A stretch of DNA of 64,000 bases, taken from NCBI RefSeq assembly GCF_018919395.1, contig NZ_JAHLME010000003.1:1-64000 (forward strand), read 5' to 3'. Under the pieces are notes generated by a model. The model saw only the letters and a program-made list of their open reading frames with translations, had not been told where the DNA came from and did not search any database. This document shows positions 1-64,000 of this stretch, piece after piece. The position numbers and the translations under genes were made by a program. Source of the stretch: Geomonas azotofigens. GTDB taxonomy: Bacteria > Desulfobacterota > Desulfuromonadia > Geobacterales > Geobacteraceae. Each line of letters opens with the position of its first letter. Within the stretch, counting starts at the first letter, position 1.

Positions 1-318
1 AAGAATCGACTTGTATCGGTTCTGAAACAAATGCCCGCAGCGTTGATGGCGCAGATTGAAAGCGGTAGCGTAGCCTCCCAACAACTTCTGCATCAGGCTG
101 GAAATAGGAATGTTTCCAGTCTGCAGCAGTAGATGAAGGTGATTTGGGATCAAAGCCCAGGCAAAGCATCGGGTTGAGGAGGTGGTCGTAAGCTCGATGA
201 GCCGAGACAGGAAGTCGTCTCTGTCTACATCATCGGAGAAAATGTCTCTACGTTCGATGCCACGGCAAATTATGTGGTGCAAAGACCCTGGTATATCGAT
301 CCGTCCTTGGCGAGGCAT
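1..318 (-). pseudogene. Partial REP-associated transposase, cut by window edge
   Basis: Positions 1-365 repeat positions 1369-1733 without a difference I could find, so this is the 5' part (about 106 codons) of a second copy of the transposase at 658-1686, on the same strand. The gene starts at 318 and runs off the left edge, so whether it is complete outside the window cannot be seen. Identity breaks at 366, just past the inverted-repeat element. Two near-identical neighbouring copies indicate recent transposition or tandem duplication. Confidence 0.85.
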
Positions 319-330
319 AGCCACCTCCTG

Positions 331-404
331 GAAATCTTATAATCTTATACGTGTCCCCCTGTTCCTTGGAAATCTTATAATCTTATACGTGTCCCCCTGT
401 TCCC
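331..404. repeat. Two direct copies of the transposase terminal repeat
   Basis: A roughly 30-bp sequence (core CTTATACGTGTCCCCC) occurs at 331-361 and again from 369, and the same sequence follows the complete transposase gene start at 1699-1730. Its reverse complement (GGGGGACACGTATAAG) occurs in tandem at 598-632 and 634-668. The stretch between 405 and 597 shows no gene or recognisable structure. Confidence 0.8.
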
Positions 405-597
405 CAGATAAAAGTGGTTACCTGATGTTGTTATTGCTTCTTTTGTCAAATCATGCTCGGTCATTTTGCATCTCTCTTTTTCAACGTCTCAAGGCGCACC
501 GGCGACCGTAGCGAACACCGTGTGCCGCCGCTGGTTGAACTCTAAAGGCTTATTTCTTCAGTCACAAAGAATCAATTTCTAATCGCGCCTGCCTCTC

Positions 598-1733
598 GGG
601 GCAAAGGGGGACACGTATAAGATTATAAGTTTCGGGCAAAGGGGGACACGTATAAGATTATAAGTTTCTGTCCAGCACCTCTTGCAGTTCCCATCCGTTT
701 TCTTCGGCCAGCTTTTCACCACGTGAAACAGCTTGGGCAACAGCGGGTTGAGATATCTGTAACAACCTCGCTAGGGCCACCTCTGTAACCCCTATCTCTC
801 TGACCGCCCAAAAACATAACAAACTGCGTGCCCGAACATGCTGGCGCTGTTTGCCCGCCGCACAAACGTCCTTTGCTTCCATCTCAAGAACATTAGCTAC
901 CAATAAAATTAATCTCTCAATATCCACCTTCTGTCGGCTGTATCTAGTCTTTTTTTCAAATTCGTCCTCTGCCAACTGCAGCAGAGAATGAACAAAATCA
1001 CTGTCGCCCAGTATTCGTTCATCACTTTCGAAGAACATATCGGCATCTCTAGCAGAACGTAACTCTCGCCATCCGCCGACACTTCTCCTTAATCCGCCAC
1101 CTGTCAAATCTGAGCGACGTCCCATCGCCACTCCGTCAAATACGAAGCTCTTATACGCTTTGCGGCTTTCTCCAAGCTTGTTGCCGAACCGCCCTAAAAC
1201 ATCTGTGATAGGCATCCATGACTCAAGGTCTGGGTTGCAACCAAGCATGCAACCATGCCCGCAGTACCGGAACTCCGATAATGCTTCAAACGTGGGAACA
1301 AGGCCTGCACGTAAGGGATTCAAATGGATGTATCTCACCAGTTCCAGCAAATAGACCTCTTCCTGGCAAAGAATCGACTTGTATCGGTTCTGAAACAAAT
1401 GCCCGCAGCGTTGATGGCGCAGATTGAAAGCGGTAGCGTAGCCTCCCAACAACTTCTGCATCAGGCTGGAAATAGGAATGTTTCCAGTCTGCAGCAGTAG
1501 ATGAAGGTGATTTGGGATCAAAGCCCAGGCAAAGCATCGGGTTGAGGAGGTGGTCGTAAGCTCGATGAGCCGAGACAGGAAGTCGTCTCTGTCTACATCA
1601 TCGGAGAAAATGTCTCTACGTTCGATGCCACGGCAAATTATGTGGTGCAAAGACCCTGGTATATCGATCCGTCCTTGGCGAGGCATAGCCACCTCCTGGA
1701 AATCTTATAATCTTATACGTGTCCCCCTGTTCC
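598..1733 (-). mobile_element. Transposase unit bounded by inverted repeats
   Basis: The complete transposase gene is bracketed by inverted copies of a 30-bp sequence: GGGGGACACGTATAAG in tandem at 598-668 and its complement at 1699-1730. The inner left copy contains the transposase stop codon. The unit looks like a REP-transposase with its own recognition ends. It lies directly next to the reverse-transcriptase operon at 1767-4105. Confidence 0.7.
658..1686 (-). CDS. REP-associated tyrosine transposase (Y1_Tnp / RAYT)
   Basis: Single-strand DNA transposase of the IS200/IS605-related RAYT family, which acts on REP palindromes. The N-terminal half has the family opening (RIDIPGSLHHIICRGIERR), the HUH motif NHLHLLLQ and the YIHLNPLRAG segment carrying the catalytic tyrosine. 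The C-terminal part (KVDIERLILLVANVLEM to SQPAVAQAVSRGEKLA) resembles a DnaA/HTH-type DNA-binding domain seen in longer RAYTs. I place the start at the ATG at 1686, five bases after AGGAGG, rather than at the GTG two codons upstream. About 342 residues, apparently intact. Function by family resemblance; mobility is supported by the second copy at the left edge. Confidence 0.88.
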   Translation of the reverse strand: MPRQGRIDIPGSLHHIICRGIERRDIFSDDVDRDDFLSRLIELTTTSSTRCFAWALIPNHLHLLLQTGNIPISSLMQKLLGGYATAFNLRHQRCGHLFQNRYKSILCQEEVYLLELVRYIHLNPLRAGLVPTFEALSEFRYCGHGCMLGCNPDLESWMPITDVLGRFGNKLGESRKAYKSFVFDGVAMGRRSDLTGGGLRRSVGGWRELRSARDADMFFESDERILGDSDFVHSLLQLAEDEFEKKTRYSRQKVDIERLILLVANVLEMEAKDVCAAGKQRQHVRARSLLCFWAVREIGVTEVALARLLQISQPAVAQAVSRGEKLAEENGWELQEVLDRNL

Positions 1734-1766
1734 CCCTGTTCCTGTTCCCCTGTTCCCTGTTCTGAG

Positions 1767-2468
1767 TTACATCGAACCCACTTCTGTGGAAACAAAAGCT
1801 ATTACATCAGAAAAAACATCTACAGCTTTGGTTCCGGAACATGACTCTATTAATTCATCAACTGTGCACTCAAATTTTAAACCAGTGCGTGGATTAACTA
1901 GAGCAATATTTTCAATTTGATACTGCATAGAATAAAAATTTAGGGCAAGATATGTTATTATTTGCCGTAGATCGTTTGTTTTAAAATGTCTGTCACCAGC
2001 CTTTACCTCGACCAGCCTGTCAAGATATATAATATCTGCTTTGCAAGAATCCAATTGCCCACAGCCTTTAAATAATGGCCAAAAGACAATATTTGAAAAG
2101 TCAGCTCCATAAAAATATCTGGAAAGAGAATTTGCAATCTTCTTAGCTTCGCTCAGTTCTTTATTTGATAACGGATCAATTGGATTAATACTTTGAGCAA
2201 GTCGCTGGATATATGCACGTACGTTTTCCTCGATGGAACTGAACTTTCCAGACGCTACTTTCCCAGAAATTGATTTCTCTTTAAATAAGCGAAAGGCCAA
2301 CTCGTTGATAACCGCTCTTCTATCTCTATCTACTTGACCTGATGAAAGCACAGGCAAATTAAATCTATTTGATGACAGGTTCAAATGTCTAACAAATGAA
2401 TCCGCCGTAGGGAGCAGTTGATTCCAAAAAGATGAGTATGAATTAGAAAATTTGCGTTCAGAAATCAT
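1767..2468 (-). CDS. PD-(D/E)XK-like nuclease partner of the reverse transcriptase
   Basis: I do not recognise a named family. The 233-residue protein has a pattern typical of PD-(D/E)XK nucleases: Asp145 in ADIIYLD, then Glu154-x-Lys156 (LVEVKAG), followed by DLRQIITYLAL with a Gln like that in many such folds. Its start codon overlaps the stop of the reverse transcriptase gene (TAATG), so the two are almost certainly co-translated. The region is much richer in A+T than the rest of the window, which points to horizontal transfer. Inference: effector or processing nuclease of an RT-based defence unit. The nuclease assignment rests on a short motif only. Confidence 0.6.
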   Translation of the reverse strand: MISERKFSNSYSSFWNQLLPTADSFVRHLNLSSNRFNLPVLSSGQVDRDRRAVINELAFRLFKEKSISGKVASGKFSSIEENVRAYIQRLAQSINPIDPLSNKELSEAKKIANSLSRYFYGADFSNIVFWPLFKGCGQLDSCKADIIYLDRLVEVKAGDRHFKTNDLRQIITYLALNFYSMQYQIENIALVNPRTGLKFECTVDELIESCSGTKAVDVFSDVIAFVSTEVGSM

Positions 2469-4105
2469 TATATTTCCAACCCCTTACCATTGGCTTTATG
2501 CTCAGATGCCCAAGTAAGAACCAATTTATCAAAAGGTGATAGGGATGACTTAATTCGTTTCCGCCATTCTTTTCCTTCGTCTTCAAGAATATACGAAGAT
2601 ATAAGTAAGGCGCGTTTTTCCCACGGGGTGGCTGTATTGAACCGCTTAAGTTGATTGGATACCCAATAATCAGCATTATGTTTAGCAAGAATCAAAATAA
2701 TATCGCGCTTTATCATCATAGACGTTGTTTCCATAAAAACTTTTATAAGCACAGTGTCTGTTTCATCGGAGTTATCATATGATAGAACTCTAACAGCAAA
2801 GGCAAGATTGACCGGAACCTGACAGATATACGATTGTGTTTCGAGCAATTCTCTTAGTTTAGCAAAAACCTTCTGCCTCGTATTATCATTCAAATCATCT
2901 ATAATACGAACAAGCAGTATCATAACTGTTGTGAATATTGGATATAAAATATATAAATTCTCCAACAACGACAATACTGCTGGGTTTTTTACGTTTTCAT
3001 CAATGTGACCAATCGCTTTGATTAATTTACGAGTTAGGCCTTCCTGCACTCTAGTTTTTTGCATTTCACTCGCAAGCATTCCAACAATGTCAAACTTACC
3101 TAATTCATCGCAAAGTGTTTCGTAATCTTCATCAGCAGTATCAGAATATGGGTCATAGTGAATATGTATGCTTAGAAAATCCCTCTTATTTTTTTCTTCT
3201 CCATCCTCAGGAATGTTTGAATCTGAGAAGGTAGATGTTTCAAGGAATTCACCAGAACTAAGGATTCGAGTTTTTGTTTTTTGTATCGTCAAGCCTTCGT
3301 TATTCAGTAGGGTTTCACTTAGATAAATAAGATTTGCATACATCTCTTCTTTAGAATTGCCAAATATATGATAATCATCAACAAAACGGCAAAAGGAAAT
3401 CCCGCGAGCGACCAAAAGTTTATCTGTTCTATTTAGCAACAACTCGCTAAGCAACCTTGCTGCTGGACCTCCGATGGGTAAACCATACGAGACCCCACCG
3501 GACAGGCCATTCAGCAAGTACTTAATTTGTTTGATCACTTCAGATTTTCTGGTAGTTTTCTTTAATGCATTTTCAAGGCGGTGATGATAAATATGAGGAT
3601 AAAAATCAGATATGTCACACGTCAGTACAAATTTGAATTTACTAGCTTGCTGAATCGAATGCTTTTGGAAAGCAAGCCACCCAAAATCTTTGTCAAAAAT
3701 TGTATGATCATCCATATCTGGTTTAAACCGATATGAAAAAACATTATCGTTGCTAGTACTGATCCTGCTTTTTTCGATGTCGTTACCTATAAAAATTACC
3801 AATCCAAGCAGGTAAGCATTCCAAATCGAATCTATCTGAGTCCCTTGCCTAAATCCAGTATACCCTACCGAGTTGAGTAGTTTTTCATGCTCTAGAGGCA
3901 TTTGACTGATTAATTCGTCAAAAGATCCATTAATACTCTCAAGTAATTTTATTATATCGTCTTTCTTATCTTTAAAGATTTGACGCTCAATTGGGTACGG
4001 GAAGATATCAGTATCACCATATCTGATAATATTTTCAAGTGAGAAGGCTAAACATTTATCAAGTGAACCTAATTTAGGTGTTTCAGCTTTTTGTTTAAGT
4101 TGCAC
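2468..4105 (-). CDS. Reverse transcriptase of the UG/Abi (defence) type
   Basis: 545-residue stand-alone reverse transcriptase. Motif A is FVLTCDISDFYPHIY (Asp164), motif B GLPIGGPAARLLSELLLN (from about 208), and the catalytic box FCRFVDDYHIF (DD at 243-244). The N-terminus has a GDTDIFPYPIE stretch (30-40), and the C-terminal 200 residues look all-helical, HEAT-like, as in Abi/UG reverse transcriptases; no maturase or group II intron domain is visible. The start is a GTG with a weak upstream AAAGGT. It overlaps the PD-(D/E)XK-like gene by one base. These RTs are mostly antiphage (DRT/Abi) systems; I cannot assign the exact UG class. Its low GC and the adjoining transposase suggest recent acquisition. 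Confidence 0.85.
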   Translation of the reverse strand: MQLKQKAETPKLGSLDKCLAFSLENIIRYGDTDIFPYPIERQIFKDKKDDIIKLLESINGSFDELISQMPLEHEKLLNSVGYTGFRQGTQIDSIWNAYLLGLVIFIGNDIEKSRISTSNDNVFSYRFKPDMDDHTIFDKDFGWLAFQKHSIQQASKFKFVLTCDISDFYPHIYHHRLENALKKTTRKSEVIKQIKYLLNGLSGGVSYGLPIGGPAARLLSELLLNRTDKLLVARGISFCRFVDDYHIFGNSKEEMYANLIYLSETLLNNEGLTIQKTKTRILSSGEFLETSTFSDSNIPEDGEEKNKRDFLSIHIHYDPYSDTADEDYETLCDELGKFDIVGMLASEMQKTRVQEGLTRKLIKAIGHIDENVKNPAVLSLLENLYILYPIFTTVMILLVRIIDDLNDNTRQKVFAKLRELLETQSYICQVPVNLAFAVRVLSYDNSDETDTVLIKVFMETTSMMIKRDIILILAKHNADYWVSNQLKRFNTATPWEKRALLISSYILEDEGKEWRKRIKSSLSPFDKLVLTWASEHKANGKGLEI

Positions 4106-4168
4106 AGTGTGATCTACCTTTATTAGTGGAATATTGTTGTTCTAGTTGTTGGGAGGCCAACGCCCAAA

Positions 4169-4251
4169 GGGAGACATGGGGACGCCCATGATTTCATGCG
4201 TTTCTTCGGAAACTAAGAAAATGGGTAGCGCACAACTTCATGGGCGTCCCC
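4169..4251. repeat. Palindromic REPIN-like element A
   Basis: Two inverted arms, GGGGACGCCCATGA at 4178-4191 and TCATGGGCGTCCCC at 4238-4251, surround about 46 bp. About 40 bp of the left side (from GGGAGACATGGGGACG) recur at 6529, with few differences. The two elements bracket the pair of DUF2157-type genes. The rest of the gap to 4331 shows nothing else. Confidence 0.75.
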
Positions 4252-4331
4252 CTGCTGCATAATCGCTGGAAGCTCGTCCTCCCTTTTCACATTTACGCCG
4301 ATCTCCTTTAGGTCAGAAATTCTGCGGATCA

Positions 4332-5537
4332 CTAATAGCTGCCGGATGCGCCGCCTCCGCCGAAGGTACCACCGCCCGGTTGAAATCCTTTTGCCTGTGG
4401 CACACTGGCCACCGGGGTGAGGGGCTGGATCGCCGCCAACGCCTCGGCATCGAGACCATAGAGGCGCGGTTCAAGAAGCGGTTCGGCGGTAAAGGCGCCC
4501 CGGCAGCGCTTCGAACCGGTGCGCAGCCAGCGCAGCAGGCCGAAGGCGAGACTTGCCAACAACAGTCCCGCTGCCGTCAACTCCTCGGCAAGATGCCCGA
4601 AATGTATGTAGTACTTGAGGGTGATGATCGACAGGATTGCGGAGACGACGCCGAACCAGAGCAGGGCCCGGTCGCGGCGGCAGATCCCTATCGCCAGGGC
4701 CGCCACCGGCAGGATGGCGGTAAGTAGCGCGCAAAGGGGATCGCTCCAGGGTAGCTGCCACTCTCCCGGAGTCCAGCCGAGCCATTCCCGCCAGAGGAGG
4801 CGATGGGCAAAGAGGTTCACGTCGAGGTAGATTCCCGCCCAGGCCGCGAGGCGCATGCTCTCCAAAGACCAAACGTATCCCCGGGGCAGGTTCTTTCGGC
4901 CGGTAAGCCGCAGTTGCGCCCAGATTGCCGCTGCGCCGAGCAGCAGCAAGAGGACGAGCCGGGACAGTCCCGGCGTCTGCCAGAGGAGAACGTCCGCGAG
5001 ATGGAAGGGAAGACCGGCAAGGGCGAAGATCGCCCCGAACGCCGCCAGGGCGTAGCCGTAGCGGACCGTCAGCAGGACCGCTCCGGCCAGGACGATGACG
5101 TGCGCCGCAAGCCAAGCCAGGCGTTCCGCGCTGTGCCCCAAGTCGTGAGTGGGGATGGCAACCGCCAGGGCAAGCATGCCGACCGCCAGCAGCAGCAGCG
5201 CCTCCTCGGCGCCGCAGCGGTAGAGGCGGCGGCCGGCAATGAGCTCGTGATCGGCGACCCAGGCGCAGAGCGGGGCGAAGAGCAGGCACAATACAGTGAA
5301 GCCGTCTTCCTTGACATCGAACATAACAGCCGGCAGCGCCACCAGAGCCGCTACTCCGACCGTGGTGAACAAGGCGAGGAGGATGCGGATAAAGACGTTC
5401 ACCCGCACCAATTCCGGCCGATAGCGCTCCGCCACCGCAGCGGCCTGCTCAGGGGTAATGATCCCGGCCTCCTGCCAGCGTCGCGCCTCCTCAACCACCG
5501 CCACCCGGCGCTCACCTTTCTCGTAGAGGCGTATCAT
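4332..5537 (-). CDS. DUF2157/DUF4401-type membrane protein
   Basis: 401-residue integral membrane protein of unknown function. The N-terminal cytoplasmic segment (WQEAGIITPEQAAAVAERY) is the hallmark of DUF2157-like proteins, followed by roughly ten hydrophobic helices between residues 50 and 345. The C-terminus is unusual: it ends in a glycine-rich run, GGGTFGGGGASGSY. The start ATG overlaps the stop of the upstream gene (ATGA), so the two proteins probably work together. No catalytic motif is seen. Confidence 0.75.
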   Translation of the reverse strand: MIRLYEKGERRVAVVEEARRWQEAGIITPEQAAAVAERYRPELVRVNVFIRILLALFTTVGVAALVALPAVMFDVKEDGFTVLCLLFAPLCAWVADHELIAGRRLYRCGAEEALLLLAVGMLALAVAIPTHDLGHSAERLAWLAAHVIVLAGAVLLTVRYGYALAAFGAIFALAGLPFHLADVLLWQTPGLSRLVLLLLLGAAAIWAQLRLTGRKNLPRGYVWSLESMRLAAWAGIYLDVNLFAHRLLWREWLGWTPGEWQLPWSDPLCALLTAILPVAALAIGICRRDRALLWFGVVSAILSIITLKYYIHFGHLAEELTAAGLLLASLAFGLLRWLRTGSKRCRGAFTAEPLLEPRLYGLDAEALAAIQPLTPVASVPQAKGFQPGGGTFGGGGASGSY

Positions 5538-6478
5538 TCGGCACTCCGAAGGCGGCGGTGCAAGGCCACCAGAGCCGTCAGCAACGACGCCGCGCTGATC
5601 AGGAAGTAGAGTATGCCCCCTTCACTGCTCCAGTGACCGCGATCGAACATGAAGCTGGTGATGCCGAGATAGCCATAAAGGACGGCGTACAGGAGGAAGG
5701 CGAAGCTGCGTTCCCGCAGGGCATAGAGGGCGCTGCCGCAGCCGGCCAGCAGCAGGCCGGCAAGATAGGCCAGACCGGTGGCGCGGGAGCTGATCCCGGC
5801 GACCAAGGCGGCGAGGAGTACGTTGACCCCGAGGTGCAGGTGGACGGGGAGGAAGTGGCGTTTCCAGCCGAGCCGGGTCTGTATCGCCCCCGTCGCCACA
5901 ACCAGGGCCCCGAAGAAGAGGGCATTGTCGCGCAGGGCGCCATCCCAAAGCCCTGCGCCGAGTAGGCTCGTCTTGACGCCGAGCCAGGCGCCGAGGGTGG
6001 AGAGGGCCAGGGATAGGACCAGGCGATTATCAAAATAGTGGGCGCAGAGGAGATACGTCAGGGCGGAGACCAGCAGCCACCAGTTCCAGTATTGGGCGAG
6101 GAGTTGGTAGCGGAGTTCCAGATAGCCCTGTAGCGTTCCAAGGAGGAGGCAGCCGAGCAGGAGGACATAGTCGTATGCCGCGTCGGGGGGCGCGAGTTTT
6201 TCCCGAGAGAAACCTCCGCCGTGGCGCAGGCAGTAGGCAAAACAAACAGCACACCCCAGGGTAATGGCCGCGAGCAGGGTCAGGTGGCCGATGGAGGCAA
6301 AATGTTTGGCGACAAGCAGACCGAGTCCGGTAGTCAGGATCAGGATGCCGCCATAGAGGAGCAGCCGCAGTTCCCAGTGCACCGAAAATAGCTCCCGACC
6401 GTAGATCCGGCGCAGCAGCGCCGCCTGCTCCCGGCTCAGGATTTCGCTACTCTCAAGATCATCCAGTGCCTCTTGCAC
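5534..6478 (-). CDS. DUF2157 membrane protein
   Basis: 314 residues; N-terminal segment LESSEILSREQAALLRRIYG (residues about 8-27) matches the DUF2157 opening, followed by eight to ten predicted membrane helices. It is the first gene of a two-gene operon with the 401-residue relative, with a 4-bp ATGA overlap. Families of this type often occur as such pairs; their function is unknown. Nothing in the sequence reveals a substrate. Confidence 0.75.
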   Translation of the reverse strand: MQEALDDLESSEILSREQAALLRRIYGRELFSVHWELRLLLYGGILILTTGLGLLVAKHFASIGHLTLLAAITLGCAVCFAYCLRHGGGFSREKLAPPDAAYDYVLLLGCLLLGTLQGYLELRYQLLAQYWNWWLLVSALTYLLCAHYFDNRLVLSLALSTLGAWLGVKTSLLGAGLWDGALRDNALFFGALVVATGAIQTRLGWKRHFLPVHLHLGVNVLLAALVAGISSRATGLAYLAGLLLAGCGSALYALRERSFAFLLYAVLYGYLGITSFMFDRGHWSSEGGILYFLISAASLLTALVALHRRLRSAE

Positions 6479-6528
6479 CGTGCCTCCCTTTCTTCAATCC
6501 ACCACACACTCGACATCTGAGGAGACAT

Positions 6529-6599
6529 GGGAGACATGGGGACGCCCATTGATTTTATGCGTTTCTCCGCACAGGGATGCATGATTTCATTGGCGTCCC
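6529..6599. repeat. Palindromic REPIN-like element B
   Basis: Arms GGGACGCCCATTGATTTTAT (from 6539) and ATTTCATTGGCGTCCC (ending 6599) are imperfect inverted copies. The left arm and its flank match element A at 4169. The arms also share GGGGAC with the transposase ends at the left of the window, but I see no further identity. Confidence 0.7.
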
Positions 6600-6660
6600 A
6601 GCTTTCTACAAGCCTGCCCCTTTATCGCTACATCTCAGTTGTCCATCACTCGGCCGGCTA

Positions 6661-7335
6661 TCAGTAGCCATAGTCGAGACTGAGAACTTTGCTCACGCGA
6701 CCGCCCTTAAAACAAACGCCTTGCATGAACTCATTGGGCCCGAAGTTGTATAGCCAAATCTCCTGACAGTCGCTTTTCCAGGGAGACGGGTGGGCTACAG
6801 GCTGGCCACACTTCTGTAACACCTCTCCCTTGGAGTCACCTCTCGCCGCCAAACCGTTACTGCACCGGCACGACTCAAAAACGTTCGTTCCGGTAGTAGC
6901 ATTTGCTGCGTTCATGGCTACCAAGGCAACATTCCTCGGTGGGGCGGCCTGTATTGGGGCAACTGTTGCCGGAGATATCTGCTGAGATGGCAACGGTGAT
7001 CGTTGCGGCAAAGTTTGCTGAGGTGCTGCCTGAATTGGTGCCGGTTCTGCTTCGTACCTGGCGGGAACCACAACTACCTCATTCCCATTTTTATCGGTGT
7101 AGTGTTCATAGCCGGAGGTGTCAGTTGGTTTCTGAGGCTGCGGGGCGGGCATCGCTACTGGCTGTGCAGGCATCGCCGGAACTTGCTGCATGGGGATGGC
7201 AGGTTCTTTCGCAGCGCCGAAAATAAAGGAAGTCAGATCTGTTTTCACCAGCTGTACAGCGGCAAGCAGTATTACCACAGACATCCAGACACCCATGGCA
7301 TTTTGCGGTGACTGGGGTTTTCTTTTCTGTCTCAC
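6661..7335 (-). CDS. DUF2845 protein with N-terminal membrane anchor
   Basis: 224 residues. One N-terminal hydrophobic helix (about 16-40, MGVWMSVVILLAAVQLV) is followed by a long Pro/Gln/Ala-rich linker (about 45-145) and a C-terminal domain with the DUF2845 pattern: CRCSNGLAARGDSKGEVLQKCGQP and later CQEIWLYNFGPNEFMQGVCF. The cysteines suggest a disulfide-stabilised periplasmic domain. Monocistronic as far as visible. Function unknown. Confidence 0.75.
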   Translation of the reverse strand: MRQKRKPQSPQNAMGVWMSVVILLAAVQLVKTDLTSFIFGAAKEPAIPMQQVPAMPAQPVAMPAPQPQKPTDTSGYEHYTDKNGNEVVVVPARYEAEPAPIQAAPQQTLPQRSPLPSQQISPATVAPIQAAPPRNVALVAMNAANATTGTNVFESCRCSNGLAARGDSKGEVLQKCGQPVAHPSPWKSDCQEIWLYNFGPNEFMQGVCFKGGRVSKVLSLDYGY

Positions 7336-7651
7336 AGAGGATTCTCCGGTTCAATCCATTCTTGTGCACACGCTACGGGTGATAATGGCAAGCTACGGTT
7401 GTGTGGGGAGACATAGTGGGTAAGAGCTTATTAAGTAAACGACACTATATGATTTCTTATGAGGCAAGTCAAACGGCAATGACTGTCACGGGTAGGATGG
7501 ATACGTTCGGACTTAGAACAAGAGGGTGTGAGACTGTTGTGGTAAGAGGAGGGGGGATGCGGAAAGGTACTTTGATCGCAGAAATTTTCAGGAGAAAAAA
7601 TAATGATATTAAATATATAGCATGGGGACGTAAAGTTGCCGGAAAAAAGAG
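7336..7651. other. Intergenic stretch with no recognised feature
   Basis: Divergent region between the DUF2845 gene (leftward) and the Rrf2 gene (rightward). Short open frames here lack ribosome-binding sites and family resemblance. It must contain the promoter of the leftward gene, but I could not pick one out. Confidence 0.5.
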
Positions 7652-7700
7652 TTGACATAAAGTTTTGGAGGAGCTATACACAAGTCTACAAAAACGACAG
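7652..7700 (+). promoter_or_regulatory. rrf2 promoter with downstream operator (autoregulation)
   Basis: TTGACA (7652-7657), 17-bp spacer, TATACA (7675-7680). Just downstream, over the expected start of transcription, lies CTACAAAAACGACAG (7686-7700), whose reverse complement CTGTCGTTTTTGTAG fits the 15-bp half-palindromic pattern found at 8201, 18205 and 32829. Its position suggests that Rrf2 represses its own gene. Confidence 0.65.
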
Positions 7701-7708
7701 GGTAATAG

Positions 7709-8170
7709 ATGATTTCTAAAAAGACTAAATATGGCCTGAAAGCCCTCATCTACCTTGCTCGCCAGTACGAGCAGGGACCGATCCTGATTGCGGACCTTGC
7801 TCGGGACGAAAACATCCCGAAGAAGTTTCTGGAAGCCATCCTGCTTGCCCTGAAAAACAGTGGCATCCTGCAGAGCCGGAAAGGGAAGGGGGGCGGCTAC
7901 TACCTGGGCCGCTCACCCAGGCAGATTACCATGGGGCAGGCCATCCGTGTCATGGAAGGTCCCCTCGCTCCGGTTCCCTGCGTCAGCGAGTCCGCGTACG
8001 CGAAGTGTACCGAGTGCGGCAACGAGAACACCTGCGGCATCCGGCTGGTCATGAAGGACGTGCGCGACGCGATCGCCCAGATCCTCGACAACACTACCCT
8101 AGCCGATGTGCTGGAGCGCATCGACCACGCCGAACAGTCTGAAAAGAACGTCATCGATTTTTGTATCTAG
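7709..8170 (+). CDS. Rrf2-family transcriptional regulator of the sulfur cluster
   Basis: 153-residue winged-helix regulator of the Rrf2 family (relatives: IscR, CymR). N-terminal wHTH (MISKKTKYGLKALIYLA, then PKKFLEAILLALKNSGIL and the wing KGKGGGYYLGRS). After it come four cysteines, PCVSESAYAKCTECGNENTC, spaced C-x8-C-x2-C-x5-C. IscR uses three cysteines for an Fe-S cluster, while the cysteine-metabolism regulator CymR does not, so a cluster or metal here is possible. It precedes the sulfate-binding protein gene, and similar 15-bp sites occur at its own promoter and at three sulfur operons. Inference: local sulfur-status regulator. Confidence 0.88.
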   Translation: MISKKTKYGLKALIYLARQYEQGPILIADLARDENIPKKFLEAILLALKNSGILQSRKGKGGGYYLGRSPRQITMGQAIRVMEGPLAPVPCVSESAYAKCTECGNENTCGIRLVMKDVRDAIAQILDNTTLADVLERIDHAEQSEKNVIDFCI

Positions 8171-8200
8171 CACGGCAACACTTTTTTTTGCCTTTAAAAT

Positions 8201-8215
8201 CTATCAAATCTGTAG
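8201..8215 (+). promoter_or_regulatory. Rrf2-type operator before the sulfate-binding protein gene
   Basis: CTATCAAATCTGTAG followed by ACTAA, matching CTATAAAACTTATAG-ACTAG at 32829 and CTATAAAAATTGTAG-GCTAA at 18205. It sits only 12 bp before the AGGAG site of the gene. A weak TTGCCT/TGTAGA promoter (8189 and 8211) would place the operator over the -10 box, consistent with repression. Confidence 0.6.
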
Positions 8216-8239
8216 ACTAACCAGAAAAGGAGAATGGCC

Positions 8240-9232
8240 ATGAAAAGATTCATCCGCACCGCTTTTGTCACACTGCTCACCGCAGCACTGCCCCTCACCG
8301 CCTTCGCGGCACAGGAGTTCCTCAACGTCTCGTACGATCCGACTCGCGAGCTGTACCAGGACTTCAACAAGGCTTTCGCCAAAAAAGGGCACTCGAACGT
8401 CACCTTCAAGCAGTCCCACGGCGGCTCCGGAAAGCAGGCCAGGGCGGTGATCGACGGCCTCGAGGCCGACGTGGTCACGCTGGCGCTGGCCTACGACATC
8501 GACGAGATCAGCGACAAGGCGAAGCTCCTCCCGGCCGACTGGCAGAAGAGGCTCCCGAACAACAGCTCTCCCTACACCTCGACCATCGTCTTCCTGGTGC
8601 GCAAAGGTAACCCGAAGCAGATCAAGGACTGGAACGACCTGGTGAAGCCGGGCGTCGCCGTCATCACCCCGAACCCCAAGACCTCCGGCGGCGCGCGCTG
8701 GAACTACCTCGCGGCCTGGGCCTACGCCCTGAAGCAGAAAGGGGGCAACGAGGCCAAAGCGAAGCAGTTCGTGTCCGAGCTCTTCAAGCACGTGCCGGTG
8801 CTCGATTCCGGCGCACGCGGCGCCACCACCACCTTCGTGCAGCGCGGCCAGGGCGACGTGCTCCTCGCCTGGGAAAACGAGGCCTTCCTTGCGGTGAACG
8901 AACTGGGCAAGGACAAGTTCGAGATCGTGGTGCCGTCGGTGAGCATCCTGGCCGAACCGCCGGTCTCCCTGGTTGACAAGGTGGTCGACAAGAAGGGAAC
9001 CAGGAAGCTTGCCGAGGAGTACCTGAAGTACCTCTATTCGCCGGAAGGGCAGGAGATCGCAGCCAAACATTACTACCGTCCGCGTGACAAGAAGGTGGCG
9101 GCGAAGTATGCCAAGGTGTTCCCCAAGGTGAAGCTCGTCACTATCGACGACACCTTCGGCGGCTGGCGCAAGGCACAGAAGACCCATTTCGCCGACGGCG
9201 GCGTGTTCGATCAGATCTACAGCGCAAAGTAG
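8240..9232 (+). CDS. sbp: Periplasmic sulfate-binding protein
   Basis: Substrate-binding protein of the sulfate/thiosulfate ABC importer. A signal peptide ([19 protein letters not shown], cleavage near AFA-AQ) is followed by the family motifs [69 protein letters not shown] and [26 protein letters not shown] chose ATG 8240 because AGGAG lies seven bases upstream; the ATG at 8234 is too close. The matching permeases and ATPase (cysTWA) are not adjacent but lie at 15.4-18.2 kb, beyond six inserted genes. Confidence 0.93.
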
Positions 9233-9269
9233 CTTGCACTGCATCACGCCAAGCGGGCCAGGAGGGAGC

Positions 9270-9428
9270 ATGAACGCCGTAGCGGAAAAATCCGGCAAAT
9301 GGAGTAAGGAGCTTGAGCAGAGAATCCGTCTTGCACTCCAGGACCTGCGCTTCGGGACGGTGACCCTCGTGGTCCAGGACGGCAAAGTCATCCAGCTCGA
9401 CAAGAACGAGAAGATCAGGATTCAGTAG
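9270..9428 (+). CDS. YezD-family small protein (DUF2292)
   Basis: 52-residue protein with the DUF2292 pattern ([37 protein letters not shown]). The family is commonly encoded beside sulfate-assimilation and sulfate-transport genes; its function is not established. GGAGGG precedes the ATG. It follows sbp at a spacing consistent with one transcript. A GC-rich hairpin without a T-run (about 9443-9475) follows it. Confidence 0.85.
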
Positions 9429-9504
9429 GTCATCAGCAGGAACCCCGGCGGCGCCCGAGAGGCCGCCGCCGGAGATACATCAATTCCCGAAACAACCTGT
9501 CGCC

Positions 9505-9563
9505 GACCAGACAAACTGGAGGCCAGGCCGTAACCGGATGCACGGTTATGCCTGGCCTTTTTT
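9505..9563 (+). ncRNA. Leader RNA element, copy 1 (hairpin plus terminator) before metK
   Basis: GACCAGA-N3-ACTGGAGGCC begins the element. A small hairpin CCAG-ACAAA-CTGG is followed at once by a strong hairpin GGCCAGGC...GCCTGGCC and six T residues, a textbook intrinsic terminator. The metK start is 36 bases further on. Copies at 18321 and 32916 share the small hairpin and the GGCC clamp, while the terminator stem changes with compensating bases. I know no Rfam family with this pattern. Confidence 0.75.
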
Positions 9564-9598
9564 GTTGCCGCCGGCCAGTTCCAGAGGAGGAAGCACCC

Positions 9599-10807
9599 AT
9601 GTCCAAGCAGCGATTTCTGTTCACCTCCGAATCCGTCACCGAGGGGCACCCCGACAAGCTGGCGGACCAGGTTTCCGACGCCATCCTCGACGCCTTGCTC
9701 GCCCAAGATCCCCATGCCCGTGTGGCCTGCGAGACCAGCGTGACGACTGGGCTTGTGCTGCTGTTCGGCGAGGTCTCCAGCTCGGCCCAAGTCAACTTCG
9801 CCCGCATCGCCCGGGACACCATCGCCCAAGTCGGCTATACCGACGCGAAGTACGGCCTGGATGCGGAACATGCCGCGGTCCTGGTTTCTCTGGACCAGCA
9901 GTCGGCCGACATCGCCCAGGGGGTAGACGTCGCGCTGGAGCAGAGAAAGGGGGCGGAGCACGACGGGTACCTCGACTCTGTGGGGGCGGGGGACCAGGGG
10001 ATGGTCTTCGGCTTTGCCACCGACGAGACCCCCGAATACCTTCCCACCAGCATCGCCCTGGCCCACAAGCTGGCCCGGCGGCTCACCGAGGCGCGCAAGT
10101 CCGGCGAGCTTCCCTACCTGCGCCCCGACGGCAAGACCCAGGTAACCGTGGAATATGAAGGGGATGTTCCTGTCCGGGTGGACACGGTGGTCATCTCGGC
10201 CCAGCACGACCCGGAGGTGGAGCTCGAACAGATCCGCGCCGACCTGATCGCAAAGGTGATCGGGCCGGTGATCCCCGAGGCGCTCCTGGACGCGCAGACC
10301 CGCATCTTCGTCAACCCGACCGGTCGCTTCGTCATCGGCGGACCGCACGGCGACGCCGGCCTCACCGGCAGGAAGATCATCGTGGACAGCTACGGCGGCT
10401 TCTCGCGCCACGGCGGCGGCGCGTTCTCGGGCAAGGACTCCACCAAGGTGGACCGCTCCGGCGCGTACGCGGCCCGCTACGTGGCGAAGAATCTGGTCGC
10501 TGCGGGGTTGGCAAAGAAGGTCGAGGTCCAGATCGCCTACGCCATCGGCGTCGCCCGCCCGGTCTCCATCTTCGTCGACAGCTTCGGGACCGGGGCCTTG
10601 GCCAACGAGGAACTGGCCGGACTGATCGCGCGCCACTTCGACCTGCGGCCTGCTGCCATCATCGAGCAGCTCGACCTCAGGCGTCCCATCTACCGCGACA
10701 CGGCAGCCTACGGCCACTTCGGCAGGCTCGATCTCGATCTCCCCTGGGAGCGGACCGACAAGGCCGATCTCTTGCGTCAGGCGGCGCGCGGCGTGGCGGT
10801 CAGCTGA
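9599..10807 (+). CDS. metK: S-adenosylmethionine synthetase
   Basis: Makes SAM from methionine and ATP. Family signatures are complete: [20 protein letters not shown] (near residues 12-31), [36 protein letters not shown] and [20 protein letters not shown]. 402 residues, normal for the family. AGAGGAGG precedes the ATG. It sits behind leader RNA copy 1 and before nifH-like genes, an unusual place for metK. SAM is needed by the NifB protein encoded nearby, and methionine could accept a methyl group released by the corrinoid methyltransferases; both links are inference. A second housekeeping metK may exist elsewhere. Confidence 0.95.
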
Positions 10808-10907
10808 AAGCATCCTGATCGGCCGGCCGTGGAGAACCTGTGCTTCACCGCCAGCCAACGGCGCACCGTGCTGCGCTTGGGCATGAAACAGTAAAAGGAG
10901 GCGCCAC

Positions 10908-11735
10908 ATGGCCGGACAACATCTCATCATCGTAGGGAAAAGCGGCGTCGGCAGGTCCACCGTCGCGGCCAATGTGGGCGCCGCCCTGGCGGAAACGGGG
11001 CGCCGGGTGCTGCTGATCGGTTACGACAACCACAGGAGCTCGGCGGGCAACCTGAGCGGAGGCAGCGAACTGAAGGCGCTGCCGGTCTGGGGGCACGGGG
11101 AGGAGCCACCCCTTTATGCACGTGGCTACCGCGGCGCCCTCTGCCTGGAAGCGGGGGGAGGCGTTGCGGAGGACGAAGCCGCGCAGGCGGCTCTTTTGGA
11201 CCACCCCCTGGTCGAGGCTTACCAGCCGGAGTTCGTGCTGCATGATTTGGCCTGGGAGCCCGGCGGCACCTTCCGGCTCCCGGCGGGGATCGACGGCGTG
11301 GCCAGCGTCCTGGCGGTCACCTCCGCCGACCGTTGCGCACTGCAGGCGGTGAACCGGCTCTTCGGCTGGCTCAACACGGTCGCGGCCGCCAACACCAGGC
11401 TGGGAGGCGTGGTGGCCAACAACCTGACGGGGCCGCTGCAGGAGGCGATCGTGTCGGATTTCGCGGGGCAAACTGGGGCTTCGGTCACGGCGACCATCCC
11501 GCACTCCATCATGGTTTCGGTAAGCGACTTCTATAGCCAGACGCTGCTCGAGTCCGCGCCCTTCTCCCACGTCACCTACGCCTACCGCAAGCTGGCCAGA
11601 ACGCTGGTAGAGGCGGCGACGCAGCGCCGTCCCCGGCAGCTCGACGACGATGCCATGAAGAAGTGGTCCGGCAAGTGGGGTGACATCATAGCCGAACTCG
11701 AGACAGGCGTGGTGAACGGCGGACTCGGGATCTAG
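10908..11735 (+). CDS. Degenerate NifH-like protein lacking the Fe-S cysteines
   Basis: 275 residues, clearly NifH-derived: similar length and similar C-terminus to the canonical copy at 12281 ([20 protein letters not shown] against [20 protein letters not shown]). The key features are altered. The P-loop is GKSGVGRST (residues 10-18; the second lysine is Arg16). The region that holds Cys98 in the neighbour reads [14 protein letters not shown], and the second ligand region [12 protein letters not shown] reads [11 protein letters not shown]. Both [4Fe-4S] ligands are therefore gone. It cannot be a normal nitrogenase-type reductase; it may be a regulatory or assembly partner. Good ribosome site (AAAAGGAGG). 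The frame is intact and codon use is like its neighbours, so it is unlikely to be decaying. Confidence 0.85.
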
Positions 11736-11752
11736 ACAAGGAGGATGCCGAG

Positions 11753-12192
11753 ATGGCACGCATTTATGACAGCCTTACCGAGCTGATCGGAGCCACGCCC
11801 CTGCTGCGCCTGAACCGTTTCGCAGCCGGTATCGGGGCGGAAGTCCTGGCCAAGCTGGAAGCCTTCAACCCCGGAGGGAGCGTCAAGGACCGCATCGGCT
11901 ACGGCATGCTCATCGAGGCAGAAAAGCAGGGACTCATCGACCGCGATACCGTCATCATCGAGCCCACCAGCGGCAACACGGGCATCGCGCTCGCCATGGT
12001 GGCGGCGGCGCGCGGCTACCGGCTGGTGCTCGCCATGCCGGATTCGATGAGCGTCGAGCGTCGCAACCTGCTCAAGGCCTACGGGGCCGAACTGATACTT
12101 ACCCCGGTGCGGATGGGATGAAGGGGGCCATCAAGAAGGCCGAGGAGATCGCCGCTTCCGAGCCGGGACGCTATTTTATCCCGCAGCAGTGA
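11753..12192 (+). pseudogene. Broken cysteine synthase copy
   Basis: The first 120 codons match the full cysK at 18976 closely ([34 protein letters not shown] with the PLP lysine, [20 protein letters not shown]). At about 12105-12120 small deletions relative to the intact copy shift the frame and give a TGA at 12119. Another frame carries the similarity on ([13 protein letters not shown]...FIPQQ) to a stop near 12192, where the match ends. Everything downstream, including the C-terminal half of the enzyme, is missing. It lies between the two nifH-like genes, so it is probably a relic of duplication. Confidence 0.85.
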
Positions 12193-12280
12193 GGGAAGGT
12201 TCACCAGAAAACACAATGGGGAGCCGCAGGCTAGCCGCCGCGGCCCTTGAGTAATCGAACACACAAAAGGAGTTAACGAC

Positions 12281-13159
12281 ATGTCCGGCAAAAAAGTGAA
12301 AACCATCGCCATCTACGGCAAGGGGGGGATCGGCAAGTCCACCACCACCTCCAACATCAGCGCGGCGCTCGCGGCCTCGGGGCTTAGGGTGATGCAGATC
12401 GGCTGCGACCCCAAGAGCGACTCCACCACCACGTTGCGCGGCGGAGGCTACATCCCGACCATCCTCGACACCCTGCGCGAGAAGAAGAATGTGAAGCTTG
12501 ACGAGGTGGTGTTCCGCGGCTTCGCCGGCATCTACTGCGTCGAGGCGGGCGGACCCGCCCCGGGTGTCGGCTGCGCCGGCCGCGGCATCATCACCTCGGT
12601 GGAACTGTTGAAGCAGCTGCGCGTCTTCGAGGAGCTCGATCTCGACATCGTGGTCTACGACGTCCTCGGGGACGTGGTCTGCGGCGGCTTCGCGGTGCCG
12701 GTGCGCGAGGGGATCGCCGACCATGTCTTCACGGTTTCCTCCTCGGACTTCATGGCCATCTACGCGGCGAACAACCTGTTCAAGGGGATCCAGAAGTACT
12801 CCAACAACGGCGGTGCGCTCCTGGGCGGGGTGATCGCCAACTCCATGAACTCCGATTACCACAAGGCGATCATCGACGATTTCGTGGAGAACACCCAGAC
12901 CCGGGTGGTCGAGTACGTGCCCCGTTCGGTTACCGTGACCCAGTCCGAACTGCAGGGGAAAACCACCATCGAGGCCTTCCCCGACTCGGAGCAGGCCAAG
13001 GTGTATCGCGCCCTCGCGGACAGGATCTACCACCATACCGACTCCAAGGTGCCCGCACCGCTGAACGACAAGCAACTGCACGAGTGGGCCCTCAAGTGGG
13101 CAGACACCCTGCTCGCCATCGAGACCGGCGAAGTGAGAAGCAGCGGCGCCAGCATCTAG
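12281..13159 (+). CDS. NifH-like ATP-dependent [4Fe-4S] reductase
   Basis: 292-residue homodimeric iron protein that would pass electrons, with ATP hydrolysis, to the NifDK-like complex at 25.4-28.2 kb. P-loop [10 protein letters not shown] (13-22), GCDPKSDST, and both cluster ligands are present: Cys98 in [12 protein letters not shown] and Cys134 in [23 protein letters not shown] before the ATG. By sequence alone it could belong to nitrogenase or to a nitrogenase-like enzyme; the neighbours (sulfate transport, cysteine synthase, corrinoid methyltransferases) and the absence of nifEN here favour a MarH-like role in organosulfur reduction. Confidence 0.92.
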
Positions 13160-13188
13160 ATTCTGGCGGACGGGGGAGGGGAGAATAC

Positions 13189-14022
13189 ATGGCGACTTCA
13201 TGCACGAGGGAAAAGGTACTGCATGGGCACCCATGCTTCGGCGGGAACCGGCACAAGAACGGTCGCATGCACCTGGCCGTGGCGCCGCGCTGCAACATCA
13301 AGTGCGGCTATTGCGATAGAAGGCACGACTGTGCCAATGAGTCGCGTCCCGGGGTGACCAGCAGGCTCCTTACCCCGCCGGAGGCGCTGGAGCGGGTGCG
13401 CGGCGTCATGGCCAGCTCTTACGGCCCACTGATCAAGGTCATCGGCATTGCCGGGCCGGGAGATCCTCTGGCCAACGAAGAGAGCTTCGAGACATTCCGG
13501 CTGGTGCAGCGAGAGTTCCCGGATTTGCTGTTCTGTCTGAGCACGAACGGGCTGGCGTTACCCGAGCGCGTCGAGGACCTTTCTATCGTCAACCTGCATA
13601 GCCTTACCGTCACCATCAATGCCGTTGACCCGGAGGTGGGAGCCCGAATTTACCGGGAGGTCCGGTACCGCGGCTGCGTCCTGCGTGGCGCTGAGGGGGC
13701 TGAAATCCTGATCCGGAACCAGTTTGAGGGGGTGCGCCTTGCCGCACAGCTCGGCATGGTGGTCAAGGTGAACACGGTACTCATCCCTGGGATCAACGAG
13801 GAGCAGATCCCGCTTATCGCACAGAAGGTGAGCGATGCGGGAGCTTTTGTCATGAACGTGATGCCCATAATTCCGCAGGCAGACCTCGCCCACGTCCCCC
13901 GCCCGACCCCGGAGCACCTGGAACAGGTCCGGTCTGCCAACGAAGCCACCATCGCACAGTTTCGCGGCTGTCAGCAGTGCCGCGCCGATGCGGTCGGCCT
14001 CATCGGCGGCTGCGCCGGATAA
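13189..14022 (+). CDS. NifB-like radical SAM protein (NifB-co synthesis)
   Basis: Radical SAM enzyme that builds the carbide-containing Fe-S core (NifB-co) used by nitrogenases. The NifB signature is plain: HPCFG (14-18), VAPRCNIKCGYCDRRHDC (31-48, with the CxxxCxxC of Cys35, Cys39, Cys42), ANESRPGVTS, and the C-terminal CQQCRADAVGLIG. 277 residues, the short form without a NifX-like domain; a separate NifX-like protein is encoded at 18614. Ribosome site GGGGAGGGGAG. In the described Mar system a NifB-like MarB serves the same purpose. Its presence argues that the NifDK-like complex carries a complex Fe-S cofactor rather than a simple [4Fe-4S] cluster. Confidence 0.92.
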   Translation: MATSCTREKVLHGHPCFGGNRHKNGRMHLAVAPRCNIKCGYCDRRHDCANESRPGVTSRLLTPPEALERVRGVMASSYGPLIKVIGIAGPGDPLANEESFETFRLVQREFPDLLFCLSTNGLALPERVEDLSIVNLHSLTVTINAVDPEVGARIYREVRYRGCVLRGAEGAEILIRNQFEGVRLAAQLGMVVKVNTVLIPGINEEQIPLIAQKVSDAGAFVMNVMPIIPQADLAHVPRPTPEHLEQVRSANEATIAQFRGCQQCRADAVGLIGGCAG

Positions 14023-14097
14023 TCGCGGCAGTAGACAAATCCGACTGAAGGAACCGGCAATGGTGAAAATGGAGATTGCCAAAAGGGGAAGCCGTGT

Positions 14098-15183
14098 ATG
14101 AGTGCTGGCGCCTGGAAAGAAACCATGTCCTCCCGGGAGCGGACCGTAGCGGCCCTGACCGGAAAGCCGTACGACCGGATCCCGGTAAACCTGTTGATCA
14201 GCGACCATGCCGCCCGTGTCATCGGCGTCAGCGTCGGCGACTACAACAACTCGGAGCACCTTATGGCCAAAGGGCAGATCGCCGCCTGGCGCAGTTACGG
14301 CGCCGACAACGTCAACACCGGGCCTGGGCTCACGGGGGTGGCCGAGGCGATAGGGAGCAAGGTCGTCTTCCCGGACAGCACGCCCTACATCGCTCACAAC
14401 GTGGTGGTCGACGAGTCGTCGCTCGACACCCTGCGCGTCCCGGACCCGGAGAACGACGGGCGCTTACCGCTCTTCCTGGAGGCGGCGACGCTGGTGCTCA
14501 AAGAGATCGGCGATCAGGTGCCGCTGACGATGACCTGTGCCGGTCCCTTCACCACAGCCGCCGGCATCCGCGGCACCGCACCGTTCCTGCGGGACCTGCG
14601 CAAGAACCCAGCCTTTGCGCACCGCCTGCTACGGCTCTCGACCGACAGTATCATCCGCTTCGCGAAGGCGGCCCTCGAACGTGGCGCCAGCATCGGTCTC
14701 GCCGATCCGACGGCTTCGGGGACCATGGTCTCCTCAGCGCTGTTCAAGGAGTTCGCGTTCCCCTACCTGCGCCAGCTCTGCTCGGCGGTCCGCAACGAGT
14801 GCGGCGCCGCACCGTCGCTTCACATCTGTGGCAATACCACAAGGATCTGGCGCGAGATGGCGGATACCGGCGCATCGGTGCTGAGTCTTGACGATGCCGT
14901 CGATCTTGCCGACGCCAAGGCGGAGGTAGGCGGGCGAGTGGCCCTTCTTGGCAACGTCAAGCCCACCGCCGCCATGTACCTCGGCACGCCGGGCGACGTA
15001 ACACGTAACGCGAAGGAGTGCATCGCCAAAGGGTGGGACAACCCGAAGGGGTACATCCTCGGCCTTGGCTGTGGGCTCCCCATCGACACGCCGCCCGCCA
15101 ATATCCATGCCCTGGTTGCCGCGGCCAAGACCTATGGGCGGTGGCCCCACGATGCCACGGCCGCGGCTAAGGAGGTGTTATAA
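14098..15183 (+). CDS. UroD-fold corrinoid methyltransferase (MtaA/MtbA-like), copy 1
   Basis: 361-residue member of the uroporphyrinogen decarboxylase/MtaA superfamily. Zinc-ligand pattern: HICG (SLHICGNTTRIW) and a later cysteine in LGCGLPIDTPPANIHAL, as in methyl-cobalamin:thiol methyltransferases, which bind a thiol at Zn. True UroD lacks these. It is one of three such paralogues in the cluster (also 28908 and 30108). Likely role (inference): methyl transfer between a methylated thiol or thioether, the corrinoid protein at 28243 and an acceptor. Alternative ATG codons exist at 14098 and ten codons inside (MSSRERT). Confidence 0.85.
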   Translation: MSAGAWKETMSSRERTVAALTGKPYDRIPVNLLISDHAARVIGVSVGDYNNSEHLMAKGQIAAWRSYGADNVNTGPGLTGVAEAIGSKVVFPDSTPYIAHNVVVDESSLDTLRVPDPENDGRLPLFLEAATLVLKEIGDQVPLTMTCAGPFTTAAGIRGTAPFLRDLRKNPAFAHRLLRLSTDSIIRFAKAALERGASIGLADPTASGTMVSSALFKEFAFPYLRQLCSAVRNECGAAPSLHICGNTTRIWREMADTGASVLSLDDAVDLADAKAEVGGRVALLGNVKPTAAMYLGTPGDVTRNAKECIAKGWDNPKGYILGLGCGLPIDTPPANIHALVAAAKTYGRWPHDATAAAKEVL

Positions 15184-15246
15184 ATCAAGCATTTCAAGCG
15201 ATACTGGTTTGTTTATAAGTTTGCTGTGTAATTTCAATCATAGTTA

Positions 15247-15302
15247 CTACATCAAATAAGTAGTTTTTTTCGTTGACAATGCCGAACTCCTGGTGGTAAA
15301 TA
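15247..15302 (+). promoter_or_regulatory. Promoter of cysTWA with a possible operator
   Basis: TTGACA (15273-15278), 18-bp spacer, TAAATA (15297-15302). Just upstream is the inverted repeat CTAC-N9-GTAG (15247-15263), similar to but two bases longer than the Rrf2-type sites. The promoter is clearer than the operator. No copy of the leader RNA element is found in this leader. Confidence 0.5.
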
Positions 15303-15389
15303 CTAGTCCACTATTCCGATGGATTTATTATGCATAGGTTGGGCGATGCCCCTGCGCCAATGCAGATCCGACGATTAACAGGGGGGACC

Positions 15390-16220
15390 ATGGCCTGGTC
15401 AGGCAGGAAAAACAACGTGTTGCCCGGATTCACTCCGGCGCTCGGCTACACCATCTTCTACCTGAGCCTCGTCGTGCTCATCCCACTCTCCGCGCTCTTC
15501 TTCAAGACCGCATCTCTCAGCTGGGACGCCTTTGTCGCAGCGGTCACCGCGCCGCGGGTGCTCGCTTCCTACCGGGTTACCTTCGGTTCCTCGCTTGCCG
15601 CTGCACTCATCAACGCGTTCTTCGGGGTACTGGTGGCCTGGGTGCTGGTCCGCTACCGCTTTCCAGGTAAAAAACTGATCGATGCCCTCGTGGACCTTCC
15701 GTTCGCCTTGCCGACCGCCGTGGCCGGCATCACCCTCGCCAGCATCTACTCGCAAAATGGCTGGCTGGGGCGCTACCTGGAGCCGCACGGCATCAAGGTC
15801 GCCTTCACCCCGCTTGGCATCGCGGTCGCCATGGTCTTCATCGGCCTCCCCTTCGTGGTACGGACGGTCCAGCCGGTGCTGGAGGAGCTGGACCAGGAAA
15901 TCGAGGAGGCCGCCTCCTGCCTCGGCGCCAACCGGTGGCAGACCTTTCGCCGGGTGCTTTTGCCGACCATGCTCCCCGCCATTCTCACCGGCTTCGCCCT
16001 TTCCTTTGCGCGTGCCGTCGGGGAATACGGCTCCATCATCTTCATCGCCGGCAACATGCCGATGGTCTCCGAGATCACCCCGCTGCTCATCATCACCAAA
16101 CTGGAGCAGTACGACTACGCCGGCGCGACTGCCATCGCGACCGTCATGCTGGTGGTCTCCTTCGTCATGCTGCTCTGCATCAACCTGTTGCAGAAGTGGA
16201 GCAGGCGGTTCGCGGAATAG
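15390..16220 (+). CDS. cysT: Sulfate ABC transporter permease CysT
   Basis: Inner-membrane permease of the sulfate/thiosulfate importer. 276 residues, six membrane helices, with the ATPase-docking EAA loop [21 protein letters not shown] near residue 170-190. I chose the ATG at 15390 (GGGGGG upstream); the frame is open further 5' without a ribosome site. First gene of cysT-cysW-cysA behind its own promoter. Confidence 0.93.
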
Positions 16221-16249
16221 ACGGGCTTCGGCGCCGGGAGGGTTAGGAC

Positions 16250-17125
16250 ATGGTTGGAAAGGGACTTAACAAAAAGGAGAGGAAAGGGGCGACGGTCACC
16301 GAGCCTGCCTGGGTGCGCTCGCTGCTGATCGCGATAGCCCTGGCTTTCCTGGCGCTGTTCCTGCTGCTGCCGCTCGCCGCGGTGTTCAGCCAGGCGCTTG
16401 AAAAAGGATGGGAGGCGTACCTCGCCGCGCTCAAGGAGCCGGATACCATCTCAGCCATCCGGCTCACCCTGATCACCGCCGCGGTTTGCGTACCTTTAAA
16501 CCTCTTCTTCGGCATCGTCGCGGCCTGGGCCATCGCCAAGTTCAGCTTTCCCGGCAAGAGCTTCCTGATCACGCTGATCGACCTGCCGTTCTCGGTATCC
16601 CCGGTGGTCTCGGGCCTCATCTACGTGCTGATCTTCGGTTTGCAGGGGTGGCTCGGCCCGTGGCTCCAGGCGCACGACATCAAGATCATTTTCGCTGTCC
16701 CGGGGATCATTCTCGCCACCATCTTCGTCACCTTCCCGTTCATCGCGCGTGAGTTGATCCCGCTCATGGAGTCGCAGGGGCGCGAGGAGGAGGAAGCTGC
16801 GCTGACCCTTGGCGCCAACGGGCTGCAGACCTTCTTTCGGGTCACCTTTCCCAACATCAAGTGGGGCATCCTCTACGGCGTGATCCTCTGCAACGCGAGG
16901 GCGATGGGGGAGTTCGGCGCGGTCTCGGTCGTTTCCGGCCACGTGCGTGGCTCCACTAACACCATTCCGCTCCAGGTGGAGATCCTCTACAACGAATACA
17001 GTTACGCTGCCGCCTTCGCGGTCGCTTCACTCTTGGCACTGTTGGCCTTGGTGACCCTCGCGGTGAAGACGGTGGCCGAATGGAAGATGCAGCAGACGAT
17101 CACAGCAGCAGAGACAGAAAGGTAA
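16250..17125 (+). CDS. cysW: Sulfate ABC transporter permease CysW
   Basis: 291-residue partner of CysT. It has about six hydrophobic helices, [26 protein letters not shown], and the EAA loop [24 protein letters not shown]. The loop [16 protein letters not shown] is typical of CysW. Spaced 30 bp from cysT and 4 bp from cysA, so one operon. Confidence 0.93.
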
Positions 17126-17129
17126 TCCC

Positions 17130-18197
17130 ATGAGCATCGAGATCGAAGCGGTAAGCAAATCATTCGGCACCTTTGCCGCACTGAAGGATGTGAGCCTCAA
17201 GGTCCCCTCCGGGGAGCTGGTGGCGTTGCTCGGCCCCTCGGGCTCCGGGAAGACTTCGCTTTTGCGCATCATCGCCGGGCTGGAGAGCCCGGACAGCGGC
17301 AGGATCCTCTTCGACGGCGAGGAGGCCACCAAGCGCCAGGTCCAGGAGCGCCAGGTGGGGTTCGTCTTCCAGCACTACGCCCTGTTCCGGCACATGACCG
17401 TTTTCGAAAACATCGCTTTCGGTCTCACCGTGAAGCCCAAGAAGAGCCGCCCCGGCAAGCAGGAAATCCGGGACAAGGTGCACAACCTGCTCAAGCTGAT
17501 CCAGCTGGAAAACCTTGCCGACCGCTACCCGGCACAGCTTTCGGGTGGGCAGCGGCAGCGTGTGGCCCTGGCCCGGGCCCTCGCCGTCGAGCCGCAGGTT
17601 CTCTTGCTGGACGAGCCGTTCGGCGCGCTGGATGCCAAGGTGAGGCTGGAGTTGCGCCGCTGGCTCAGGCGCCTGCACGACGAAATCCACGTCACCAGCG
17701 TCTTCGTGACCCATGACCAGGAGGAGGCGCTCGAGGTTGCCGACCGGATCGTTGTCATGAACCAGGGGCGCATCGAGCAGGAAGGGACGCCGTCCGAAGT
17801 CTACGATCGCCCGGCCACCCCCTTCGTCTACGACTTTTTGGGCAGCGTGAACCTCTTCCACGGCAGGGTCCACGAAGGAACCGCCCAGATGGCGGGTATC
17901 AATCTTTCCTCGCCTGAGAACGCCTCGGCAAATGACGCTCCGGCAATAGGGTACGTTCGGTCGCACGACATCGCCATCGGACGGGAATCGGCCGACGGCG
18001 CCATCAGGGCGGAGGTGCGCTACCTTCTCTCCGTTGGGCCTCTGGTACGCGTAGATCTTGCGCTCTCCTGCAGCGACCGAACCATCGAGGCGGAGCTGCC
18101 GCGTGACGAGGCGGACCGGCTCCAGTTGCAGGTAGGGGAGCAGGTCTACGCCAGGCCGCGCAAGATGCGTGTCTTCGTCGAGGATTACCAGATTTAG
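17130..18197 (+). CDS. cysA: Sulfate ABC transporter ATPase CysA
   Basis: 355 residues. Walker [11 protein letters not shown]-loop FVFQHYALF, signature [15 protein letters not shown], Walker [14 protein letters not shown]-loop [10 protein letters not shown]; the C-terminal 120 residues form a TOBE/regulatory domain. Together with CysT, CysW and the distant Sbp it completes the sulfate importer. The Rrf2-type operator of the next operon begins only 8 bp after its stop. Confidence 0.94.
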
Positions 18198-18204
18198 CAA
18201 CACT

Positions 18205-18265
18205 CTATAAAAATTGTAGGCTAAATAGAAAATTGCTTGACTTGTTCAGGCGCAGGCGCTATGAT
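18205..18265 (+). promoter_or_regulatory. Rrf2-type operator and promoter of the nifX-to-RACo operon
   Basis: Operator CTATAAAAATTGTAG (18205-18219; inverted repeat CTAYAA-N3-TTRTAG) followed by GCTAA. The promoter is TTGACT (18237-18242), 17-bp spacer, TATGAT (18260-18265). The operator centre is 25 bp upstream of the -35 box, almost the same arrangement as at 32829 (24 bp). An upstream position would fit activation as well as repression. Confidence 0.7.
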
Positions 18266-18320
18266 CGGCGCCAACAGTAACGGTGGGGCTCCCAGAGCTT
18301 CATCATCATAAGAACTGGTT

Positions 18321-18385
18321 GACCAGACAAACTGGAGGCCAAGGTAAGTGATTCCCTCGCGGGAGGCGCTACCTTGGCCTTTTTT
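18321..18385 (+). ncRNA. Leader RNA element, copy 2 (hairpin plus terminator)
   Basis: Same plan as at 9505: CCAG-ACAAA-CTGG hairpin, A, then GGCCAAGGTA...TACCTTGGCC and six Ts. The terminator stem differs from copies 1 and 3 (AAGG/CCTT instead of AGGC/GCCT), a paired change that supports a real structure. Immediately upstream CTGGTTGA can pair with CCAG, giving an alternative to the first hairpin. It lies about 55 nt into the transcript. Confidence 0.75.
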
Positions 18386-18427
18386 CGTTTTGGGGCGCAC
18401 GCGGAACATCGCCCCCGCCTAAAGCCC

Positions 18428-18575
18428 CCCTCCCTGTCCCTCCCCCTCCGGGGGCGGGGACGCTTGACAGGTATCTCGGCCCCTCCCCCCGCTGGGGCGA
18501 CACTTGGCAGGTACCCCCTCCCCCTGGAGGGGGGAGGCTGGGAGGGGGGAATGGGAGGGGGGAATGGGAGGGGGG
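18428..18575. repeat. GC-rich REP-type palindromes in the nifX leader
   Basis: A 34-bp unit (core TCCCCCTCCGGGGGCGGGGA) at 18428-18461 recurs at 30036 and 46776. After it come GGAGGGGGGAGG-type arms in the opposite sense (18520-18575), including three GGGAGGGGGGAA repeats. No coding sense. Together with the promoter and leader RNA this accounts for the 416 bp between cysA and the nifX-like gene. Confidence 0.75.
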
Positions 18576-18613
18576 AAACTTTGGACGGCTACAAAAACAG
18601 TCGGAGGTGCTGC

Positions 18614-18964
18614 GTGGAGTTGAGAGTTGCTTTGGCCAGCAGTGACGGGATAGTGGTGGACCAGCACTTCGGCCGGGCCACCCGCTTCAGCATCTACCGT
18701 CTCACCGACGGTGGCTGGGAGCACCTGGAGGACCGCGACAACATCCCTGCCTGTGCGGGCCAGGAGCACGCTGACGGGATGTTGGAGCAGACCGCCGAGG
18801 TCATATCCGACTGCAGGGGGGTGGCCGTTGCCCGTATCGGAGTAACCGCCATGGACGTTCTGCTGGCGCGGCGTATCTTCCCCTTCGTGCTGGAACTCCC
18901 GGTGGGAGAAGCCCTGCAGGTCCTGCAAAAATCGAAGCTCATTCACAGAGCCATCAAATCTTAA
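18614..18964 (+). CDS. NifX-like Fe-S cofactor-binding protein
   Basis: 116 residues of the dinitrogenase iron-molybdenum cofactor biosynthesis family (NifX/NifY/NifB C-terminus). The opening [26 protein letters not shown] is the family pattern, and the protein consists of that single domain. GTG start at 18614, with GGAGG six bases upstream. Such proteins hold or ferry NifB-co. Because the local NifB lacks this domain, the protein probably supplies it to the NifDK-like complex encoded downstream in the same operon. Confidence 0.8.
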
Positions 18965-18975
18965 GGAGGCAGTTC

Positions 18976-19905
18976 ATGTCCAAAATCGCCAACAGTATCA
19001 CCGATCTCATCGGGAGAACTCCCTTGCTGCGCCTTTCCGCTCGCCAGTCCGGCGGCAACGCGGACCTGGTCGCCAAGCTCGAGTCCTTCAACCCGGGCGG
19101 CTCGGTAAAGGACCGCATTGGCTTCGCCATGATCAAGGCTGCCGAGGAGCAGGGGCTGGTCAACAAGGACACCGTGATCATCGAGCCGACCAGCGGCAAC
19201 ACCGGCATTGCGTTAGCCTTCGTGGCGGCGGCCAAGGGGTATCGCCTCATCCTCACCATGCCCGACACCATGAGCATCGAGCGCCGTAACCTCTTGAAGG
19301 CCTACGGCGCAGAACTGGTCCTGACGCCGGGTGCCAAGGGGATGAAAGGCGCCATCGAGAAGGCGACCGAACTCGCCGCGGCGACCCCCAACTCATTTGT
19401 GCCGCAGCAGTTCAACAACGGCGCCAACCCGGCCATCCATCGCGCCACCACGGCCGAGGAGATCTGGGAGGACACCGCCGGCAAGGTGGATATCGTGGTC
19501 GCCGGCGTCGGGACGGGCGGGACCATAACCGGCGTGGGCGAGGTGCTGAAAGAGCGCAATCCCGCCATCAAGGTGGTGGCCGTCGAGCCGCTCGACTCGC
19601 CAGTCCTTTCCGGCGGCACCCCGGCTCCCCACAAGCTCCAGGGGATCGGTGCCGGCTTCGTGCCGTCAGTTCTGAACACGGACGTGTACGACGAGATCTA
19701 CAAGGTGAAGAACGAGGAGGCATTCGAGACGGCGCGCAGCTTGGCCAGGGAAGAGGGGCTGCTGGTCGGGATCTCGGCCGGTGCGGCCGCCTTCGCCGCG
19801 CGCCAGGTGGCCAGGCGTCCGGAGAACAAGGGGAAACTCATCGTGGTGGTGCTTCCGGACACCGGCGAGCGCTACCTCTCCACCGCGCTCTTTCAGGACG
19901 CATAA
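18976..19905 (+). CDS. cysK: Cysteine synthase A
   Basis: PLP enzyme forming cysteine from O-acetylserine and sulfide. [16 protein letters not shown] holds the PLP lysine; [19 protein letters not shown] and [20 protein letters not shown] are the substrate and phosphate loops. 309 residues, normal length. AAGGAGG upstream. In this operon it would capture sulfide released from organosulfur compounds, which is the strongest context clue that the nitrogenase-like enzyme serves sulfur rather than nitrogen assimilation. A broken copy lies at 11753. Confidence 0.95.
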
Positions 19906-19941
19906 CCAGCAGAAGTCACACTTCAAGACCGGGGATTCACC

Positions 19942-20757
19942 ATGCACGAGATAGCGATACAGAACGTCAGTTTTTCCTATGGCAGCCAAACCGTACTGGA
20001 GGAAATCAACCTTACCGCCCAAGCGGGAGAGTTCGTCTGCCTCCTGGGTCCTTCCGGATGCGGCAAAAGCACGCTGCTGAGGCTGCTGGCGGGTTTGGGA
20101 TTACCAACGTCCGGCCGCGTCACGCTGGACGGGACGCCTATCACCGGCCCCGGCCTCGACCGCGGCGTTGTATTCCAGGACTACAGCCTGTTCCCCTGGA
20201 TGACCACGGGACAGAACGTGGTCCTGGCACTGAACCAGGCCTTTCCCGGCAAGAGCAAGGTCGAGCAAGCTGCGACGGCACAGGACTACCTCGAGATGGT
20301 CGGCTTGAACGACGTGTTCCACAAGCTCCCGGGGGCCCTTTCAGGCGGCATGCGCCAGAGGGCCGCCATCGCCCGCGCCTTCGCGATCAACTCGCCTGTC
20401 CTTCTCATGGATGAGCCCTTCGGGGCGCTGGATGCCATCACCCGCGCGCGCTTGCAGGACCTGCTCTTGCAGCTTTGGCAGCACAACTCGCAGGAGCGCA
20501 AGACCGTCTTCTTCGTCACCCACGACGTGGAGGAGGCGATCCTGCTCGCGAACCGCGTGGTGGTCATGGGGCTCAATCCCGGATCGGTGCGGGGCGTCTT
20601 CGAGGTGAACATCCCTCGCCCCCGCCAGCGCCAAGACCTCTACAGCAACCCCGCCTTTACCACGCTGCGGGACCAGCTGATCCGGGAACTAAATGCTGAC
20701 GTGCTCCAGGAACTGGACGGCGGCCGAACGGTGCAAAGCGCCGGGGAGGCGATCTGA
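19942..20757 (+). CDS. ABC importer ATPase (NitT/TauT family, SsuB/TauB-like)
   Basis: 271 residues. Walker A GPSGCGKSTLLRLLAG, Q-loop VVFQDYSLFPWM, signature ALSGGMRQRAAIARAF, Walker [20 protein letters not shown], and FFVTHDVEEAILLANRVVVM. The pattern is that of nitrate/sulfonate/taurine importers. It is the only ATPase for two NitT/TauT-type permeases in the cluster (23681 and 34049) and probably serves both. The substrate is unknown, presumably an organosulfur compound. Confidence 0.9.
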   Translation: MHEIAIQNVSFSYGSQTVLEEINLTAQAGEFVCLLGPSGCGKSTLLRLLAGLGLPTSGRVTLDGTPITGPGLDRGVVFQDYSLFPWMTTGQNVVLALNQAFPGKSKVEQAATAQDYLEMVGLNDVFHKLPGALSGGMRQRAAIARAFAINSPVLLMDEPFGALDAITRARLQDLLLQLWQHNSQERKTVFFVTHDVEEAILLANRVVVMGLNPGSVRGVFEVNIPRPRQRQDLYSNPAFTTLRDQLIRELNADVLQELDGGRTVQSAGEAI

Positions 20758-20759
20758 GC

Positions 20760-21566
20760 ATGCGGTGCCTGGGTTACCTCTTGCTGATCGTATCGCTTGC
20801 GCTGCTCGCCGTCGGCGTCAAGCCGGATTCCGCCCGGGCCGCTGCGGCGATCAGGCTGGGGTTCCTCGATGACCCCGGCAGCGCTTTGGTCCTGCTCGCC
20901 GATGCCGGGTCCCTGTTCAAGGAAGAGGGACTCGAAGTCAAGCTGGTTCGCTTCAACGACAGCGCCAGCGGCCTCGCCTCACTGGCTGCCGGGAAGGTGG
21001 ATGTCGGGGCCTTTGCGGTAGGGGAGACCTTGAAGGCGATAGCCAAGGGGCACCAGCTACGAATCATCGCCGGAGGCGGTACCGACCGCACCGGGTCGCT
21101 TCTGGATGAGGTCGATGCTTCGGCCCGCCTGGAGCGCGAGGACCGCGGCGTCGTGGTGAGCCTGCCGGACCTGCCCGGGGCGCCTGGCAAGGAGACGCTG
21201 GCCAAACTTGTCAGCGCGCTGATCAAGGCGGACCTGCTGCTGCACAACCACCCCGCCCGGGCCTGGAACAGCATTGCCCACCAACGCCCCACTAAAGGGC
21301 GGGATTTCCGCTTCGATCCCGATCCCGATTACTATCGGCTGGCAGATATCTGGAAACGGCTGGACCTGCAGGCACCCAGCATGGCGCGGAGCTTCCTCGC
21401 CGACCACATCTACGACGAGATTTACTGTGACGCTCTCCATGACCTGAGAGACGGGGAAGGGGAGCCTGACCCCGTATTGAAGAAATTAGCTGACAAGGCG
21501 GTCTGTCCCCCCGACTGCTGCCCCACCGGCAAAAAGAAACGCAACGATAAAGGAGGTTCTCAATGA
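20760..21566 (+). CDS. Shortened NitT/TauT-type substrate-binding protein
   Basis: 268 residues with signal peptide. The N-terminal lobe matches the neighbouring binding proteins (IRLGFLDDPGSALVLLADAGSLFKEEGLEVKLVRF, GLASLAAGKVDVGAFAVGETL). The second-lobe segment of about 100 residues found in the paralogues (KKIGL...CCRIVA) is absent; from residue about 110 the protein passes to a helical region (LVSALIKADLLLHNHPARAWNSI) and a Cys-rich tail (CPPDCCPTG). The frame is intact and overlaps the next gene (ATGA), so it looks retained rather than decayed. It may be an accessory or one-lobed binding protein. Confidence 0.7.
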   Translation: MRCLGYLLLIVSLALLAVGVKPDSARAAAAIRLGFLDDPGSALVLLADAGSLFKEEGLEVKLVRFNDSASGLASLAAGKVDVGAFAVGETLKAIAKGHQLRIIAGGGTDRTGSLLDEVDASARLEREDRGVVVSLPDLPGAPGKETLAKLVSALIKADLLLHNHPARAWNSIAHQRPTKGRDFRFDPDPDYYRLADIWKRLDLQAPSMARSFLADHIYDEIYCDALHDLRDGEGEPDPVLKKLADKAVCPPDCCPTGKKKRNDKGGSQ

Positions 21567-22591
21567 AACGGATTTTCGCACTGGTTCTCATGATCGCCCT
21601 GCTGGCCGGCAGCGCCTACGGCGCCACTCTGCCCAAGCTGAGGGTGGGGTACGTGCCGGAGCCGGCCCACGGGCTCTATTTCGTAGCCAAGGAAAAAGGG
21701 TTCTTCAAAGACGAGGGGGTTGACGTTGACCTGTATCAGTTCGGCAGTGCCGCCGAGGGAATGGCGGCACTCAAGGCGGACAAGCTCGACGTCGGCACCT
21801 TCGGCACCACGGCCCCCCTGGTCTTCATCAGCAAGGGGAGCGAGTTCACCTTCATCGGTGGCATGATGATCGGCGGGCAGGCGATCATCACCCGTCCCGA
21901 GCGGCTCGCCGAACTCTCCGGCAAGGACCTGAAGGTCTACAAGGGGAAGAAGATCGGCCTGGTCAAGCTCTCCACCGGCGACGTCATCTTCAAGGGCGCC
22001 CTCAAAAAAGCAGGCATCGACTACAAGAAGGACGTCAACTTCGTCGAGTTCGGCAGCGTCGCGGCAGTGGTCGAGGCGGTCAAGAAAGGGGCGGTCGACG
22101 CCGGCCTCGTGTTCCCGCCGCACTTCTCGCTGGCGGAGAAGAACCACGGTCTGAAGGTCGCCCACTACATCGAGGATTTCTACCCCGATTACACCTGCTG
22201 CCGCATCGTCGCCCCAACCGCACAGGTGAAGGCGAACCCCGATACCTACAGGCGCTTCCTGGCCGCGCTGATCCGCGCCTACCGCTTCTACAAGACCAAC
22301 CCGGACGAGACGGTGAAGATCTACACCCGTGCGCTGAAGATCGACGAGGACATCATCCGCAACGAGACCTACGTGAAACGGGTTGCGGAATCGAACCCCG
22401 ATCCCCTCAGGAAGGGAATCCTCGATTTCTGGCAGCACATCAGGGACGCGGGCTACATCACGCAGGACTACCCGATCGACCAGCACATCAACACGGCCCT
22501 GTACAAACAGGCGCTCGACTCGATCGTGAAGCGTGAGCCCAAGGACAAGGTGTACCAGCAGATGCTGGCCTTCTACAAAAAGAACAACTGA
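21563..22591 (+). CDS. NitT/TauT-type substrate-binding protein A
   Basis: 342 residues. Signal peptide (MKRIFALVLMIALLAGSAYG) and two-lobe fold of the ABC family that takes up nitrate, sulfonates and related ligands: LRVGYVPEPAHGLYFVAKEKGFFKDEGVDV, AALKADKLDVGTFGTTAPL, AVVEAVKKGAVDAGLVFPP. A vicinal cysteine pair, YTCCRIVA, lies in the second lobe and is shared with the binding proteins at 22624 and 33003. AAAGGAGG upstream, 4-bp overlap with the preceding gene. Confidence 0.88.
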   Translation: MKRIFALVLMIALLAGSAYGATLPKLRVGYVPEPAHGLYFVAKEKGFFKDEGVDVDLYQFGSAAEGMAALKADKLDVGTFGTTAPLVFISKGSEFTFIGGMMIGGQAIITRPERLAELSGKDLKVYKGKKIGLVKLSTGDVIFKGALKKAGIDYKKDVNFVEFGSVAAVVEAVKKGAVDAGLVFPPHFSLAEKNHGLKVAHYIEDFYPDYTCCRIVAPTAQVKANPDTYRRFLAALIRAYRFYKTNPDETVKIYTRALKIDEDIIRNETYVKRVAESNPDPLRKGILDFWQHIRDAGYITQDYPIDQHINTALYKQALDSIVKREPKDKVYQQMLAFYKKNN

Positions 22592-22623
22592 TCGGCGCCT
22601 GCCGGCGCACAAGGAGCCAAACC

Positions 22624-23673
22624 ATGAAACGCATCTTTACCATCATCCTATCCCTGGCGCTGCTCGCGCTGGGTGCTGTGACCGCGGGGGCGGCAGAGCT
22701 GCACAAGCTCAAGGTGGGGCATCTCCCCACCTCGGGGCACCTCCTCTATTTCGTAGCCAAGGAAAAAGGGTTCTTCCAGCAGGAAGGGCTTGACGTGGAA
22801 CTGTTCCGCTTCACCAACTCCGGCGAGGGACTGACCGCCATCAAGAGCGGCAAGCTCGACATCGGCTCTTTCGGCACCTCGGCGCCCTTATCCTTCATCG
22901 CCAACGGCGCCGACTTCACCATCTTCGGCGGACAGATGGGGGAAGGGCACGCCCTGATCGCCAAGCCCGAGAACGCCGCACGCTTCAAGGACCTGAAGAA
23001 CTACCGCGGCGCCACCATCGGTGCCATCCGTCTCGCTACCGGCGACGTCGTCTTTCGGGCGGCGCTGCACGAGGCCGGCCTTGACTGGCGCAAGGACCTC
23101 ACCATCAAGGAGTTCGATTCGCCCGCTGCGGTGCTGGAGGCGGTGAAAAAGGGAGCGGTCGATGCGGGTCTCACCTGGATTCCCTACTACACCATGGCGG
23201 AGAAGCAGGGGCTTGCAGTGGTGAAGTACTCCGGCGACGTCATCAAGTCGCACACCTGCTGCCGCCAGGTGGCGCTCACTTCCACGGTGAAGGCACGCCA
23301 GGCCGATTTCGAGAAATTCATGGTCGCCCTTTTGAAGGCATACCGTTTCTACCAGGGTAACCACAAGGAAACGGTCGACATCGTGGCCAAGTACGTCCAG
23401 ATCGACAAGGCGGACCTGAACAAGGACATCTACGGCGGCCACCTGCTGGTGAGTCCGGACCCGCACAAGCCGAGCGTGGTGCAGTTCTGGGACTTCATGA
23501 AGAAAGCCGATTACATCAAGTCGAAGGAAGCCATCGAGCCGCACATCAACACCACCCTTTACGCGCAGGCCCTGACGGATCTCTCCAGGCGCGAGCCCAA
23601 GGAGAAGCTCTGGGCCAGCCTGGACCGGGATTTCCGCGACGGGGACCCGACGCTGCACATCAAGAAACACTGA
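22624..23673 (+). CDS. NitT/TauT-type substrate-binding protein B
   Basis: 349 residues, close paralogue of the preceding protein (identical stretch LYFVAKEKGFF). Signal peptide, LKVGHLPTSGHLLYFV, AIKSGKLDIGSFGTSAPL, AVLEAVKKGAVDAGLTW, and the conserved cysteine pair in HTCCRQVAL. Two adjacent binding proteins for one permease suggest two related ligands. Confidence 0.88.
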   Translation: MKRIFTIILSLALLALGAVTAGAAELHKLKVGHLPTSGHLLYFVAKEKGFFQQEGLDVELFRFTNSGEGLTAIKSGKLDIGSFGTSAPLSFIANGADFTIFGGQMGEGHALIAKPENAARFKDLKNYRGATIGAIRLATGDVVFRAALHEAGLDWRKDLTIKEFDSPAAVLEAVKKGAVDAGLTWIPYYTMAEKQGLAVVKYSGDVIKSHTCCRQVALTSTVKARQADFEKFMVALLKAYRFYQGNHKETVDIVAKYVQIDKADLNKDIYGGHLLVSPDPHKPSVVQFWDFMKKADYIKSKEAIEPHINTTLYAQALTDLSRREPKEKLWASLDRDFRDGDPTLHIKKH

Positions 23674-23680
23674 GGTCGCC

Positions 23681-24637
23681 ATGGAAGCCGTCCTATCAGC
23701 GGGAGCCCGCGTCGAGCGGGTCAGTATCGCCAAACGCCTGATCCTTTCCCCGGCGAGCATCGTCTTCGTCCTGCTTCTCGCGGAACTGTTCTGGCCGGTG
23801 CCGGGGGAGGAATACCCGGCGTACCTGCTGGCGCTGACCGCAGCGGTGGAGCTTGCCTACCTGGTGCGCGTAAGCCTTGGCCGCGGCGGCAAGGGTCTGG
23901 CGGGCGCCGGTGACGTCGCCGCCATCGTCTTCGGCATACTCCTGGCCTGGCACCTCTGCACCACCAGGTTCGTGCTTCTGGACAAGATGCTCTTCCCCAA
24001 ACCGGAGCCGGTGTTGCGCCTGTTCGTGAGCGAGCTCCCCGACATGCTGAAGGGGCTGGTCAACTCCCTGATCCTGCTGGTGAGCGGCTACCTGATCGCG
24101 CTCGCCACCGCGATCCCCCTGGGACTCCTGGTCGGCTGGCGCGTGCGGCTTTTCAACGCGCTGCACCCCTTTACCAAGGTGCTCGGCCCGATCCCGCCCA
24201 TCGTGTACATCCCGTACGCGATAGCGCTTTTGCCGAGCTTTAGGGCGGCATCGATCTTCGTGATCTTCATCGGTGCCTTCTGGCCGGTGTTCATCAACAC
24301 CGTGAACGGGGTCTTCAACATCCACAAGGGACTGCTCGACTCGGCCCGGGTGCTGAGCCTTTCCGAGCGGACCCTGCTCTTCAGGGTGATCCTCCCCGGC
24401 GCCATGCCCTCGATCTGCACCGGCGCGACCCTGGGCCTCGTTTTCGCACTGGTGCTTCTGACCGCGGCGGAGCTTATCGGCGCCAACTCGGGCATCGGCT
24501 GGTACGTGAAGAACTTCGCGGACTTCGCGGATTACCAGCGGGTGGTGGTCGGCATTATCTTCATCAGCATCGTGGTTACCGTCATCACCTGGGGCACCGA
24601 ACGCCTGGAGCGCCGCCTGCTGCGCTGGCGCAACTGA
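23681..24637 (+). CDS. NitT/TauT-type ABC permease
   Basis: 318 residues. The C-terminal 220 residues are a typical inner-membrane permease domain with the docking loop DSARVLSLSERTLLFRVILPGAMP. The N-terminal 90 residues add extra hydrophobic helices (ILSPASIVFVLLLAELFW, YLLALTAAVELAYLV), absent from the shorter permease at 34049. It pairs with the ATPase at 19942 and the binding proteins just upstream. Confidence 0.88.
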   Translation: MEAVLSAGARVERVSIAKRLILSPASIVFVLLLAELFWPVPGEEYPAYLLALTAAVELAYLVRVSLGRGGKGLAGAGDVAAIVFGILLAWHLCTTRFVLLDKMLFPKPEPVLRLFVSELPDMLKGLVNSLILLVSGYLIALATAIPLGLLVGWRVRLFNALHPFTKVLGPIPPIVYIPYAIALLPSFRAASIFVIFIGAFWPVFINTVNGVFNIHKGLLDSARVLSLSERTLLFRVILPGAMPSICTGATLGLVFALVLLTAAELIGANSGIGWYVKNFADFADYQRVVVGIIFISIVVTVITWGTERLERRLLRWRN

Positions 24638-24658
24638 TTCTTTCAAGGAGTTGCAAAC

Positions 24659-25315
24659 ATGAGTAAGAAGAACGGGGTCAAAAGCTGCAGCGACTGCGGC
24701 ACCCTCAACTGCTACAAGCTGAATGCGAGCTTTCCCACGGGTTGCCTCACCGTGGGGCTCGACCAGGAGGAGCTGGCCGAGGCGGTGGACCTCTACAAGA
24801 ACGACCCGCTGGTGTCGAAGATCTCCTGCTCCGCCGCCGAGGTGGAGGGGACCTATTACGGCCAACTGACCCGGGTCGAGGAAATCGCCGCCTTCGCCCG
24901 CCGCGCCGGCGTCACCAAAATCGGGATCGCAAGCTGCGTCGGCCTGGCCGCCGAGGCACGCACCTTCGCTAAATTCCTCGAGTCGCAGGGGATCGCGTCC
25001 TACAGCGTGCTGTGCAAGGTCGGTGCGGTGGAAAAGACCGAGACCGGCATCCCGAAGGAGCACAAGATCGATCCCGATGCCCACGAGTCCATGTGCAACC
25101 CGGTGCTGCAGGCGCGGCTATTGGCGAAGCAGGGCACCGAACTGAACGTGGTGGTGGGGCTCTGCGTCGGGCACGACTCGCTCTTCATCAAGTACTCGCA
25201 GGCGCCGGTCACCTACCTGGTGGTGAAGGACCGGGTGCTGGCGCACAACCCCGTGGGCGCGCTTTATACCGGCGGGACCTACTACAAGAAGCTCTTCGAC
25301 GGGAAGCTGCGCTGA
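24659..25315 (+). CDS. DUF1847 metal-binding-type protein
   Basis: 218 residues, cytoplasmic. Cys-rich opening KSCSDCGTLNCYKLNASFPTGC, then ITKIGIASCVGLA-type and VVVGLCVGHDSLFIKYS segments with a conserved cysteine, as in DUF1847. The function of the family is unknown; the cysteines suggest a bound metal or Fe-S cluster. It is placed between the importer and the nifD-like gene, so a role in handling substrate or cofactor for that enzyme is possible (inference). Confidence 0.75.
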   Translation: MSKKNGVKSCSDCGTLNCYKLNASFPTGCLTVGLDQEELAEAVDLYKNDPLVSKISCSAAEVEGTYYGQLTRVEEIAAFARRAGVTKIGIASCVGLAAEARTFAKFLESQGIASYSVLCKVGAVEKTETGIPKEHKIDPDAHESMCNPVLQARLLAKQGTELNVVVGLCVGHDSLFIKYSQAPVTYLVVKDRVLAHNPVGALYTGGTYYKKLFDGKLR

Positions 25316-25360
25316 GACTTGCCTGCGCCGCGCCCGCTTCACTGCAGAAATGGAGGATCC

Positions 25361-26893
25361 ATGAGTTATTTCGACAACAAGGTCCCGCCCAAGCGCGAGG
25401 ACCGTTTGAACACGGTGATAGCCCACCAGGACAGCATCTGCGGCCTGGCCCGGAAAGGGAAGGGGGGCAAGAGCTGTCTGATCGACGACGGCGAGCGCGG
25501 CTTCACCCAGGGGACTATCTGCCTCCTGCTTCCGGCCCTCGCCATGCTGAACTCGCTGCCGGACAATGTCGTGCTGTTGCACAGCGCGGTTGGCTGCGGC
25601 TCCTGCACCCACTCGCAAAACGCCAACGTCCGCATGGGGAGTAACGCGCGCAGGGGGAAGGCGCAGGACGGCATCTGGCTTTCCACGGCGCTGGACGAAA
25701 CCGACGTCATCAGTGGCGGCGAGGACAAACTGGAGCGCGCCATCATCGAGGCGGACCGGCGTTACCGCCCGGCCAGTATCACCATCGTGGCGGGGTGCGT
25801 CCCCGGGATCATCGGCGACGACATCGACGGCGTCGCGCAGAGGCTGCAGCCGCAGGTGAGCGCCAAGCTCCTCCCGGTACACTGCGAGGGGTTCAAGACC
25901 AAGATCTGGGCCACCGCCTACGACGCGGTCTACCACACCATCGGCCGCAACCTCCTGGAAGAAAAGGGGGTGACGGAGCACACGCCGCAGGACGAGCTGG
26001 AGGTGCTCCGCGAGCAGGAGCGCCTGGCGCGCACCGTGAACCTCATGAACGTCTCCTCCATGGGGCGCGTCGATGAGCAGGAACTGGAGCGGCTGCTGGT
26101 GAGTCTCGGGTTGGAGGTGAACGTCTTCCCGGTCTTTGCCCACCCCGATTCGTTCGTGAAGGCGACCCGCGCCGCGCTTTCCATCAGCACCTGCCCAACC
26201 CACGACGACTATTTCCTGGGCTACCTGGAGGAGCGCTTCAACGTCCCCTCCATCATCAAGCACATGCCCATCGGCATTGAGAACACCAGCCTCTGGCTTC
26301 GTGACGTGGCGGCGCGCTTCGGCTTTGAGGAGCAGGCCGAGCGTCTCATTGCCGCCGAGGAGGCGGAATTGAAAGAAGCCCTCGAAGAGTTCAGGCCGCT
26401 CTTCCAGGGGAAAAAAGTCTTCGTGAGTGCGGGAGAATTCCGCGCCCTGGCGACCGCGCGCCTGCTCCAGGAGGTCGGCCTCGAGGTGGTCGGCATCCGG
26501 TCGTTCCACCACGACCATTTCGCCGAGGTGGAGTACGAGAAGCTCGCCCGCGAGGCGAAGACCGATTACGTGGTGGACATCGCCAACGTGCAGCCCTTCG
26601 AGGAGGCGAACCTTTTGAACCGGCTGAAGCCGGACCTCTTCCTCGGGCACGCCAACGGCAACATGACCGCCTCGAAGCTCGGCATCCCCACCCACGTCAT
26701 CTACAACACGGGGCTCGCCTACATCGGCTACCGCGGCGTCTACGAACTTGCGCGTCGCCTGCACCGCCAGCTCTTGAACCCGGCCTACAACCGGAACCTG
26801 GCCGAGAACCTGAGGCTCCCGTACGCCGATTCGTGGTACCAGGCCGAGCCGTTTTCCTATCTCAACACCCGCGGGAGGAGCGTCAATGAGTGA
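25361..26893 (+). CDS. NifD-like catalytic subunit (MarD-like candidate)
   Basis: 510-residue nitrogenase-superfamily alpha subunit. Cluster cysteines align with NifD: Cys54 (GTICLLLPAL), Cys79 (HSAVGCGSC) and Cys146 (AGCVPGIIGDDIDG), followed by HCEGF. Cys278 in STCPTHDDYFLGYLEERF aligns with the cofactor-binding Cys275 of NifD. The His442 region reads THVIYNTGLAYIGYRG; a His (445) lies one place off the expected position. So both a P-cluster-like site and a cofactor site look plausible. It differs strongly from true NifD elsewhere. GGAGG before the ATG at 25361; overlaps nifK-like by 8 bp. The context of nifB, cysK and corrinoid methyltransferases points to methylthio-alkane-reductase-like C-S bond reduction (inference). 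Confidence 0.87.
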   Translation: MSYFDNKVPPKREDRLNTVIAHQDSICGLARKGKGGKSCLIDDGERGFTQGTICLLLPALAMLNSLPDNVVLLHSAVGCGSCTHSQNANVRMGSNARRGKAQDGIWLSTALDETDVISGGEDKLERAIIEADRRYRPASITIVAGCVPGIIGDDIDGVAQRLQPQVSAKLLPVHCEGFKTKIWATAYDAVYHTIGRNLLEEKGVTEHTPQDELEVLREQERLARTVNLMNVSSMGRVDEQELERLLVSLGLEVNVFPVFAHPDSFVKATRAALSISTCPTHDDYFLGYLEERFNVPSIIKHMPIGIENTSLWLRDVAARFGFEEQAERLIAAEEAELKEALEEFRPLFQGKKVFVSAGEFRALATARLLQEVGLEVVGIRSFHHDHFAEVEYEKLAREAKTDYVVDIANVQPFEEANLLNRLKPDLFLGHANGNMTASKLGIPTHVIYNTGLAYIGYRGVYELARRLHRQLLNPAYNRNLAENLRLPYADSWYQAEPFSYLNTRGRSVNE

Positions 26894-28229
26894 GAATTTC
26901 GTAGAGAGGGCCCGCTATCTCTGCTCCCTGGGCGGGGCGGCGGCCACGGTGACCGCGCTGCCGGGTGGCATTCCGATTCTGCACTCGGCCTCGGGATGCG
27001 CAGGCAACTTTGCCTGGACCCAGAACGGCGGCAGTGGCCTCCAGGTCGGGGGGTATTGCGGCGGGCTCACCGTCCCAAGCTCCAACGTCCAGGAAACGGA
27101 GGTTGTCTTCGGCGGCGAGGACCGCCTGCGCGAGCAGATAACCTCCACCCTCAAGGTGATGCAGGGCGGCCTTTACGTGGTCCTGACCGGCTGCGTCCCC
27201 GAGGTAATCGGCGACGACATCTTCGCAGTGGTGAACGATTTCCGTGAGGAGGGAGCTCCCATCATCGGTGCGGTCACCGGCGGCTTCCGCGGCGACTCCT
27301 ACTGGGGGTACGACCTGGTACTGCAGGCACTGGTCAAGGACTACCTGGACAAGGGGCTGGCAAAGGTGAAGGGACGGGTGAACCTCTGGGGCGTGGTGCC
27401 GTACATGGACCCGTTCTGGCGCGGCAACCTGGAAGGGGCCCGTCACCTCCTGGAGTTGCTCGGCCTGGAGGTCAACTCCTTCTTCACCCCTACTGATACG
27501 CTGGAGGGGATCAGGGAAGCGGGCTCGGCGCAACTCAACATCGTGCTCTCTGATCTCTACGGCCAGGGCGCCGCCGCGCTTTTCAAGGAGAAGCACGGCA
27601 CCCCATTCGTCACTACCTCGCTCCCTATCGGGGTTTCCGCTTCCGAAGCGTTCCTGCGCCAGGTTGGTGCCGCGCTGGAACTGGACTCGGAATTGGTGCA
27701 GCGGGTGATTGATAGGGAAAAGCGGCACTACTACCAGATCCTGGAGCCGCTCACTGACTGTTACAACGACCTCGACCTGCAGCGTTACGCCGTGGTCGTC
27801 GGCGATGCCAACTACGCCGTGGCACTAACGCGCTTTCTTGCGGACGACCTCGGCTGGCTCCCCGTCCTCACCGTGGTGACCGACAGAATTCACGAAAACG
27901 GCCAGCCGGCGATTGCGGCCCGAGTTGAGCAGCTGGCCTCCGGATTCAGCACCAACGTAGTCTTCGAGTCCGACGCTTCCCAGGTCCTCGGGCACTTGAA
28001 CCAGGTCTGGCCCCGGGCCGCCGGGCAGAAATACTACAACGCCTTCAGCCCCGCCTTCGTGGTGGGCAGCTCGCTTGATCGCGAACTCGCGCTGCAGATC
28101 GGAGCGCCGCACCTCTCGGTCTCCTTCCCGGTGGCGAATCGCGCCGTGCTGGATCGCGGCTACACCGGTTTCCGTGGTGGCTTGAGGCTCGCCGAGGATG
28201 TCTTCGGGCAGATAGTGGCGAACAGGTAA
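26886..28229 (+). CDS. NifK-like beta subunit (MarK-like candidate)
   Basis: 447 residues. Three cysteines match the P-cluster ligands of NifK: Cys38 (SASGCAGNF), Cys58 (VGGYCGG) and Cys103 (LTGCVPEVIGDD), with VFGGEDRLREQI between. It would form the alpha2beta2 complex with the preceding gene, translationally coupled through an ATGAGTGA overlap. Shorter than NifK because the N-terminal extension is missing. Confidence 0.87.
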   Translation: MSENFVERARYLCSLGGAAATVTALPGGIPILHSASGCAGNFAWTQNGGSGLQVGGYCGGLTVPSSNVQETEVVFGGEDRLREQITSTLKVMQGGLYVVLTGCVPEVIGDDIFAVVNDFREEGAPIIGAVTGGFRGDSYWGYDLVLQALVKDYLDKGLAKVKGRVNLWGVVPYMDPFWRGNLEGARHLLELLGLEVNSFFTPTDTLEGIREAGSAQLNIVLSDLYGQGAAALFKEKHGTPFVTTSLPIGVSASEAFLRQVGAALELDSELVQRVIDREKRHYYQILEPLTDCYNDLDLQRYAVVVGDANYAVALTRFLADDLGWLPVLTVVTDRIHENGQPAIAARVEQLASGFSTNVVFESDASQVLGHLNQVWPRAAGQKYYNAFSPAFVVGSSLDRELALQIGAPHLSVSFPVANRAVLDRGYTGFRGGLRLAEDVFGQIVANR

Positions 28230-28242
28230 AGGAGGAAAGACA

Positions 28243-28908
28243 ATGGGTCAGATCGACAATGAGCTGTTCAAGCGGCTCTCCGACGCGGTCGTGGATATGG
28301 ACGAGGACGAGGCGATTGCTGCCGCCAACGAGGTGGTCGAGCGCGGCATCGACGCCTACCAGGCCATCGAAAAGGGGCTTTCAGCCGGGATGGAGCGGGC
28401 CGGGCAATTCTTCGACGAGGAGGAGTATTTCATCCCTGAGCTCCTCATGTGTTCGGACGCCATGTACGCCGGGATGGACGTACTCAAACCGCACCTTCGC
28501 AGTGATGGCGCCGCCGAGAAGCATAAGGTGGTGATCGGCGTGGTGGAGGGGGACACCCATGACATCGGCAAGAACCTGGTGAAGATCATGCTGGAGACCT
28601 CCGGCTTCGATGTCACCGACCTCGGGCGCGACATCCCGCCGGCCCGGTTCGTGGAAACGGCCAAGGAGATCGGCGCCAACATCATCGCCCTCTCCACCCT
28701 GATGACCACCACCATGGACGGCATGGGCGCCGTGGTTCGTCAGCTTAGCGAGGAGGGGATCCGGGACCGCTTCAAGGTCATCGTCGGCGGCGGTCCCATC
28801 TCGCAGGGGTTCGCCGATCGGATCGGCGCGGACGGCTATGCGGTGAACGCCGCGGACGCGATCCGCCTGGCCAGGGCGCTGGTGGCCCCCGCGGAGGCGG
28901 CTGCCTGA
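28243..28908 (+). CDS. Corrinoid (B12-binding) methyl carrier protein
   Basis: 221 residues of the MtaC/MtbC/MtsB type. Helical cap domain (1-90), then the cobalamin-binding fold with DTHDIGKN (His106 the lower cobalt ligand), STLMTTTMDGM and the tail VIVGGGPISQGFADRIGADGY. It shuttles the methyl group between the UroD-fold methyltransferases that follow it. Strong AAAGGAGG, 13 bp after the nifK-like gene, so made together with the reductase. Confidence 0.94.
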   Translation: MGQIDNELFKRLSDAVVDMDEDEAIAAANEVVERGIDAYQAIEKGLSAGMERAGQFFDEEEYFIPELLMCSDAMYAGMDVLKPHLRSDGAAEKHKVVIGVVEGDTHDIGKNLVKIMLETSGFDVTDLGRDIPPARFVETAKEIGANIIALSTLMTTTMDGMGAVVRQLSEEGIRDRFKVIVGGGPISQGFADRIGADGYAVNAADAIRLARALVAPAEAAA

Positions 28909-29954
28909 TGAGCCGTGACCAGATGACACCGCTTGAGCGCCTGGCGGCCTACGGCGCCGGCGCGCCCATCGACCGGCTCCCCTGCGTTCCCATTGTGGGG
29001 AACACGGCGGCGCGGGTGATCGGCGTGAAGGTCGGGGACTTCCGTGGCAACGGTGCGTTGATCGCACAGGCACAGGTAGCAGCCTACCGGCTCTTCGGCT
29101 ACGACATCATCAGGATCTTTACCGACCTCTACACCCAGGCGGAGGCGATGGGGGCCAAGGTGAGCTACCCGGAGGACGAGACGGCCTTTCTGGCCGCCCC
29201 GGCCATCACCGACTTGGCGGAACTGGATCGCCTGCGTCCCGCGGATCCTCAACGCGACGGGCAGTTGCCGCAGCACCTGGAGGCGATGCGCCGTGCGGTG
29301 GATCAAGTGGGGCACGAGGTGGCGGTGACCGGCGCGGTAACCTGCCCCTTCACCAACGCTTCCTTCCTGGTGGGAGCCGACAAGCTGGCGCGTCTCATGA
29401 TGCGCTCACCCGAGATGGTGCACCACCTGTGCGAGATTTCGCTGCAGACCAACATCGCCTATGCCGGCGCCATCATCGACGCCGGCTGCACGCCGAGCCT
29501 CACCGATGCCATGTCCTCCATGTCCGTGATCAGCCCGCGCCAGTTCAGAGAATTCTCGTTCCCGTACCTGAAGCGGCTCATCGACTATGTCCACGGGCGC
29601 GACAGGAAGGTCACGCTGCACATCTGCGGCAAGACCTCCGGCATATGGGAGGCGATGGTAGAGGCGGGTGCCGATTGCCTGAGTATCGACAACGATGCCG
29701 ACCTCGGCGAGGCGCGGATCGCGGTCGGCGACCGGGTGCGCCTGATGGGGAACGTGCATCCCTCCGAGGTCATGCTGCAGGGGATTCCTGACGCGGTACG
29801 CCGGGCGACGCTCTCGTGCCTCGCCCAGGCGAAGGACAGCCCCAAGGGGTTCATCGTAGCCTCGGGCTGCAGCCTCCCCACGGAAACCCCCTTCGCCAAC
29901 ATCCACGCCATGCTGGACACGGTGCGCGAGGCGGGCTGGCCGGTAAAAAACTGA
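28908..29954 (+). CDS. UroD-fold corrinoid methyltransferase, copy 2
   Basis: 348 residues, start overlapping the corrinoid gene stop (TGATG). Zinc ligands by pattern: LHICGKTSGIW and ASGCSLPTETPFANIHAM. Closest in sequence pattern to copy 1 at 14098 (NTAARVIGVKVGDF against DHAARVIGVSVGDY). Translational coupling to the corrinoid protein suggests that it is its main methyltransferase. Whether it methylates or demethylates the corrinoid cannot be told from sequence. Confidence 0.88.
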   Translation: MSRDQMTPLERLAAYGAGAPIDRLPCVPIVGNTAARVIGVKVGDFRGNGALIAQAQVAAYRLFGYDIIRIFTDLYTQAEAMGAKVSYPEDETAFLAAPAITDLAELDRLRPADPQRDGQLPQHLEAMRRAVDQVGHEVAVTGAVTCPFTNASFLVGADKLARLMMRSPEMVHHLCEISLQTNIAYAGAIIDAGCTPSLTDAMSSMSVISPRQFREFSFPYLKRLIDYVHGRDRKVTLHICGKTSGIWEAMVEAGADCLSIDNDADLGEARIAVGDRVRLMGNVHPSEVMLQGIPDAVRRATLSCLAQAKDSPKGFIVASGCSLPTETPFANIHAMLDTVREAGWPVKN

Positions 29955-29979
29955 CATCTCAACTTTTGCGTCCGCGACT

Positions 29980-30071
29980 CCTCCCCCCGGAGGGGGGAGG
30001 TCGGGAGGGGGGCTGTTTGCAATAGCCGCTGCGCGCCCCCTCCCTGACCCTCCCCCTCCGGGGGCGGGGAC
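29980..30071. repeat. Inverted pair of GC-rich REP units
   Basis: CCCCCCGGAGGGGGGAGG (from about 29984) and the opposite-sense unit with TCCCCCTCCGGGGGCGGGGA ending at 30070, separated by about 35 bp. It is the same family as at 18428 and 46776 and lies between two genes of the operon. It might form an mRNA hairpin that lowers or stabilises segments of the transcript (inference). Confidence 0.7.
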
Positions 30072-30107
30072 CTGGTGGGATGTACTACCTGACACAGGAG
30101 TAAAACC

Positions 30108-31139
30108 ATGAGCCTCAGCCCCAAAGAGCGGTTGCTCGACACGCTAGGTAAAAAGAAGGTCGACCGGCCGCCGGTCGTCTGCACCGGCGGCATGATGAAT
30201 GCCGCCATCGTCGATGTCATGAACCGCACCGGGCACACCCTGCCGGAAGGGCACTTCCGGTCCGACCTGATGGCCGAACTTGCCACCGACGTCAACCACG
30301 ACACCGGCTTCGAGAACTTCGGCATCCCGTTCTGCATGACCGTGGAGGCCGAAGTGCTCGGCAGCGAGATCGACTTCGGCACCCTGGCCTGCGAACCCAA
30401 GATCGCGCGTGAGCCTTTCGTCTCGAATGCCCAGGTGCAGTTTCGCGACATAGACAGGATGCTCGACTCAGGACGTATCGGTCAGGTTGCCGAGGCGGCC
30501 TTGCTCTTGAGTCGCTCCAACCCCGACGTGCCTGTCATTGGCAGCATCACCGGCCCGGTCAGCACCGCAGCCTCGATCGTCGACCCCATGATCTTTCTGA
30601 AGGAGCTGCATAAAAAACGGGAAGATTCCCACCGCGTGCTCGACTACGTGAGCGACTTCCTCATCTCGTTCGCCCGCCTGCTGGTCGACGGCGGCGCCAG
30701 CGCCATCTGCATCGGCGACCCGACCGCCACCGGCGAGATTCTCGGGCCGCGCCTGTTCCAGGAGTACGCCGTCACCTACCTGAACAAGGTCATCGACGGC
30801 ATTCACGCCACCGGCGTCCCGGTCCTGGTGCACATCTGCGGCGAGATGAAGGCGGTCAAGCCCTCCATTCCTCAACTGCACAGCGACGCCATCAGCACCG
30901 ACGCCTTCGTGAACCTGAAGCTCCTGAAAGAGGAATACCCGCAGCTCACCACCATGGGGAACCTGAGCACCTTCCTTCTGGAGCTCGGGGAGCCGGATAA
31001 GGTCTCGCGCCATACGGCGGGACTCGTGCGCGACGGCATCGACATCATCTCCCCCGCTTGCGGGCTGAGCACCGCCTCCTCGATCAGGAACATCCAGGCC
31101 ATGACCCAGACGGTGAAGGACGGAGGGCGCGGATGGTAA
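30108..31139 (+). CDS. UroD-fold corrinoid methyltransferase, copy 3 (MtbA-like)
   Basis: 343 residues with LVHICGEMKAVKPS and ISPACGLSTASSIRNIQAM, the zinc-ligand pattern of thiol-binding methyltransferases. More divergent from copies 1 and 2 than they are from each other (SITGPVSTAASIVDP, GDPTATGEILGPRLFQEY are MtaA/MtbA-like). ACAGGAG before the ATG; its stop overlaps the next start (ATGGTAA). Probably the second half-reaction of the methyl transfer. Confidence 0.88.
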   Translation: MSLSPKERLLDTLGKKKVDRPPVVCTGGMMNAAIVDVMNRTGHTLPEGHFRSDLMAELATDVNHDTGFENFGIPFCMTVEAEVLGSEIDFGTLACEPKIAREPFVSNAQVQFRDIDRMLDSGRIGQVAEAALLLSRSNPDVPVIGSITGPVSTAASIVDPMIFLKELHKKREDSHRVLDYVSDFLISFARLLVDGGASAICIGDPTATGEILGPRLFQEYAVTYLNKVIDGIHATGVPVLVHICGEMKAVKPSIPQLHSDAISTDAFVNLKLLKEEYPQLTTMGNLSTFLLELGEPDKVSRHTAGLVRDGIDIISPACGLSTASSIRNIQAMTQTVKDGGRGW

Positions 31140-32806
31140 CGGTTGTATTTCTTCCCGACGATAAACACGCCACGGTCTCCAAGGGCTCGACCATCCTGGA
31201 GGCCGCCCGTGCAGCCGGAGTGACCATCGATTCCCCCTGCAACGGCGCGGTGGTCTGCGGCAAGTGCGCGGTGACCCTGCCTTCCCACAACCTCGACAAG
31301 GTGGTCGAAAAAGGAGCGCACCGGCTTCCGGCGGGAGAAAGGAGCCGCGGGCAGGTGCTTGCTTGCGCAGCCGAGGTCCACGGCAACATCGCGGTGCTGG
31401 TTCCCGAGGGGCCTTCGCTGCGTGATTTCAAGATCGCCAGCCACGGTGAGGCTTGCACTGTCGATCTCTCCCCGCACATCGTCAAGGAGTACCGGCCGGA
31501 TCTGGGCGTGACGCGCGTGCTGGGCGGCGGAGCACTCCTGACCGAAGAGGAGGGCGATACCGCCGGCGAGAGCTTCGGCGTAGTGGTCGACATCGGCACC
31601 ACCACCCTCGTGGTCGCGCTGGTGGACCTGACAACCGGGACTCAACTGGCGGCCGCTTCGTCCCTCAACCCGCAAAGCCGCCACGCCCAGGACGTGCTGT
31701 CGCGCATTAAAATAGGGTCGGAAGAGCGCGGGCTGGAGGAGTTGCGAAGTGGCGTCATCGGCGAAATCAATGCCCTGATCGACCAGGTCGCGGGGACGGC
31801 TGGAGTACGCCGGGACCGTATCTACGAGGTGATCTTCAGCGGTAACACCTGCATGTTGCACTTGGCCGCCGGGGTCGATCCGGCGCCGCTTGGCAGGTAT
31901 CCCTACACCTCTGCGCTCACCTGCGCCGCCTGGCTCCCTGCGCAGGCAACAGGAATAGATATCGCCCACGGCGGGCTGATCTACCTTCCGCCGATCATCT
32001 CAGGCTACATCGGCGCCGACATCACGGCGGGCCTGCAGGCGGTCCGCCTGCACGAAAGCACGGAAACAGTGCTGTTCGTGGATATCGGAACTAACGGCGA
32101 GATGGCTTTGTGCCGCGACGGTAAGATTTGGGCCACCTCCACCGCCGCCGGCCCCGCCTTCGAGGGTATGAACATCCGCTTTGGCATGAGGGCAGGGGAG
32201 GGGGCGATCGAGCGTTGCAGCTTCCAGCCAGACGGCACCCTGGAAATCAGGACCATCGCCGGGGCGGAGGCTGTCGGCATCTGCGGGTCGGGCCTGATGG
32301 ATATAGTCGCCGAGCTTGTGGCCCACGGCCTGGTGGGAAAAAACGGCAAGTTCGTCAAGCCGGACGCGGCCGCAATTCATCCGAAGCTGGCCGAGCGCCT
32401 GGTGGAGCGGGATGGCAAGCCGTCGTTCCTGCTCACCGAGAAAGTCTGGTTGACCCAAAAGGACGTGCGCCAGGTGCAGCTCGCCAAGGGGGCGATCCGG
32501 GCCGGGGTGGAATTTCTGCTGCGCGAGGCCTCGGTCCCAGTAGCGGAACTGCAGCGGGTCCTGATCGCCGGCTCTTTCGGCTACCATCTGACCGCCGACA
32601 GCCTGACCACCATCGGACTCTTGCCGGCCGGCACCTCCGGGCGGATCAGGTTCGTCGGCAACACCGCCAAAAGCGGAGGGGAAGCGTTCCTCCTCAACGC
32701 CGTCTCGCGCCGGGAGATGAGCGATCTGGTCGAGCAGGTGCAGGTCGTGGAGTTGGCCAACTGCAAGGACTTTGACAAGGTTTTCGTGGAAGCACTTTCC
32801 TTTTGA
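31133..32806 (+). CDS. RACo-like corrinoid activator (2Fe-2S plus ASKHA, DUF4445)
   Basis: 557 residues. N-terminal ferredoxin domain with a 2Fe-2S pattern: Cys36, Cys42, Cys45 (PCNGAVVCGKC) and Cys78 (VLAC). From about residue 145 an ATPase of the ASKHA class begins (VVDIGTTTLVVALVDL), with FVDIGTNGEMAL and AGSFGYHL later. Such proteins reduce Co(II) corrinoids back to Co(I) using ATP. The ATG at 31133 has GGAGG upstream and overlaps the previous stop. It completes a corrinoid methyltransferase system: carrier, methyltransferases and reactivator. Confidence 0.92.
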   Translation: MVTVVFLPDDKHATVSKGSTILEAARAAGVTIDSPCNGAVVCGKCAVTLPSHNLDKVVEKGAHRLPAGERSRGQVLACAAEVHGNIAVLVPEGPSLRDFKIASHGEACTVDLSPHIVKEYRPDLGVTRVLGGGALLTEEEGDTAGESFGVVVDIGTTTLVVALVDLTTGTQLAAASSLNPQSRHAQDVLSRIKIGSEERGLEELRSGVIGEINALIDQVAGTAGVRRDRIYEVIFSGNTCMLHLAAGVDPAPLGRYPYTSALTCAAWLPAQATGIDIAHGGLIYLPPIISGYIGADITAGLQAVRLHESTETVLFVDIGTNGEMALCRDGKIWATSTAAGPAFEGMNIRFGMRAGEGAIERCSFQPDGTLEIRTIAGAEAVGICGSGLMDIVAELVAHGLVGKNGKFVKPDAAAIHPKLAERLVERDGKPSFLLTEKVWLTQKDVRQVQLAKGAIRAGVEFLLREASVPVAELQRVLIAGSFGYHLTADSLTTIGLLPAGTSGRIRFVGNTAKSGGEAFLLNAVSRREMSDLVEQVQVVELANCKDFDKVFVEALSF

Positions 32807-32828
32807 GTGCTGTCAAGTGATGGCTAGA

Positions 32829-32888
32829 CTATAAAACTTATAGACTAGATATTTTTATATTGACTCCAGCAGCAGCCGGTGCTATGGT
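32829..32888 (+). promoter_or_regulatory. Rrf2-type operator and promoter of the second importer operon
   Basis: Operator CTATAAAACTTATAG (32829-32843), a perfect inverted repeat with a 3-bp centre, followed by ACTAG. Promoter TTGACT (32860-32865), 17-bp spacer, TATGGT (32883-32888). The layout is almost the same as at 18205. Confidence 0.72.
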
Positions 32889-32915
32889 TTCCCCCACAGT
32901 TCAATAGTGGTGGCT

Positions 32916-32976
32916 GACCAGAGACACTGGAGGCCAGGCAAGTACGGTGATGACACCGACTCGCCTGGCCTTTTTT
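32916..32976 (+). ncRNA. Leader RNA element, copy 3 (hairpin plus terminator)
   Basis: CCAG-AGACA-CTGG hairpin (loop differs from copies 1 and 2), then GGCCAGGC...GCCTGGCC with an inner CGGTG/CACCG stem and six Ts. It begins about 20 nt after the predicted transcription start and ends 26 bp before the next ATG, so it would stop the transcript unless relieved. Confidence 0.75.
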
Positions 32977-33002
32977 ATTTCCCACAGAAAAAGGAGCACG
33001 AG

Positions 33003-34037
33003 ATGAGATCTGCATGGAAAAGATTGCTGTTGCTAGCCGTTGCCGCCCTAGGATTATCGGCGCAGGCTGACGCTGCCGTTGCGAAGACGAAGCTGAAAGT
33101 CGGCTACGCTCCGGGAGGGGGCAGCGTGCTCACCTTCTTGGCACAGGACCAGAAGCTGTTCGAGAAGGAAGGCGTCGAGGTGGAACTGGTACAGTTCGCC
33201 AGCTCCTCCGACGGGCTCAACGCGTTGAACAGCGGCAAGATCGACATCGGCATCTCCTTCGGCACCGCCGGACCGCTCACCTTCATCTCAAAGGGGAGCG
33301 ACTTCTCCATCATCGGCGGGCACCTCTCCGGCGGTCACCCGGTGATCGCGCTCCCGGAGAAGGCGCAGAAGATCAAGACCATCGGCGACTTCCGCGGCAA
33401 GACCGTGGCCACGCCGCGCATCTACACCGCGGACATCGTCTGGCGCGGCGCCTTGAAGCGTGCCGGTCTCGATCCCGAGAAGGATGTAAAGATCATTGAA
33501 CTGAAGAATCCGGCAGCCGTGCTGGAGGCCGTGAAGGCGGGCAAAGCGGACGTCGGAATCGGCGCCTCCTCGATTCTGTTGAAGGCCAAGGAGTCGGGCG
33601 TGGTGGTGGTCGGCTGGAGCAACTACTTCTTCCCGCAGCACCCCTGCTGCCGCATCGTGGCCAAGGGGAAGGCGGTGAAGGAGGATCCCGAGACTTATCG
33701 CGCTTTCCTCAGGGCGATCCTGCAGGCCGAGAAGATCAAGACCGAGAAGCCCGAGCTGGCCGTTGACGTCAACAAGCGCTACCTGAACCTCGACGACAAG
33801 ATGGCCCGCGAGTTCACCCTGGAACCGCACCAGGAGACCCATGCCGACCCGAATCGTAAAGGGGTCACCAGGATGTGGCATGACATGAAAAGCATCGACT
33901 ACGTGGAAGGGGATATCGACCTGAACCGCTACGTGAACGTGGATCTCTACCGCGACGCCTTGAAGGAACTGCAGCGGCGCAATCCCAAGGACAAGTTCTA
34001 CCGCGAGGCGAAGAGACGCTTCGAACGTCAGAACTGA
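33003..34037 (+). CDS. NitT/TauT-type substrate-binding protein C
   Basis: 344 residues with signal peptide (MRSAWKRLLLLAVAALGLSA). Same family and plan as the proteins at 21563 and 22624: LKVGYAPGGGSVLTFLAQDQKLFEKEGVEV, ALNSGKIDIGISFGTAGPL, AVLEAVKAGKADVGIG and the cysteine pair HPCCRIVAK. AAAAGGAG upstream. First gene of the operon after leader RNA copy 3. Confidence 0.9.
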   Translation: MRSAWKRLLLLAVAALGLSAQADAAVAKTKLKVGYAPGGGSVLTFLAQDQKLFEKEGVEVELVQFASSSDGLNALNSGKIDIGISFGTAGPLTFISKGSDFSIIGGHLSGGHPVIALPEKAQKIKTIGDFRGKTVATPRIYTADIVWRGALKRAGLDPEKDVKIIELKNPAAVLEAVKAGKADVGIGASSILLKAKESGVVVVGWSNYFFPQHPCCRIVAKGKAVKEDPETYRAFLRAILQAEKIKTEKPELAVDVNKRYLNLDDKMAREFTLEPHQETHADPNRKGVTRMWHDMKSIDYVEGDIDLNRYVNVDLYRDALKELQRRNPKDKFYREAKRRFERQN

Positions 34038-34048
34038 GGCGCATCATC

Positions 34049-34810
34049 ATGGTTGCACAACTGATCAAACGATACAGCGGCCCGGCGGTGGTAATCCTGC
34101 TGCTGGTGCTGCTCTTCGAGGCAGCCACCGACTGGTCGGGCTGGCTTGAGCCGGTGTTGTTCCCCGGTCTTTCGAAGATCCTGCCCGCCTTCGGCAAGTC
34201 CCTGCCCAAACTGGTCCTGGGCTTTGGCAACTCCATGGGGATGCTGGTGCCGAGCTACTTCCTGGCGCTGGCGCTGGGCGTCGGCGGCGGCTTGGTGGTC
34301 GGCTCCTCGAACTTTTTGCGCGGGCTGCTCATGCCGGTCTTTCGCGGGGTGAGCCCGATTCCGCCCACCATGCTGATCCCGTACGCCATCGCGGTGCTGC
34401 CGACCTTCTGGCTCTCCTCCGCCTTCATCATCTTCGCAGGCGCTTTCTGGCCGATCCTGATGGGGACTATCCACGGCGTGGTTCATCTGGAGGAGCGCTA
34501 CATAGAAAACGCCAGAACCTTGGGGCTCGGCGGCTTCCGGCTTTATCGCAAAGTCATCCTCCCCGGCGCCCTTCCGATGATCTTTAGCGGGGCCGGGATG
34601 GCGCTGGTCTTCAGCTTCATCCTGTTGACCGTCGCCGAGATGTTCGGCGCCAAGTCGGGCATGGGGCACTTCATCCAGTACAACGCGGATTTCTCCGACT
34701 ACCCGAAGGTGCTGGCCGGCATGCTCTTCATGTCGCTGGTCATCATCTTGATTATGGAACTGTTCGACCTTGTGCAGCGCCGCGTGCTGCACTGGACCGG
34801 CAAACGCTGA
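34049..34810 (+). CDS. NitT/TauT-type ABC permease
   Basis: 253 residues, six-helix permease. Docking loop ENARTLGLGGFRLYRKVILPGALP. No ATPase gene is present in this operon, so it may use the ATPase at 19942. Follows the binding protein by 11 bp; the ribosome site is weak. Confidence 0.88.
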   Translation: MVAQLIKRYSGPAVVILLLVLLFEAATDWSGWLEPVLFPGLSKILPAFGKSLPKLVLGFGNSMGMLVPSYFLALALGVGGGLVVGSSNFLRGLLMPVFRGVSPIPPTMLIPYAIAVLPTFWLSSAFIIFAGAFWPILMGTIHGVVHLEERYIENARTLGLGGFRLYRKVILPGALPMIFSGAGMALVFSFILLTVAEMFGAKSGMGHFIQYNADFSDYPKVLAGMLFMSLVIILIMELFDLVQRRVLHWTGKR

Positions 34811-34821
34811 CGAGGCAACCG

Positions 34822-36195
34822 ATGAGCGCTAACAACGACACCAGCAAGTCCCTGTTTGAAAACGAGATCCCCAAGTGGGGCGAGCCCTATCCGCGGAAGC
34901 TGGACCGGCAGTCCGTTCTGGAGGCACTGACCGATTACATCCTAGGCGTCAACTATCGCGGCTACCGTCCCGACTTCCGCAAGGTGCTTGCGGTACGCAG
35001 CAGCGACCGCACCGCGACCCTGCGCAACTTCGCGGCGCCATTGCGGCAGGAGGTGTACTACTTCATCGAAGGGGAGATCTTCCCCGAAGCAGGGACGACC
35101 AAGTTGGGAGAGGGGGAGAGCCCCGTCGAACTTGCCTCCCGGCTTTTGGATGAGGTCTTCGAGCAGCTCTATATCTGGGTGGCCTATGATCTCACCAAGG
35201 GCTCCCCTCCTGGATTCCGCAAGCCATTCGACCATCCCCCTGTCGTAAAGGGATCTCAGTACGCCAATCCGGAGCAGGTGACACGGGATGCTGCTCGCCG
35301 CGAAGGGGTAAATCCCGGCTTCTACCTTCCCGATCCGGCACCGCTGTCCACGGCGGAAGCGGTGGGGGACGACGATATCGTGCTTGAGGAAGTGCTGAAC
35401 CATGTGACTCAGTTGGTGCGGACGGACTTCCGCAACGCGCTCCCTGAAGGGGAAAACCCACCCATCTGGGACCTCCCCCTGATTGGCGTTGCCTCAGTCG
35501 AAGATCCGCTGTTCGAGCGCTTCCAGGACCCGGAGGTGGTGGGTCCCATGCACCGGCTGCCGCAGGAGTGGCTTCCCGGTGCGCGTTCCATCATCAGCGT
35601 CTTTCTTCCCTTCACCGGGCACATCACCGAGCACTACGCCAAGGATCAGCGCTTCTCGGCCATAGAATTTTCCTCCGGGAAATGGAACGGCTCGAAGTTC
35701 CTTAACGTGGTGCGCCGCTCCCTGATCCGTTTCGTTGAGCGCCACGGCGGGAGGGCGGTCGCGCCCAACATCGACCCGCGTTACGATTCCGACGACTGGC
35801 GTCCCTTCTGGTCCGAGCGGCACACAGCTTTCGCCGCCGGTCTGGGAACCTTCGGTCTGCACCAGAACTTTATCTCCGAAAAGGGGGCGCTCGGGCGCCT
35901 CTGTAGCGTCATCACCGACCTCAAGCTAACCCCGACGCCGCGCCCTTACACCGACGTCTACCACTACTGTCTTTACGCTTTCGACGGGAGTTGTGACGCC
36001 TGCATCAGGCGCTGCCCGACGGGAGCGATAACCAGTACCGGCAAGATCCCGGGGCGTTGCGAGACCCACGGCAACAAGGAACACTTTGCCGCCTGGAACT
36101 ACGGTTCGTGCGGGCACTGTTCCACCCTTATCCCGTGTGCCCGTGAGATTCCACCTAAGATCAGGAAAACCCTTTCCCTCAAGCCGCGGCCGTGA
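34822..36195 (+). CDS. QueG/reductive-dehalogenase-like Fe-S protein
   Basis: 457 residues. The C-terminal half resembles the catalytic region of epoxyqueuosine reductase and corrinoid reductive dehalogenases (WSERHTAFAAGLGTFGLHQNFISEKGALGRLCSVITD, about 330-366), followed by Fe-S ligands: Cys391, Cys394, Cys398-Pro, and Cys413, Cys430, Cys433, Cys439. The N-terminal 210 residues match nothing I know. No signal peptide. In a cluster full of corrinoid and organosulfur genes it could be a cobalamin-dependent reductase or an electron donor; it is unlikely to be the tRNA enzyme QueG because of its length and N-terminus. Confidence 0.65.
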   Translation: MSANNDTSKSLFENEIPKWGEPYPRKLDRQSVLEALTDYILGVNYRGYRPDFRKVLAVRSSDRTATLRNFAAPLRQEVYYFIEGEIFPEAGTTKLGEGESPVELASRLLDEVFEQLYIWVAYDLTKGSPPGFRKPFDHPPVVKGSQYANPEQVTRDAARREGVNPGFYLPDPAPLSTAEAVGDDDIVLEEVLNHVTQLVRTDFRNALPEGENPPIWDLPLIGVASVEDPLFERFQDPEVVGPMHRLPQEWLPGARSIISVFLPFTGHITEHYAKDQRFSAIEFSSGKWNGSKFLNVVRRSLIRFVERHGGRAVAPNIDPRYDSDDWRPFWSERHTAFAAGLGTFGLHQNFISEKGALGRLCSVITDLKLTPTPRPYTDVYHYCLYAFDGSCDACIRRCPTGAITSTGKIPGRCETHGNKEHFAAWNYGSCGHCSTLIPCAREIPPKIRKTLSLKPRP

Positions 36196-36233
36196 CCGGA
36201 TAATCCGCTGTCACCGCCGTATCAGGAGCATAT

Positions 36234-36776
36234 ATGGCGACAGCAGCAATCAGTGTCAGCAAGTACTTGGAGTTTTTTAGGAAGAAAGAGGTGCGCTCGG
36301 TCCTCGATTACGGTGCAGGCACCCTGCGCAATTCGGCCTTCATGGCCGAGGCGGGTTTCAGGGTCTACGCCGCGGACCTGCCGGTGCAAGTGGCGCGGAT
36401 CATGAAGATGGTGAGCGCCAAGAAGTTGGCCGGTGTTCTCAATGTGGATGAGTTGACAGATGGCAGGCTAGATGTGGATCTCGTGCTTTCCAGCTACGTG
36501 TTGAATATCATCCCGGATGGCACGGAGAAGAGCCGGTATCTCAAGAACATCGTCCTCAACCTGCGCCCGGAAGGTTACCTCCTGGTGGAGGTGAGGTGCC
36601 GGGCTACCGCGCCGCAGTGCAGCAGCGGCTGCGCTCACGGCACGAGGTGCCCGAACTGCATCAAGACATACTCGCACCAGGAACTAGATCAACTGGTTGA
36701 GTCGCAAGGCTTCAGGCGCGTGAGCCACTACTACCGTCGTCATTCCGTTGCTGTGCTTTATCAGCGATCCCATTAG
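36234..36776 (+). CDS. Class I SAM methyltransferase with Cys-rich insertion
   Basis: 180 residues. SAM site SVLDYGAGTLRNSAFMAEAG (residues 22-41) and the strand-4 segment DVDLVLSSYVLNIIP. An unusual cysteine group lies between residues 122 and 142 (Cys122, 129, 133, 139, 142; CAHGTRCPNC), probably a zinc or Fe-S site. Last gene of the operon started at 33003. Substrate unknown; methylation of a thiol or of a metal-bound group is conceivable. Confidence 0.7.
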   Translation: MATAAISVSKYLEFFRKKEVRSVLDYGAGTLRNSAFMAEAGFRVYAADLPVQVARIMKMVSAKKLAGVLNVDELTDGRLDVDLVLSSYVLNIIPDGTEKSRYLKNIVLNLRPEGYLLVEVRCRATAPQCSSGCAHGTRCPNCIKTYSHQELDQLVESQGFRRVSHYYRRHSVAVLYQRSH

Positions 36777-36944
36777 ACGCGTCCCGAGTTCCTTCATCTC
36801 TCGTATGGACCCCAACCGACTGGTCAGGCTTATGGGGCATAACAGCAAAAAAAATGATTTATGTGACGTGCGCAGAGTATGTGGAAGGGCTCGAAGACGA
36901 TGTGATGTCCATCCTGGAATATCTCGGTGAAGACTTCGTAACAC

Positions 36945-36974
36945 AAAAAAAGAGAGGACTGTTTGCCCTCTCTC
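36945..36974 (-). terminator. Intrinsic terminator of tRNA-Sec
   Basis: On the minus strand GAGAGGG...CCTCTC followed by seven Ts, about 75 bp downstream of the tRNA 3' end. The stretch 36777-36944 shows no gene. Confidence 0.7.
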
Positions 36975-37046
36975 TTCTCGATGGTGAAAATTTTGGTGAA
37001 AGTTGCCAGGTTTTCACATCTATCTAGCTATAATTATTATTAATTA

Positions 37047-37144
37047 TGGCGGAAGCACATGGGAATCGAACCCACCTGGGAAGTTTCTCACCCCCCACAC
37101 CGGTTTTGAAGACCGGGCCGCCCACCAGCGACGGTGGTGCTTCC
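37047..37144 (-). tRNA. selC: tRNA-Sec (anticodon TCA)
   Basis: 98-nt tRNA reading the minus strand. Acceptor arms GGAAGCA.../...TGCTTCC with encoded GCCA end, anticodon arm CCGGTCTTCAAAACCGG with TCA, a long variable arm, and the T-arm loop GGTTCGATTCC. The eight-pair acceptor and long variable arm are typical of selenocysteine tRNA. It implies that the genome makes selenoproteins; none is evident in this window. Confidence 0.95.
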
Positions 37145-37163
37145 ATTCGTTTCTGTCGCACCT

Positions 37164-37192
37164 TGTTTAAAGCATCTCCAACTTTTAGTCAA
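37164..37192 (-). promoter_or_regulatory. Promoter of tRNA-Sec
   Basis: Minus strand TTGACT (37192-37187), 17-bp spacer, TAAACA (37169-37164), about 20 bp upstream of the tRNA 5' end. Confidence 0.6.
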
Positions 37193-37322
37193 TATGTAAA
37201 ATCGAATGTAATCTTCCAGCTTCATTGGAGCGACCCGCTCAATCTCTCTTTAATTTGTTGCTCAGTCTGAATTGTCTTCGTTATTGCAAATAGTTACCAC
37301 TCTCTATCCACCCCGCTCGCCC

Positions 37323-37351
37323 TTGACAAACCATCGTGATTTCTGTATAGC
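37323..37351 (+). promoter_or_regulatory. Promoter of the yggT-divIVA operon
   Basis: TTGACA (37323-37328), 17-bp spacer, TATAGC (37346-37351), 38 bp before the yggT start. Confidence 0.6.
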
Positions 37352-37388
37352 ATGGCATGCTTAACCACCCAATCTCTGAGGGGGAAAA

Positions 37389-37721
37389 ATGATCCTGCTT
37401 GCCAACATCCTCTTGGCCCTTGCGAAGATCGTCGAGTTGGCCAGTGGTCTTTTAACCGTCTACAAGTACATACTGCTCGCCAGCGTCATCATCTCCTGGA
37501 TCAACGCCGACCCTTACAACCCCATCGTCAACTTCATCTACCGCGTGACGGAGCCGGCCCTGCGGCGCATCCGCCGCTACATGCCGGACACCGGTATGCT
37601 CGACCTCTCGCCACTGGTCCTGTTCGCCCTCATCTACCTGGTGCAGATCATCGTCTTCGACACCGCCTACACCTACCTGATGATCTTGAGTACCCAGCTC
37701 AAAGGAGGGGGAACCCTGTGA
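37389..37721 (+). CDS. YggT-family membrane protein
   Basis: 110 residues, two hydrophobic blocks with the YggT pattern (YILLASVIISWINADPYNPIVNFIYRVTEPALRRIRRYMP, then DLSPLVLFALIYLVQ). The family is found near cell-division and envelope genes. GGGGG site before the ATG; stop overlaps the divIVA start. Confidence 0.88.
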   Translation: MILLANILLALAKIVELASGLLTVYKYILLASVIISWINADPYNPIVNFIYRVTEPALRRIRRYMPDTGMLDLSPLVLFALIYLVQIIVFDTAYTYLMILSTQLKGGGTL

Positions 37722-38164
37722 AAATCACGCCGATGGATATCCAGCAGCAGCAGTTCAAGGGGAAGATGCTCGGCGGTCTCGACCCCGAGGACGTGGACGG
37801 CTTCCTGCAACAGGTGGCGGGCGAGATGGAGGAGCTGATCAGGGAGAACAACGACCTGAAGGAGCGCCTGAACCGCAACGCCACCCAGATGGCCGAGATG
37901 GAGGCCCGCGAGGCGCAGTTGCGCGAGACCATGCTGGCGGCCCAGCGCATCACCGAGGAGATGAAGGCCAACGCCCAGAAGGAGGCGCACCTCATGATCT
38001 CGGAGGCTGAGTTGAAGGGGGAGCGCATCGTCGCCGACGCCGAGAACAAGCTGGTGCAACTCAACAACCAGATCCAGGAGCTGAAAAGGGACAAGCTCCA
38101 GTTCGAGAGCGGCTTCAAGAACCTCCTGGATACCTACTACAAGCTGCTCGCCCTGGATAAATAA
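37718..38164 (+). CDS. DivIVA-domain protein
   Basis: 148 residues. The N-terminus KITPMDIQQQQFKGKMLGGLDPEDVDGFLQQV is the DivIVA membrane-targeting domain, followed by a coiled coil to the C-terminus. GTG start at 37718 with AAAGGAGGGGG, overlapping the yggT stop. Polar-growth or division-site scaffold in other bacteria; the exact role in this group is unknown. Confidence 0.88.
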   Translation: MKITPMDIQQQQFKGKMLGGLDPEDVDGFLQQVAGEMEELIRENNDLKERLNRNATQMAEMEAREAQLRETMLAAQRITEEMKANAQKEAHLMISEAELKGERIVADAENKLVQLNNQIQELKRDKLQFESGFKNLLDTYYKLLALDK

Positions 38165-38478
38165 TGAGCCAAGAGACGGTGAGGGTCACCCGGACGGCGG
38201 AGGGGCTTCTCTTCACGGTGCACGTGCAACCGCGCGCCTCGCGCAGTGAGATCTGCGGCCCCAAGGAGGGGGAGCTCAGGGTCCGGCTCACGTCGCCGCC
38301 GGTGGACGACGCGGCCAACAAGCAGTGCGTCGAACTGATCGCCAAGAGCCTGGGGATCGCGAAATCCAAGGTGAGCATCAAGTCCGGGGCCAAATCCCGG
38401 CACAAGGTAGTGAGGGTGGAGGGGGTGGAGCAGGATGAACTCGACCCGCTATTCAAAATAGACAAGGAGCATCCATGA
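38164..38478 (+). CDS. DUF167 (YggU-family) protein
   Basis: 104 residues: VHVQPRASRSEICGPKEGELRVRLTSPPVDDAANKQCVELIAKSLGI and VSIKSGAKSRHKVVRVEG are the family pattern. Function unknown. Start overlaps the divIVA stop (TAATG). Confidence 0.9.
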   Translation: MSQETVRVTRTAEGLLFTVHVQPRASRSEICGPKEGELRVRLTSPPVDDAANKQCVELIAKSLGIAKSKVSIKSGAKSRHKVVRVEGVEQDELDPLFKIDKEHP

Positions 38479-38933
38479 AGGCGAAAGACATTATGGTAAC
38501 GGACGTGCCGTCCATCACCACCAAGACCACGGTGGCAGAGGCGGTCCGGATCATGAAGAGCAATTTCGGCGACGAGAGTTTCCTGAACGCGGCGCCGGGC
38601 CTGATCGTGGTCAACGAACGGGGGGGGCTGGCGGGGATCCTGACGCCTCTTAGCATCATCACGTCCATCATGGACGGCGCTCCTGAAGGAAAATCCGATC
38701 CCGCCTTCTTCGGCTCCCTGTGCGACCGCATCAAGGATCTTCCCATCTCCGCCATCATGGAACACCAGCCCATCTCGGTAACCCAGGACGCCAGCGTCAG
38801 CGACGTGGCGCGACTCTTTCTCACCCACCGCTTCCAGAGGGTGCCGGTGGTGGACGGCAAGAAGGTGGTCGGTATCATCTACCGCTCGCGCCTGCTCTTC
38901 GCCATTTCCCAGAGTCTCCAGGTTGCCCCTTGA
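38475..38933 (+). CDS. CBS-domain protein
   Basis: 152 residues forming a CBS pair: MKAKDIMVTDVPSITTKTTVAEAVRIM and ISAIMEHQPISVTQDASVSDVARLFLTHRFQRVPVVDGKKVVGIIYRS. Such stand-alone pairs usually bind adenine nucleotides. Overlaps the preceding gene by 4 bp. Confidence 0.9.
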   Translation: MKAKDIMVTDVPSITTKTTVAEAVRIMKSNFGDESFLNAAPGLIVVNERGGLAGILTPLSIITSIMDGAPEGKSDPAFFGSLCDRIKDLPISAIMEHQPISVTQDASVSDVARLFLTHRFQRVPVVDGKKVVGIIYRSRLLFAISQSLQVAP

Positions 38934-38959
38934 CAAAGACGGGGGCGGGTCCTTATATT
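38930..38959 (+). promoter_or_regulatory. Promoter of the FmdB-type gene
   Basis: TTGACA (38930-38935), 18-bp spacer, TATATT (38954-38959). It overlaps the stop codon of the CBS gene, so the next gene has its own promoter. Confidence 0.6.
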
Positions 38960-39018
38960 AATCCTGCCCTTAGCCGTCTTATGGCCGGTGTCACAGTTTA
39001 TTAGGAGGTAGTTAAAAA

Positions 39019-39258
39019 ATGCCACTTTACGAGTATCAGTGCAAAAGCTGCAATAATACCTTTGAGTTGCGCCAGAAGTTCTCCGACGCGCCCGCTTCCG
39101 AGTGCCCCGCCTGCGGCGGGCCGGTCGAGAAGCTGATCTCCCAGTCCGGCTTTTCGCTGAAAGGGGGAGGGTGGTACGGCGACGGTTACGGCAGCTCCAA
39201 GGCCGCTCCCGCCTGCCCCTCCGGCGGAAGCTGCGCCGGCTGCCCCTCGGCCTCCTGA
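39019..39258 (+). CDS. FmdB-family zinc-ribbon protein
   Basis: 79 residues. MPLYEYQCKSCNNTFELRQKFSD and ASECPACGGPVEKLIS give the paired CxxC zinc ribbon of the FmdB regulatory family; the tail is Gly/Ser/Cys-rich (CPSGGSCAGCPSAS). Strong TTAGGAGG site. Single-gene transcript with promoter and terminator. Function not established. Confidence 0.9.
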   Translation: MPLYEYQCKSCNNTFELRQKFSDAPASECPACGGPVEKLISQSGFSLKGGGWYGDGYGSSKAAPACPSGGSCAGCPSAS

Positions 39259-39273
39259 TCAGAAAACCAACCA

Positions 39274-39300
39274 GCCCCCCGTTCGCGGGGGGCTTTTTTT
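39274..39300 (+). terminator. Intrinsic terminator after the FmdB-type gene
   Basis: GCCCCCCGTTCGCGGGGGGC followed by seven Ts. Confidence 0.9.
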
Positions 39301-39435
39301 GTCCCGTTGGCGGGGCAAAGTCCTTTACAAAAACCTCCTCTTTACTTATTATCGACAGCTTAAAACCTGACGCCGGTGGGGCCCGCGCGCCCGCACCGCG
39401 CCTGCATATTCCAGTGAAAAGAGGGGTACACGTTA

Positions 39436-40281
39436 ATGGCGAAAATCATCGACGGGAAGGCCATCGCGGCGAAGATCCGCGCAGAGATCAGCGCGGAGGC
39501 GGCTCGACTCAAGGAGAAGGGGATCGTCCCCGGTCTGGCCGTGGTGCTGGTGGGGGAGGACCCGGCCAGCAAGGTTTACGTCTCCATGAAGGAGAAGGCA
39601 TGCGCTGATGTGGGGATCTTCTCCGACGAGTACAAGCTCCCGGTCGAGACGACCGAGGACGAGTTGCTGGCCCTGATCGAGAAGCTGAACGCGGACCCCA
39701 AGATCCACGGTATCCTGGTGCAGCTGCCGCTGCCCAAGCAGATCAACACCGAGCGCGTCCTCGAGGCGATCTCGCCGGACAAGGATGCCGACGGTTTCCA
39801 TCCCTACAACGTGGGACGCCTGGTCATCGGCAAGCCGCTCTTCCAGCCCTGCACCCCCTACGGCGTGATGGTGATGCTCAAGGAGGCGGGGGTCGAGCTC
39901 TCCGGCAAGGAAGTGGTCGTGGTGGGGCGCTCCAACATCGTGGGCAAGCCGGTCGCCTTCATGTGCCTGCAGCAAAATGCCACGGTGACCCTGTGCCACT
40001 CAAAGACCCGCGATCTCGCCGGCAAGGTGGCCCAGGCCGACGTGGTGATCGCGGCGGTGGGCGTTCCCGAGATGATCAAGGGGGCCTGGATCAAGGAGGG
40101 GGCGGTGGTCATCGACGTCGGTGTGAACCGCGTGGGCGAGAAGAAGCTGGTTGGCGACGTGGAGTACGCGGCCGCCAGCGAGCGCGCCTCGGCCATCACC
40201 CCGGTGCCGGGGGGCGTGGGGCCGATGACCATCACCATGCTGCTGCAGAACACGCTGGAGTCGGCCAAGAGAGGGATGTAG
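39436..40281 (+). CDS. folD: Methylenetetrahydrofolate dehydrogenase/cyclohydrolase
   Basis: 281-residue bifunctional C1 enzyme. [60 protein letters not shown] and [16 protein letters not shown] are all in place. The Tyr and Lys catalytic residues lie in the first motif. Stand-alone gene. Confidence 0.96.
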
Positions 40282-40300
40282 GCGCTTAAAAGGCTTAAAA

Positions 40301-40340
40301 GCAAATCCCCCCTCTGTCCCCCCTTCGCAAAGGGGGGGAC
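40301..40340. repeat. Short palindromic repeat (second REP family)
   Basis: GCAAATCCCCCC...TCGCAAAGGGGGGGAC. The same pattern appears at 57441-57498 as GCAAATCCCCCTCCGTC...GCGCAAAGGGGGG. No coding sense in the 283 bp between folD and galU. Confidence 0.6.
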
Positions 40341-40564
40341 GCTGGGGCAGGTGCGGCGCTTCGTGGCACCTCGGACCGTTTCGGCACAATCTGCCGCAAG
40401 GGGAGGGGGAGCAAAGGCGGGCGAATGATTATTCGCCCCTACAGGATGAACGGTCCCGTGCCGGGCACATCCTTTCCGAAGGGGAAGGGGAGCGGCGTTG
40501 CGGGATACATAGCGGGTGCAGGTCCGCTGCAACTATTTCTTCTATGTGAGCAAGGAGTATCGCT

Positions 40565-41431
40565 ATGCGCGTTAAGAAGGCGGTCTTTCCGGTCGCGGGC
40601 TTGGGGACCAGGTTCCTGCCGGCTACCAAATCGACACCCAAGGAGATGCTGCCGCTCATCGATAAGCCGCTGGTGCAGTACGTGGTGGAGGAGGCGGTAG
40701 CCTCCGGGATCGAACAGATCCTCTTCGTCACCGGCCGCGGCAAGAGGGCGATCGAGGACCATTTCGACATTTCCTTCGAACTGGAGTCGCTGCTTTACGA
40801 GAAGGGGAAGGACCACGAGCTGCAGCAGGTGCGCCAGATCGCGGAGATGGCCAACATCTTCTTCGTGAGGCAGAAGGAGGCGCTGGGCCTGGGACATGCC
40901 ATCCTCTGCGCCAAGGACTTCGTGGGGGACGAGCCATTCGCGGTGCTCTTGGGCGACGACATCATCGACGCCCAGCAACCGTGTCTCAGTCAGCTCCTTG
41001 AGACCTACGAAACCTACCGCTCGCCGGTGCTCGCCCTGGAGCAGGTCCCCATGGAGGCCATCTCCTCGTACGGCTGCGTCAAGGCGAACCACCTCGCCAA
41101 GCGCGCCTTCGAGGTGCTGGACCTGGTGGAGAAGCCGCCGGTCGCTGAGGCCCCCTCGGACCTGGCCATCATCGGGCGCTACATCCTCACCCCGGGGATC
41201 TTCCCGATCCTGGAGAACCAGGAGCCGGGCAAGGGGGGGGAGATCCAGCTGACGGACGCCATCAAGACGCTGTCACGCAAGGAACCGATCTACGGCTGCC
41301 GTTTCGACGGTATTCGCCACGACTGCGGCGACAAGCTCGGCTTTTTGAAGGCGACGGTGGACATGGCGCTCAAGCGCGACGAGTTCAACGGGGATTTCGA
41401 GGTGTTTTTGAGGCAGCGCCTGGGCTGTTAG
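40565..41431 (+). CDS. galU: UTP-glucose-1-phosphate uridylyltransferase
   Basis: 288 residues. KAVFPVAGLGTRFLPATKSTPKEMLPLIDKPLVQYVVEEA is the nucleotidyltransferase opening; EKGKGGEIQLTDAI-type and YGCRFDGIRHDCGDKLGFL segments complete the family pattern. Makes UDP-glucose for envelope sugars. Converges on the tonB-like gene with a 4-bp overlap. Confidence 0.95.
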   Translation: MRVKKAVFPVAGLGTRFLPATKSTPKEMLPLIDKPLVQYVVEEAVASGIEQILFVTGRGKRAIEDHFDISFELESLLYEKGKDHELQQVRQIAEMANIFFVRQKEALGLGHAILCAKDFVGDEPFAVLLGDDIIDAQQPCLSQLLETYETYRSPVLALEQVPMEAISSYGCVKANHLAKRAFEVLDLVEKPPVAEAPSDLAIIGRYILTPGIFPILENQEPGKGGEIQLTDAIKTLSRKEPIYGCRFDGIRHDCGDKLGFLKATVDMALKRDEFNGDFEVFLRQRLGC

Positions 41432-42276
41432 TGCAGCCTGCCGCTGCCGCTGCCGTAGTGGAAGAAGGCGATCAGCTTGAAGGTTTCGCCGGTGTACCCC
41501 TTGGGGAAGGAGCCGATCGGCCCCAGGGCGTTCAGGGTGCGCAGCACCTCGTCGTCGAGGATCTTGCTCCCCGAGCTTTCCAGCATGTCGACGCGGACGA
41601 TGTCGCCCTTGCGGTTGAAGGTGATGCGCACCGGCGTCGTCCCCTCGATGCCGCGCAGAAGGGCCGCCTGCGGGTAGTGCCACACGCCGTAGATGGCGGT
41701 CTCGAGGCGGCGTAAAAACGAGCCAAAGAGGATGTCGTCGGTGTTGAGGAAGCGGGTATCCCCCTCCTCGACCTCGCTGCGGTACTTCTCCCGGTAGCTC
41801 TCCTCCAGGCGCGCCATGCGGGTCGCACTGGGAAAGAGCTTGGAGCGGTCGGGAAGCTGGGCGGTCTTGGGTTTGAAGATTCCCTGGCCGGGGAGCGCCG
41901 GTTCCTGGGTCGGCTGCGCCGTCTGGGGCAGTTCCGGTTGCCTCGGCGTCGGTGCCGGGCGGCTCACCTGCGGCAGCGGCTTCGTTTTCGGCAGCATCCG
42001 GTCCACCTCGTCCCGCCCCTTGGGCGCCGTCTCCTTGGCAACACGCTGGGATTTTTCGGAGTACCGCTTGAGCTCTGGTTTCGGTTCAGGCATCTCCTTG
42101 GACTGGGGCTGGGGCGGCAGGTCCGGCAGGTCGGTGAGATCGACCATGGTCGGTTCCGGTGGCGTTTTGGGTTGTTCCGGCGGAATTATCATGATAACAA
42201 GATATATCGCTACGTGAACAAGTAGTGACAGCGCCAGCAGGTAGAGGAAGTTTTTTTCGATATATCTGTTGGACAT
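41428..42276 (-). CDS. TonB-like energy transducer
   Basis: 282 residues. N-terminal membrane helix (FLYLLALSLLVHVAIYLVIMII), a long Pro-rich periplasmic spacer (about 35-150), and a C-terminal TonB domain (LRRLETAIYGVWHYPQAALLRGIEGTTPVRITFNRKGDIVRVDMLESSGSKILDDEVLRTLNALGPIGSFP). Links the proton motive force to outer-membrane receptors or, in some families, motility gliding-type machines; no receptor gene is adjacent. Confidence 0.88.
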   Translation of the reverse strand: MSNRYIEKNFLYLLALSLLVHVAIYLVIMIIPPEQPKTPPEPTMVDLTDLPDLPPQPQSKEMPEPKPELKRYSEKSQRVAKETAPKGRDEVDRMLPKTKPLPQVSRPAPTPRQPELPQTAQPTQEPALPGQGIFKPKTAQLPDRSKLFPSATRMARLEESYREKYRSEVEEGDTRFLNTDDILFGSFLRRLETAIYGVWHYPQAALLRGIEGTTPVRITFNRKGDIVRVDMLESSGSKILDDEVLRTLNALGPIGSFPKGYTGETFKLIAFFHYGSGSGRLH

Positions 42277-42449
42277 GTATCTCCACCCGCCGTTCCGGGT
42301 GTTTAGTGATGTCGGGGGGGCGACGGTTTCCGCCCCTTGCGCTCCGCGTGATGGTAGAAGATCATCCCGTAAAAAGCAAGGGGTTTGGGGGGCGTCCCGG
42401 CACCGCGCCGCTGCTACCCCCCCTGGACCCTACCGTAAACATCCGCTCC

Positions 42450-42463
42450 TTGACCTAGGTCAA
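42450..42463. promoter_or_regulatory. Perfect 14-bp palindrome upstream of etfB
   Basis: TTGACCTAGGTCAA, 55 bp before the etfB start. Its form, TTGAC-N4-GTCAA, resembles sites of CRP/FNR-family regulators; the regulator is unknown. Its left half could also serve as a -35 box. Confidence 0.55.
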
Positions 42464-42518
42464 CTTTTTTTCTCAAATCTCCTTGTAACTTGAAGGCATC
42501 AAACTATCCGAGGTCGCC

Positions 42519-43331
42519 ATGCTCGTAGTGGTATGTGTTAAGCAGGTCCCCGACACAACGCAGGTACAGATCGATCCCGTCACCAACACCCTGATCCGCG
42601 AGGGTGTCCCCTTCATCGTCAACCCCTACGATACCCACGCCGTGGAGCAGGCGCTCCGCTTCAAGGACCGTTTCGGCTGCCGCGTGGCCGCCATCTCCAT
42701 GGGCCCTCCCAACGCGGAGGCGACCTTGCGAAAGGCGCTCGCCCAGGGGGTGGACCGCGCCGTGCTCCTCTCCGACCGGACCTTCGGCGGCGCCGACACG
42801 CTGGCCACGAGCAAGGTGCTGGCCGCGGCCATCGAGAAGCTCGCCCAGGAAGAGGAGGTGGGGGTGGTGATCTGCGGCAAGCAGACCATCGACGGAGACA
42901 CCGCCCAGGTCGGCCCCGGCATCGCCACCCGGCTCAATTTTTCCCAGCTCACCCTGGTGGACAGGGTCGACGATCTCGACATCTCCGGCAAGAAGATCCG
43001 GGTGAGCCGGAAGCTCGAGGGGCGCCACGAACACGTGGAGGCGCCGCTGCCGGTGCTTTTGACCGTGGTGCGCGAGCTGAACCGGCCGCGCTACCCGACC
43101 GTCGCCATGCGCCTTGACTCCGCCGACGCTCAGGTCGAGGTCTGGGACAACAAGGTGCTGCAGCTCGACGTGAACAGCATCGGCCTCAAGGGCTCCCCCA
43201 CGTGGGTGAGCCGCATCTTCTCGCCCGAGCGGGCCAAGGGGGAGATGCTGGGGGACGGGGTGCACGACCCGGAAGGGGCGGCGCAGTTGCTCATCGACAA
43301 GATGCTGGAGAAGGACCTTCTGGCTCTCTAA
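42519..43331 (+). CDS. etfB: Electron transfer flavoprotein, beta subunit
   Basis: 270 residues. VVCVKQVPDT, GVPFIVNPYDTHAVEQAL, ICGKQTIDGDTAQVGPGIATRLNF and the recognition loop GVHDPEGAAQLLIDKM. First gene of an operon with etfA and a membrane oxidoreductase; it passes electrons from acyl-CoA or similar dehydrogenases. Confidence 0.93.
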   Translation: MLVVVCVKQVPDTTQVQIDPVTNTLIREGVPFIVNPYDTHAVEQALRFKDRFGCRVAAISMGPPNAEATLRKALAQGVDRAVLLSDRTFGGADTLATSKVLAAAIEKLAQEEEVGVVICGKQTIDGDTAQVGPGIATRLNFSQLTLVDRVDDLDISGKKIRVSRKLEGRHEHVEAPLPVLLTVVRELNRPRYPTVAMRLDSADAQVEVWDNKVLQLDVNSIGLKGSPTWVSRIFSPERAKGEMLGDGVHDPEGAAQLLIDKMLEKDLLAL

Positions 43332-43353
43332 ATAAACTACCAAGGGAAAAGCA

Positions 43354-44679
43354 ATGACCGATGCTGTGAAACCACCCAAGAAACCGCGCGGCAAGGCAAG
43401 GCTGCTGGAGAACAAGTGCATCGCCTGCGGGGCTCGCTGCCAGAGCGCCTGCCCGGTAGACGCGATCCAGATGAACGACGCGGGCGAGCCGATTATCGAC
43501 GCTTCCCGTTGCATCGGCTGCGTCAAGTGCGTCAAGGTCTGCCCGGTTCAGGCGCTGGAGATGGCCTTCACCCCTGAAGAGCTGCGTATCCTGCAGGAAC
43601 TCGCGGCAATCTCCGGCGGCGAGCCCACCGAGGAGGACGCCGAGGAGGCCGCGCTCAAGAAGAAGCTCGCCGCCTATTCCGGGGTATGGGTCTTCGTCGA
43701 GCAGACCGAGGGGGAGGCCGCCAAGGTCTCCTGGGAACTTTTGGGAAAAGGGAAGGAGCTGGCGCAGGCGCGGAAGTGCCCGCTGTGCGCCGTGGTTATG
43801 GGGGAGGGGGTGGAGAAGCTCTGCGCCCAGGCCTTTGGCTACGGCGCCGAGAAGGTCTATCTCATGGACGCGCCGGTACTGCGCCACTACCGCACCGAGG
43901 CCTACCAAAAGAGCCTGTGCGCCCTGGTCGAGAAGTACAAGCCGGAGGTGATCCTTATGGGCGCCACCGGTCTCGGGCGCGATCTCGCCGGCGTGGTCGC
44001 CACCGTGATGGCCACCGGTCTCACCGCCGACTGCACCGGCCTCTCCATCGACGACAAGGGGAACCTGATGCAGACCCGCCCGGCCTTTGGCGGCAACATC
44101 ATGGCCACCATCGTCTGCGACAAGTTCCGTCCCCAGATGTCCACGGTGCGCCCGCACGTGATGCCCATGCCGGAGTTCGACCCGCAGGCCAGGGGGGAGA
44201 TCGTCCGCGAGCCGGTGCCGGTGGCCGAGGAGCAGATCCTCGTCAAGGTGCTCGACATCCTCATGGACGGCGGCGGCTCCAAGGTTGACATCGCCGGGGC
44301 CGAGTTCATCGTCTCGGGGGGGCGCGGCATGATGGCCAAGGAGAACTTCGCCATGCTCGAGGAGCTGGCCGAGGTCCTGGGCGGGGTGGTGGGCGCCTCG
44401 AGGAGCGCGGTCGACGCCGGCTGGATGCCCCCCGACCGCCAGGTTGGGCAGACCGGCAAGACGGTGCGCCCGAAGGTCTACATCGCCTGCGGCATCTCCG
44501 GCGCCATCCAGCACCTGGTCGGCATGCAGGACTCCGACGTGGTGATCGCCATCAACCGCGATCCGGAGGCCCCCATCTTCGAGGTGGCGAGCTACGGTAT
44601 CGTCGGCGACCTGTTCAGGATCATCCCGGCGCTGACCAACAAGCTCAGGGCGCTCAAGGCCGCCCGCTCCAAGGCGTGA
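43354..44679 (+). CDS. etfA: Electron transfer flavoprotein, alpha subunit with ferredoxin domain
   Basis: 441 residues, longer than plain EtfA because of an N-terminal two-[4Fe-4S] domain ([33 protein letters not shown], residues about 24-75). The rest is EtfA with the FAD site [41 protein letters not shown]. The extra clusters are common in ETFs of anaerobes that couple to Fe-S partners. Confidence 0.93.
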
Positions 44680-44732
44680 TCAACCAAGATCCAGTTGCGC
44701 GGCAGCGCCGCACTCCATAACGAGGTACCCCT

Positions 44733-46727
44733 ATGATGCCGCAAACCGCTATCTTCACGACGCTCCTGGTCGCCTCGCTCCTCTTCTTCTGCTGGAGCGT
44801 GTATCGCCGTTTCTCGCTGGTCCTCTACGGCCAGCCGGAACAGAGGCTGGACCAGCCGGGACGCCGTCTCGCGGAGATGTTCCTGTACGCCTTCGCCCAG
44901 TTGCGCGTGCTGAAAAAGCCCTTCGGCCTGAACCACTTCGTGATCTTCTGGTCCTTCATGATCCTCGCGCTCGCCAACGGCGAGTTCCTGGTGAACGGGG
45001 TCTTCCCGTCGGTGAGCCTCGCCCTCCTGCCGGATGGGGTGCACCGGGTGCTCCTGATCGCCTTCGACGTGGTGTCCCTGTTGACCCTGGTCGCCATCGC
45101 CCTCTCCTTCGTCCGCCGGCTGGTGGTGAGGCCACCTCACCTGGACAGCCTCTACGTCAAGGGGAGAAGCCCGGAAGCGTTCCTGATCCTCTCCTTCATC
45201 GCGCTCCTGATGCTCGCGTACTTCGGCCTGCACGGCTCCCTGGTCGCCCTCGGCACGGAGAACGACCCGGCGGCCATGCCGATCTCGAGCCTGGTCGGCG
45301 CCGGGCTCGCGGCGCACCCGTCTATGATCTCCACGGTGTATGTCGTCTCGTGGTGGCTGCACGCCCTCGTGCTCTTCGCCTTCATCTGCTTTTTGCCGCA
45401 CTCAAAGCACATGCACATCCTGACCGCGATCCCCAACTGCTACTTCGGCGCGCTCACCTGGCCCGCGACCCAGCCGCGCGAGAAGTTCGAAAAGGGTGCG
45501 GTCTACGGGGTGGGGACGGTGGAGCGGTTCACCTGGAAGGACCTGTTCGACTCCTTCACCTGCACCGAATGCGGCCGCTGCCAGGCCGCCTGCCCGGCCA
45601 CCAACACCGGCAAGCCCTTGAACCCGCGCCAGATCGTGCACGCCATCAAGACCAACCTCCTGGAGAACAGCCATGCGCTCCGGGAGGGGAGAAGCGGCAC
45701 CCTGCCGCTGATCGGCGCCGAGGGTGAGGGGACCAACACCGAGGAGGCCATCTGGTCCTGCACCACCTGCGGCGCCTGTATGGAGGCCTGCCCGGTGCTG
45801 ATCGAGCAGATGCCCAAGATCGTCAAGATGCGGCGCCACCTGGTGGAGACCGAGTCGCGCTTCCCCGAGGAACTCTTGAACCTGTTCGAGAACATGGAGC
45901 AGCGCTCCAACCCCTGGGGCATCGCCCCGGGCGAGCGCGCCAAGTGGGTCTCCACCCTCCCGGTGAAGCCGTTCGTGGCCGGCGAGACCGAATACCTCCT
46001 CTACGTCGGGTGCGCCGGATCGTTCGACTCCCGAGCCAAGCAGGTCACCGTCGCGCTCGCCACCGTCTTGAACGCCGCCGGCGTCTCCTGGGGCATCCTG
46101 GGCAAGGACGAGAAGTGCTGCGGCGATTCGCTGAGAAGGCTCGGCAACGAGTACCTGTTCGAGAAGATGGCCCTGGAGAACGTGGAACTCTTCCGCGAGC
46201 GCGGCGTCACCAAGGTGATCACCCTCTGCCCGCACTGCCTCACGACCCTGAAGAACGACTACCGCCAGTACGGGCTCGAGCTCGAGGTGGTGCACCAGAG
46301 CGAACTGATCGCGGAACTGATCCGGAGCGGGCGCATCAAGCTCGACAAGAAGGACGGCAGCTTCGGGCGCATCGCCTACCACGACCCCTGCTACCTCGGG
46401 CGCCACAACGACATCTTCGACGCTCCGCGCACCCTGGTCCAGTCGGCCACCGGTTCCGCTGCCGTCGAGGCCGAGCGCACCGGCAGGAACTCTTTCTGCT
46501 GCGGCGCCGGCGGCGGGCGCATGTGGATGGAGGAGTTCACCGGCGAAAGGGTGAACCACGCCCGCGTGGACGAGCTCCTGGCCCAGAAGCCGGATACCAT
46601 CTGCGTCGCCTGCCCCTACTGCATGACCATGATGGAGGATGGACTCAAGGACAAGGGCGCCGGCCAGGTCCGGGTCAAGGACGTGGTCGAGGTGCTCGCC
46701 GAGGGGCTTTTGAGAAAGAACGCGTAA
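44733..46727 (+). CDS. Membrane Fe-S oxidoreductase (ETF:quinone oxidoreductase type, HdrD-like)
   Basis: 664 residues. Five membrane helices in the first 230 residues, with His residues in WWLHALVLF and PHSKHMHI that could bind heme b as in NarI. Then two [4Fe-4S] motifs, CTECGRCQAACPATNTGKP and CTTCGACMEACPV, and two CCG domains (ITLCPHCLTTL, FCCGAGGGRMW, CVACPYCMTMM) as in HdrD and GlcF. Encoded after etfBA, so it should carry ETF electrons to the menaquinone pool. Confidence 0.9.
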   Translation: MMPQTAIFTTLLVASLLFFCWSVYRRFSLVLYGQPEQRLDQPGRRLAEMFLYAFAQLRVLKKPFGLNHFVIFWSFMILALANGEFLVNGVFPSVSLALLPDGVHRVLLIAFDVVSLLTLVAIALSFVRRLVVRPPHLDSLYVKGRSPEAFLILSFIALLMLAYFGLHGSLVALGTENDPAAMPISSLVGAGLAAHPSMISTVYVVSWWLHALVLFAFICFLPHSKHMHILTAIPNCYFGALTWPATQPREKFEKGAVYGVGTVERFTWKDLFDSFTCTECGRCQAACPATNTGKPLNPRQIVHAIKTNLLENSHALREGRSGTLPLIGAEGEGTNTEEAIWSCTTCGACMEACPVLIEQMPKIVKMRRHLVETESRFPEELLNLFENMEQRSNPWGIAPGERAKWVSTLPVKPFVAGETEYLLYVGCAGSFDSRAKQVTVALATVLNAAGVSWGILGKDEKCCGDSLRRLGNEYLFEKMALENVELFRERGVTKVITLCPHCLTTLKNDYRQYGLELEVVHQSELIAELIRSGRIKLDKKDGSFGRIAYHDPCYLGRHNDIFDAPRTLVQSATGSAAVEAERTGRNSFCCGAGGGRMWMEEFTGERVNHARVDELLAQKPDTICVACPYCMTMMEDGLKDKGAGQVRVKDVVEVLAEGLLRKNA

Positions 46728-46775
46728 TAGGGCATCGGGGGAGCTGCCATACGCGGTGCAGATGGCAACCCCCAT

Positions 46776-46811
46776 CCCCCTCCCTGTCCCTCCCCCTCCG
46801 GGGGCGGGGAC
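46776..46811. repeat. GC-rich REP unit
   Basis: Third copy of the 34-bp unit with core TCCCCCTCCGGGGGCGGGGA, in the gap before the capA-like gene; copies at 18428 and 30036. Confidence 0.75.
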
Positions 46812-46898
46812 ACAGGGGGCGACTTCCTCGCCAGGGGAGAGGGGACCTGATTATAAGAATCCCAAGGCGGCGCATGTTTAAAAACAGGGCCGCGCTGC

Positions 46899-47990
46899 AT
46901 GCTTCTTAGGCAAGAAAGGAACTTCGCCCTGTCCCATTTCACCCATATCAGCGCAAGCCTTTGCCCCTTCCGGGGCGTCGTCCTCTTTTTTTTACTCCTG
47001 CTGCCGTTTAACGCCTACGGCGCGCCGACAGTTACCGTGGCCGCGGTGGGCGACATCATGATGGGGAGCGACTTCCCCAGCGCAAAGCTTCCCCCCCGCG
47101 GCGGCCGGGACCTCTTCGCCGCCGTCGCTCCCTACCTGCGCCGCGCCGACCTCGCCCTGGGCAACCTGGAGGGGCCGCTGTGCAGCGAGGAAACGCCCAC
47201 CAAGCAGCCCCTTGCCGGGCGCCGCTACCTGTTCCGCACCCCCCCCTCCTACGCCAAGAACCTGAAGGAAGCCGGCTTCTCCGTACTCACCCTGGCCAAC
47301 AACCACGCCCTCGACTTCGGCCGGCCGGGGCTGGAATCCACCAGGCAGGCGCTCGCCGAGGCGGGGCTGCAGTTCTCCAGCAAGAAGGGGGAGATCGCCC
47401 GCTTCGACCTGCACGGCGTCCGCGTCGCCGTGATCGCCCTCTCCTTCGGCCCGCCGCCGCGCTCCATCGTCTTTCCGGCACAGGCCCTGCAGGAGATCGC
47501 CCGTGCCGCCGCCGACTACGACGTGGTGATCCTTTCCATCCACGCCGGCGCGGAGGGGAGGGGGGCGCTGCACGTGGCGCCGGGCGAGGAGCGCTTCCTG
47601 GACGAGCCGCGCGGCGACCTGGTCCGCTTCGCCCATGATGCCATCGAGCGCGGCGCCGACCTGGTGCTCGCCCACGGGCCGCACGTGCCGCGCGCCCTGG
47701 AGCTGTACCGCGGCCGCCTGATCGCCTACAGCCTCGGGAACTTCGCCACCTACGGCGGGGTGAGCGTGGCCGGCGAGAGCGGCTACGCGCCGCTGCTCAA
47801 GGTGGAATTGGCGGCGGACGGCTCGTTCCTCGGCGGGAGCGTCGATTCCTTTCGCCAGTTCCGCTACACCGGTCCGCAGCCCGACCCCAAGCACCGCGCC
47901 CTGCGCCTGATGCGCAGGCTCTCGGCCGAGGACTTCCCGGAGTCGCCGCTGCTGTTCGGAGACGGGGGACGGATCGCGGTGAAGAAATAA
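46899..47990 (+). CDS. CapA-family metallophosphatase-like protein
   Basis: 363 residues. Hydrophobic export signal near residues 25-48 (VVLFFLLLLPFNAYG), then the PGA_cap pattern: VAAVGDIMMGSDF, LALGNLEGPLC, VLTLANNHALDFG, VVILSIHAGAEGR and LVLAHGPHVPRALELYRGRLIAYSLGNF. Probably periplasmic. The family is linked to poly-gamma-glutamate and other envelope polymers; no pgsBC genes are near. The start codon is uncertain because no good ribosome site stands out. Confidence 0.82.
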   Translation: MLLRQERNFALSHFTHISASLCPFRGVVLFFLLLLPFNAYGAPTVTVAAVGDIMMGSDFPSAKLPPRGGRDLFAAVAPYLRRADLALGNLEGPLCSEETPTKQPLAGRRYLFRTPPSYAKNLKEAGFSVLTLANNHALDFGRPGLESTRQALAEAGLQFSSKKGEIARFDLHGVRVAVIALSFGPPPRSIVFPAQALQEIARAAADYDVVILSIHAGAEGRGALHVAPGEERFLDEPRGDLVRFAHDAIERGADLVLAHGPHVPRALELYRGRLIAYSLGNFATYGGVSVAGESGYAPLLKVELAADGSFLGGSVDSFRQFRYTGPQPDPKHRALRLMRRLSAEDFPESPLLFGDGGRIAVKK

Positions 47991-48037
47991 GGGGAGAACG
48001 TGCGGACAGCACTGACAATATACAAGGAGGCGGCAGG

Positions 48038-48724
48038 ATGTTCCTGATCGTGCAAAATGACCCGCTCTGCCCGGCGGGCGGGCTGCTGCGTCTGCTGGAT
48101 GACTCCGGGCATCCCTACCGGTGCCTGGCCGCCTACGCCGCGGAGACCTTTCCCGACCCGGCCACCTGTACCGGCATCGTCGTGCTTGGCGGCGAGATGG
48201 GGGTGCACGACACGGCCGAGCACCCGCACATCGCGCTGGTCGTCGACTTCATCCGCGCGGCCCTCACGGCGGGGACCCCCCTCTTGGGCATCTGCCTCGG
48301 GGGACAGCTCCTCTCCCACGCCGCCGGCGGTGTGGTGAGCTCCCCTTCGCCGCACCGTGAAATGGGGATCTGCGGCGTGGAGTTGAACGGCGAGGGGAGC
48401 GCCGACCCGCTCTTTGCCGGCATCGCCACCCACTTCGTGACTTTCCAGCTCCACAACGACAGCTTCACCGTCCCCCCCGGGGGCACACTCCTCGCCAGTT
48501 CCGACGCCTGCCCGTTCCAGGCCTTCCGGCTCCCCGGCTGCGTCTACGGCGTCCAGTTCCACCCCGAGGTGGGCCGCGCCATCGTCGACGCCTGGGACGG
48601 CCTGTTCTCGCCCCGCGCCGACTACCTCTCCGGCTTCATAGCCGCCGAGGCCGCGTTCAACGCCGCCTCCCACGCCATTCTCGCCAACTTCATCTCCCTC
48701 GCCGCGGCTCCCCGCCTGTCTTGA
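48038..48724 (+). CDS. Class I glutamine amidotransferase-like protein
   Basis: 228 residues. GIVVLGGEMGVHDTAEHP, nucleophile elbow GICLGGQLLSHAAGG (Cys) and VYGVQFHPEVG (His) make a complete triad. Stand-alone members of this type (GMP synthase-like GATase1) hydrolyse glutamine or gamma-glutamyl compounds; the substrate is unknown. AAGGAGG upstream. Confidence 0.88.
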   Translation: MFLIVQNDPLCPAGGLLRLLDDSGHPYRCLAAYAAETFPDPATCTGIVVLGGEMGVHDTAEHPHIALVVDFIRAALTAGTPLLGICLGGQLLSHAAGGVVSSPSPHREMGICGVELNGEGSADPLFAGIATHFVTFQLHNDSFTVPPGGTLLASSDACPFQAFRLPGCVYGVQFHPEVGRAIVDAWDGLFSPRADYLSGFIAAEAAFNAASHAILANFISLAAAPRLS

Positions 48725-48841
48725 AATCCGGACCTTATATTGTAAAGTTCTAACGTTTGTCTTCCGGGCATCACGAGGCCGCGCCCCCACTGGGGCGCCG
48801 GCCGGTCAATTCCCCCTCCGGAACGCGACAAAGGAGGTGCC

Positions 48842-51295
48842 GTGCAGTTTTCGTGGCCGGGAAAAGGCTCCCTCAAGTCCAGACTGATCACGCTGCTCCT
48901 CGGCTGCAACACGCTGCTGCTTCTTTGTCTCACCCTCAGTTTCGTCTGCTATCACTCCCTCGCCTTCCCCCCCCTTGCCGGAGAACCCCGACTGCTGCTG
49001 TTCGCCTCGTTCCAACTCACCCTGGCGCTGCTCGGGGTAGTCGGGCTCGCCGCGCTTCTCGCAAAGCGCATCGACGGGACCATCTCTGAGCCAATCCGGG
49101 ACCTGAGCCGGAAGATGGAGATCGTCTCGACGAGCCAGGATTACCGGGTCAGGGTGGAGCGCGCCGGCGAGGACGAACTGGCGGTGCTGTTCGCCTGCTT
49201 TAACAACATGCTGGCCGAGATATCGGTCCGTGACGAGCGCCTCGCGCTACATTCGGAGGAGCTCGAGCTGGAAGTGGCGGAGCGGACCGTGGAGCTGTCG
49301 GAGGTGAACCGCCAGCTCGAGGGGAGCCTTGAGAGCGTGCGGGAGGCCATGCAGAGCGCACAAGCCGCCAACCGCGCCAAGTCCGATTTCCTGGCCCAGA
49401 TGAGTCACGAGATCAGGACTCCGATGTACGGCGTGCTCGGCATGACCGAGCTCCTGCTGGGGACCGACCTGACCAAGGAGCAGACGCGCTACGTGGACAC
49501 GGTGCGGCGCTCCGGCGAGGCGCTTCTCTCGATCATCAACAACATCCTCGATTTCTCCAAGATCGAGGCGGGGCGCATGGAGCTGGAACAGATCCCGTTC
49601 GACATGCACCAGTTGGCCGCCGACGCTGTCGCCATCTGCGCCGAGGACGCGGCCAGGAAGGGGCTTGAGCTCACCGTGGAACTGGAGCCGGGGCTGCCGC
49701 GCATGTTCCAGGGGGACCCGGGAAGGCTGCGCCAGGTCGTGGTGAACCTCCTGGGCAACGCGGTGAAATTCACCCTGAAGGGGTCGGTGCGCCTCCGGCT
49801 CGCGCTTGCCGAGGCTCCCGCCCTGGTCCGCTTCAGCGTCGAGGACACCGGTATCGGCATCGCCCCCGAGGCACAGCGCCGCATCTTCAACCAGTTCACC
49901 CAGGGGGACGAATCGATGACCCGCAAGTACGGCGGCACCGGGCTGGGGTTGGCCATCGCCCGGCAGCTGACCGAACTGATGGGGGGGGCACTGGAACTCG
50001 AGAGCGAGCCGGGACGCGGCTCCCGCTTCAGCTTCACCGTCAGGCTGCAGCCTCACGAGGAGGCCCCGCGCCCGGAGCGCTGCTGCGTCGCCTTGCGCGA
50101 CAAGCGGGTGCTGCTGGCGACCGACGACGAGCAGACCCGGGAAGGGGCCATGGAGCAGCTCCTCTCGTGGGGGGTGGACCTCGAATGCGCGGGCGATGCG
50201 CCGGACGCTTTTTGCCGCATCGTGACCGCCCCCTTCGACCTGGCCGTTCTGGATTACCGGCTGGCCGGCACCGACGGAATCGAGCTCGCGGCCACCATCC
50301 GCACCGTGCCGGCCGGGCGCTCGATCCGGATCATGCTGCTCACGGAGCGGGACGAACAGGCCGCGGACCCGCGCCTGGCCGAGCTGGAGGCGACCTCGTT
50401 CCCCAGACGGCAGCTGCGGCAGGAGGGTCTCTACCGCGCCCTGGTGGCGGCGCTCGGGATGGACGACGAGGAACGGCTGGCCGTGGGGTGTTGCGGGGCT
50501 CCGCCTCCGCCGGGGCCGCGCCAGGTGCTCCTCGTGGAGGACAACGTGGTGAACCAGGAGGTGGGGAAGGGGATGCTGGAGAGCCTGGGGTGCCGGGTCA
50601 AGGTGGTGGAGGACGGCGCCGCCGCGGTGAGCGAGGTGCGACGCAACCGCTACGACGTGGTCTTCATGGACTGCCAGATGCCGGTCCTCGACGGCCTGGA
50701 GGCGACCCGGCGGATCAGGGCCTGGGAGCAGGATAGCGGCGGCCGCGTCCCGATCATCGCGCTCACCGCGTACGCCATGCCGGGGGACCGGGTGGCCTGC
50801 CTGGAGGCGGGGGCGGACGACTACCTCTCCAAGCCCTTCACCTGCGACCAGATCGCCAAGGCGATGGACCGGCAGTTGAACGGCAGGGTGGCGACCCCTG
50901 GCATGGTGGAGGAGGGGAGCGCACCCGCGTCTCTCGAGGTGATCTCCCACGACAAGATGAGCGGGGCCCTGGAGATGATCCGCACCCTCCCCGGCAACCG
51001 GGGTGTCGAGATCCTGCGCAAGGTGGTGGACCTGTACCTGGCCAGCACACCGGCGCTTTTGCAGACCATGCGCGAGGCCGAGTCGGGCGGTGATGCCGAG
51101 AAGCTCAAGGCGGCCGCGCACAGCTTCAAGTCCAGCAGCGCCAACCTGGGCGCCCTGCGCCTGGCCGGGGTCTGCATGGAGCTGGAGAGCCTGGGGCGCG
51201 CCGGCTCCACGCAAGGTGCGCTGCCGCTGCTGCATCAGGTCGAGGAGGAGTACCGGCTGGTGCGCGACGCGTTGCGGGGAGGACCGCTATGTTGA
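48842..51295 (+). CDS. Hybrid sensor histidine kinase (HAMP-HisKA-HATPase-REC-REC-HPt)
   Basis: 817 residues. Two membrane helices in the first 75 residues with only a very short external loop, then HAMP (about 76-130), a coiled coil, HisKA (MSHEIRTPMYGVLGM), HATPase (VVVNLLGNAVKF, DTGIGIA, GTGLGLAI), a REC domain with a replaced lysine region (TSFPRRQLRQ), a full REC (VFMDCQMPVLDG, DDYLSKPF) and a C-terminal HPt (AAAHSFKSSSANLG). No sensory domain is evident. GTG start with AAAGGAGG. Overlaps the next gene by 7 bp, so it probably phosphorylates that regulator. Confidence 0.92.
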   Translation: MQFSWPGKGSLKSRLITLLLGCNTLLLLCLTLSFVCYHSLAFPPLAGEPRLLLFASFQLTLALLGVVGLAALLAKRIDGTISEPIRDLSRKMEIVSTSQDYRVRVERAGEDELAVLFACFNNMLAEISVRDERLALHSEELELEVAERTVELSEVNRQLEGSLESVREAMQSAQAANRAKSDFLAQMSHEIRTPMYGVLGMTELLLGTDLTKEQTRYVDTVRRSGEALLSIINNILDFSKIEAGRMELEQIPFDMHQLAADAVAICAEDAARKGLELTVELEPGLPRMFQGDPGRLRQVVVNLLGNAVKFTLKGSVRLRLALAEAPALVRFSVEDTGIGIAPEAQRRIFNQFTQGDESMTRKYGGTGLGLAIARQLTELMGGALELESEPGRGSRFSFTVRLQPHEEAPRPERCCVALRDKRVLLATDDEQTREGAMEQLLSWGVDLECAGDAPDAFCRIVTAPFDLAVLDYRLAGTDGIELAATIRTVPAGRSIRIMLLTERDEQAADPRLAELEATSFPRRQLRQEGLYRALVAALGMDDEERLAVGCCGAPPPPGPRQVLLVEDNVVNQEVGKGMLESLGCRVKVVEDGAAAVSEVRRNRYDVVFMDCQMPVLDGLEATRRIRAWEQDSGGRVPIIALTAYAMPGDRVACLEAGADDYLSKPFTCDQIAKAMDRQLNGRVATPGMVEEGSAPASLEVISHDKMSGALEMIRTLPGNRGVEILRKVVDLYLASTPALLQTMREAESGGDAEKLKAAAHSFKSSSANLGALRLAGVCMELESLGRAGSTQGALPLLHQVEEEYRLVRDALRGGPLC

Positions 51296-53475
51296 CCAGG
51301 AAGACCAAGCGCGCCACCCCGCTGGTCATGGTGGTGGACGACGACCAGGCCGTGCGTCTGCTGGCCCGGGAGACCCTGGAGAACTCCGGGTTCGTGGTGC
51401 GCGACGCCGAGACCGGCGAACAGGCGCTGGAGGAATTCGTGGCCCACGCCCCGGACCTGGTGCTCCTGGACGTGATGCTGCCGGGGGTGGACGGGTTCTC
51501 CGTCTGCAGTTCCATCCGGCGCACCGAGGGGGGGCGCGACACCCCGGTACTGATGATGACCGGCCTGGACGACCTGGAGTCCATCGACTGCGCCTACGAG
51601 GTCGGCGCCACCGACTTCATCACCAAGCCGATCAACTGGCACATCCTGGGCTACCGGGTGAGCTACATGCTGCGGGCCAGCAGCGCCCTGGAGCAACTCC
51701 GGGAGAGCCGCGCCGGCCTGGCCCACGCCCAGAGCCTCGCCCACATCGGAAGCTGGGAATGGGACCTCACCACCGGCGAGATCCGCTGCTCGGAGGAGGT
51801 CTACAGCATCTGCTGCATCGATCCCACCCACCGCGACGGCAACCCCATCCTCGACCCGGTGCACCACCAGGACCGCGCCTTCGTGCAGGGCTCCATCGAC
51901 GACGCCATCGCCAAGCGCGCCCCGCTCAGTTTCGACTACCGCATCCTGCTGGACGGAGGTGAGCGGACCCTGCACGCTGAGCTGGTGACCGTCCTGGACG
52001 AGGAGGGGGAGGCCGTCTGCCTGACCGGCACCATCCAGGACATCACCGAACGGAAGCGGGCCGAGGAGCAGATCCGCCTCCTGGCCTACTACGACGCCTT
52101 GACCGGGCTCCCCAACCGCCGCTTCTTCCAGCAGCAGCTGGAGCAGGCGCTGGTGTTCGCCAACAGAAACGACCGGATGCTGGCCGTGCTGTTCCTCGAC
52201 CTGGACCGCTTCAAGCTGGTGAACGATACCCTGGGGCACGGGGTGGGGGACCGGTTGCTGCAGGACGTGGCGGACCGCCTGCTGCGCTGCGTGCGCCGAA
52301 GCGACTGCCTGGCGCGCGCCGAGGACGACTGCCCGCCGTCGCTGGTGTCGCGCCTTGGCGGGGACGAGTTCACCATCATGCTTTCCGACATCGAGCACTT
52401 CCAGGACGTCGCCAAGGTGGCCCGGCGCATCCTGGACGCGGTGTCGATCCCGTACTCGCTGGAGGGGCAGGAGGTGTTCGTCTCCACCAGCATCGGTATC
52501 AGCCTCTACCCCTTCGACGCCACCACGGCCAGCGACCTGATCCGCAACGCTGACGGCGCCATGTACCAGGCCAAGGAGCAGGGGCGCAACGGCTACCAGA
52601 TCTACGACGAATCGATGAACGCCAAGGCCTTGGAGCGGATCATCCTGGAGAGCCAGTTGCACAAGGCGCTCAAGGAGGAGGAATTCGAGGTCTACTACCA
52701 GCCCCAGGTGAGCTGCCGGACCGGAGAGGTGGTGGGGATCGAGGCACTGGTGCGCTGGCACAGCAAGGAACTCGGCGTGGTCGAACCGGGCCGCTTCCTG
52801 CCGCTGGCCGAGGAGATCGGCCTGGTGATCCAGATCGACCAGTGGGTGATGAGGGAGGCGTGCCGCCAGCACAAGCTCTGGATCGACCAGGGGCTGCCGC
52901 CGGTGACCATCGCGGTCAACATCTCGGGGCAGCAGTTTCTGAAGAACGAGCTTTTGGACACGGTCACGGCCGTCCTGGAGCGAAGCGGCCTCGACCCCGG
53001 CCTGCTGGAGCTGGAACTCACCGAGGGGGTGCTCATGGCGCACACCGAGCGGACCGTGAAGACCCTGGAGGCCCTGAAGGGGATGGGGGTGCGCCTCGCC
53101 ATCGACGATTTCGGCACTGGTTTCTCATCGCTTTCCTATTTGAAAAGGTTCCCGCTCGACGTGCTGAAGATCGACCGGACCTTCATCAACGACATCACCC
53201 ATGATCCCGATGACGCCGCCATAACCCTGGCCACCATAGAGATGGCGCACACCCTCAAACTCCAGGTGATCGCGGAAGGGGTCGAGACCCAGGCGCAGCT
53301 CGAATTTCTCACCAGGAACCGCTGCGACATGTACCAGGGGTACCTCTTCAGCAGGCCGATCCCCCCCGAGGAGTTCCCCCGCCTGTTCCTTCCGTCATCC
53401 TGCGATCCCGCCGCCGCGCCGCCGCTGCCCCCCGTCGCCCCCCTGCCTAAAAAAACATCATCCCTGCCGCAATAA
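51289..53475 (+). CDS. REC-PAS-GGDEF-EAL cyclic di-GMP regulator
   Basis: 728 residues. REC (about 12-125; LVLLDVMLPGVDG), a PAS-like segment (IGSWEWDLTTGEIRCSEEV, about 150-260), GGDEF with an intact active site (RLGGDEFTIML) and EAL (GIEALVRW, with ELTEGVLM and DDFGTGFSSLSYLKRF). Both synthesis and hydrolysis of c-di-GMP look possible. Partner of the hybrid kinase upstream. Confidence 0.93.
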   Translation: MLTRKTKRATPLVMVVDDDQAVRLLARETLENSGFVVRDAETGEQALEEFVAHAPDLVLLDVMLPGVDGFSVCSSIRRTEGGRDTPVLMMTGLDDLESIDCAYEVGATDFITKPINWHILGYRVSYMLRASSALEQLRESRAGLAHAQSLAHIGSWEWDLTTGEIRCSEEVYSICCIDPTHRDGNPILDPVHHQDRAFVQGSIDDAIAKRAPLSFDYRILLDGGERTLHAELVTVLDEEGEAVCLTGTIQDITERKRAEEQIRLLAYYDALTGLPNRRFFQQQLEQALVFANRNDRMLAVLFLDLDRFKLVNDTLGHGVGDRLLQDVADRLLRCVRRSDCLARAEDDCPPSLVSRLGGDEFTIMLSDIEHFQDVAKVARRILDAVSIPYSLEGQEVFVSTSIGISLYPFDATTASDLIRNADGAMYQAKEQGRNGYQIYDESMNAKALERIILESQLHKALKEEEFEVYYQPQVSCRTGEVVGIEALVRWHSKELGVVEPGRFLPLAEEIGLVIQIDQWVMREACRQHKLWIDQGLPPVTIAVNISGQQFLKNELLDTVTAVLERSGLDPGLLELELTEGVLMAHTERTVKTLEALKGMGVRLAIDDFGTGFSSLSYLKRFPLDVLKIDRTFINDITHDPDDAAITLATIEMAHTLKLQVIAEGVETQAQLEFLTRNRCDMYQGYLFSRPIPPEEFPRLFLPSSCDPAAAPPLPPVAPLPKKTSSLPQ

Positions 53476-53555
53476 GTGACCGGATCGATCCCGCGTTTAC
53501 ACTGCCGTAAGTAATTGCGACGTCATTCCGGGGTGTTACCGAAAATAACGCGCGC

Positions 53556-53571
53556 TGGCACAGCCTGTGCT
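53556..53571 (+). promoter_or_regulatory. Sigma-54 promoter of glnK-amtB
   Basis: TGGCACAGCCTGTGCT, with GG and GC 10 bp apart as required for -24/-12 promoters. It lies about 320 bp upstream of glnK, giving an unusually long leader. Nitrogen control of glnK-amtB by sigma-54 is well known in other bacteria. Confidence 0.75.
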
Positions 53572-53678
53572 AAACCATGGTCACACGGCACGAAGGTGTG
53601 CCGCAGAAGGCTTTCCCGCCCGTTTAGGCAATGGTGCAGGTCGTGGTGGAGGGCATCATTATTGGGAAAGGGGGACTG

Positions 53679-53741
53679 TTTTCAAGGCTGGAAAGAGCTG
53701 TTTATTCGACGTTGAACAAAAGGCAAGGGCATCGAAGCCTT
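53679..53741 (+). promoter_or_regulatory. Two hexaloop hairpins in the glnK leader (ANTAR-type RNA target)
   Basis: Hairpin 1: stem TTTTC/GGAAA, loop AAGGCT (53684-53689). Hairpin 2: stem AGGGC/GCCTT, loop ATCGAA (53731-53736). Both loops have six bases with A at position 1 and G at position 4, the signature bound by ANTAR-domain antiterminators. TTCAGG-GG-CCTGAA follows and overlaps hairpin 2, so it would compete with it. A classical T-run terminator is not evident. Another hairpin, TGCACG-CAG-CGTGCA, lies further on near 53833. The rest of 53476-53889 shows no gene. Confidence 0.6.
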
Positions 53742-53871
53742 CAGGGGCCTGAAAAGAGGGTAAAACCTGGAACCGATGGATGCTATGTCCGCAAGCCGGA
53801 GACGGCCTGCTGAATGTTCTGCAAGACCTGTGATGCACGCAGCGTGCAAACGACAAATCCACCGCCATTAA

Positions 53872-54228
<357 letters not shown>

Positions 54229-54280
54229 GACTTTCGGTTCTTTCAATCCAAACCCATAAATACGATCAATGGAGAGTGTT

Positions 54281-55819
54281 ATGATGCGTGACATCAAAAA
54301 GGTAAAGGATGCAGCTAAGCCCGCTTCCAGCTGCCTCACCATGAAACTTGGGAAGCTGGCCCTCCTGGCCAGCCTGATGCTGGTGCCGGTCCTCGCCATA
54401 GCCGAGGAGAAAGCGGCCGATTCCGCCGCCGCTCCGGCTGCCGCGACTGCAACCGCCGCCCCCGCCGCCGCTGCCCCCGCCGCGGCGCCTGCTCCGGCCG
54501 CCGCTGCCCCCGCCGCCGCTCCGGCCGCCGCGCCGGCCGCCAAGAACGTCGCCCCGGTCCTCAACACCGGCGACACCGCCTGGATGCTGGTCTCCGCCGC
54601 GATGGTCCTCTTCATGACCCCGGGCCTCGCCCTGTTCTACGGCGGCATGGTCCGCCAGAAGAACGTCCTGTCCACCATGATGCATTCCCTGGTGGCCATG
54701 GGCATCGTCGGCGTGCAGTGGGCCATCATCGGCTACTCGCTGGCCTTCGGTCCCGACCTGGGGCACGGCCTCGTGGGCGACTTCAGCAAGGCCCTTCTGA
54801 ACGGGCTGATCACCTTTAAGGATGGCAACGCGATCTACGCGCTGTTCCAGAACGTCCCGACCGAGCCGGGCGCCATCCCCGAGTACGTCTTCGCGATGTA
54901 CCAGGCCATGTTCGCCATCATCACCGTGGCGCTCATCTCCGGCGCCCTGGCCGAGAGGGTCAAGTTCTCCGCCTACTGCCTCTTCGTGCTGCTCTGGACC
55001 ACCCTCGTCTACGATCCGCTGGCTCATTGGGTCTGGATGTCCGACGGCTGGCTCTTCAAGCTGGGCGCGCTTGACTTCGCGGGCGGCACTGTCGTTCACC
55101 TCTCCTCCGGTATCTCGTCCCTGGTGGTGCTCTTCTTCCTCGGCAAGCGTCACGGCTTCCCGACCGAGCGCATGGCTCCGCACAGCCTGCCGCTGACCCT
55201 GATCGGCGTCGGCATACTCTGGTTCGGCTGGTTCGGCTTCAACGCCGGTTCCGCCATCGTGGGCGCCGGCTGCTCCGACGCGGCGGGCGGCCTGGCCGGC
55301 CTCGCCTTCATGACCACCACCATCGCACCGGCCGCGGCCGGACTCACCTGGATGATCGCCGAATGGATCCATGCCGGCAAGCCTTCCGCTCTGGGCTTCG
55401 GCTCCGGCGTCGTGGCCGGCCTGGTCGTGATCACCCCCGCTGCCGGCTTCGTGCAGCCGGGTGCCGCCCTGCTCATGGGCGTCGCCGGCGGCCTGGTCTG
55501 CTACGGCGGTGTGCTGGTGAAGGCGAAGTTCAAGTACGACGACTCCCTGGATGCCTTCGGCGTGCATGGCGTGGGCGGCACCACCGGCGCCATCCTGACC
55601 GGCGTGTTCGCCACCGTCGGCGCCACCGGCCTCACCTCCGGCAACATGAAGCAGTTCGTCACCCAGCTGATCGCGGTCGGCGCGGCAGGCGCCTACGCGG
55701 TGGTGGTGACCCTGGTGATCGCCTTCGTGCTGCACAAGACCATCGGCCTGCGTGTCGACAAGGAAGACGAGATCATGGGCCTCGACCAGACCCAGCACTC
55801 GGAGACCGCCTACAACTAA
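54281..55819 (+). CDS. amtB: Ammonium transporter
   Basis: About 512 residues. An export signal (MKLGKLALLASLMLVPVLAIA, about 26-45) is followed by an Ala/Pro-rich periplasmic spacer of about 40 residues and then an Amt core: AWMLVSAAMVLFMTPGLALFYGGMVRQKNVLSTMM, GGTVVHLSSGISSLVV, WFGWFGFNAGSAIV, FGVHGVGGTTGAILTG. I start at ATG 54281 after GGAGAG. The spacer is unusual for an Amt. Regulated with glnK. Confidence 0.94.
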   Translation: MMRDIKKVKDAAKPASSCLTMKLGKLALLASLMLVPVLAIAEEKAADSAAAPAAATATAAPAAAAPAAAPAPAAAAPAAAPAAAPAAKNVAPVLNTGDTAWMLVSAAMVLFMTPGLALFYGGMVRQKNVLSTMMHSLVAMGIVGVQWAIIGYSLAFGPDLGHGLVGDFSKALLNGLITFKDGNAIYALFQNVPTEPGAIPEYVFAMYQAMFAIITVALISGALAERVKFSAYCLFVLLWTTLVYDPLAHWVWMSDGWLFKLGALDFAGGTVVHLSSGISSLVVLFFLGKRHGFPTERMAPHSLPLTLIGVGILWFGWFGFNAGSAIVGAGCSDAAGGLAGLAFMTTTIAPAAAGLTWMIAEWIHAGKPSALGFGSGVVAGLVVITPAAGFVQPGAALLMGVAGGLVCYGGVLVKAKFKYDDSLDAFGVHGVGGTTGAILTGVFATVGATGLTSGNMKQFVTQLIAVGAAGAYAVVVTLVIAFVLHKTIGLRVDKEDEIMGLDQTQHSETAYN

Positions 55820-55842
55820 CACCGTCCGGACAGCTAGCAACG

Positions 55843-55877
55843 AGAAGGGGGACCGCAAGGTCCCCCTTCTCTTGTTT
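55843..55877 (+). terminator. Intrinsic terminator after amtB
   Basis: AGAAGGGGGACC-GCAA-GGTCCCCCTTCT followed by CTTGTTT. Confidence 0.85.
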
Positions 55878-55914
55878 CTGATCGAGCATGATCTTCCGGC
55901 TTGAAGCGTCCACA

Positions 55915-56025
55915 TCCCCTCTCCCTCCGGAGAGGGCTAGGGTGAGGGGATTGACCTCGCGCAGAGCCCTCACCCCCCCTTCGGGCACCCTCTCCCAGGG
56001 GGAGAGGGACGAGGGGAGGATCACC
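55915..56025. repeat. Palindromic GC-rich intergenic repeat
   Basis: CCCCTCTCCCTCCGGAGAGGG and GGGTGAGGGG arms face CCCTCACCCCCC and CCCTCTCCCAGGGGGAGAGGG. A REP-like element of a type widespread in many genomes. It fills most of the 324 bp between amtB and the ferritin-like gene; nothing else is seen there. Confidence 0.65.
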
Positions 56026-56143
56026 GGTACTCTTCTGTCTGCCTCCACGCACGTTCCATAAATAAATCGCCTACCCTTTTGAAATATAGAGATTTCCTGT
56101 TACTGTTTTCCAGCCAGAAAAAGACAGTCGGGGAGGGGGAACT

Positions 56144-56587
56144 ATGAATTCCAGGGACATGGTGCTCCGGAAGGAAGGGGACGGCATCGGGTACTACGAG
56201 CGCTGCGGCGCGGAGGCGGGAATCGCCGGGCTGTCCACCATCTTCAGGATGTTCAGCGAGGATGAACTGCGTCACGCGGGTGCCCTGCGCGCGCTGCGGG
56301 ACGGGGGGAGGGTGGACCTGCGCCAATCGGCCACGCTGGAGGGGGCGCGGAGCATCCTGCGCCGGCTTTCCGCCGAGGAACTCTCCCGCTACCGCGGCGA
56401 CCTCGGACTGTACCGCAACGCCATGCAGTTCGAGGCGCTTTCCGCGCGTGCCTGCTCCGAACTGGCCCGCGAGGCGCTGCACCCCTGGGAGCGCGAGATG
56501 TTCCAGACCATGGCCGACGAGGACGAGATCCACTTCACGCTGCTCGAGGAGATGCAGGAACTGCTGGAGGATACTGATGTCCAGTGA
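56144..56587 (+). CDS. Ferritin-like domain protein
   Basis: 147 residues, all-helical. Candidate di-iron residues: EDELRHAGAL (E-x-x-x-H type) and EDEIHFTLLEEM, with an earlier YYERCGAEAGIAG helix. The resemblance is to rubrerythrin-like ferritin folds rather than to any named enzyme. Overlaps the suhB start by 11 bp, so the two are co-translated; the reason is unclear. Confidence 0.7.
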   Translation: MNSRDMVLRKEGDGIGYYERCGAEAGIAGLSTIFRMFSEDELRHAGALRALRDGGRVDLRQSATLEGARSILRRLSAEELSRYRGDLGLYRNAMQFEALSARACSELAREALHPWEREMFQTMADEDEIHFTLLEEMQELLEDTDVQ

Positions 56588-57389
56588 GGCCGGGCTGCGG
56601 CAGATGCTCGAGGTAGCGGTGGCGGCGGCACGAGAGGCCGGCGCTCTCCAGAAAGAGAAGCTCTGGAGCGATTTCAGCTTCTCCTTCAAGGGGGAGGTCG
56701 ACATTGTGACCGAGGTGGACCGGGCCTGCGAGGAGATGATCGTCAACCGGATCCGGAGCGCTTTTCCCGGCCACAGCTTTCTCGCCGAGGAGAACCTCTA
56801 CGCGGACGGGGATCCGGCCTGGCGCTGGGTCATCGACCCCCTGGACGGCACCACCAACTACGCCCACGGCTTCCCCTGGTTCTGCGTTTCCATCGCCCTG
56901 GAGCGGCAGGGTGAGCTCACCCTCGGGGTGATCTACCACTGCATGATGGACGAGCTCTTCACCGCCATCCGCGGGGAAGGGGCCTTTTTAAACGGCGCCC
57001 CCATCCACGTCTCCTCCCGCCAACCCCTGAGGCAGTCCCTTATCGCCACCGGGTTTCCCTACGACGCCTCGCGCGGCAACGAGAACAACTTCCGCAACTT
57101 CTTCGAACTGCAGCTCGCGGCGCGTGGGGTGCGCCGGGCCGGGGCCGCGGCGCTCGACCTGGCCTACGTCGCGGCGGGGAGGCTGGACGGCTACTGGGAG
57201 TGCAAGCTGAAGCCCTGGGACGTGGCCGCCGGGGCGCTGCTGGTGCGCGAGGCGGGCGGGACGGTGACCAACCACAAGGGGGAGCCGCACCGGGTCGATG
57301 ATCACCGCATCCTGGCCAGTAACGGCCTTATCCACGAGGAAATGGAGTCCCTGCTGGAGAGGGCGGAGAAGGCCGAGCCGGTGCTTTGA
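56577..57389 (+). CDS. suhB: Inositol-1-monophosphatase family protein
   Basis: 270 residues. Metal-binding motifs EENLYADGDPAWRWVIDPLDGTTNYAHGFPWF and KPWDVAAGALLVREAGG. Dephosphorylates inositol-1-phosphate or a related sugar phosphate. ATG 56577 lies inside the preceding gene. Confidence 0.92.
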   Translation: MSSEAGLRQMLEVAVAAAREAGALQKEKLWSDFSFSFKGEVDIVTEVDRACEEMIVNRIRSAFPGHSFLAEENLYADGDPAWRWVIDPLDGTTNYAHGFPWFCVSIALERQGELTLGVIYHCMMDELFTAIRGEGAFLNGAPIHVSSRQPLRQSLIATGFPYDASRGNENNFRNFFELQLAARGVRRAGAAALDLAYVAAGRLDGYWECKLKPWDVAAGALLVREAGGTVTNHKGEPHRVDDHRILASNGLIHEEMESLLERAEKAEPVL

Positions 57390-57411
57390 CCGGCGGATCA
57401 TGGTTGGAAAA

Positions 57412-57438
57412 GGGGCGCCTGCAGGCGCCTTTTTTTTT
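57412..57438 (+). terminator. Intrinsic terminator after suhB
   Basis: GGCGCC-TGCA-GGCGCC followed by nine Ts. Confidence 0.9.
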
Positions 57439-57440
57439 GT

Positions 57441-57498
57441 ACGGCAAATCCCCCTCCGTCCCCCCTGCGCAAAGGGGGGGGCAGGGGGGATTTGCCGT
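57441..57498. repeat. Short element with perfect terminal inverted repeats
   Basis: ACGGCAAATCCCCC at the left and GGGGGATTTGCCGT at the right, enclosing 30 bp. Related to the repeat at 40301. MITE- or REPIN-like. Confidence 0.7.
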
Positions 57499-57575
57499 AA
57501 AATACTGTAGGAAAAAGCTTGGCGATGTTATATAGTTGTGCGGCCTTTCACCCCCATCCGCACTCCGGAGGAAAG

Positions 57576-58031
57576 ATGCTCAACCTGCGCAAGAAGATCC
57601 TGGTGGCCATCGACGGCTCACCGCTTTCGGACAAGGCCGCCGAGGAGGCGGTCCGCTTCGCCGCGGGCATCCCGAGCCAGTTCAAGAGCAAGGTCTACGG
57701 GCTCCTGGTGCTCCCCAACGCGCCGCGCAACACCTTCACCGACTTCGTCCCGGCGCGCCCCATCACCGAGCAGGACCAGTGGAGCGAACTCAAGGAACGC
57801 ATCTTCTACGTGGTGGAGAAGCTCGCCGCCGAGCTGGAGGTGCCGTTGGAGACCGCGGTGGTCTACGGCGACCCGGCCGAGGAGCTGATCCGGTTTTCCC
57901 AGAAGGAGGAGATCGATGTGATCGTGATCGGGAGCACCGGCAAGGGCTTTTTGAAGCGGAAGCTTTTGGGGAGCGTGTCGCACAAGGTGGTGCGGGACGC
58001 CAAGTGCTCGGTCTACGTGGTCAGGGGGTAG
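57576..58031 (+). CDS. Universal stress protein UspA family
   Basis: 151 residues. KKILVAIDGSPLSDKAAEEAVRFAA opening and the ATP-loop VIVIGSTGKGFLKRKLLGSVSHKVVRDAKCSVYVV (G-x2-G-x9-G-[ST] type), so probably ATP-binding. ATG 57576 after GGAGGAAAG. Its 3' end overlaps the converging isomerase gene by 11 bp. Confidence 0.92.
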   Translation: MLNLRKKILVAIDGSPLSDKAAEEAVRFAAGIPSQFKSKVYGLLVLPNAPRNTFTDFVPARPITEQDQWSELKERIFYVVEKLAAELEVPLETAVVYGDPAEELIRFSQKEEIDVIVIGSTGKGFLKRKLLGSVSHKVVRDAKCSVYVVRG

Positions 58032-58815
58032 TCTTGGCGGTTTCCTGCCTCAGGTAGGCGAGGATCTCCTTCAGGCTTTGCAGGATGATCCCTTCCCCCT
58101 TGGGGAACTCGTGAGGGGAAAGTTCCAGGGTGAGGATGTCGTTGTAGGCGGTGTTCCTCAGGTGGTTCAAGAAGCGGGTGAGCGGCAGGATGCCGTGCCC
58201 TGGCAGCAGGTGCTGCCGGCCGTGCCCGTAGTCGGAGAAATGGATGTTCCTGATCCGGCCGCTGTTGTAGCAGAGGTAGAAGTCGTTGATGAAGTTGGCC
58301 CGCCCGCTCCCCATGTGGGTGCAGTCGAAGGTGAGGTAGAGGTTCCTCTCGTGGAGGAACTCGATCAGCTTCTGGGTCTCGGAGAGGATGTAGCCGTTGA
58401 TCCGGTACTTGCCGGTCCAGGGCATGTTCTCCAGGGTGACGGCAACCTGGTCCCCCCCGATCTCCTTTTGAAAGTCCTGCATCCGGTACAGCCAGCGCCA
58501 GTACGCGAACTCCAGTCCCAGCCATGAGGGGGGATGGAAGTTCACCAGCCCGATGCCGCAGTCCGCGGCGATCTCCACGCAACGTTTCAAAGAATCGACA
58601 GGGCTCCCCCAGCCGTCCAGCTGCAGGAACGGGGCATGGATCGAGAAGATCGGCATGATCTGCGCGAGTTCCTTTACCAGTCGCCGCGAGTTCACCTTCT
58701 GGAACTCCTGGTTGATCACCAGTTCCATGCCGTCGAAGCCGGCTTCCCGCGCCATGGCGAAGGCCTTGGGGAGGGGGAAGGTGAACAGCGTTCCTGCGGA
58801 GATGGATATGCGCAT
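58021..58815 (-). CDS. Sugar phosphate isomerase/epimerase-type TIM barrel
   Basis: 264 residues of the AP-endonuclease-2/xylose-isomerase-like superfamily. FSIHAPFLQLDGWG, LVNFHPPSW, VTLENMPWTG, LTFDCTHMGSG and IRNIHFSDYGHGRQHLLPGHG carry the usual Glu/His/Asp metal ligands. Substrate unknown. Confidence 0.82.
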   Translation of the reverse strand: MRISISAGTLFTFPLPKAFAMAREAGFDGMELVINQEFQKVNSRRLVKELAQIMPIFSIHAPFLQLDGWGSPVDSLKRCVEIAADCGIGLVNFHPPSWLGLEFAYWRWLYRMQDFQKEIGGDQVAVTLENMPWTGKYRINGYILSETQKLIEFLHERNLYLTFDCTHMGSGRANFINDFYLCYNSGRIRNIHFSDYGHGRQHLLPGHGILPLTRFLNHLRNTAYNDILTLELSPHEFPKGEGIILQSLKEILAYLRQETAKTTP

Positions 58816-58828
58816 GCCCGGTCCTATC

Positions 58829-60094
58829 CTATACCTGTCCTACCAGCCTCTGGTAGGCGATCTTCTGCAGGCTGAGCACCGCCTCCAGCGCGCTCCTCAG
58901 CCGCGCGTCCAGCGCCATGCTGAACTCCTCGGGATTGGCGAAGGCCGCCGCTTCCTCGCTGCGAATCTCACCCTCGATCCTCAACTGCATCAGGCACTGT
59001 AGCGCCTTCAGGAGCCGCTCGGCCAGGTCGACGTCCAGCGCGCCCCGGTACAGGAGCTGCCGTATCCGCTCCAGCGTCCCCCCTTCGTGCACCTCCGCCT
59101 GCAGCGCCAGGATGCGGACCAGTTGCACCAGGGGAGAGAGACCCAGCGTCTCGATGTCGATCTCACCCTGGTGCTCGCCGCCGCGCTCCAGGCGCCAGCG
59201 CCCGAAGTGCCCGAGGGCGAGGGGGAGGTTGATCACCCGGCGCGCCAGCTGGAAGAAGGGATCCCGCCCGCGCTGCTCCTTGAGGGCGGCCGCCGCCGCG
59301 GTGAGCGCCTGCTCGCCCAGCGGCTCGAAGCCGGCGACGTGGCAAAGATCGGCCATCGACTCAAGGCGCCAGCGCCACTCCGGAAGCGGCGGCGCGGCCT
59401 GCTTCTGCGCGGCGGCGAAGGGGAGCATCGGCTCCAGTTCCGGGGGGGGCGGTTGTTGCCGGTCCACGTTCTTCAACAGGGAGCGCCACTCGGTGAGGGA
59501 GCCGTGCCACGGTACCTCACCCTCGGCGAGGAGCCCCGCCTCGTGGAGCGCCTGGGTGAGCTGGCGGCTGAACAGGTAGAAACGCTGGGAGTCGAGCTGG
59601 TGCAGCAGCAGGTAACGGTTCCGGCCATAGAGGGTCTGCTCGCCGCGGCCACGGTCCCCGGAAACGAGCAGGGCGTAAACCGGCGCCGTCCCCTGTCCCA
59701 GGTCGCGCATGCGCTCCTCGGCCAGCTGTGCCGCCCTCAGCAGCACCCGGTCGTGCAGGGCGTTGCAGGCGCCGCAGAGCGCCAGGGTGGAGTTGCGGCG
59801 CCGGAAGTGGGCGGAGACCAGTTCGCGGTAGCGCGCCTGGAGCGGCACCAGCGCCGCCGGTATGGGAGCCTCGGCGATCCCCTGGTCCAGCGCCGCCAGT
59901 TCCTGGTCCATCTGCTCCTCGTAGGCCAGCTCCTCCTTGAACGAACCGATCAGGGTCCCGAGGAAGGCCTCCGCCTCGCGCGACGAACTGCTGCCCCACT
60001 TGGACTCCAGGCGCTTCTTGAGGCTTGCCACCAGCTCCGTGCTGGCGCGCCACTTGAGGATCTCGTCACCCTTGGTTCCCAAAAGCATGGGCAT
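58829..60094 (-). CDS. DUF294-type protein with degraded nucleotidyltransferase site
   Basis: 421 residues. Same architecture as the 405-residue protein at 62005: helical N-terminus, nucleotidyltransferase-like domain and C-terminal DUF294 substrate-binding-like domain. The active site is lost: where the paralogue has SMGSDGREEQTLITDQDYLIVY, this one has a GDRGRGEQTL stretch and GRNRYLLLH, so the metal-binding Asp pair is missing. Probably a regulatory pseudoenzyme. It lies just downstream of the symporter gene and may be co-transcribed with it. Confidence 0.78.
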   Translation of the reverse strand: MPMLLGTKGDEILKWRASTELVASLKKRLESKWGSSSSREAEAFLGTLIGSFKEELAYEEQMDQELAALDQGIAEAPIPAALVPLQARYRELVSAHFRRRNSTLALCGACNALHDRVLLRAAQLAEERMRDLGQGTAPVYALLVSGDRGRGEQTLYGRNRYLLLHQLDSQRFYLFSRQLTQALHEAGLLAEGEVPWHGSLTEWRSLLKNVDRQQPPPPELEPMLPFAAAQKQAAPPLPEWRWRLESMADLCHVAGFEPLGEQALTAAAAALKEQRGRDPFFQLARRVINLPLALGHFGRWRLERGGEHQGEIDIETLGLSPLVQLVRILALQAEVHEGGTLERIRQLLYRGALDVDLAERLLKALQCLMQLRIEGEIRSEEAAAFANPEEFSMALDARLRSALEAVLSLQKIAYQRLVGQV

Positions 60095-60109
60095 AAAAAA
60101 ACTCCTCTT

Positions 60110-61630
60110 TTAGTCCAGGTGCCCGTGGACCTCCTGCTCGAGGAAGCGCCTCATCTCCTCGGGGGGGGCGGGGGTTGCCAGCGATACGGCGATCATCACG
60201 CAGATGACCAGCGGGGCACCGCACAAGGCCGAGGAGGTGACGGGGAAATACGAGGCGAGTCCCGGCAGTACGCCGCCCAGGAGGGGCTCGGCCACCGTGC
60301 AGAGAACGCCGGTGACCATGCCGGCGATGGCGCCGTAACGGTTGGCCCGGTCCCACCAGATCCCCAGGAGGAACAGCGGGAAGATGGTGTTGCCGGCCAG
60401 GGCGAAGGCGACAGCGGTGATCTCGGCGATCAGCCCCGGCGGGTTCAGCGCCACCGCCAGGACCAGCACGGCCAGCACCAGGGTCCCCCCCTTGGCAACC
60501 TGCATGCGCGCCGTCTCGCTGGCCCGGGGGTTGATGAAGCTGTAGTAGAGGTCGTGGGAGATGGAGGCGGCGCCGGTCATCAACAGCCCGGCCACGGTGA
60601 AAAAGGCGGCCGACAGCGCCCCGGCCGCCAGCACGCCGACCAGCCAACCGGGAAGCCCGGCCATCAGGGCGGTTTTCAAGGTGATCACGTCGGCCGCGGC
60701 GCGGGCGGTCTCGGGCGTGAAGGCGATCCCCTGGCGCGCCTCGAGGAGCCTGCCGAAGACGGCGAAGGCGGGGGCGGACCAGTAGATGAGCGCGATGAAG
60801 AAGAGCCCCCAGACCACGCTCCAGCGGGCGTCACGGACGTTGGGGACGGTGTAGAAGCGCGACAGCACGTGGGGGAGCCCGCCGGTCCCCACCATGAGGG
60901 TGAAGCAGAGCGCGCACCACTGGAACAGCGAGTCGCCGGCGAAGGGGAGGGTGAAGTCGATGCGGAACTCGCGGGCAAGGTCGGTCAGGGCCCGGCCGTA
61001 GCCGAACTGCGGCAGCAGCCAGAAATAGCCGAGCTTTCTGGCCAGCCACATGAGCGGCACGATGAAGGCGACGCAGATCACCAGGTACTGCAGCTGCTGG
61101 TTGCGCGGGACCCCGAGGGCACCGGAGACCACCAGGTAGGAGACCACGGCGAGCGCCCCGTAGGTGACCCCTTGCTCATAGCCGATGTCGAACATGAAGG
61201 CGAAGATGAGCCCGATCCCCTTGAACTGGGCCACGCAGTAGATCACGGAGATGGCGATGGCGATCACCGCGGCCATGAGCCTCGCGGCGGGGGATCCGTA
61301 GCGCTCGCCGACGAACTCGGGGGTGGTGAACTTGCCGAAGCGCCGGATCTGGCTCGCCAGGAGCACCAAAAGGAGCACGTAGCCGCCGGTCCAGCCGATC
61401 ACGTAGGCGAGCCCCTGGTAGCCGCGCAGGTAGATGATGCCGGCAAGCCCCATGAGGCTTGCCGCACTCATCCAGTTGCTGGCGATGGCCGCGCCGCCGC
61501 CGATCCTGCCGGTGTAGCGGCCGCCGAAGCCGTATTCCTGACTTTCGCGGGACTTCTGCCTGAGCCCGACCAGGATGAAGGAGAGCATGACCAGCAGAAC
61601 GACGAAGATGGACCAGGACGAGTCATTCAT
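60110..61630 (-). CDS. Sodium/solute symporter (SSS family, ActP/VC_2705-like)
   Basis: 506 residues, about 13 membrane helices. GGAAIASNWMSAASLMGLAGIIY, KFTTPEFVGERYGSPAARL, GGLPHVLSRFYTVPNVRDAR and AGALSAAFFTVAGLLMTGAASISHDLY are SSS patterns; family members with a DUF4212 partner carry acetate or other monocarboxylates. Overlaps the DUF4212 gene by 8 bp. Confidence 0.9.
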   Translation of the reverse strand: MNDSSWSIFVVLLVMLSFILVGLRQKSRESQEYGFGGRYTGRIGGGAAIASNWMSAASLMGLAGIIYLRGYQGLAYVIGWTGGYVLLLVLLASQIRRFGKFTTPEFVGERYGSPAARLMAAVIAIAISVIYCVAQFKGIGLIFAFMFDIGYEQGVTYGALAVVSYLVVSGALGVPRNQQLQYLVICVAFIVPLMWLARKLGYFWLLPQFGYGRALTDLAREFRIDFTLPFAGDSLFQWCALCFTLMVGTGGLPHVLSRFYTVPNVRDARWSVVWGLFFIALIYWSAPAFAVFGRLLEARQGIAFTPETARAAADVITLKTALMAGLPGWLVGVLAAGALSAAFFTVAGLLMTGAASISHDLYYSFINPRASETARMQVAKGGTLVLAVLVLAVALNPPGLIAEITAVAFALAGNTIFPLFLLGIWWDRANRYGAIAGMVTGVLCTVAEPLLGGVLPGLASYFPVTSSALCGAPLVICVMIAVSLATPAPPEEMRRFLEQEVHGHLD

Positions 61631-61943
61631 AGCTTCTGTCTCTCCTGCGGCTGTGGTATTCGCTGATTCGATCCGCGTAGATGTTGAAGATGATGCACAG
61701 GAAGATGAACCACAGAGGGAGGAACTGCCCGGTGAACCAGAAGTGCAGCGGCAGGTTGAACAGCGTGAGCCGGGTCAGCAGGCTGCCGGTGCCGGTGCCC
61801 CGGCAGGCATAGACCAGGAACTGGAACCCGAAGGTGCAGACTCCCCAGCCGAAGAGGATGGCGAGAATGATGTGCACCTCGTCCCGCATGTGCCCCTCCT
61901 TGGGGCGGAGCAGGTTGACCTTGGACTTTTCGGGTCGGCTCAT
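61623..61943 (-). CDS. DUF4212 small membrane partner of the symporter
   Basis: 106 residues. Two membrane helices (IILAILFGWGVCTFGFQFLVY and HFWFTGQFLPLWFIFLCIIFNIYADRI). I choose ATG 61943 after GGAGGAG. DUF4212 proteins are encoded directly before SSS symporters and probably form a complex with them. Confidence 0.85.
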   Translation of the reverse strand: MSRPEKSKVNLLRPKEGHMRDEVHIILAILFGWGVCTFGFQFLVYACRGTGTGSLLTRLTLFNLPLHFWFTGQFLPLWFIFLCIIFNIYADRISEYHSRRRDRSYE

Positions 61944-62004
61944 GTCTCCTCCACTGATGGCGCCCGTTCGGGGAAAAACCCGCCAGGAACGACCCATCGT
62001 GCTT

Positions 62005-63222
62005 CTAAACTATGGAAAAGTTGGTGTGGATGGTCTTTTGCAAATCCTCGATGAGGAGCAGCGCCTGTCTCATCCGTTCCCTCTCGTCACTGGGGAGCGA
62101 GTACGGGTTCAGGTAGTAGGCGTCGTTCTGAATCCCCTTGATCACCTTGATCTGGAGCAGGATGCGGTGCTTGGTGAGGATACGGTAGGCGGCCACGAGC
62201 CCGCGCGCCATGTTGGCGGAGAAGCTGTGCTCCTTTTCCAGGAGCTCGATCCGCGTCACCGTCGAGGTGGCGGGGATCCCCTGGTTGATGGCCAGGATGC
62301 GCACGTTCATCACCAGGGGAGCCCAGGCCAATAGTTTCAGGTTGAAGGAGCCCTTGTGCTCGCCGCTTCCCTCGGTCCAGAACCGCTTCAGGAAACCAAG
62401 GGCCAGCTTCATCTCGGTGGCGGCCTTGGCCATGCCCCAAAGGGCCATGAAGTAGTCCTGCAACAGGGCGCGGATCAGGGAGACCAGCTTGCCGGCCAGT
62501 TCGGCGTCGCCGGCCACGAAGCGGGCGTCGGAGAGGACGATGAGGTCCATCATGTTCTTGCCGTAGTCCTCGGTCTCGTAGCGCACGATGGCGTGCAGAC
62601 GGCGCTGCCACTGCGACAGTGAGCCGCGCCAGTTGTCGTTGACCGGCATGATCCCGCCGCTGCACTTCTTGAAGCCGATCTCGGCCAGCCGCTCCACCAG
62701 GATCCGGCTGTACTCCTGGAAGTAACGGTCGGCCGCCTCGCCCCCGTCGTCGCTGTAGACGATCAGGTAGTCCTGGTCGGTGATGAGGGTCTGCTCCTCG
62801 CGGCCGTCGCTCCCCATGCTGATGAGGGCGAAGGGGACCGGCGGGGGGGAGGGCATCTCCGCCGCGACCAGTTCCAGCGCCCGCCCGGCCAGGGCGTCGC
62901 GGTACCAGGTGCAGTTCTCGTGCAGGGCGGTGACGGAGTAGAAGTTGAGGAAGCGCTCCATCTCGAGGAGGTTCAGTTCCTCGTGGAGCTTCAGGAGCGC
63001 CGCATAGTCGGTCTCGGCCGCCACCCGCTCGATGATGGCTTCTTCCCGCCCGGAGTACAGGCGCAGCTTGCCCAGCTCCTCGGAGGTGTGCCACACCAGC
63101 CCTTCCAGCAGCTTCTTCCCCTCGTCCCGGTCCAAAAGCGGCAAGAAGGCATGCACCTCCCCCAGCAACTCCGAAAGGAGTTCCCCGTCGCCTGGCTCCG
63201 GTGGGTAGATCTGATGGGGCAT
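62005..63222 (-). CDS. DUF294 nucleotidyltransferase-like signalling protein
   Basis: 405 residues. Nucleotidyltransferase site intact: SMGSDGREEQTLITDQDYLIVYSDD (G-S-D-G-R-x-E-Q with D-Q-D); the C-terminal DUF294 domain starts about residue 240. Such proteins often sit beside SSS symporters and CBS proteins and may control them. Contrast with the degraded copy at 58829. Confidence 0.85.
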   Translation of the reverse strand: MPHQIYPPEPGDGELLSELLGEVHAFLPLLDRDEGKKLLEGLVWHTSEELGKLRLYSGREEAIIERVAAETDYAALLKLHEELNLLEMERFLNFYSVTALHENCTWYRDALAGRALELVAAEMPSPPPVPFALISMGSDGREEQTLITDQDYLIVYSDDGGEAADRYFQEYSRILVERLAEIGFKKCSGGIMPVNDNWRGSLSQWQRRLHAIVRYETEDYGKNMMDLIVLSDARFVAGDAELAGKLVSLIRALLQDYFMALWGMAKAATEMKLALGFLKRFWTEGSGEHKGSFNLKLLAWAPLVMNVRILAINQGIPATSTVTRIELLEKEHSFSANMARGLVAAYRILTKHRILLQIKVIKGIQNDAYYLNPYSLPSDERERMRQALLLIEDLQKTIHTNFSIV

Positions 63223-63370
63223 GCGCGGCCACCTCTTATTAAATCTGCTGGCGTTGATTCTACAGAAAAAAACGGTGATGTAAAACTGTTTTGCTGATAA
63301 CCAGAACGATTCGTTGACTTTTTTCCACTCGGTGCAGCTGGGAAGGGGAAGAAACGATTAGGCGCCGGAC

Positions 63371-63404
63371 AAAAAAATTGGGGAAGGTTTCCCTTCCCCA
63401 ATTC
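63371..63404 (-). terminator. Intrinsic terminator of the second symporter gene
   Basis: On the minus strand TTGGGGAAGGGAAACCTTCCCCAA followed by TTTTTTT. Confidence 0.85.
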
Positions 63405-63426
63405 CATGCTGCCGTGTTGCTGGAGC

Positions 63427-64000
63427 TTAGTGCTCGACTGCCTTGGCCATACCCAAACCGGTGTTCTGGCGGACGTAGACCTCGTCGAACATCTCCTCCG
63501 AGCGCCTGTTCGGGAAGGCCAGGGCGCCCAGGATGGCGGCCATGAAGCCCAGCGGGATGGAGATGATGCCCGGGTTCTTCAGGGTGAAGAGCGGCTTGTC
63601 CAGGCCCACGATCGAGGTGCCGTCCTGCTGAGCGTCGACCTTCGCCTTGGCGAGCGCCTTGGCGTCCTTCTCGGAGAGGGTCTGGCCGGCAGGAAGTGCT
63701 GCCTGCTTCTTCTCCATGGCGGCTACCACCTTCTTGGCGCCGGCGGCTACCACTTTCGGGTAGGTCATGTTGGGGGATACCATCACCAGGCCGATGGAGG
63801 CGATGGTGCCTACCAGCAGGCCGGAGATGACGCCGCCGGTGTTGAACTTCCTCCAGAAGAGGGACAGGATGACGACCGGCAGGTTGCCGGAGGCGGCGAC
63901 GGCGAAGGCCAGTGCCACCAGGTGGGCGACGTTCTGCTTCTCGGCAGCGAGGCCGATCAGGATGCCGCAGGCGCCTACCACGAAGGAGGTGGCGCGGGCT
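63427..64000 (-). CDS. actP: Acetate permease-type sodium/solute symporter, C-terminal part
   Basis: At least 190 residues visible; the 5' part lies beyond the right edge. NVAHLVALAFAVAASGNLPVVILSLFWRKFNTGGVISGLLVGT is the conserved C-terminal region of ActP. Between two helices it has a charged insertion (about 60 residues, GAKKVVAAMEKKQ to KVDAQQDGTSIVG), as in the acetate permeases of Geobacter-like bacteria. Ends in FDEVYVRQNTGLG. Terminator follows. Confidence 0.85.
   Translation of the reverse strand, partial: ARATSFVVGACGILIGLAAEKQNVAHLVALAFAVAASGNLPVVILSLFWRKFNTGGVISGLLVGTIASIGLVMVSPNMTYPKVVAAGAKKVVAAMEKKQAALPAGQTLSEKDAKALAKAKVDAQQDGTSIVGLDKPLFTLKNPGIISIPLGFMAAILGALAFPNRRSEEMFDEVYVRQNTGLGMAKAVEH

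Follow-up and report, generated by a model that had tools for sequence, protein, structure and literature searches.

Within the 64,000-nucleotide stretch of a Geomonas genome analysed here (the window), 29 annotated genes, all on the + strand, span positions 7709-36776, the first ORF beginning at 7709 and the last ending at 36776. On balance, this cluster probably serves to scavenge organosulfur as part of a regulon that responds to sulfur, with a pathway and an attenuator as proposed below. A link between its nitrogenase-like reductase, NflDK, and its corrinoid arm is supported by location, by genome-wide co-occurrence and by a shared leader RNA. We take the preprint that anticipates part of this reading to be that of Kountz and Balskus. 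The preliminary description of this DNA knew of no account of such coupling, but a coupling of NflDK to a corrinoid system has already been proposed in print (PMC10418091); what is new in this analysis is the leader RNA element and the clade numbers (22 genomes with the methyltransferase UroD3 and 5 with NflD alone, among 277).

Gene content of the cluster

Family models recovered each gene class that the preliminary description had named between 7709 and 36776: a MarH-type Fe protein, NifB, NifX, NflD/NflK, a corrinoid protein, three UroD methyltransferases and RACo, together with CysK, MetK, sulfate transport and two SsuA-type importers. A second NifH-like gene (10908..11735; nifH, 106 bits) is a degenerate paralogue that lacks the two [4Fe-4S] cluster cysteines. 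Downstream lies a truncated, frameshifted copy of CysK (11753..12121; cysKM model positions 2-112 of 299), a 75% repeat of cysK. The first gene encodes a CymR-like regulator of the Rrf2 family (7709..8170; TIGR00738, 117 bits over cut-off; CymR, 99 of 195 bits, below cut-off). Family-model matches identified both an SsuABC/nitrate-type importer, with an ATPase, a short SBP, two SBPs and a permease (19942..24637), and a second importer consisting of an SsuA-type SBP and a permease (33003..34810; start read from sequence). Also present are a DUF1847 protein (24659..25315; PF08901, 208 bits), for which a literature search found no paper, a QueG/reductive-dehalogenase-like Fe-S protein (34822..36195; QueG 39 bits and RDH 25 bits, both below cut-off) and a SAM-dependent methyltransferase (36234..36776; PF13489, 46 bits). 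A tRNA-Sec gene lies 270 bp past the last cluster gene; the listed repeats of at least 18 nt in 1-37400 include no direct repeat of it as an island end.

NflDK form a sister clade to Mar

The reductase genes encode NflH, a MarH-type Fe protein (12281..13159; TIGR01287, 402 bits), NflD (25361..26893; PF00148, 273 bits; real start at the ATG at 25361, from the conserved N-terminus) and NflK (26886..28229; PF00148, 226 bits). Among solved structures, all three match MarHDK of R. rubrum best (477 bits for NflH against MarH, 9fmg_D, 229 for NflD against MarD and 291 for NflK against MarK, with the next matches at 285, 128 and 98), in support of the preliminary description, which had invoked MarBHDK; entry 9D9U is near-identical to the Mar entry 9FMG. 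In trees, NflD and NflK form a sister clade to Mar, outside it. AU tests on the NflD tree, with groups for Mar placement picked once the tree was known, rejected the window with Mar (p 1.1e-6) and the window with all R-H rows (p 2.9e-63). The R-H pair is formed by Arg428 beside His429, a possible hallmark of Mar (PMC12552129). Arg428 is missing in the window clade, which has G-H in 45 of 45 rows versus R-H in all 13 Mar or Mar-like rows. Membership of NflHDK in Mar itself can therefore not be upheld, and, judged by clade and ligand residues, we label NflDK a 'Mar-like' putative reductase.

A place among true nitrogenases had been named beforehand as grounds for abandoning the idea. NflDK instead lie outside the nitrogenases, from which they separate at 100/100 (window with Nif, AU p 0.0064), and the genome's nitrogenase NifDK/EN genes are about 0.93 Mb from the cluster on the same contig. 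BchN and BchB also fall outside the window clade, but on long branches and with weak support, in a tree without CfbD; scores of NflDK against tetrapyrrole-reductase NCBIfam models are far below cut-offs. A comparison of NflK with viral contigs found no relative, and the AlphaFold models of NflD (mean pLDDT 61.6) and of the QueG-like protein (49.3) were too poor for structure search.

Alignments against Mar, in which the P-cluster cysteine positions were taken from PMC12552129, show that all six are kept, three in NflD and three in NflK. The [Fe8S9C] ligand positions Cys270 and loop-I His429 are likewise kept in NflD; the histidine was placed by multiple alignment, pairwise alignment having set it one residue off. 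A NifB-type maturase is also common to the window and to Mar of R. rubrum (PDB 9FMG; PMC12552129), here a NifB/MarB-type radical SAM protein without a NifX domain (13189..14022, real start near 13189 read from sequence; TIGR01290, 305 bits; CxxxCxxC). A NifX-type cofactor-binding protein (18374..18964; PF02579, 61 bits, residues 92-185) is encoded as well; its listed ORF begins inside leader element 2, so its true start must lie downstream. Besides the deletion of Arg428, the NflD pocket departs from MarD in His194 (Ile) and Cys73/Gln74 (Ala/Met), and, unlike Mar, the window clade commonly has CysK and corrinoid methyltransferases beside it. Because these active-site residues differ, NflDK may act on something other than a methylthio-alkane.

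NflHDK could also be a sulfonate reductase resembling isethionate reductase (Isr) of Rhodobacter capsulatus, another group IV nitrogenase-like system, whose genes occur with an Ssu importer for organic sulfur (PMC11423573) much as SsuABC-type importers adjoin NflHDK. However, IsrDK is described without complex-cluster ligands, IsrD lacking two of three P-cluster cysteines and the cofactor cysteine, and with an IsrB that has no close kinship to NifB (PMC11423573), whereas the window NflD keeps all of these cysteines and the cluster has a NifB-like protein. An Isr-like role is thus very improbable.

A corrinoid arm co-occurs with the NflD clade

The corrinoid arm comprises a B12 carrier protein with a DxHxxG motif (28243..28908; TIGR02370, 217 bits over cut-off), three UroD-fold methyltransferases (UroD1, 14098..15183, MtaA_CmuA 192 bits; UroD2, 28908..29954, MtaA_CmuA 205 bits; and the MtaA/MtbA-like UroD3, 30108..31139, NF004889 379 bits over cut-off) and a RACo-type corrinoid reductive activase (31133..32806, start read from sequence; PF14574 233 bits, PF17651 182 bits). 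All three UroD proteins carry a His-Cys-Cys site, which has been tied to S/Se methyl transfer (PMC10418091). Type I mlp clusters are marked by a corrinoid protein, a Ram/RACE-type activator and two or more Mlp-like UroD proteins, all of which the present cluster has. Those of the non-selenium kind have the same UroD His-Cys-Cys site, corrinoid protein and RACE activator, with MarHDK-like genes in or near them (group IV-A being that paper's label and not an assignment of the window NflDK), and the preprint proposes that MarHDK may supply them with a methyl-sulfide donor (PMC10418091). CysK is also named in a figure legend on type I mlp clusters (PMC10418091), and, as there, no H4folate methylase is among the families found in the window. 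The window differs in having NifX, importers, DUF1847, the QueG-like protein, sulfate genes and leader RNA as well.

Also unlike the non-selenium clusters, the window belongs to an organism with tRNA-Sec and SelA (508 bits), and the position of tRNA-Sec just past the last gene would fit a UroD/corrinoid arm for the recycling of methyl-selenides, the role that most type I mlp clusters have been proposed to play. Yet, of 20 orthologous neighbourhoods (five scanned in the downstream half only), 1 has tRNA-Sec close to the cluster, the named genes that follow the leader are sulfur genes, and MarHDK-like genes are linked to the non-selenium clade (PMC10418091). Selenium salvage is therefore most unlikely; tRNA-Sec was dropped as a functional partner on account of that low count.

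The co-occurrence of nifDK-like and corrinoid genes that the preliminary description had looked to other genomes for was borne out. Of the 277 genomes examined from the class, 22 carry both UroD3 and the NflD clade, 5 NflD only, none UroD3 only and 250 neither; within the window's genus, 6 have both and 13 neither. These counts use a UroD3 threshold (E <1e-100) set after seeing the lists, and leave out four weaker matches at 39-41% identity, one in each of 4 genomes, three of which lack the NflD clade. A single in-frame stop interrupts 4 of the 22 counted UroD3 matches. NflD clade membership was assigned by identity (by aligned rows for G199 and G246), taking matches of at least 178 bits as non-nitrogenase NflD. 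Three of the NflD-only genomes belong to one genus, one has NflD fragments only and one a paralogue of the clade only; with 5 of 27 NflD-clade genomes devoid of UroD3, NflDK can work without it. The whole corrinoid module lies within 10 kb of NflD in 17 of 43 dereplicated loci, compared with 0 of 20 arbitrary 20-kb stretches from five genomes, which indicates that the co-location is not due to chance.

The cluster might nonetheless be a sulfur-starvation island without metabolic coupling, in which NflDK handles one organosulfur substrate and the corrinoid arm another, their common response to sulfur limitation being all that keeps them side by side. The genomes with NflD but no UroD3 would suit this, as would the leader, which also precedes other sulfur genes, and CysPTWA and MetK, which joined the cluster in few lineages. 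We regard it as unlikely, since in the 277 genomes UroD3 (E <1e-100) never occurs without the NflD clade, though 37 genomes have the leader without NflD, and since a further UroD clade adjoins NflD in several phyla.

Proposed pathway and associated sulfur genes

In the coupled pathway that we favour, SsuABC-type importers would bring in a small organosulfur compound, and NflH would feed ATP-driven electrons to NflDK. Judging from its kept ligands, NflDK would hold a P-cluster as well as an [Fe8S9C] cluster that NifB would make and NifX would carry. Its Mar-like kinship suggests that it may reductively cleave a C-S bond. The methylated thiol product, most simply methanethiol, would be demethylated by zinc UroD methyltransferases onto the corrinoid protein, which RACo would keep active; sulfide would go to CysK and the methyl group to another thiol. 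Such an anaerobic route from methylated organosulfur to sulfide and cysteine would join a nitrogenase-type iron cluster to vitamin B12, and could matter for the turnover of DMS and methanethiol in anoxic habitats. With the same ligands but another pocket, the NflDK sister clade also offers a comparison for how a protein steers the [Fe8S9C] cluster off N2.

CysK (18976..19905; TIGR01139, 477 bits) stands beside NflDK in 14 of 20 loci with the corrinoid protein versus 7 of 23 without it (p 0.015, in Fisher tests that treat related genomes as independent). Of those 20 loci, 2 have MetY, and in 4 both CysK and MetY are missing from the surrounding 10 kb. This preference for CysK over MetY would also fit the opposite order of steps, UroD and corrinoid proteins first demethylating an imported S-methyl compound and NflDK then freeing H2S from the thiol for CysK, as would the altered NflD active site and a nearly constant importer (ssuB-like ATPase in 39 of 43 NflD loci, though also in 4 of 20 control stretches). 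That order is decidedly unlikely, given that methanethiol is what MarDK, the nearest enzyme to have been characterised, frees from methylthio compounds (PMC12552129).

Elsewhere the genome encodes MetY (626 bits) and MtnA (464 bits). With MetY, methanethiol could pass straight to methionine. Both genes would also fit a methionine salvage in which NflHDK frees the methylthio group that stems from methylthioadenosine, while the corrinoid arm provides another branch towards methionine; this idea was put forward in PMC10418091 and is in line with a MetK gene behind a leader. We find this quite unlikely, as none of the 29 annotated cluster genes is a salvage gene and as cysteine synthase and importers are commoner neighbours of NflDK.

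The preliminary description had listed MetK and the sulfate transport genes with the cluster, but their distribution does not show them to be widely conserved parts of it. MetK (9599..10807, start read from sequence; TIGR01034, 572 bits) is a second genome copy, duplicating one on C15, and occurs in 1 of 20 orthologous neighbourhoods, where the edge of that neighbourhood cuts it; it follows the leader both here and in a relative without NflD. The CysT, CysW and CysA sulfate importer (15330..18197; family-model matches) has CysTW counterparts in 6 of 20 (G187 plus five from the genus of the window), and the CysP/Sbp sulfate-binding protein (8234..9232; NF008022, 542 bits) has CysP counterparts in 5 of 20 (three of the window's genus, G159 and G187); locus L130 also carries a CysT homologue. 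Being found in so few orthologous neighbourhoods, MetK and sulfate uptake were dropped as conserved pathway parts.

A leader RNA precedes the three operons

At the head of three operons of the cluster stands a leader RNA in which a small hairpin (P1, GACCAG-N4/5-CTGGAGG) overlaps a terminator. The elements lie 5' of metK (element 1, 9493..9564; R1, 59.9 bits), of the nifX-cysK-ssu-nflDK-corrinoid unit (element 2, 18309..18386; R1, 63.6 bits) and of the SBP3-permease-QueG-like unit (element 3, 32904..32977; R1, 62.5 bits). A 20-mer has three matches with 0 mismatches in the window versus 0.01 expected, and a model search of the window's own genome found three leaders, all in the cluster. Upstream of element 2 is a sigma-70-like site (18237-18265), one of two in 18 kb against 3.1 by chance. 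Of 68 elements kept after near-duplicate removal, 67 were aligned (all but one from L060, which has 6 of 9 terminator pairs), and both helices covary. Best pairing and T content decided which 3' terminator arm was taken for an element, so that this covariation test leans towards pairing; P1 also covaries in sequences found by a model without the hairpin, a test free of that bias for P1. A DNA operator is disfavoured by half-site spacing that varies (mostly 4 or 5 nt), by compensatory changes in both helices and by the terminator overlap.

Attenuator and riboswitch classes of Rfam 15 likewise combine, in a 5' leader, an intrinsic terminator and a hairpin that cannot form together with it. None gave a cis-regulatory match at the leader elements (whole window and 6 loci at gathering, the window giving tRNA-Sec only; 12 loci at E up to 2; and 7300-37000 at E up to 5), and the leader apparently is not yet catalogued. 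It occurs in 70 of the 277 genomes, including all 33 with Nfl, at a threshold (E up to 1e-8) set after seeing the lists and in a stricter class-wide search that loses weak matches. Outside Nfl clusters it precedes genes for MetK, MetY, rhodanese/3-MST-like sulfurtransferase and encapsulin, which places the cluster in a sulfur regulon.

As an attenuator, the RNA would control transcription of the three units: P1, which overlaps the terminator, may be stabilised when sulfur is short, letting RNA polymerase read through. The leader is thus a candidate new attenuator or riboswitch class. A fuller version, which we put forward tentatively, is that it forms a new class of cis-regulatory RNA, perhaps a sulfur-metabolite riboswitch, of Geobacterales and Bacillota, defining a sulfur-starvation regulon in which a new [Fe8S9C]-reductase clade and the corrinoid arm turn methylated organosulfur into sulfide for cysteine. 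The leader would allow the whole idea to be tested without knowing the substrate, and predicts sulfur-responsive genes in Geobacterales, including unknown ones. Three Sporomusa loci (L101, L103 and L107) have two copies of the leader, one on the NflDK side and one with a divergent UroD-RACo unit.

NflDK forms a sister clade of the methylthio-alkane reductase

Annotation of 7709-36776 gave 29 genes, all on the + strand, and confirmed the gene families listed in the preliminary description. The host genome is 4.97 Mb, and its nitrogenase-like NflD, which truly starts at ATG 25361, is 96-98% identical to those of the nearest named relatives, Geomonas anaerohicana, G. edaphica and G. propionica. 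NflHDK had first been read as a system of the type of Mar, the methylthio-alkane reductase of Rhodospirillum rubrum. Mar is indeed the best match among solved proteins for all three subunits: MarH for NflH (477 versus 285 bits for the next), MarD for NflD (229 versus 128) and MarK for NflK (291 versus 98). Yet the trees place NflDK outside the Mar clade. In a 77-row D tree, the window NflD falls in a 45-row clade (SH-aLRT 99), separate from the clade that holds the Mar and Mar-like rows. In a careful 34-row D tree, support for the window side is not strong (89/89), and the window and Mar sides split from Nif at 100/100. The K tree agrees, placing NflK in a 20-row clade (SH-aLRT 100). AU tests, on groups picked after the tree had been seen, rejected grouping of the window with Mar (p 1.1e-6), with all R-H rows, named for Arg428-His429 of MarD (p 2.9e-63), and with Nif (p 0.0064). 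Thus, NflDK as Mar proper is rejected in favour of a sister clade, and the comparison with true nitrogenases that the preliminary description proposed keeps the pair separate from Nif.

Active-site positions for the alignment were taken from PMC12552129. The loop-I ligand histidine and Cys270 are each kept in 45/45 window-clade rows; L143 is the sole row of the 45 that does not keep all three P-cluster cysteines. Arg428 is lost in 45/45, leaving G-H, whereas R-H is present in 13/13 Mar and Mar-like rows. Since the cluster ligands are kept and Arg428 is lost, NflDK is predicted to bind the clusters found in Mar, but with a different pocket around them.

The alignment contains two more D clades: the first is marked by Cys-Pro in the loop, the second by changes at P-cluster positions, and this second clade resembles the isethionate reductase Isr as PMC11423573 describes it. 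MarDK-like pairs in heliobacteria are described in PMC9147875. In G181 (L036/L156), G159 (L157-L159) and G199 (L075/L160/L161), multiple distinct NflDK pairs are grouped in stretches of roughly 30-60 kb; the G199 group combines a Mar sensu stricto, which scores 876 bits against MarD, with neighbouring NflD genes whose loops are of other types. A Chlorohelix allophototropha plasmid (L177) encodes NifB, NifX, importers and MetY alongside an NflHDK whose loop is of the Cys-Pro type.

Corrinoid methyltransferase genes accompany the NflD clade

All three UroD-fold methyltransferases (UroD1, UroD2 and UroD3) keep the His-Cys-Cys zinc site. When 20 orthologous loci were compared with 20 kb fetched on either side, homologues of UroD3 and of the corrinoid reductive activase RACo lay within the fetched stretch in 16; among these, G137 and G139 had no match to the corrinoid carrier protein and G247 no UroD2 orthologue. 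UroD3 and RACo were absent from the fetched 20-kb flanks in G249, G250, G252 and G257, and in G257 UroD3 lies about 25 kb from the NflD locus. Across 43 dereplicated loci of the NflD clade, each flanked by 8 kb or more in both directions, a UroD was encoded within 10 kb in 26, the corrinoid protein in 20 and RACo in 19, with the full set of three present in 17. By the same count, CysK was a neighbour in 21, either CysK or MetY in 25, and an SsuB-like ATPase in 39; the only one of these families that occurs in 20 control stretches of 20 kb, chosen arbitrarily, is the ATPase (4/20). CysK stands beside NflD in 14/20 of the 43 loci with a corrinoid protein versus 7/23 without (p 0.015).

Co-occurrence in other genomes, a check put forward in the preliminary description, bore out the association. 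UroD3 occurs in 22 of the 277 genomes of the class, and each of the 22 also carries the NflD clade, which 27 genomes have in all; five have the NflD clade alone, which speaks against strict dependence of NflDK on UroD3, and 250 have neither (Fisher p 4e-28, treating genomes as independent despite kinship). Within the genus, six have both and 13 neither. An in-frame stop interrupts 4/22 UroD3 matches.

A further UroD clade (24 rows from Bacillota, Planctomycetota, Synergistota, Spirochaetota and others) overlaps the NflD open frame or sits within about 100 bp upstream of it in 15/24 rows; its position is taken by DUF1847 in Geomonas. Loci with this clade beside NflD include L099, L112, L132, L134, L136, L140, L144 and L147.

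The preliminary description regarded the NflDK-corrinoid coupling as undescribed, but it is already in print as a proposal. PMC10418091 describes type I mlp (UroD-type) gene clusters, reports that MarHDK-like genes of group IV-A are common inside or close to the non-selenium clusters, names CysK in a figure legend, and proposes MarHDK as a possible provider of the methyl-sulfide donor.

A leader RNA precedes three units of the cluster

Three leader elements (9493-9564, 18309-18386 and 32904-32977) were found by repeat search; with no more than 3 mismatches allowed, the leader 20-mer matches the window 3 times, where 0.01 matches would be expected. The leader stands before three window units and is conserved in Geobacterales and Bacillota. 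Its P1 hairpin reads GGC-TGA-CCAG-loop-CTGG-AG-GCC, and because a terminator, which ends in a T-run, uses the 3' side of P1 as its own 5' arm, P1 and terminator are mutually exclusive. In 67 aligned leaders, cells changed on both sides number 78 for the terminator and 16 for P1 (0/500 shuffles reach either), and the inner P1 stem is invariant. A covariance model, R1, that modelled the terminator only and not P1, found 19 further leaders (18 distinct) in 12 loci outside the training set, in Sporomusa, Pelosinus, Pelotomaculum, Anaerocolumna and others. Every cell of the inner stem (100%) is paired in these new leaders, and 3/4 of its pairs show compensatory changes (CCAG/CTGG to TCAG/CTGA, CCGG/CCGG and CTAG/CTAG); 0/500 shuffles reach the observed number of compensatory cells, some rows being close relatives for which the shuffles are uncorrected. 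These changes are good evidence that P1 is an RNA helix. The searches run gave no Rfam 15 match, and we found no description in the literature searched, which mostly excluded subscription papers, so an earlier report is possible; the passages of PMC11109978 on the Geobacter motifs yjbM and nifV do not describe this leader.

In the host genome, R1 finds three leaders, all inside the cluster; a looser pattern adds one 2-mismatch match on another contig, and its reversed control gave as many. Of the 277 genomes, 97 contain a leader match when E may reach 1e-3, and a limit of 1e-8 leaves 70 genomes. Every one of the 33 genomes with a non-nitrogenase NflD belongs to this stricter set, whose other 37 members have no such NflD. 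A match of at least 35 bits occurs in 32 of 80 named Nfl loci and is absent from 48; many loci are short, and construction of the model drew on some of the 32 or on their genomes. By comparison, 23 control loci gave only two partial terminator matches, both below 20 bits. In Sporomusa (L101, L103, L107), the NflDK unit and a divergent UroD-RACo unit each have their own leader copy.

We examined 20 stretches downstream of leaders; for 18 of these, the source genome has no NflD. The first gene encodes MetK (L233), a rhodanese/3-mercaptopyruvate sulfurtransferase-like protein (L236, L238, L240, L247, L251), MetY (L243), an SsuB-like ATPase (L239), a NifH-like protein (L237) or unknown proteins of 532-573 residues (L242, L248, L250); an SsuBC-like importer begins at the second gene in L245, a group II intron maturase follows in L246, and L252 showed nothing clear in the stretch after the leader. 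A DrsE protein followed by an SrpI-like type 2A encapsulin comes first in L241, which was scanned, and the same layout is judged from gene length alone in L244 and L249; this suggests sulfur-regulated compartments in Geobacterales. L234 and L235 hold a cluster remnant in a Geomonas relative without NflDK (G174), comprising nflH2-nifB-uroD1-cysTWA and fragments matching nifX and a QueG-like gene.

A candidate sulfur-scavenging system

Joint action of NflDK and the corrinoid arm in scavenging sulfur is supported by gene content, conserved ligands, co-occurrence and the shared, sulfur-linked leader. NflDK would release methanethiol, the corrinoid arm would demethylate it, and the resulting sulfide could feed CysK. 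Against strict dependence on the corrinoid arm, MetY is encoded elsewhere in the host genome.

Other features of the locus

A second NifH-like protein (10908-11735) has a P-loop and lacks both [4Fe-4S] cluster cysteines, and 11753-12121 is a broken CysK copy; the pair (10908-12121), kept in other Geomonas at 66-89% identity, is a decaying or repurposed duplication. A tRNA-Sec (37047-37144, - strand), 270 bp past the last gene of the cluster and near it in 1/20 relatives, may mark the insertion site of an island. Outside the cluster, a reverse transcriptase (1767-4105, - strand; Drt8 match 539 bits) and its adjoining PDDEXK partner (222 bits) form an anti-phage defence pair of the DRT type, next to an IS200-like transposase in a stretch of 42% GC.
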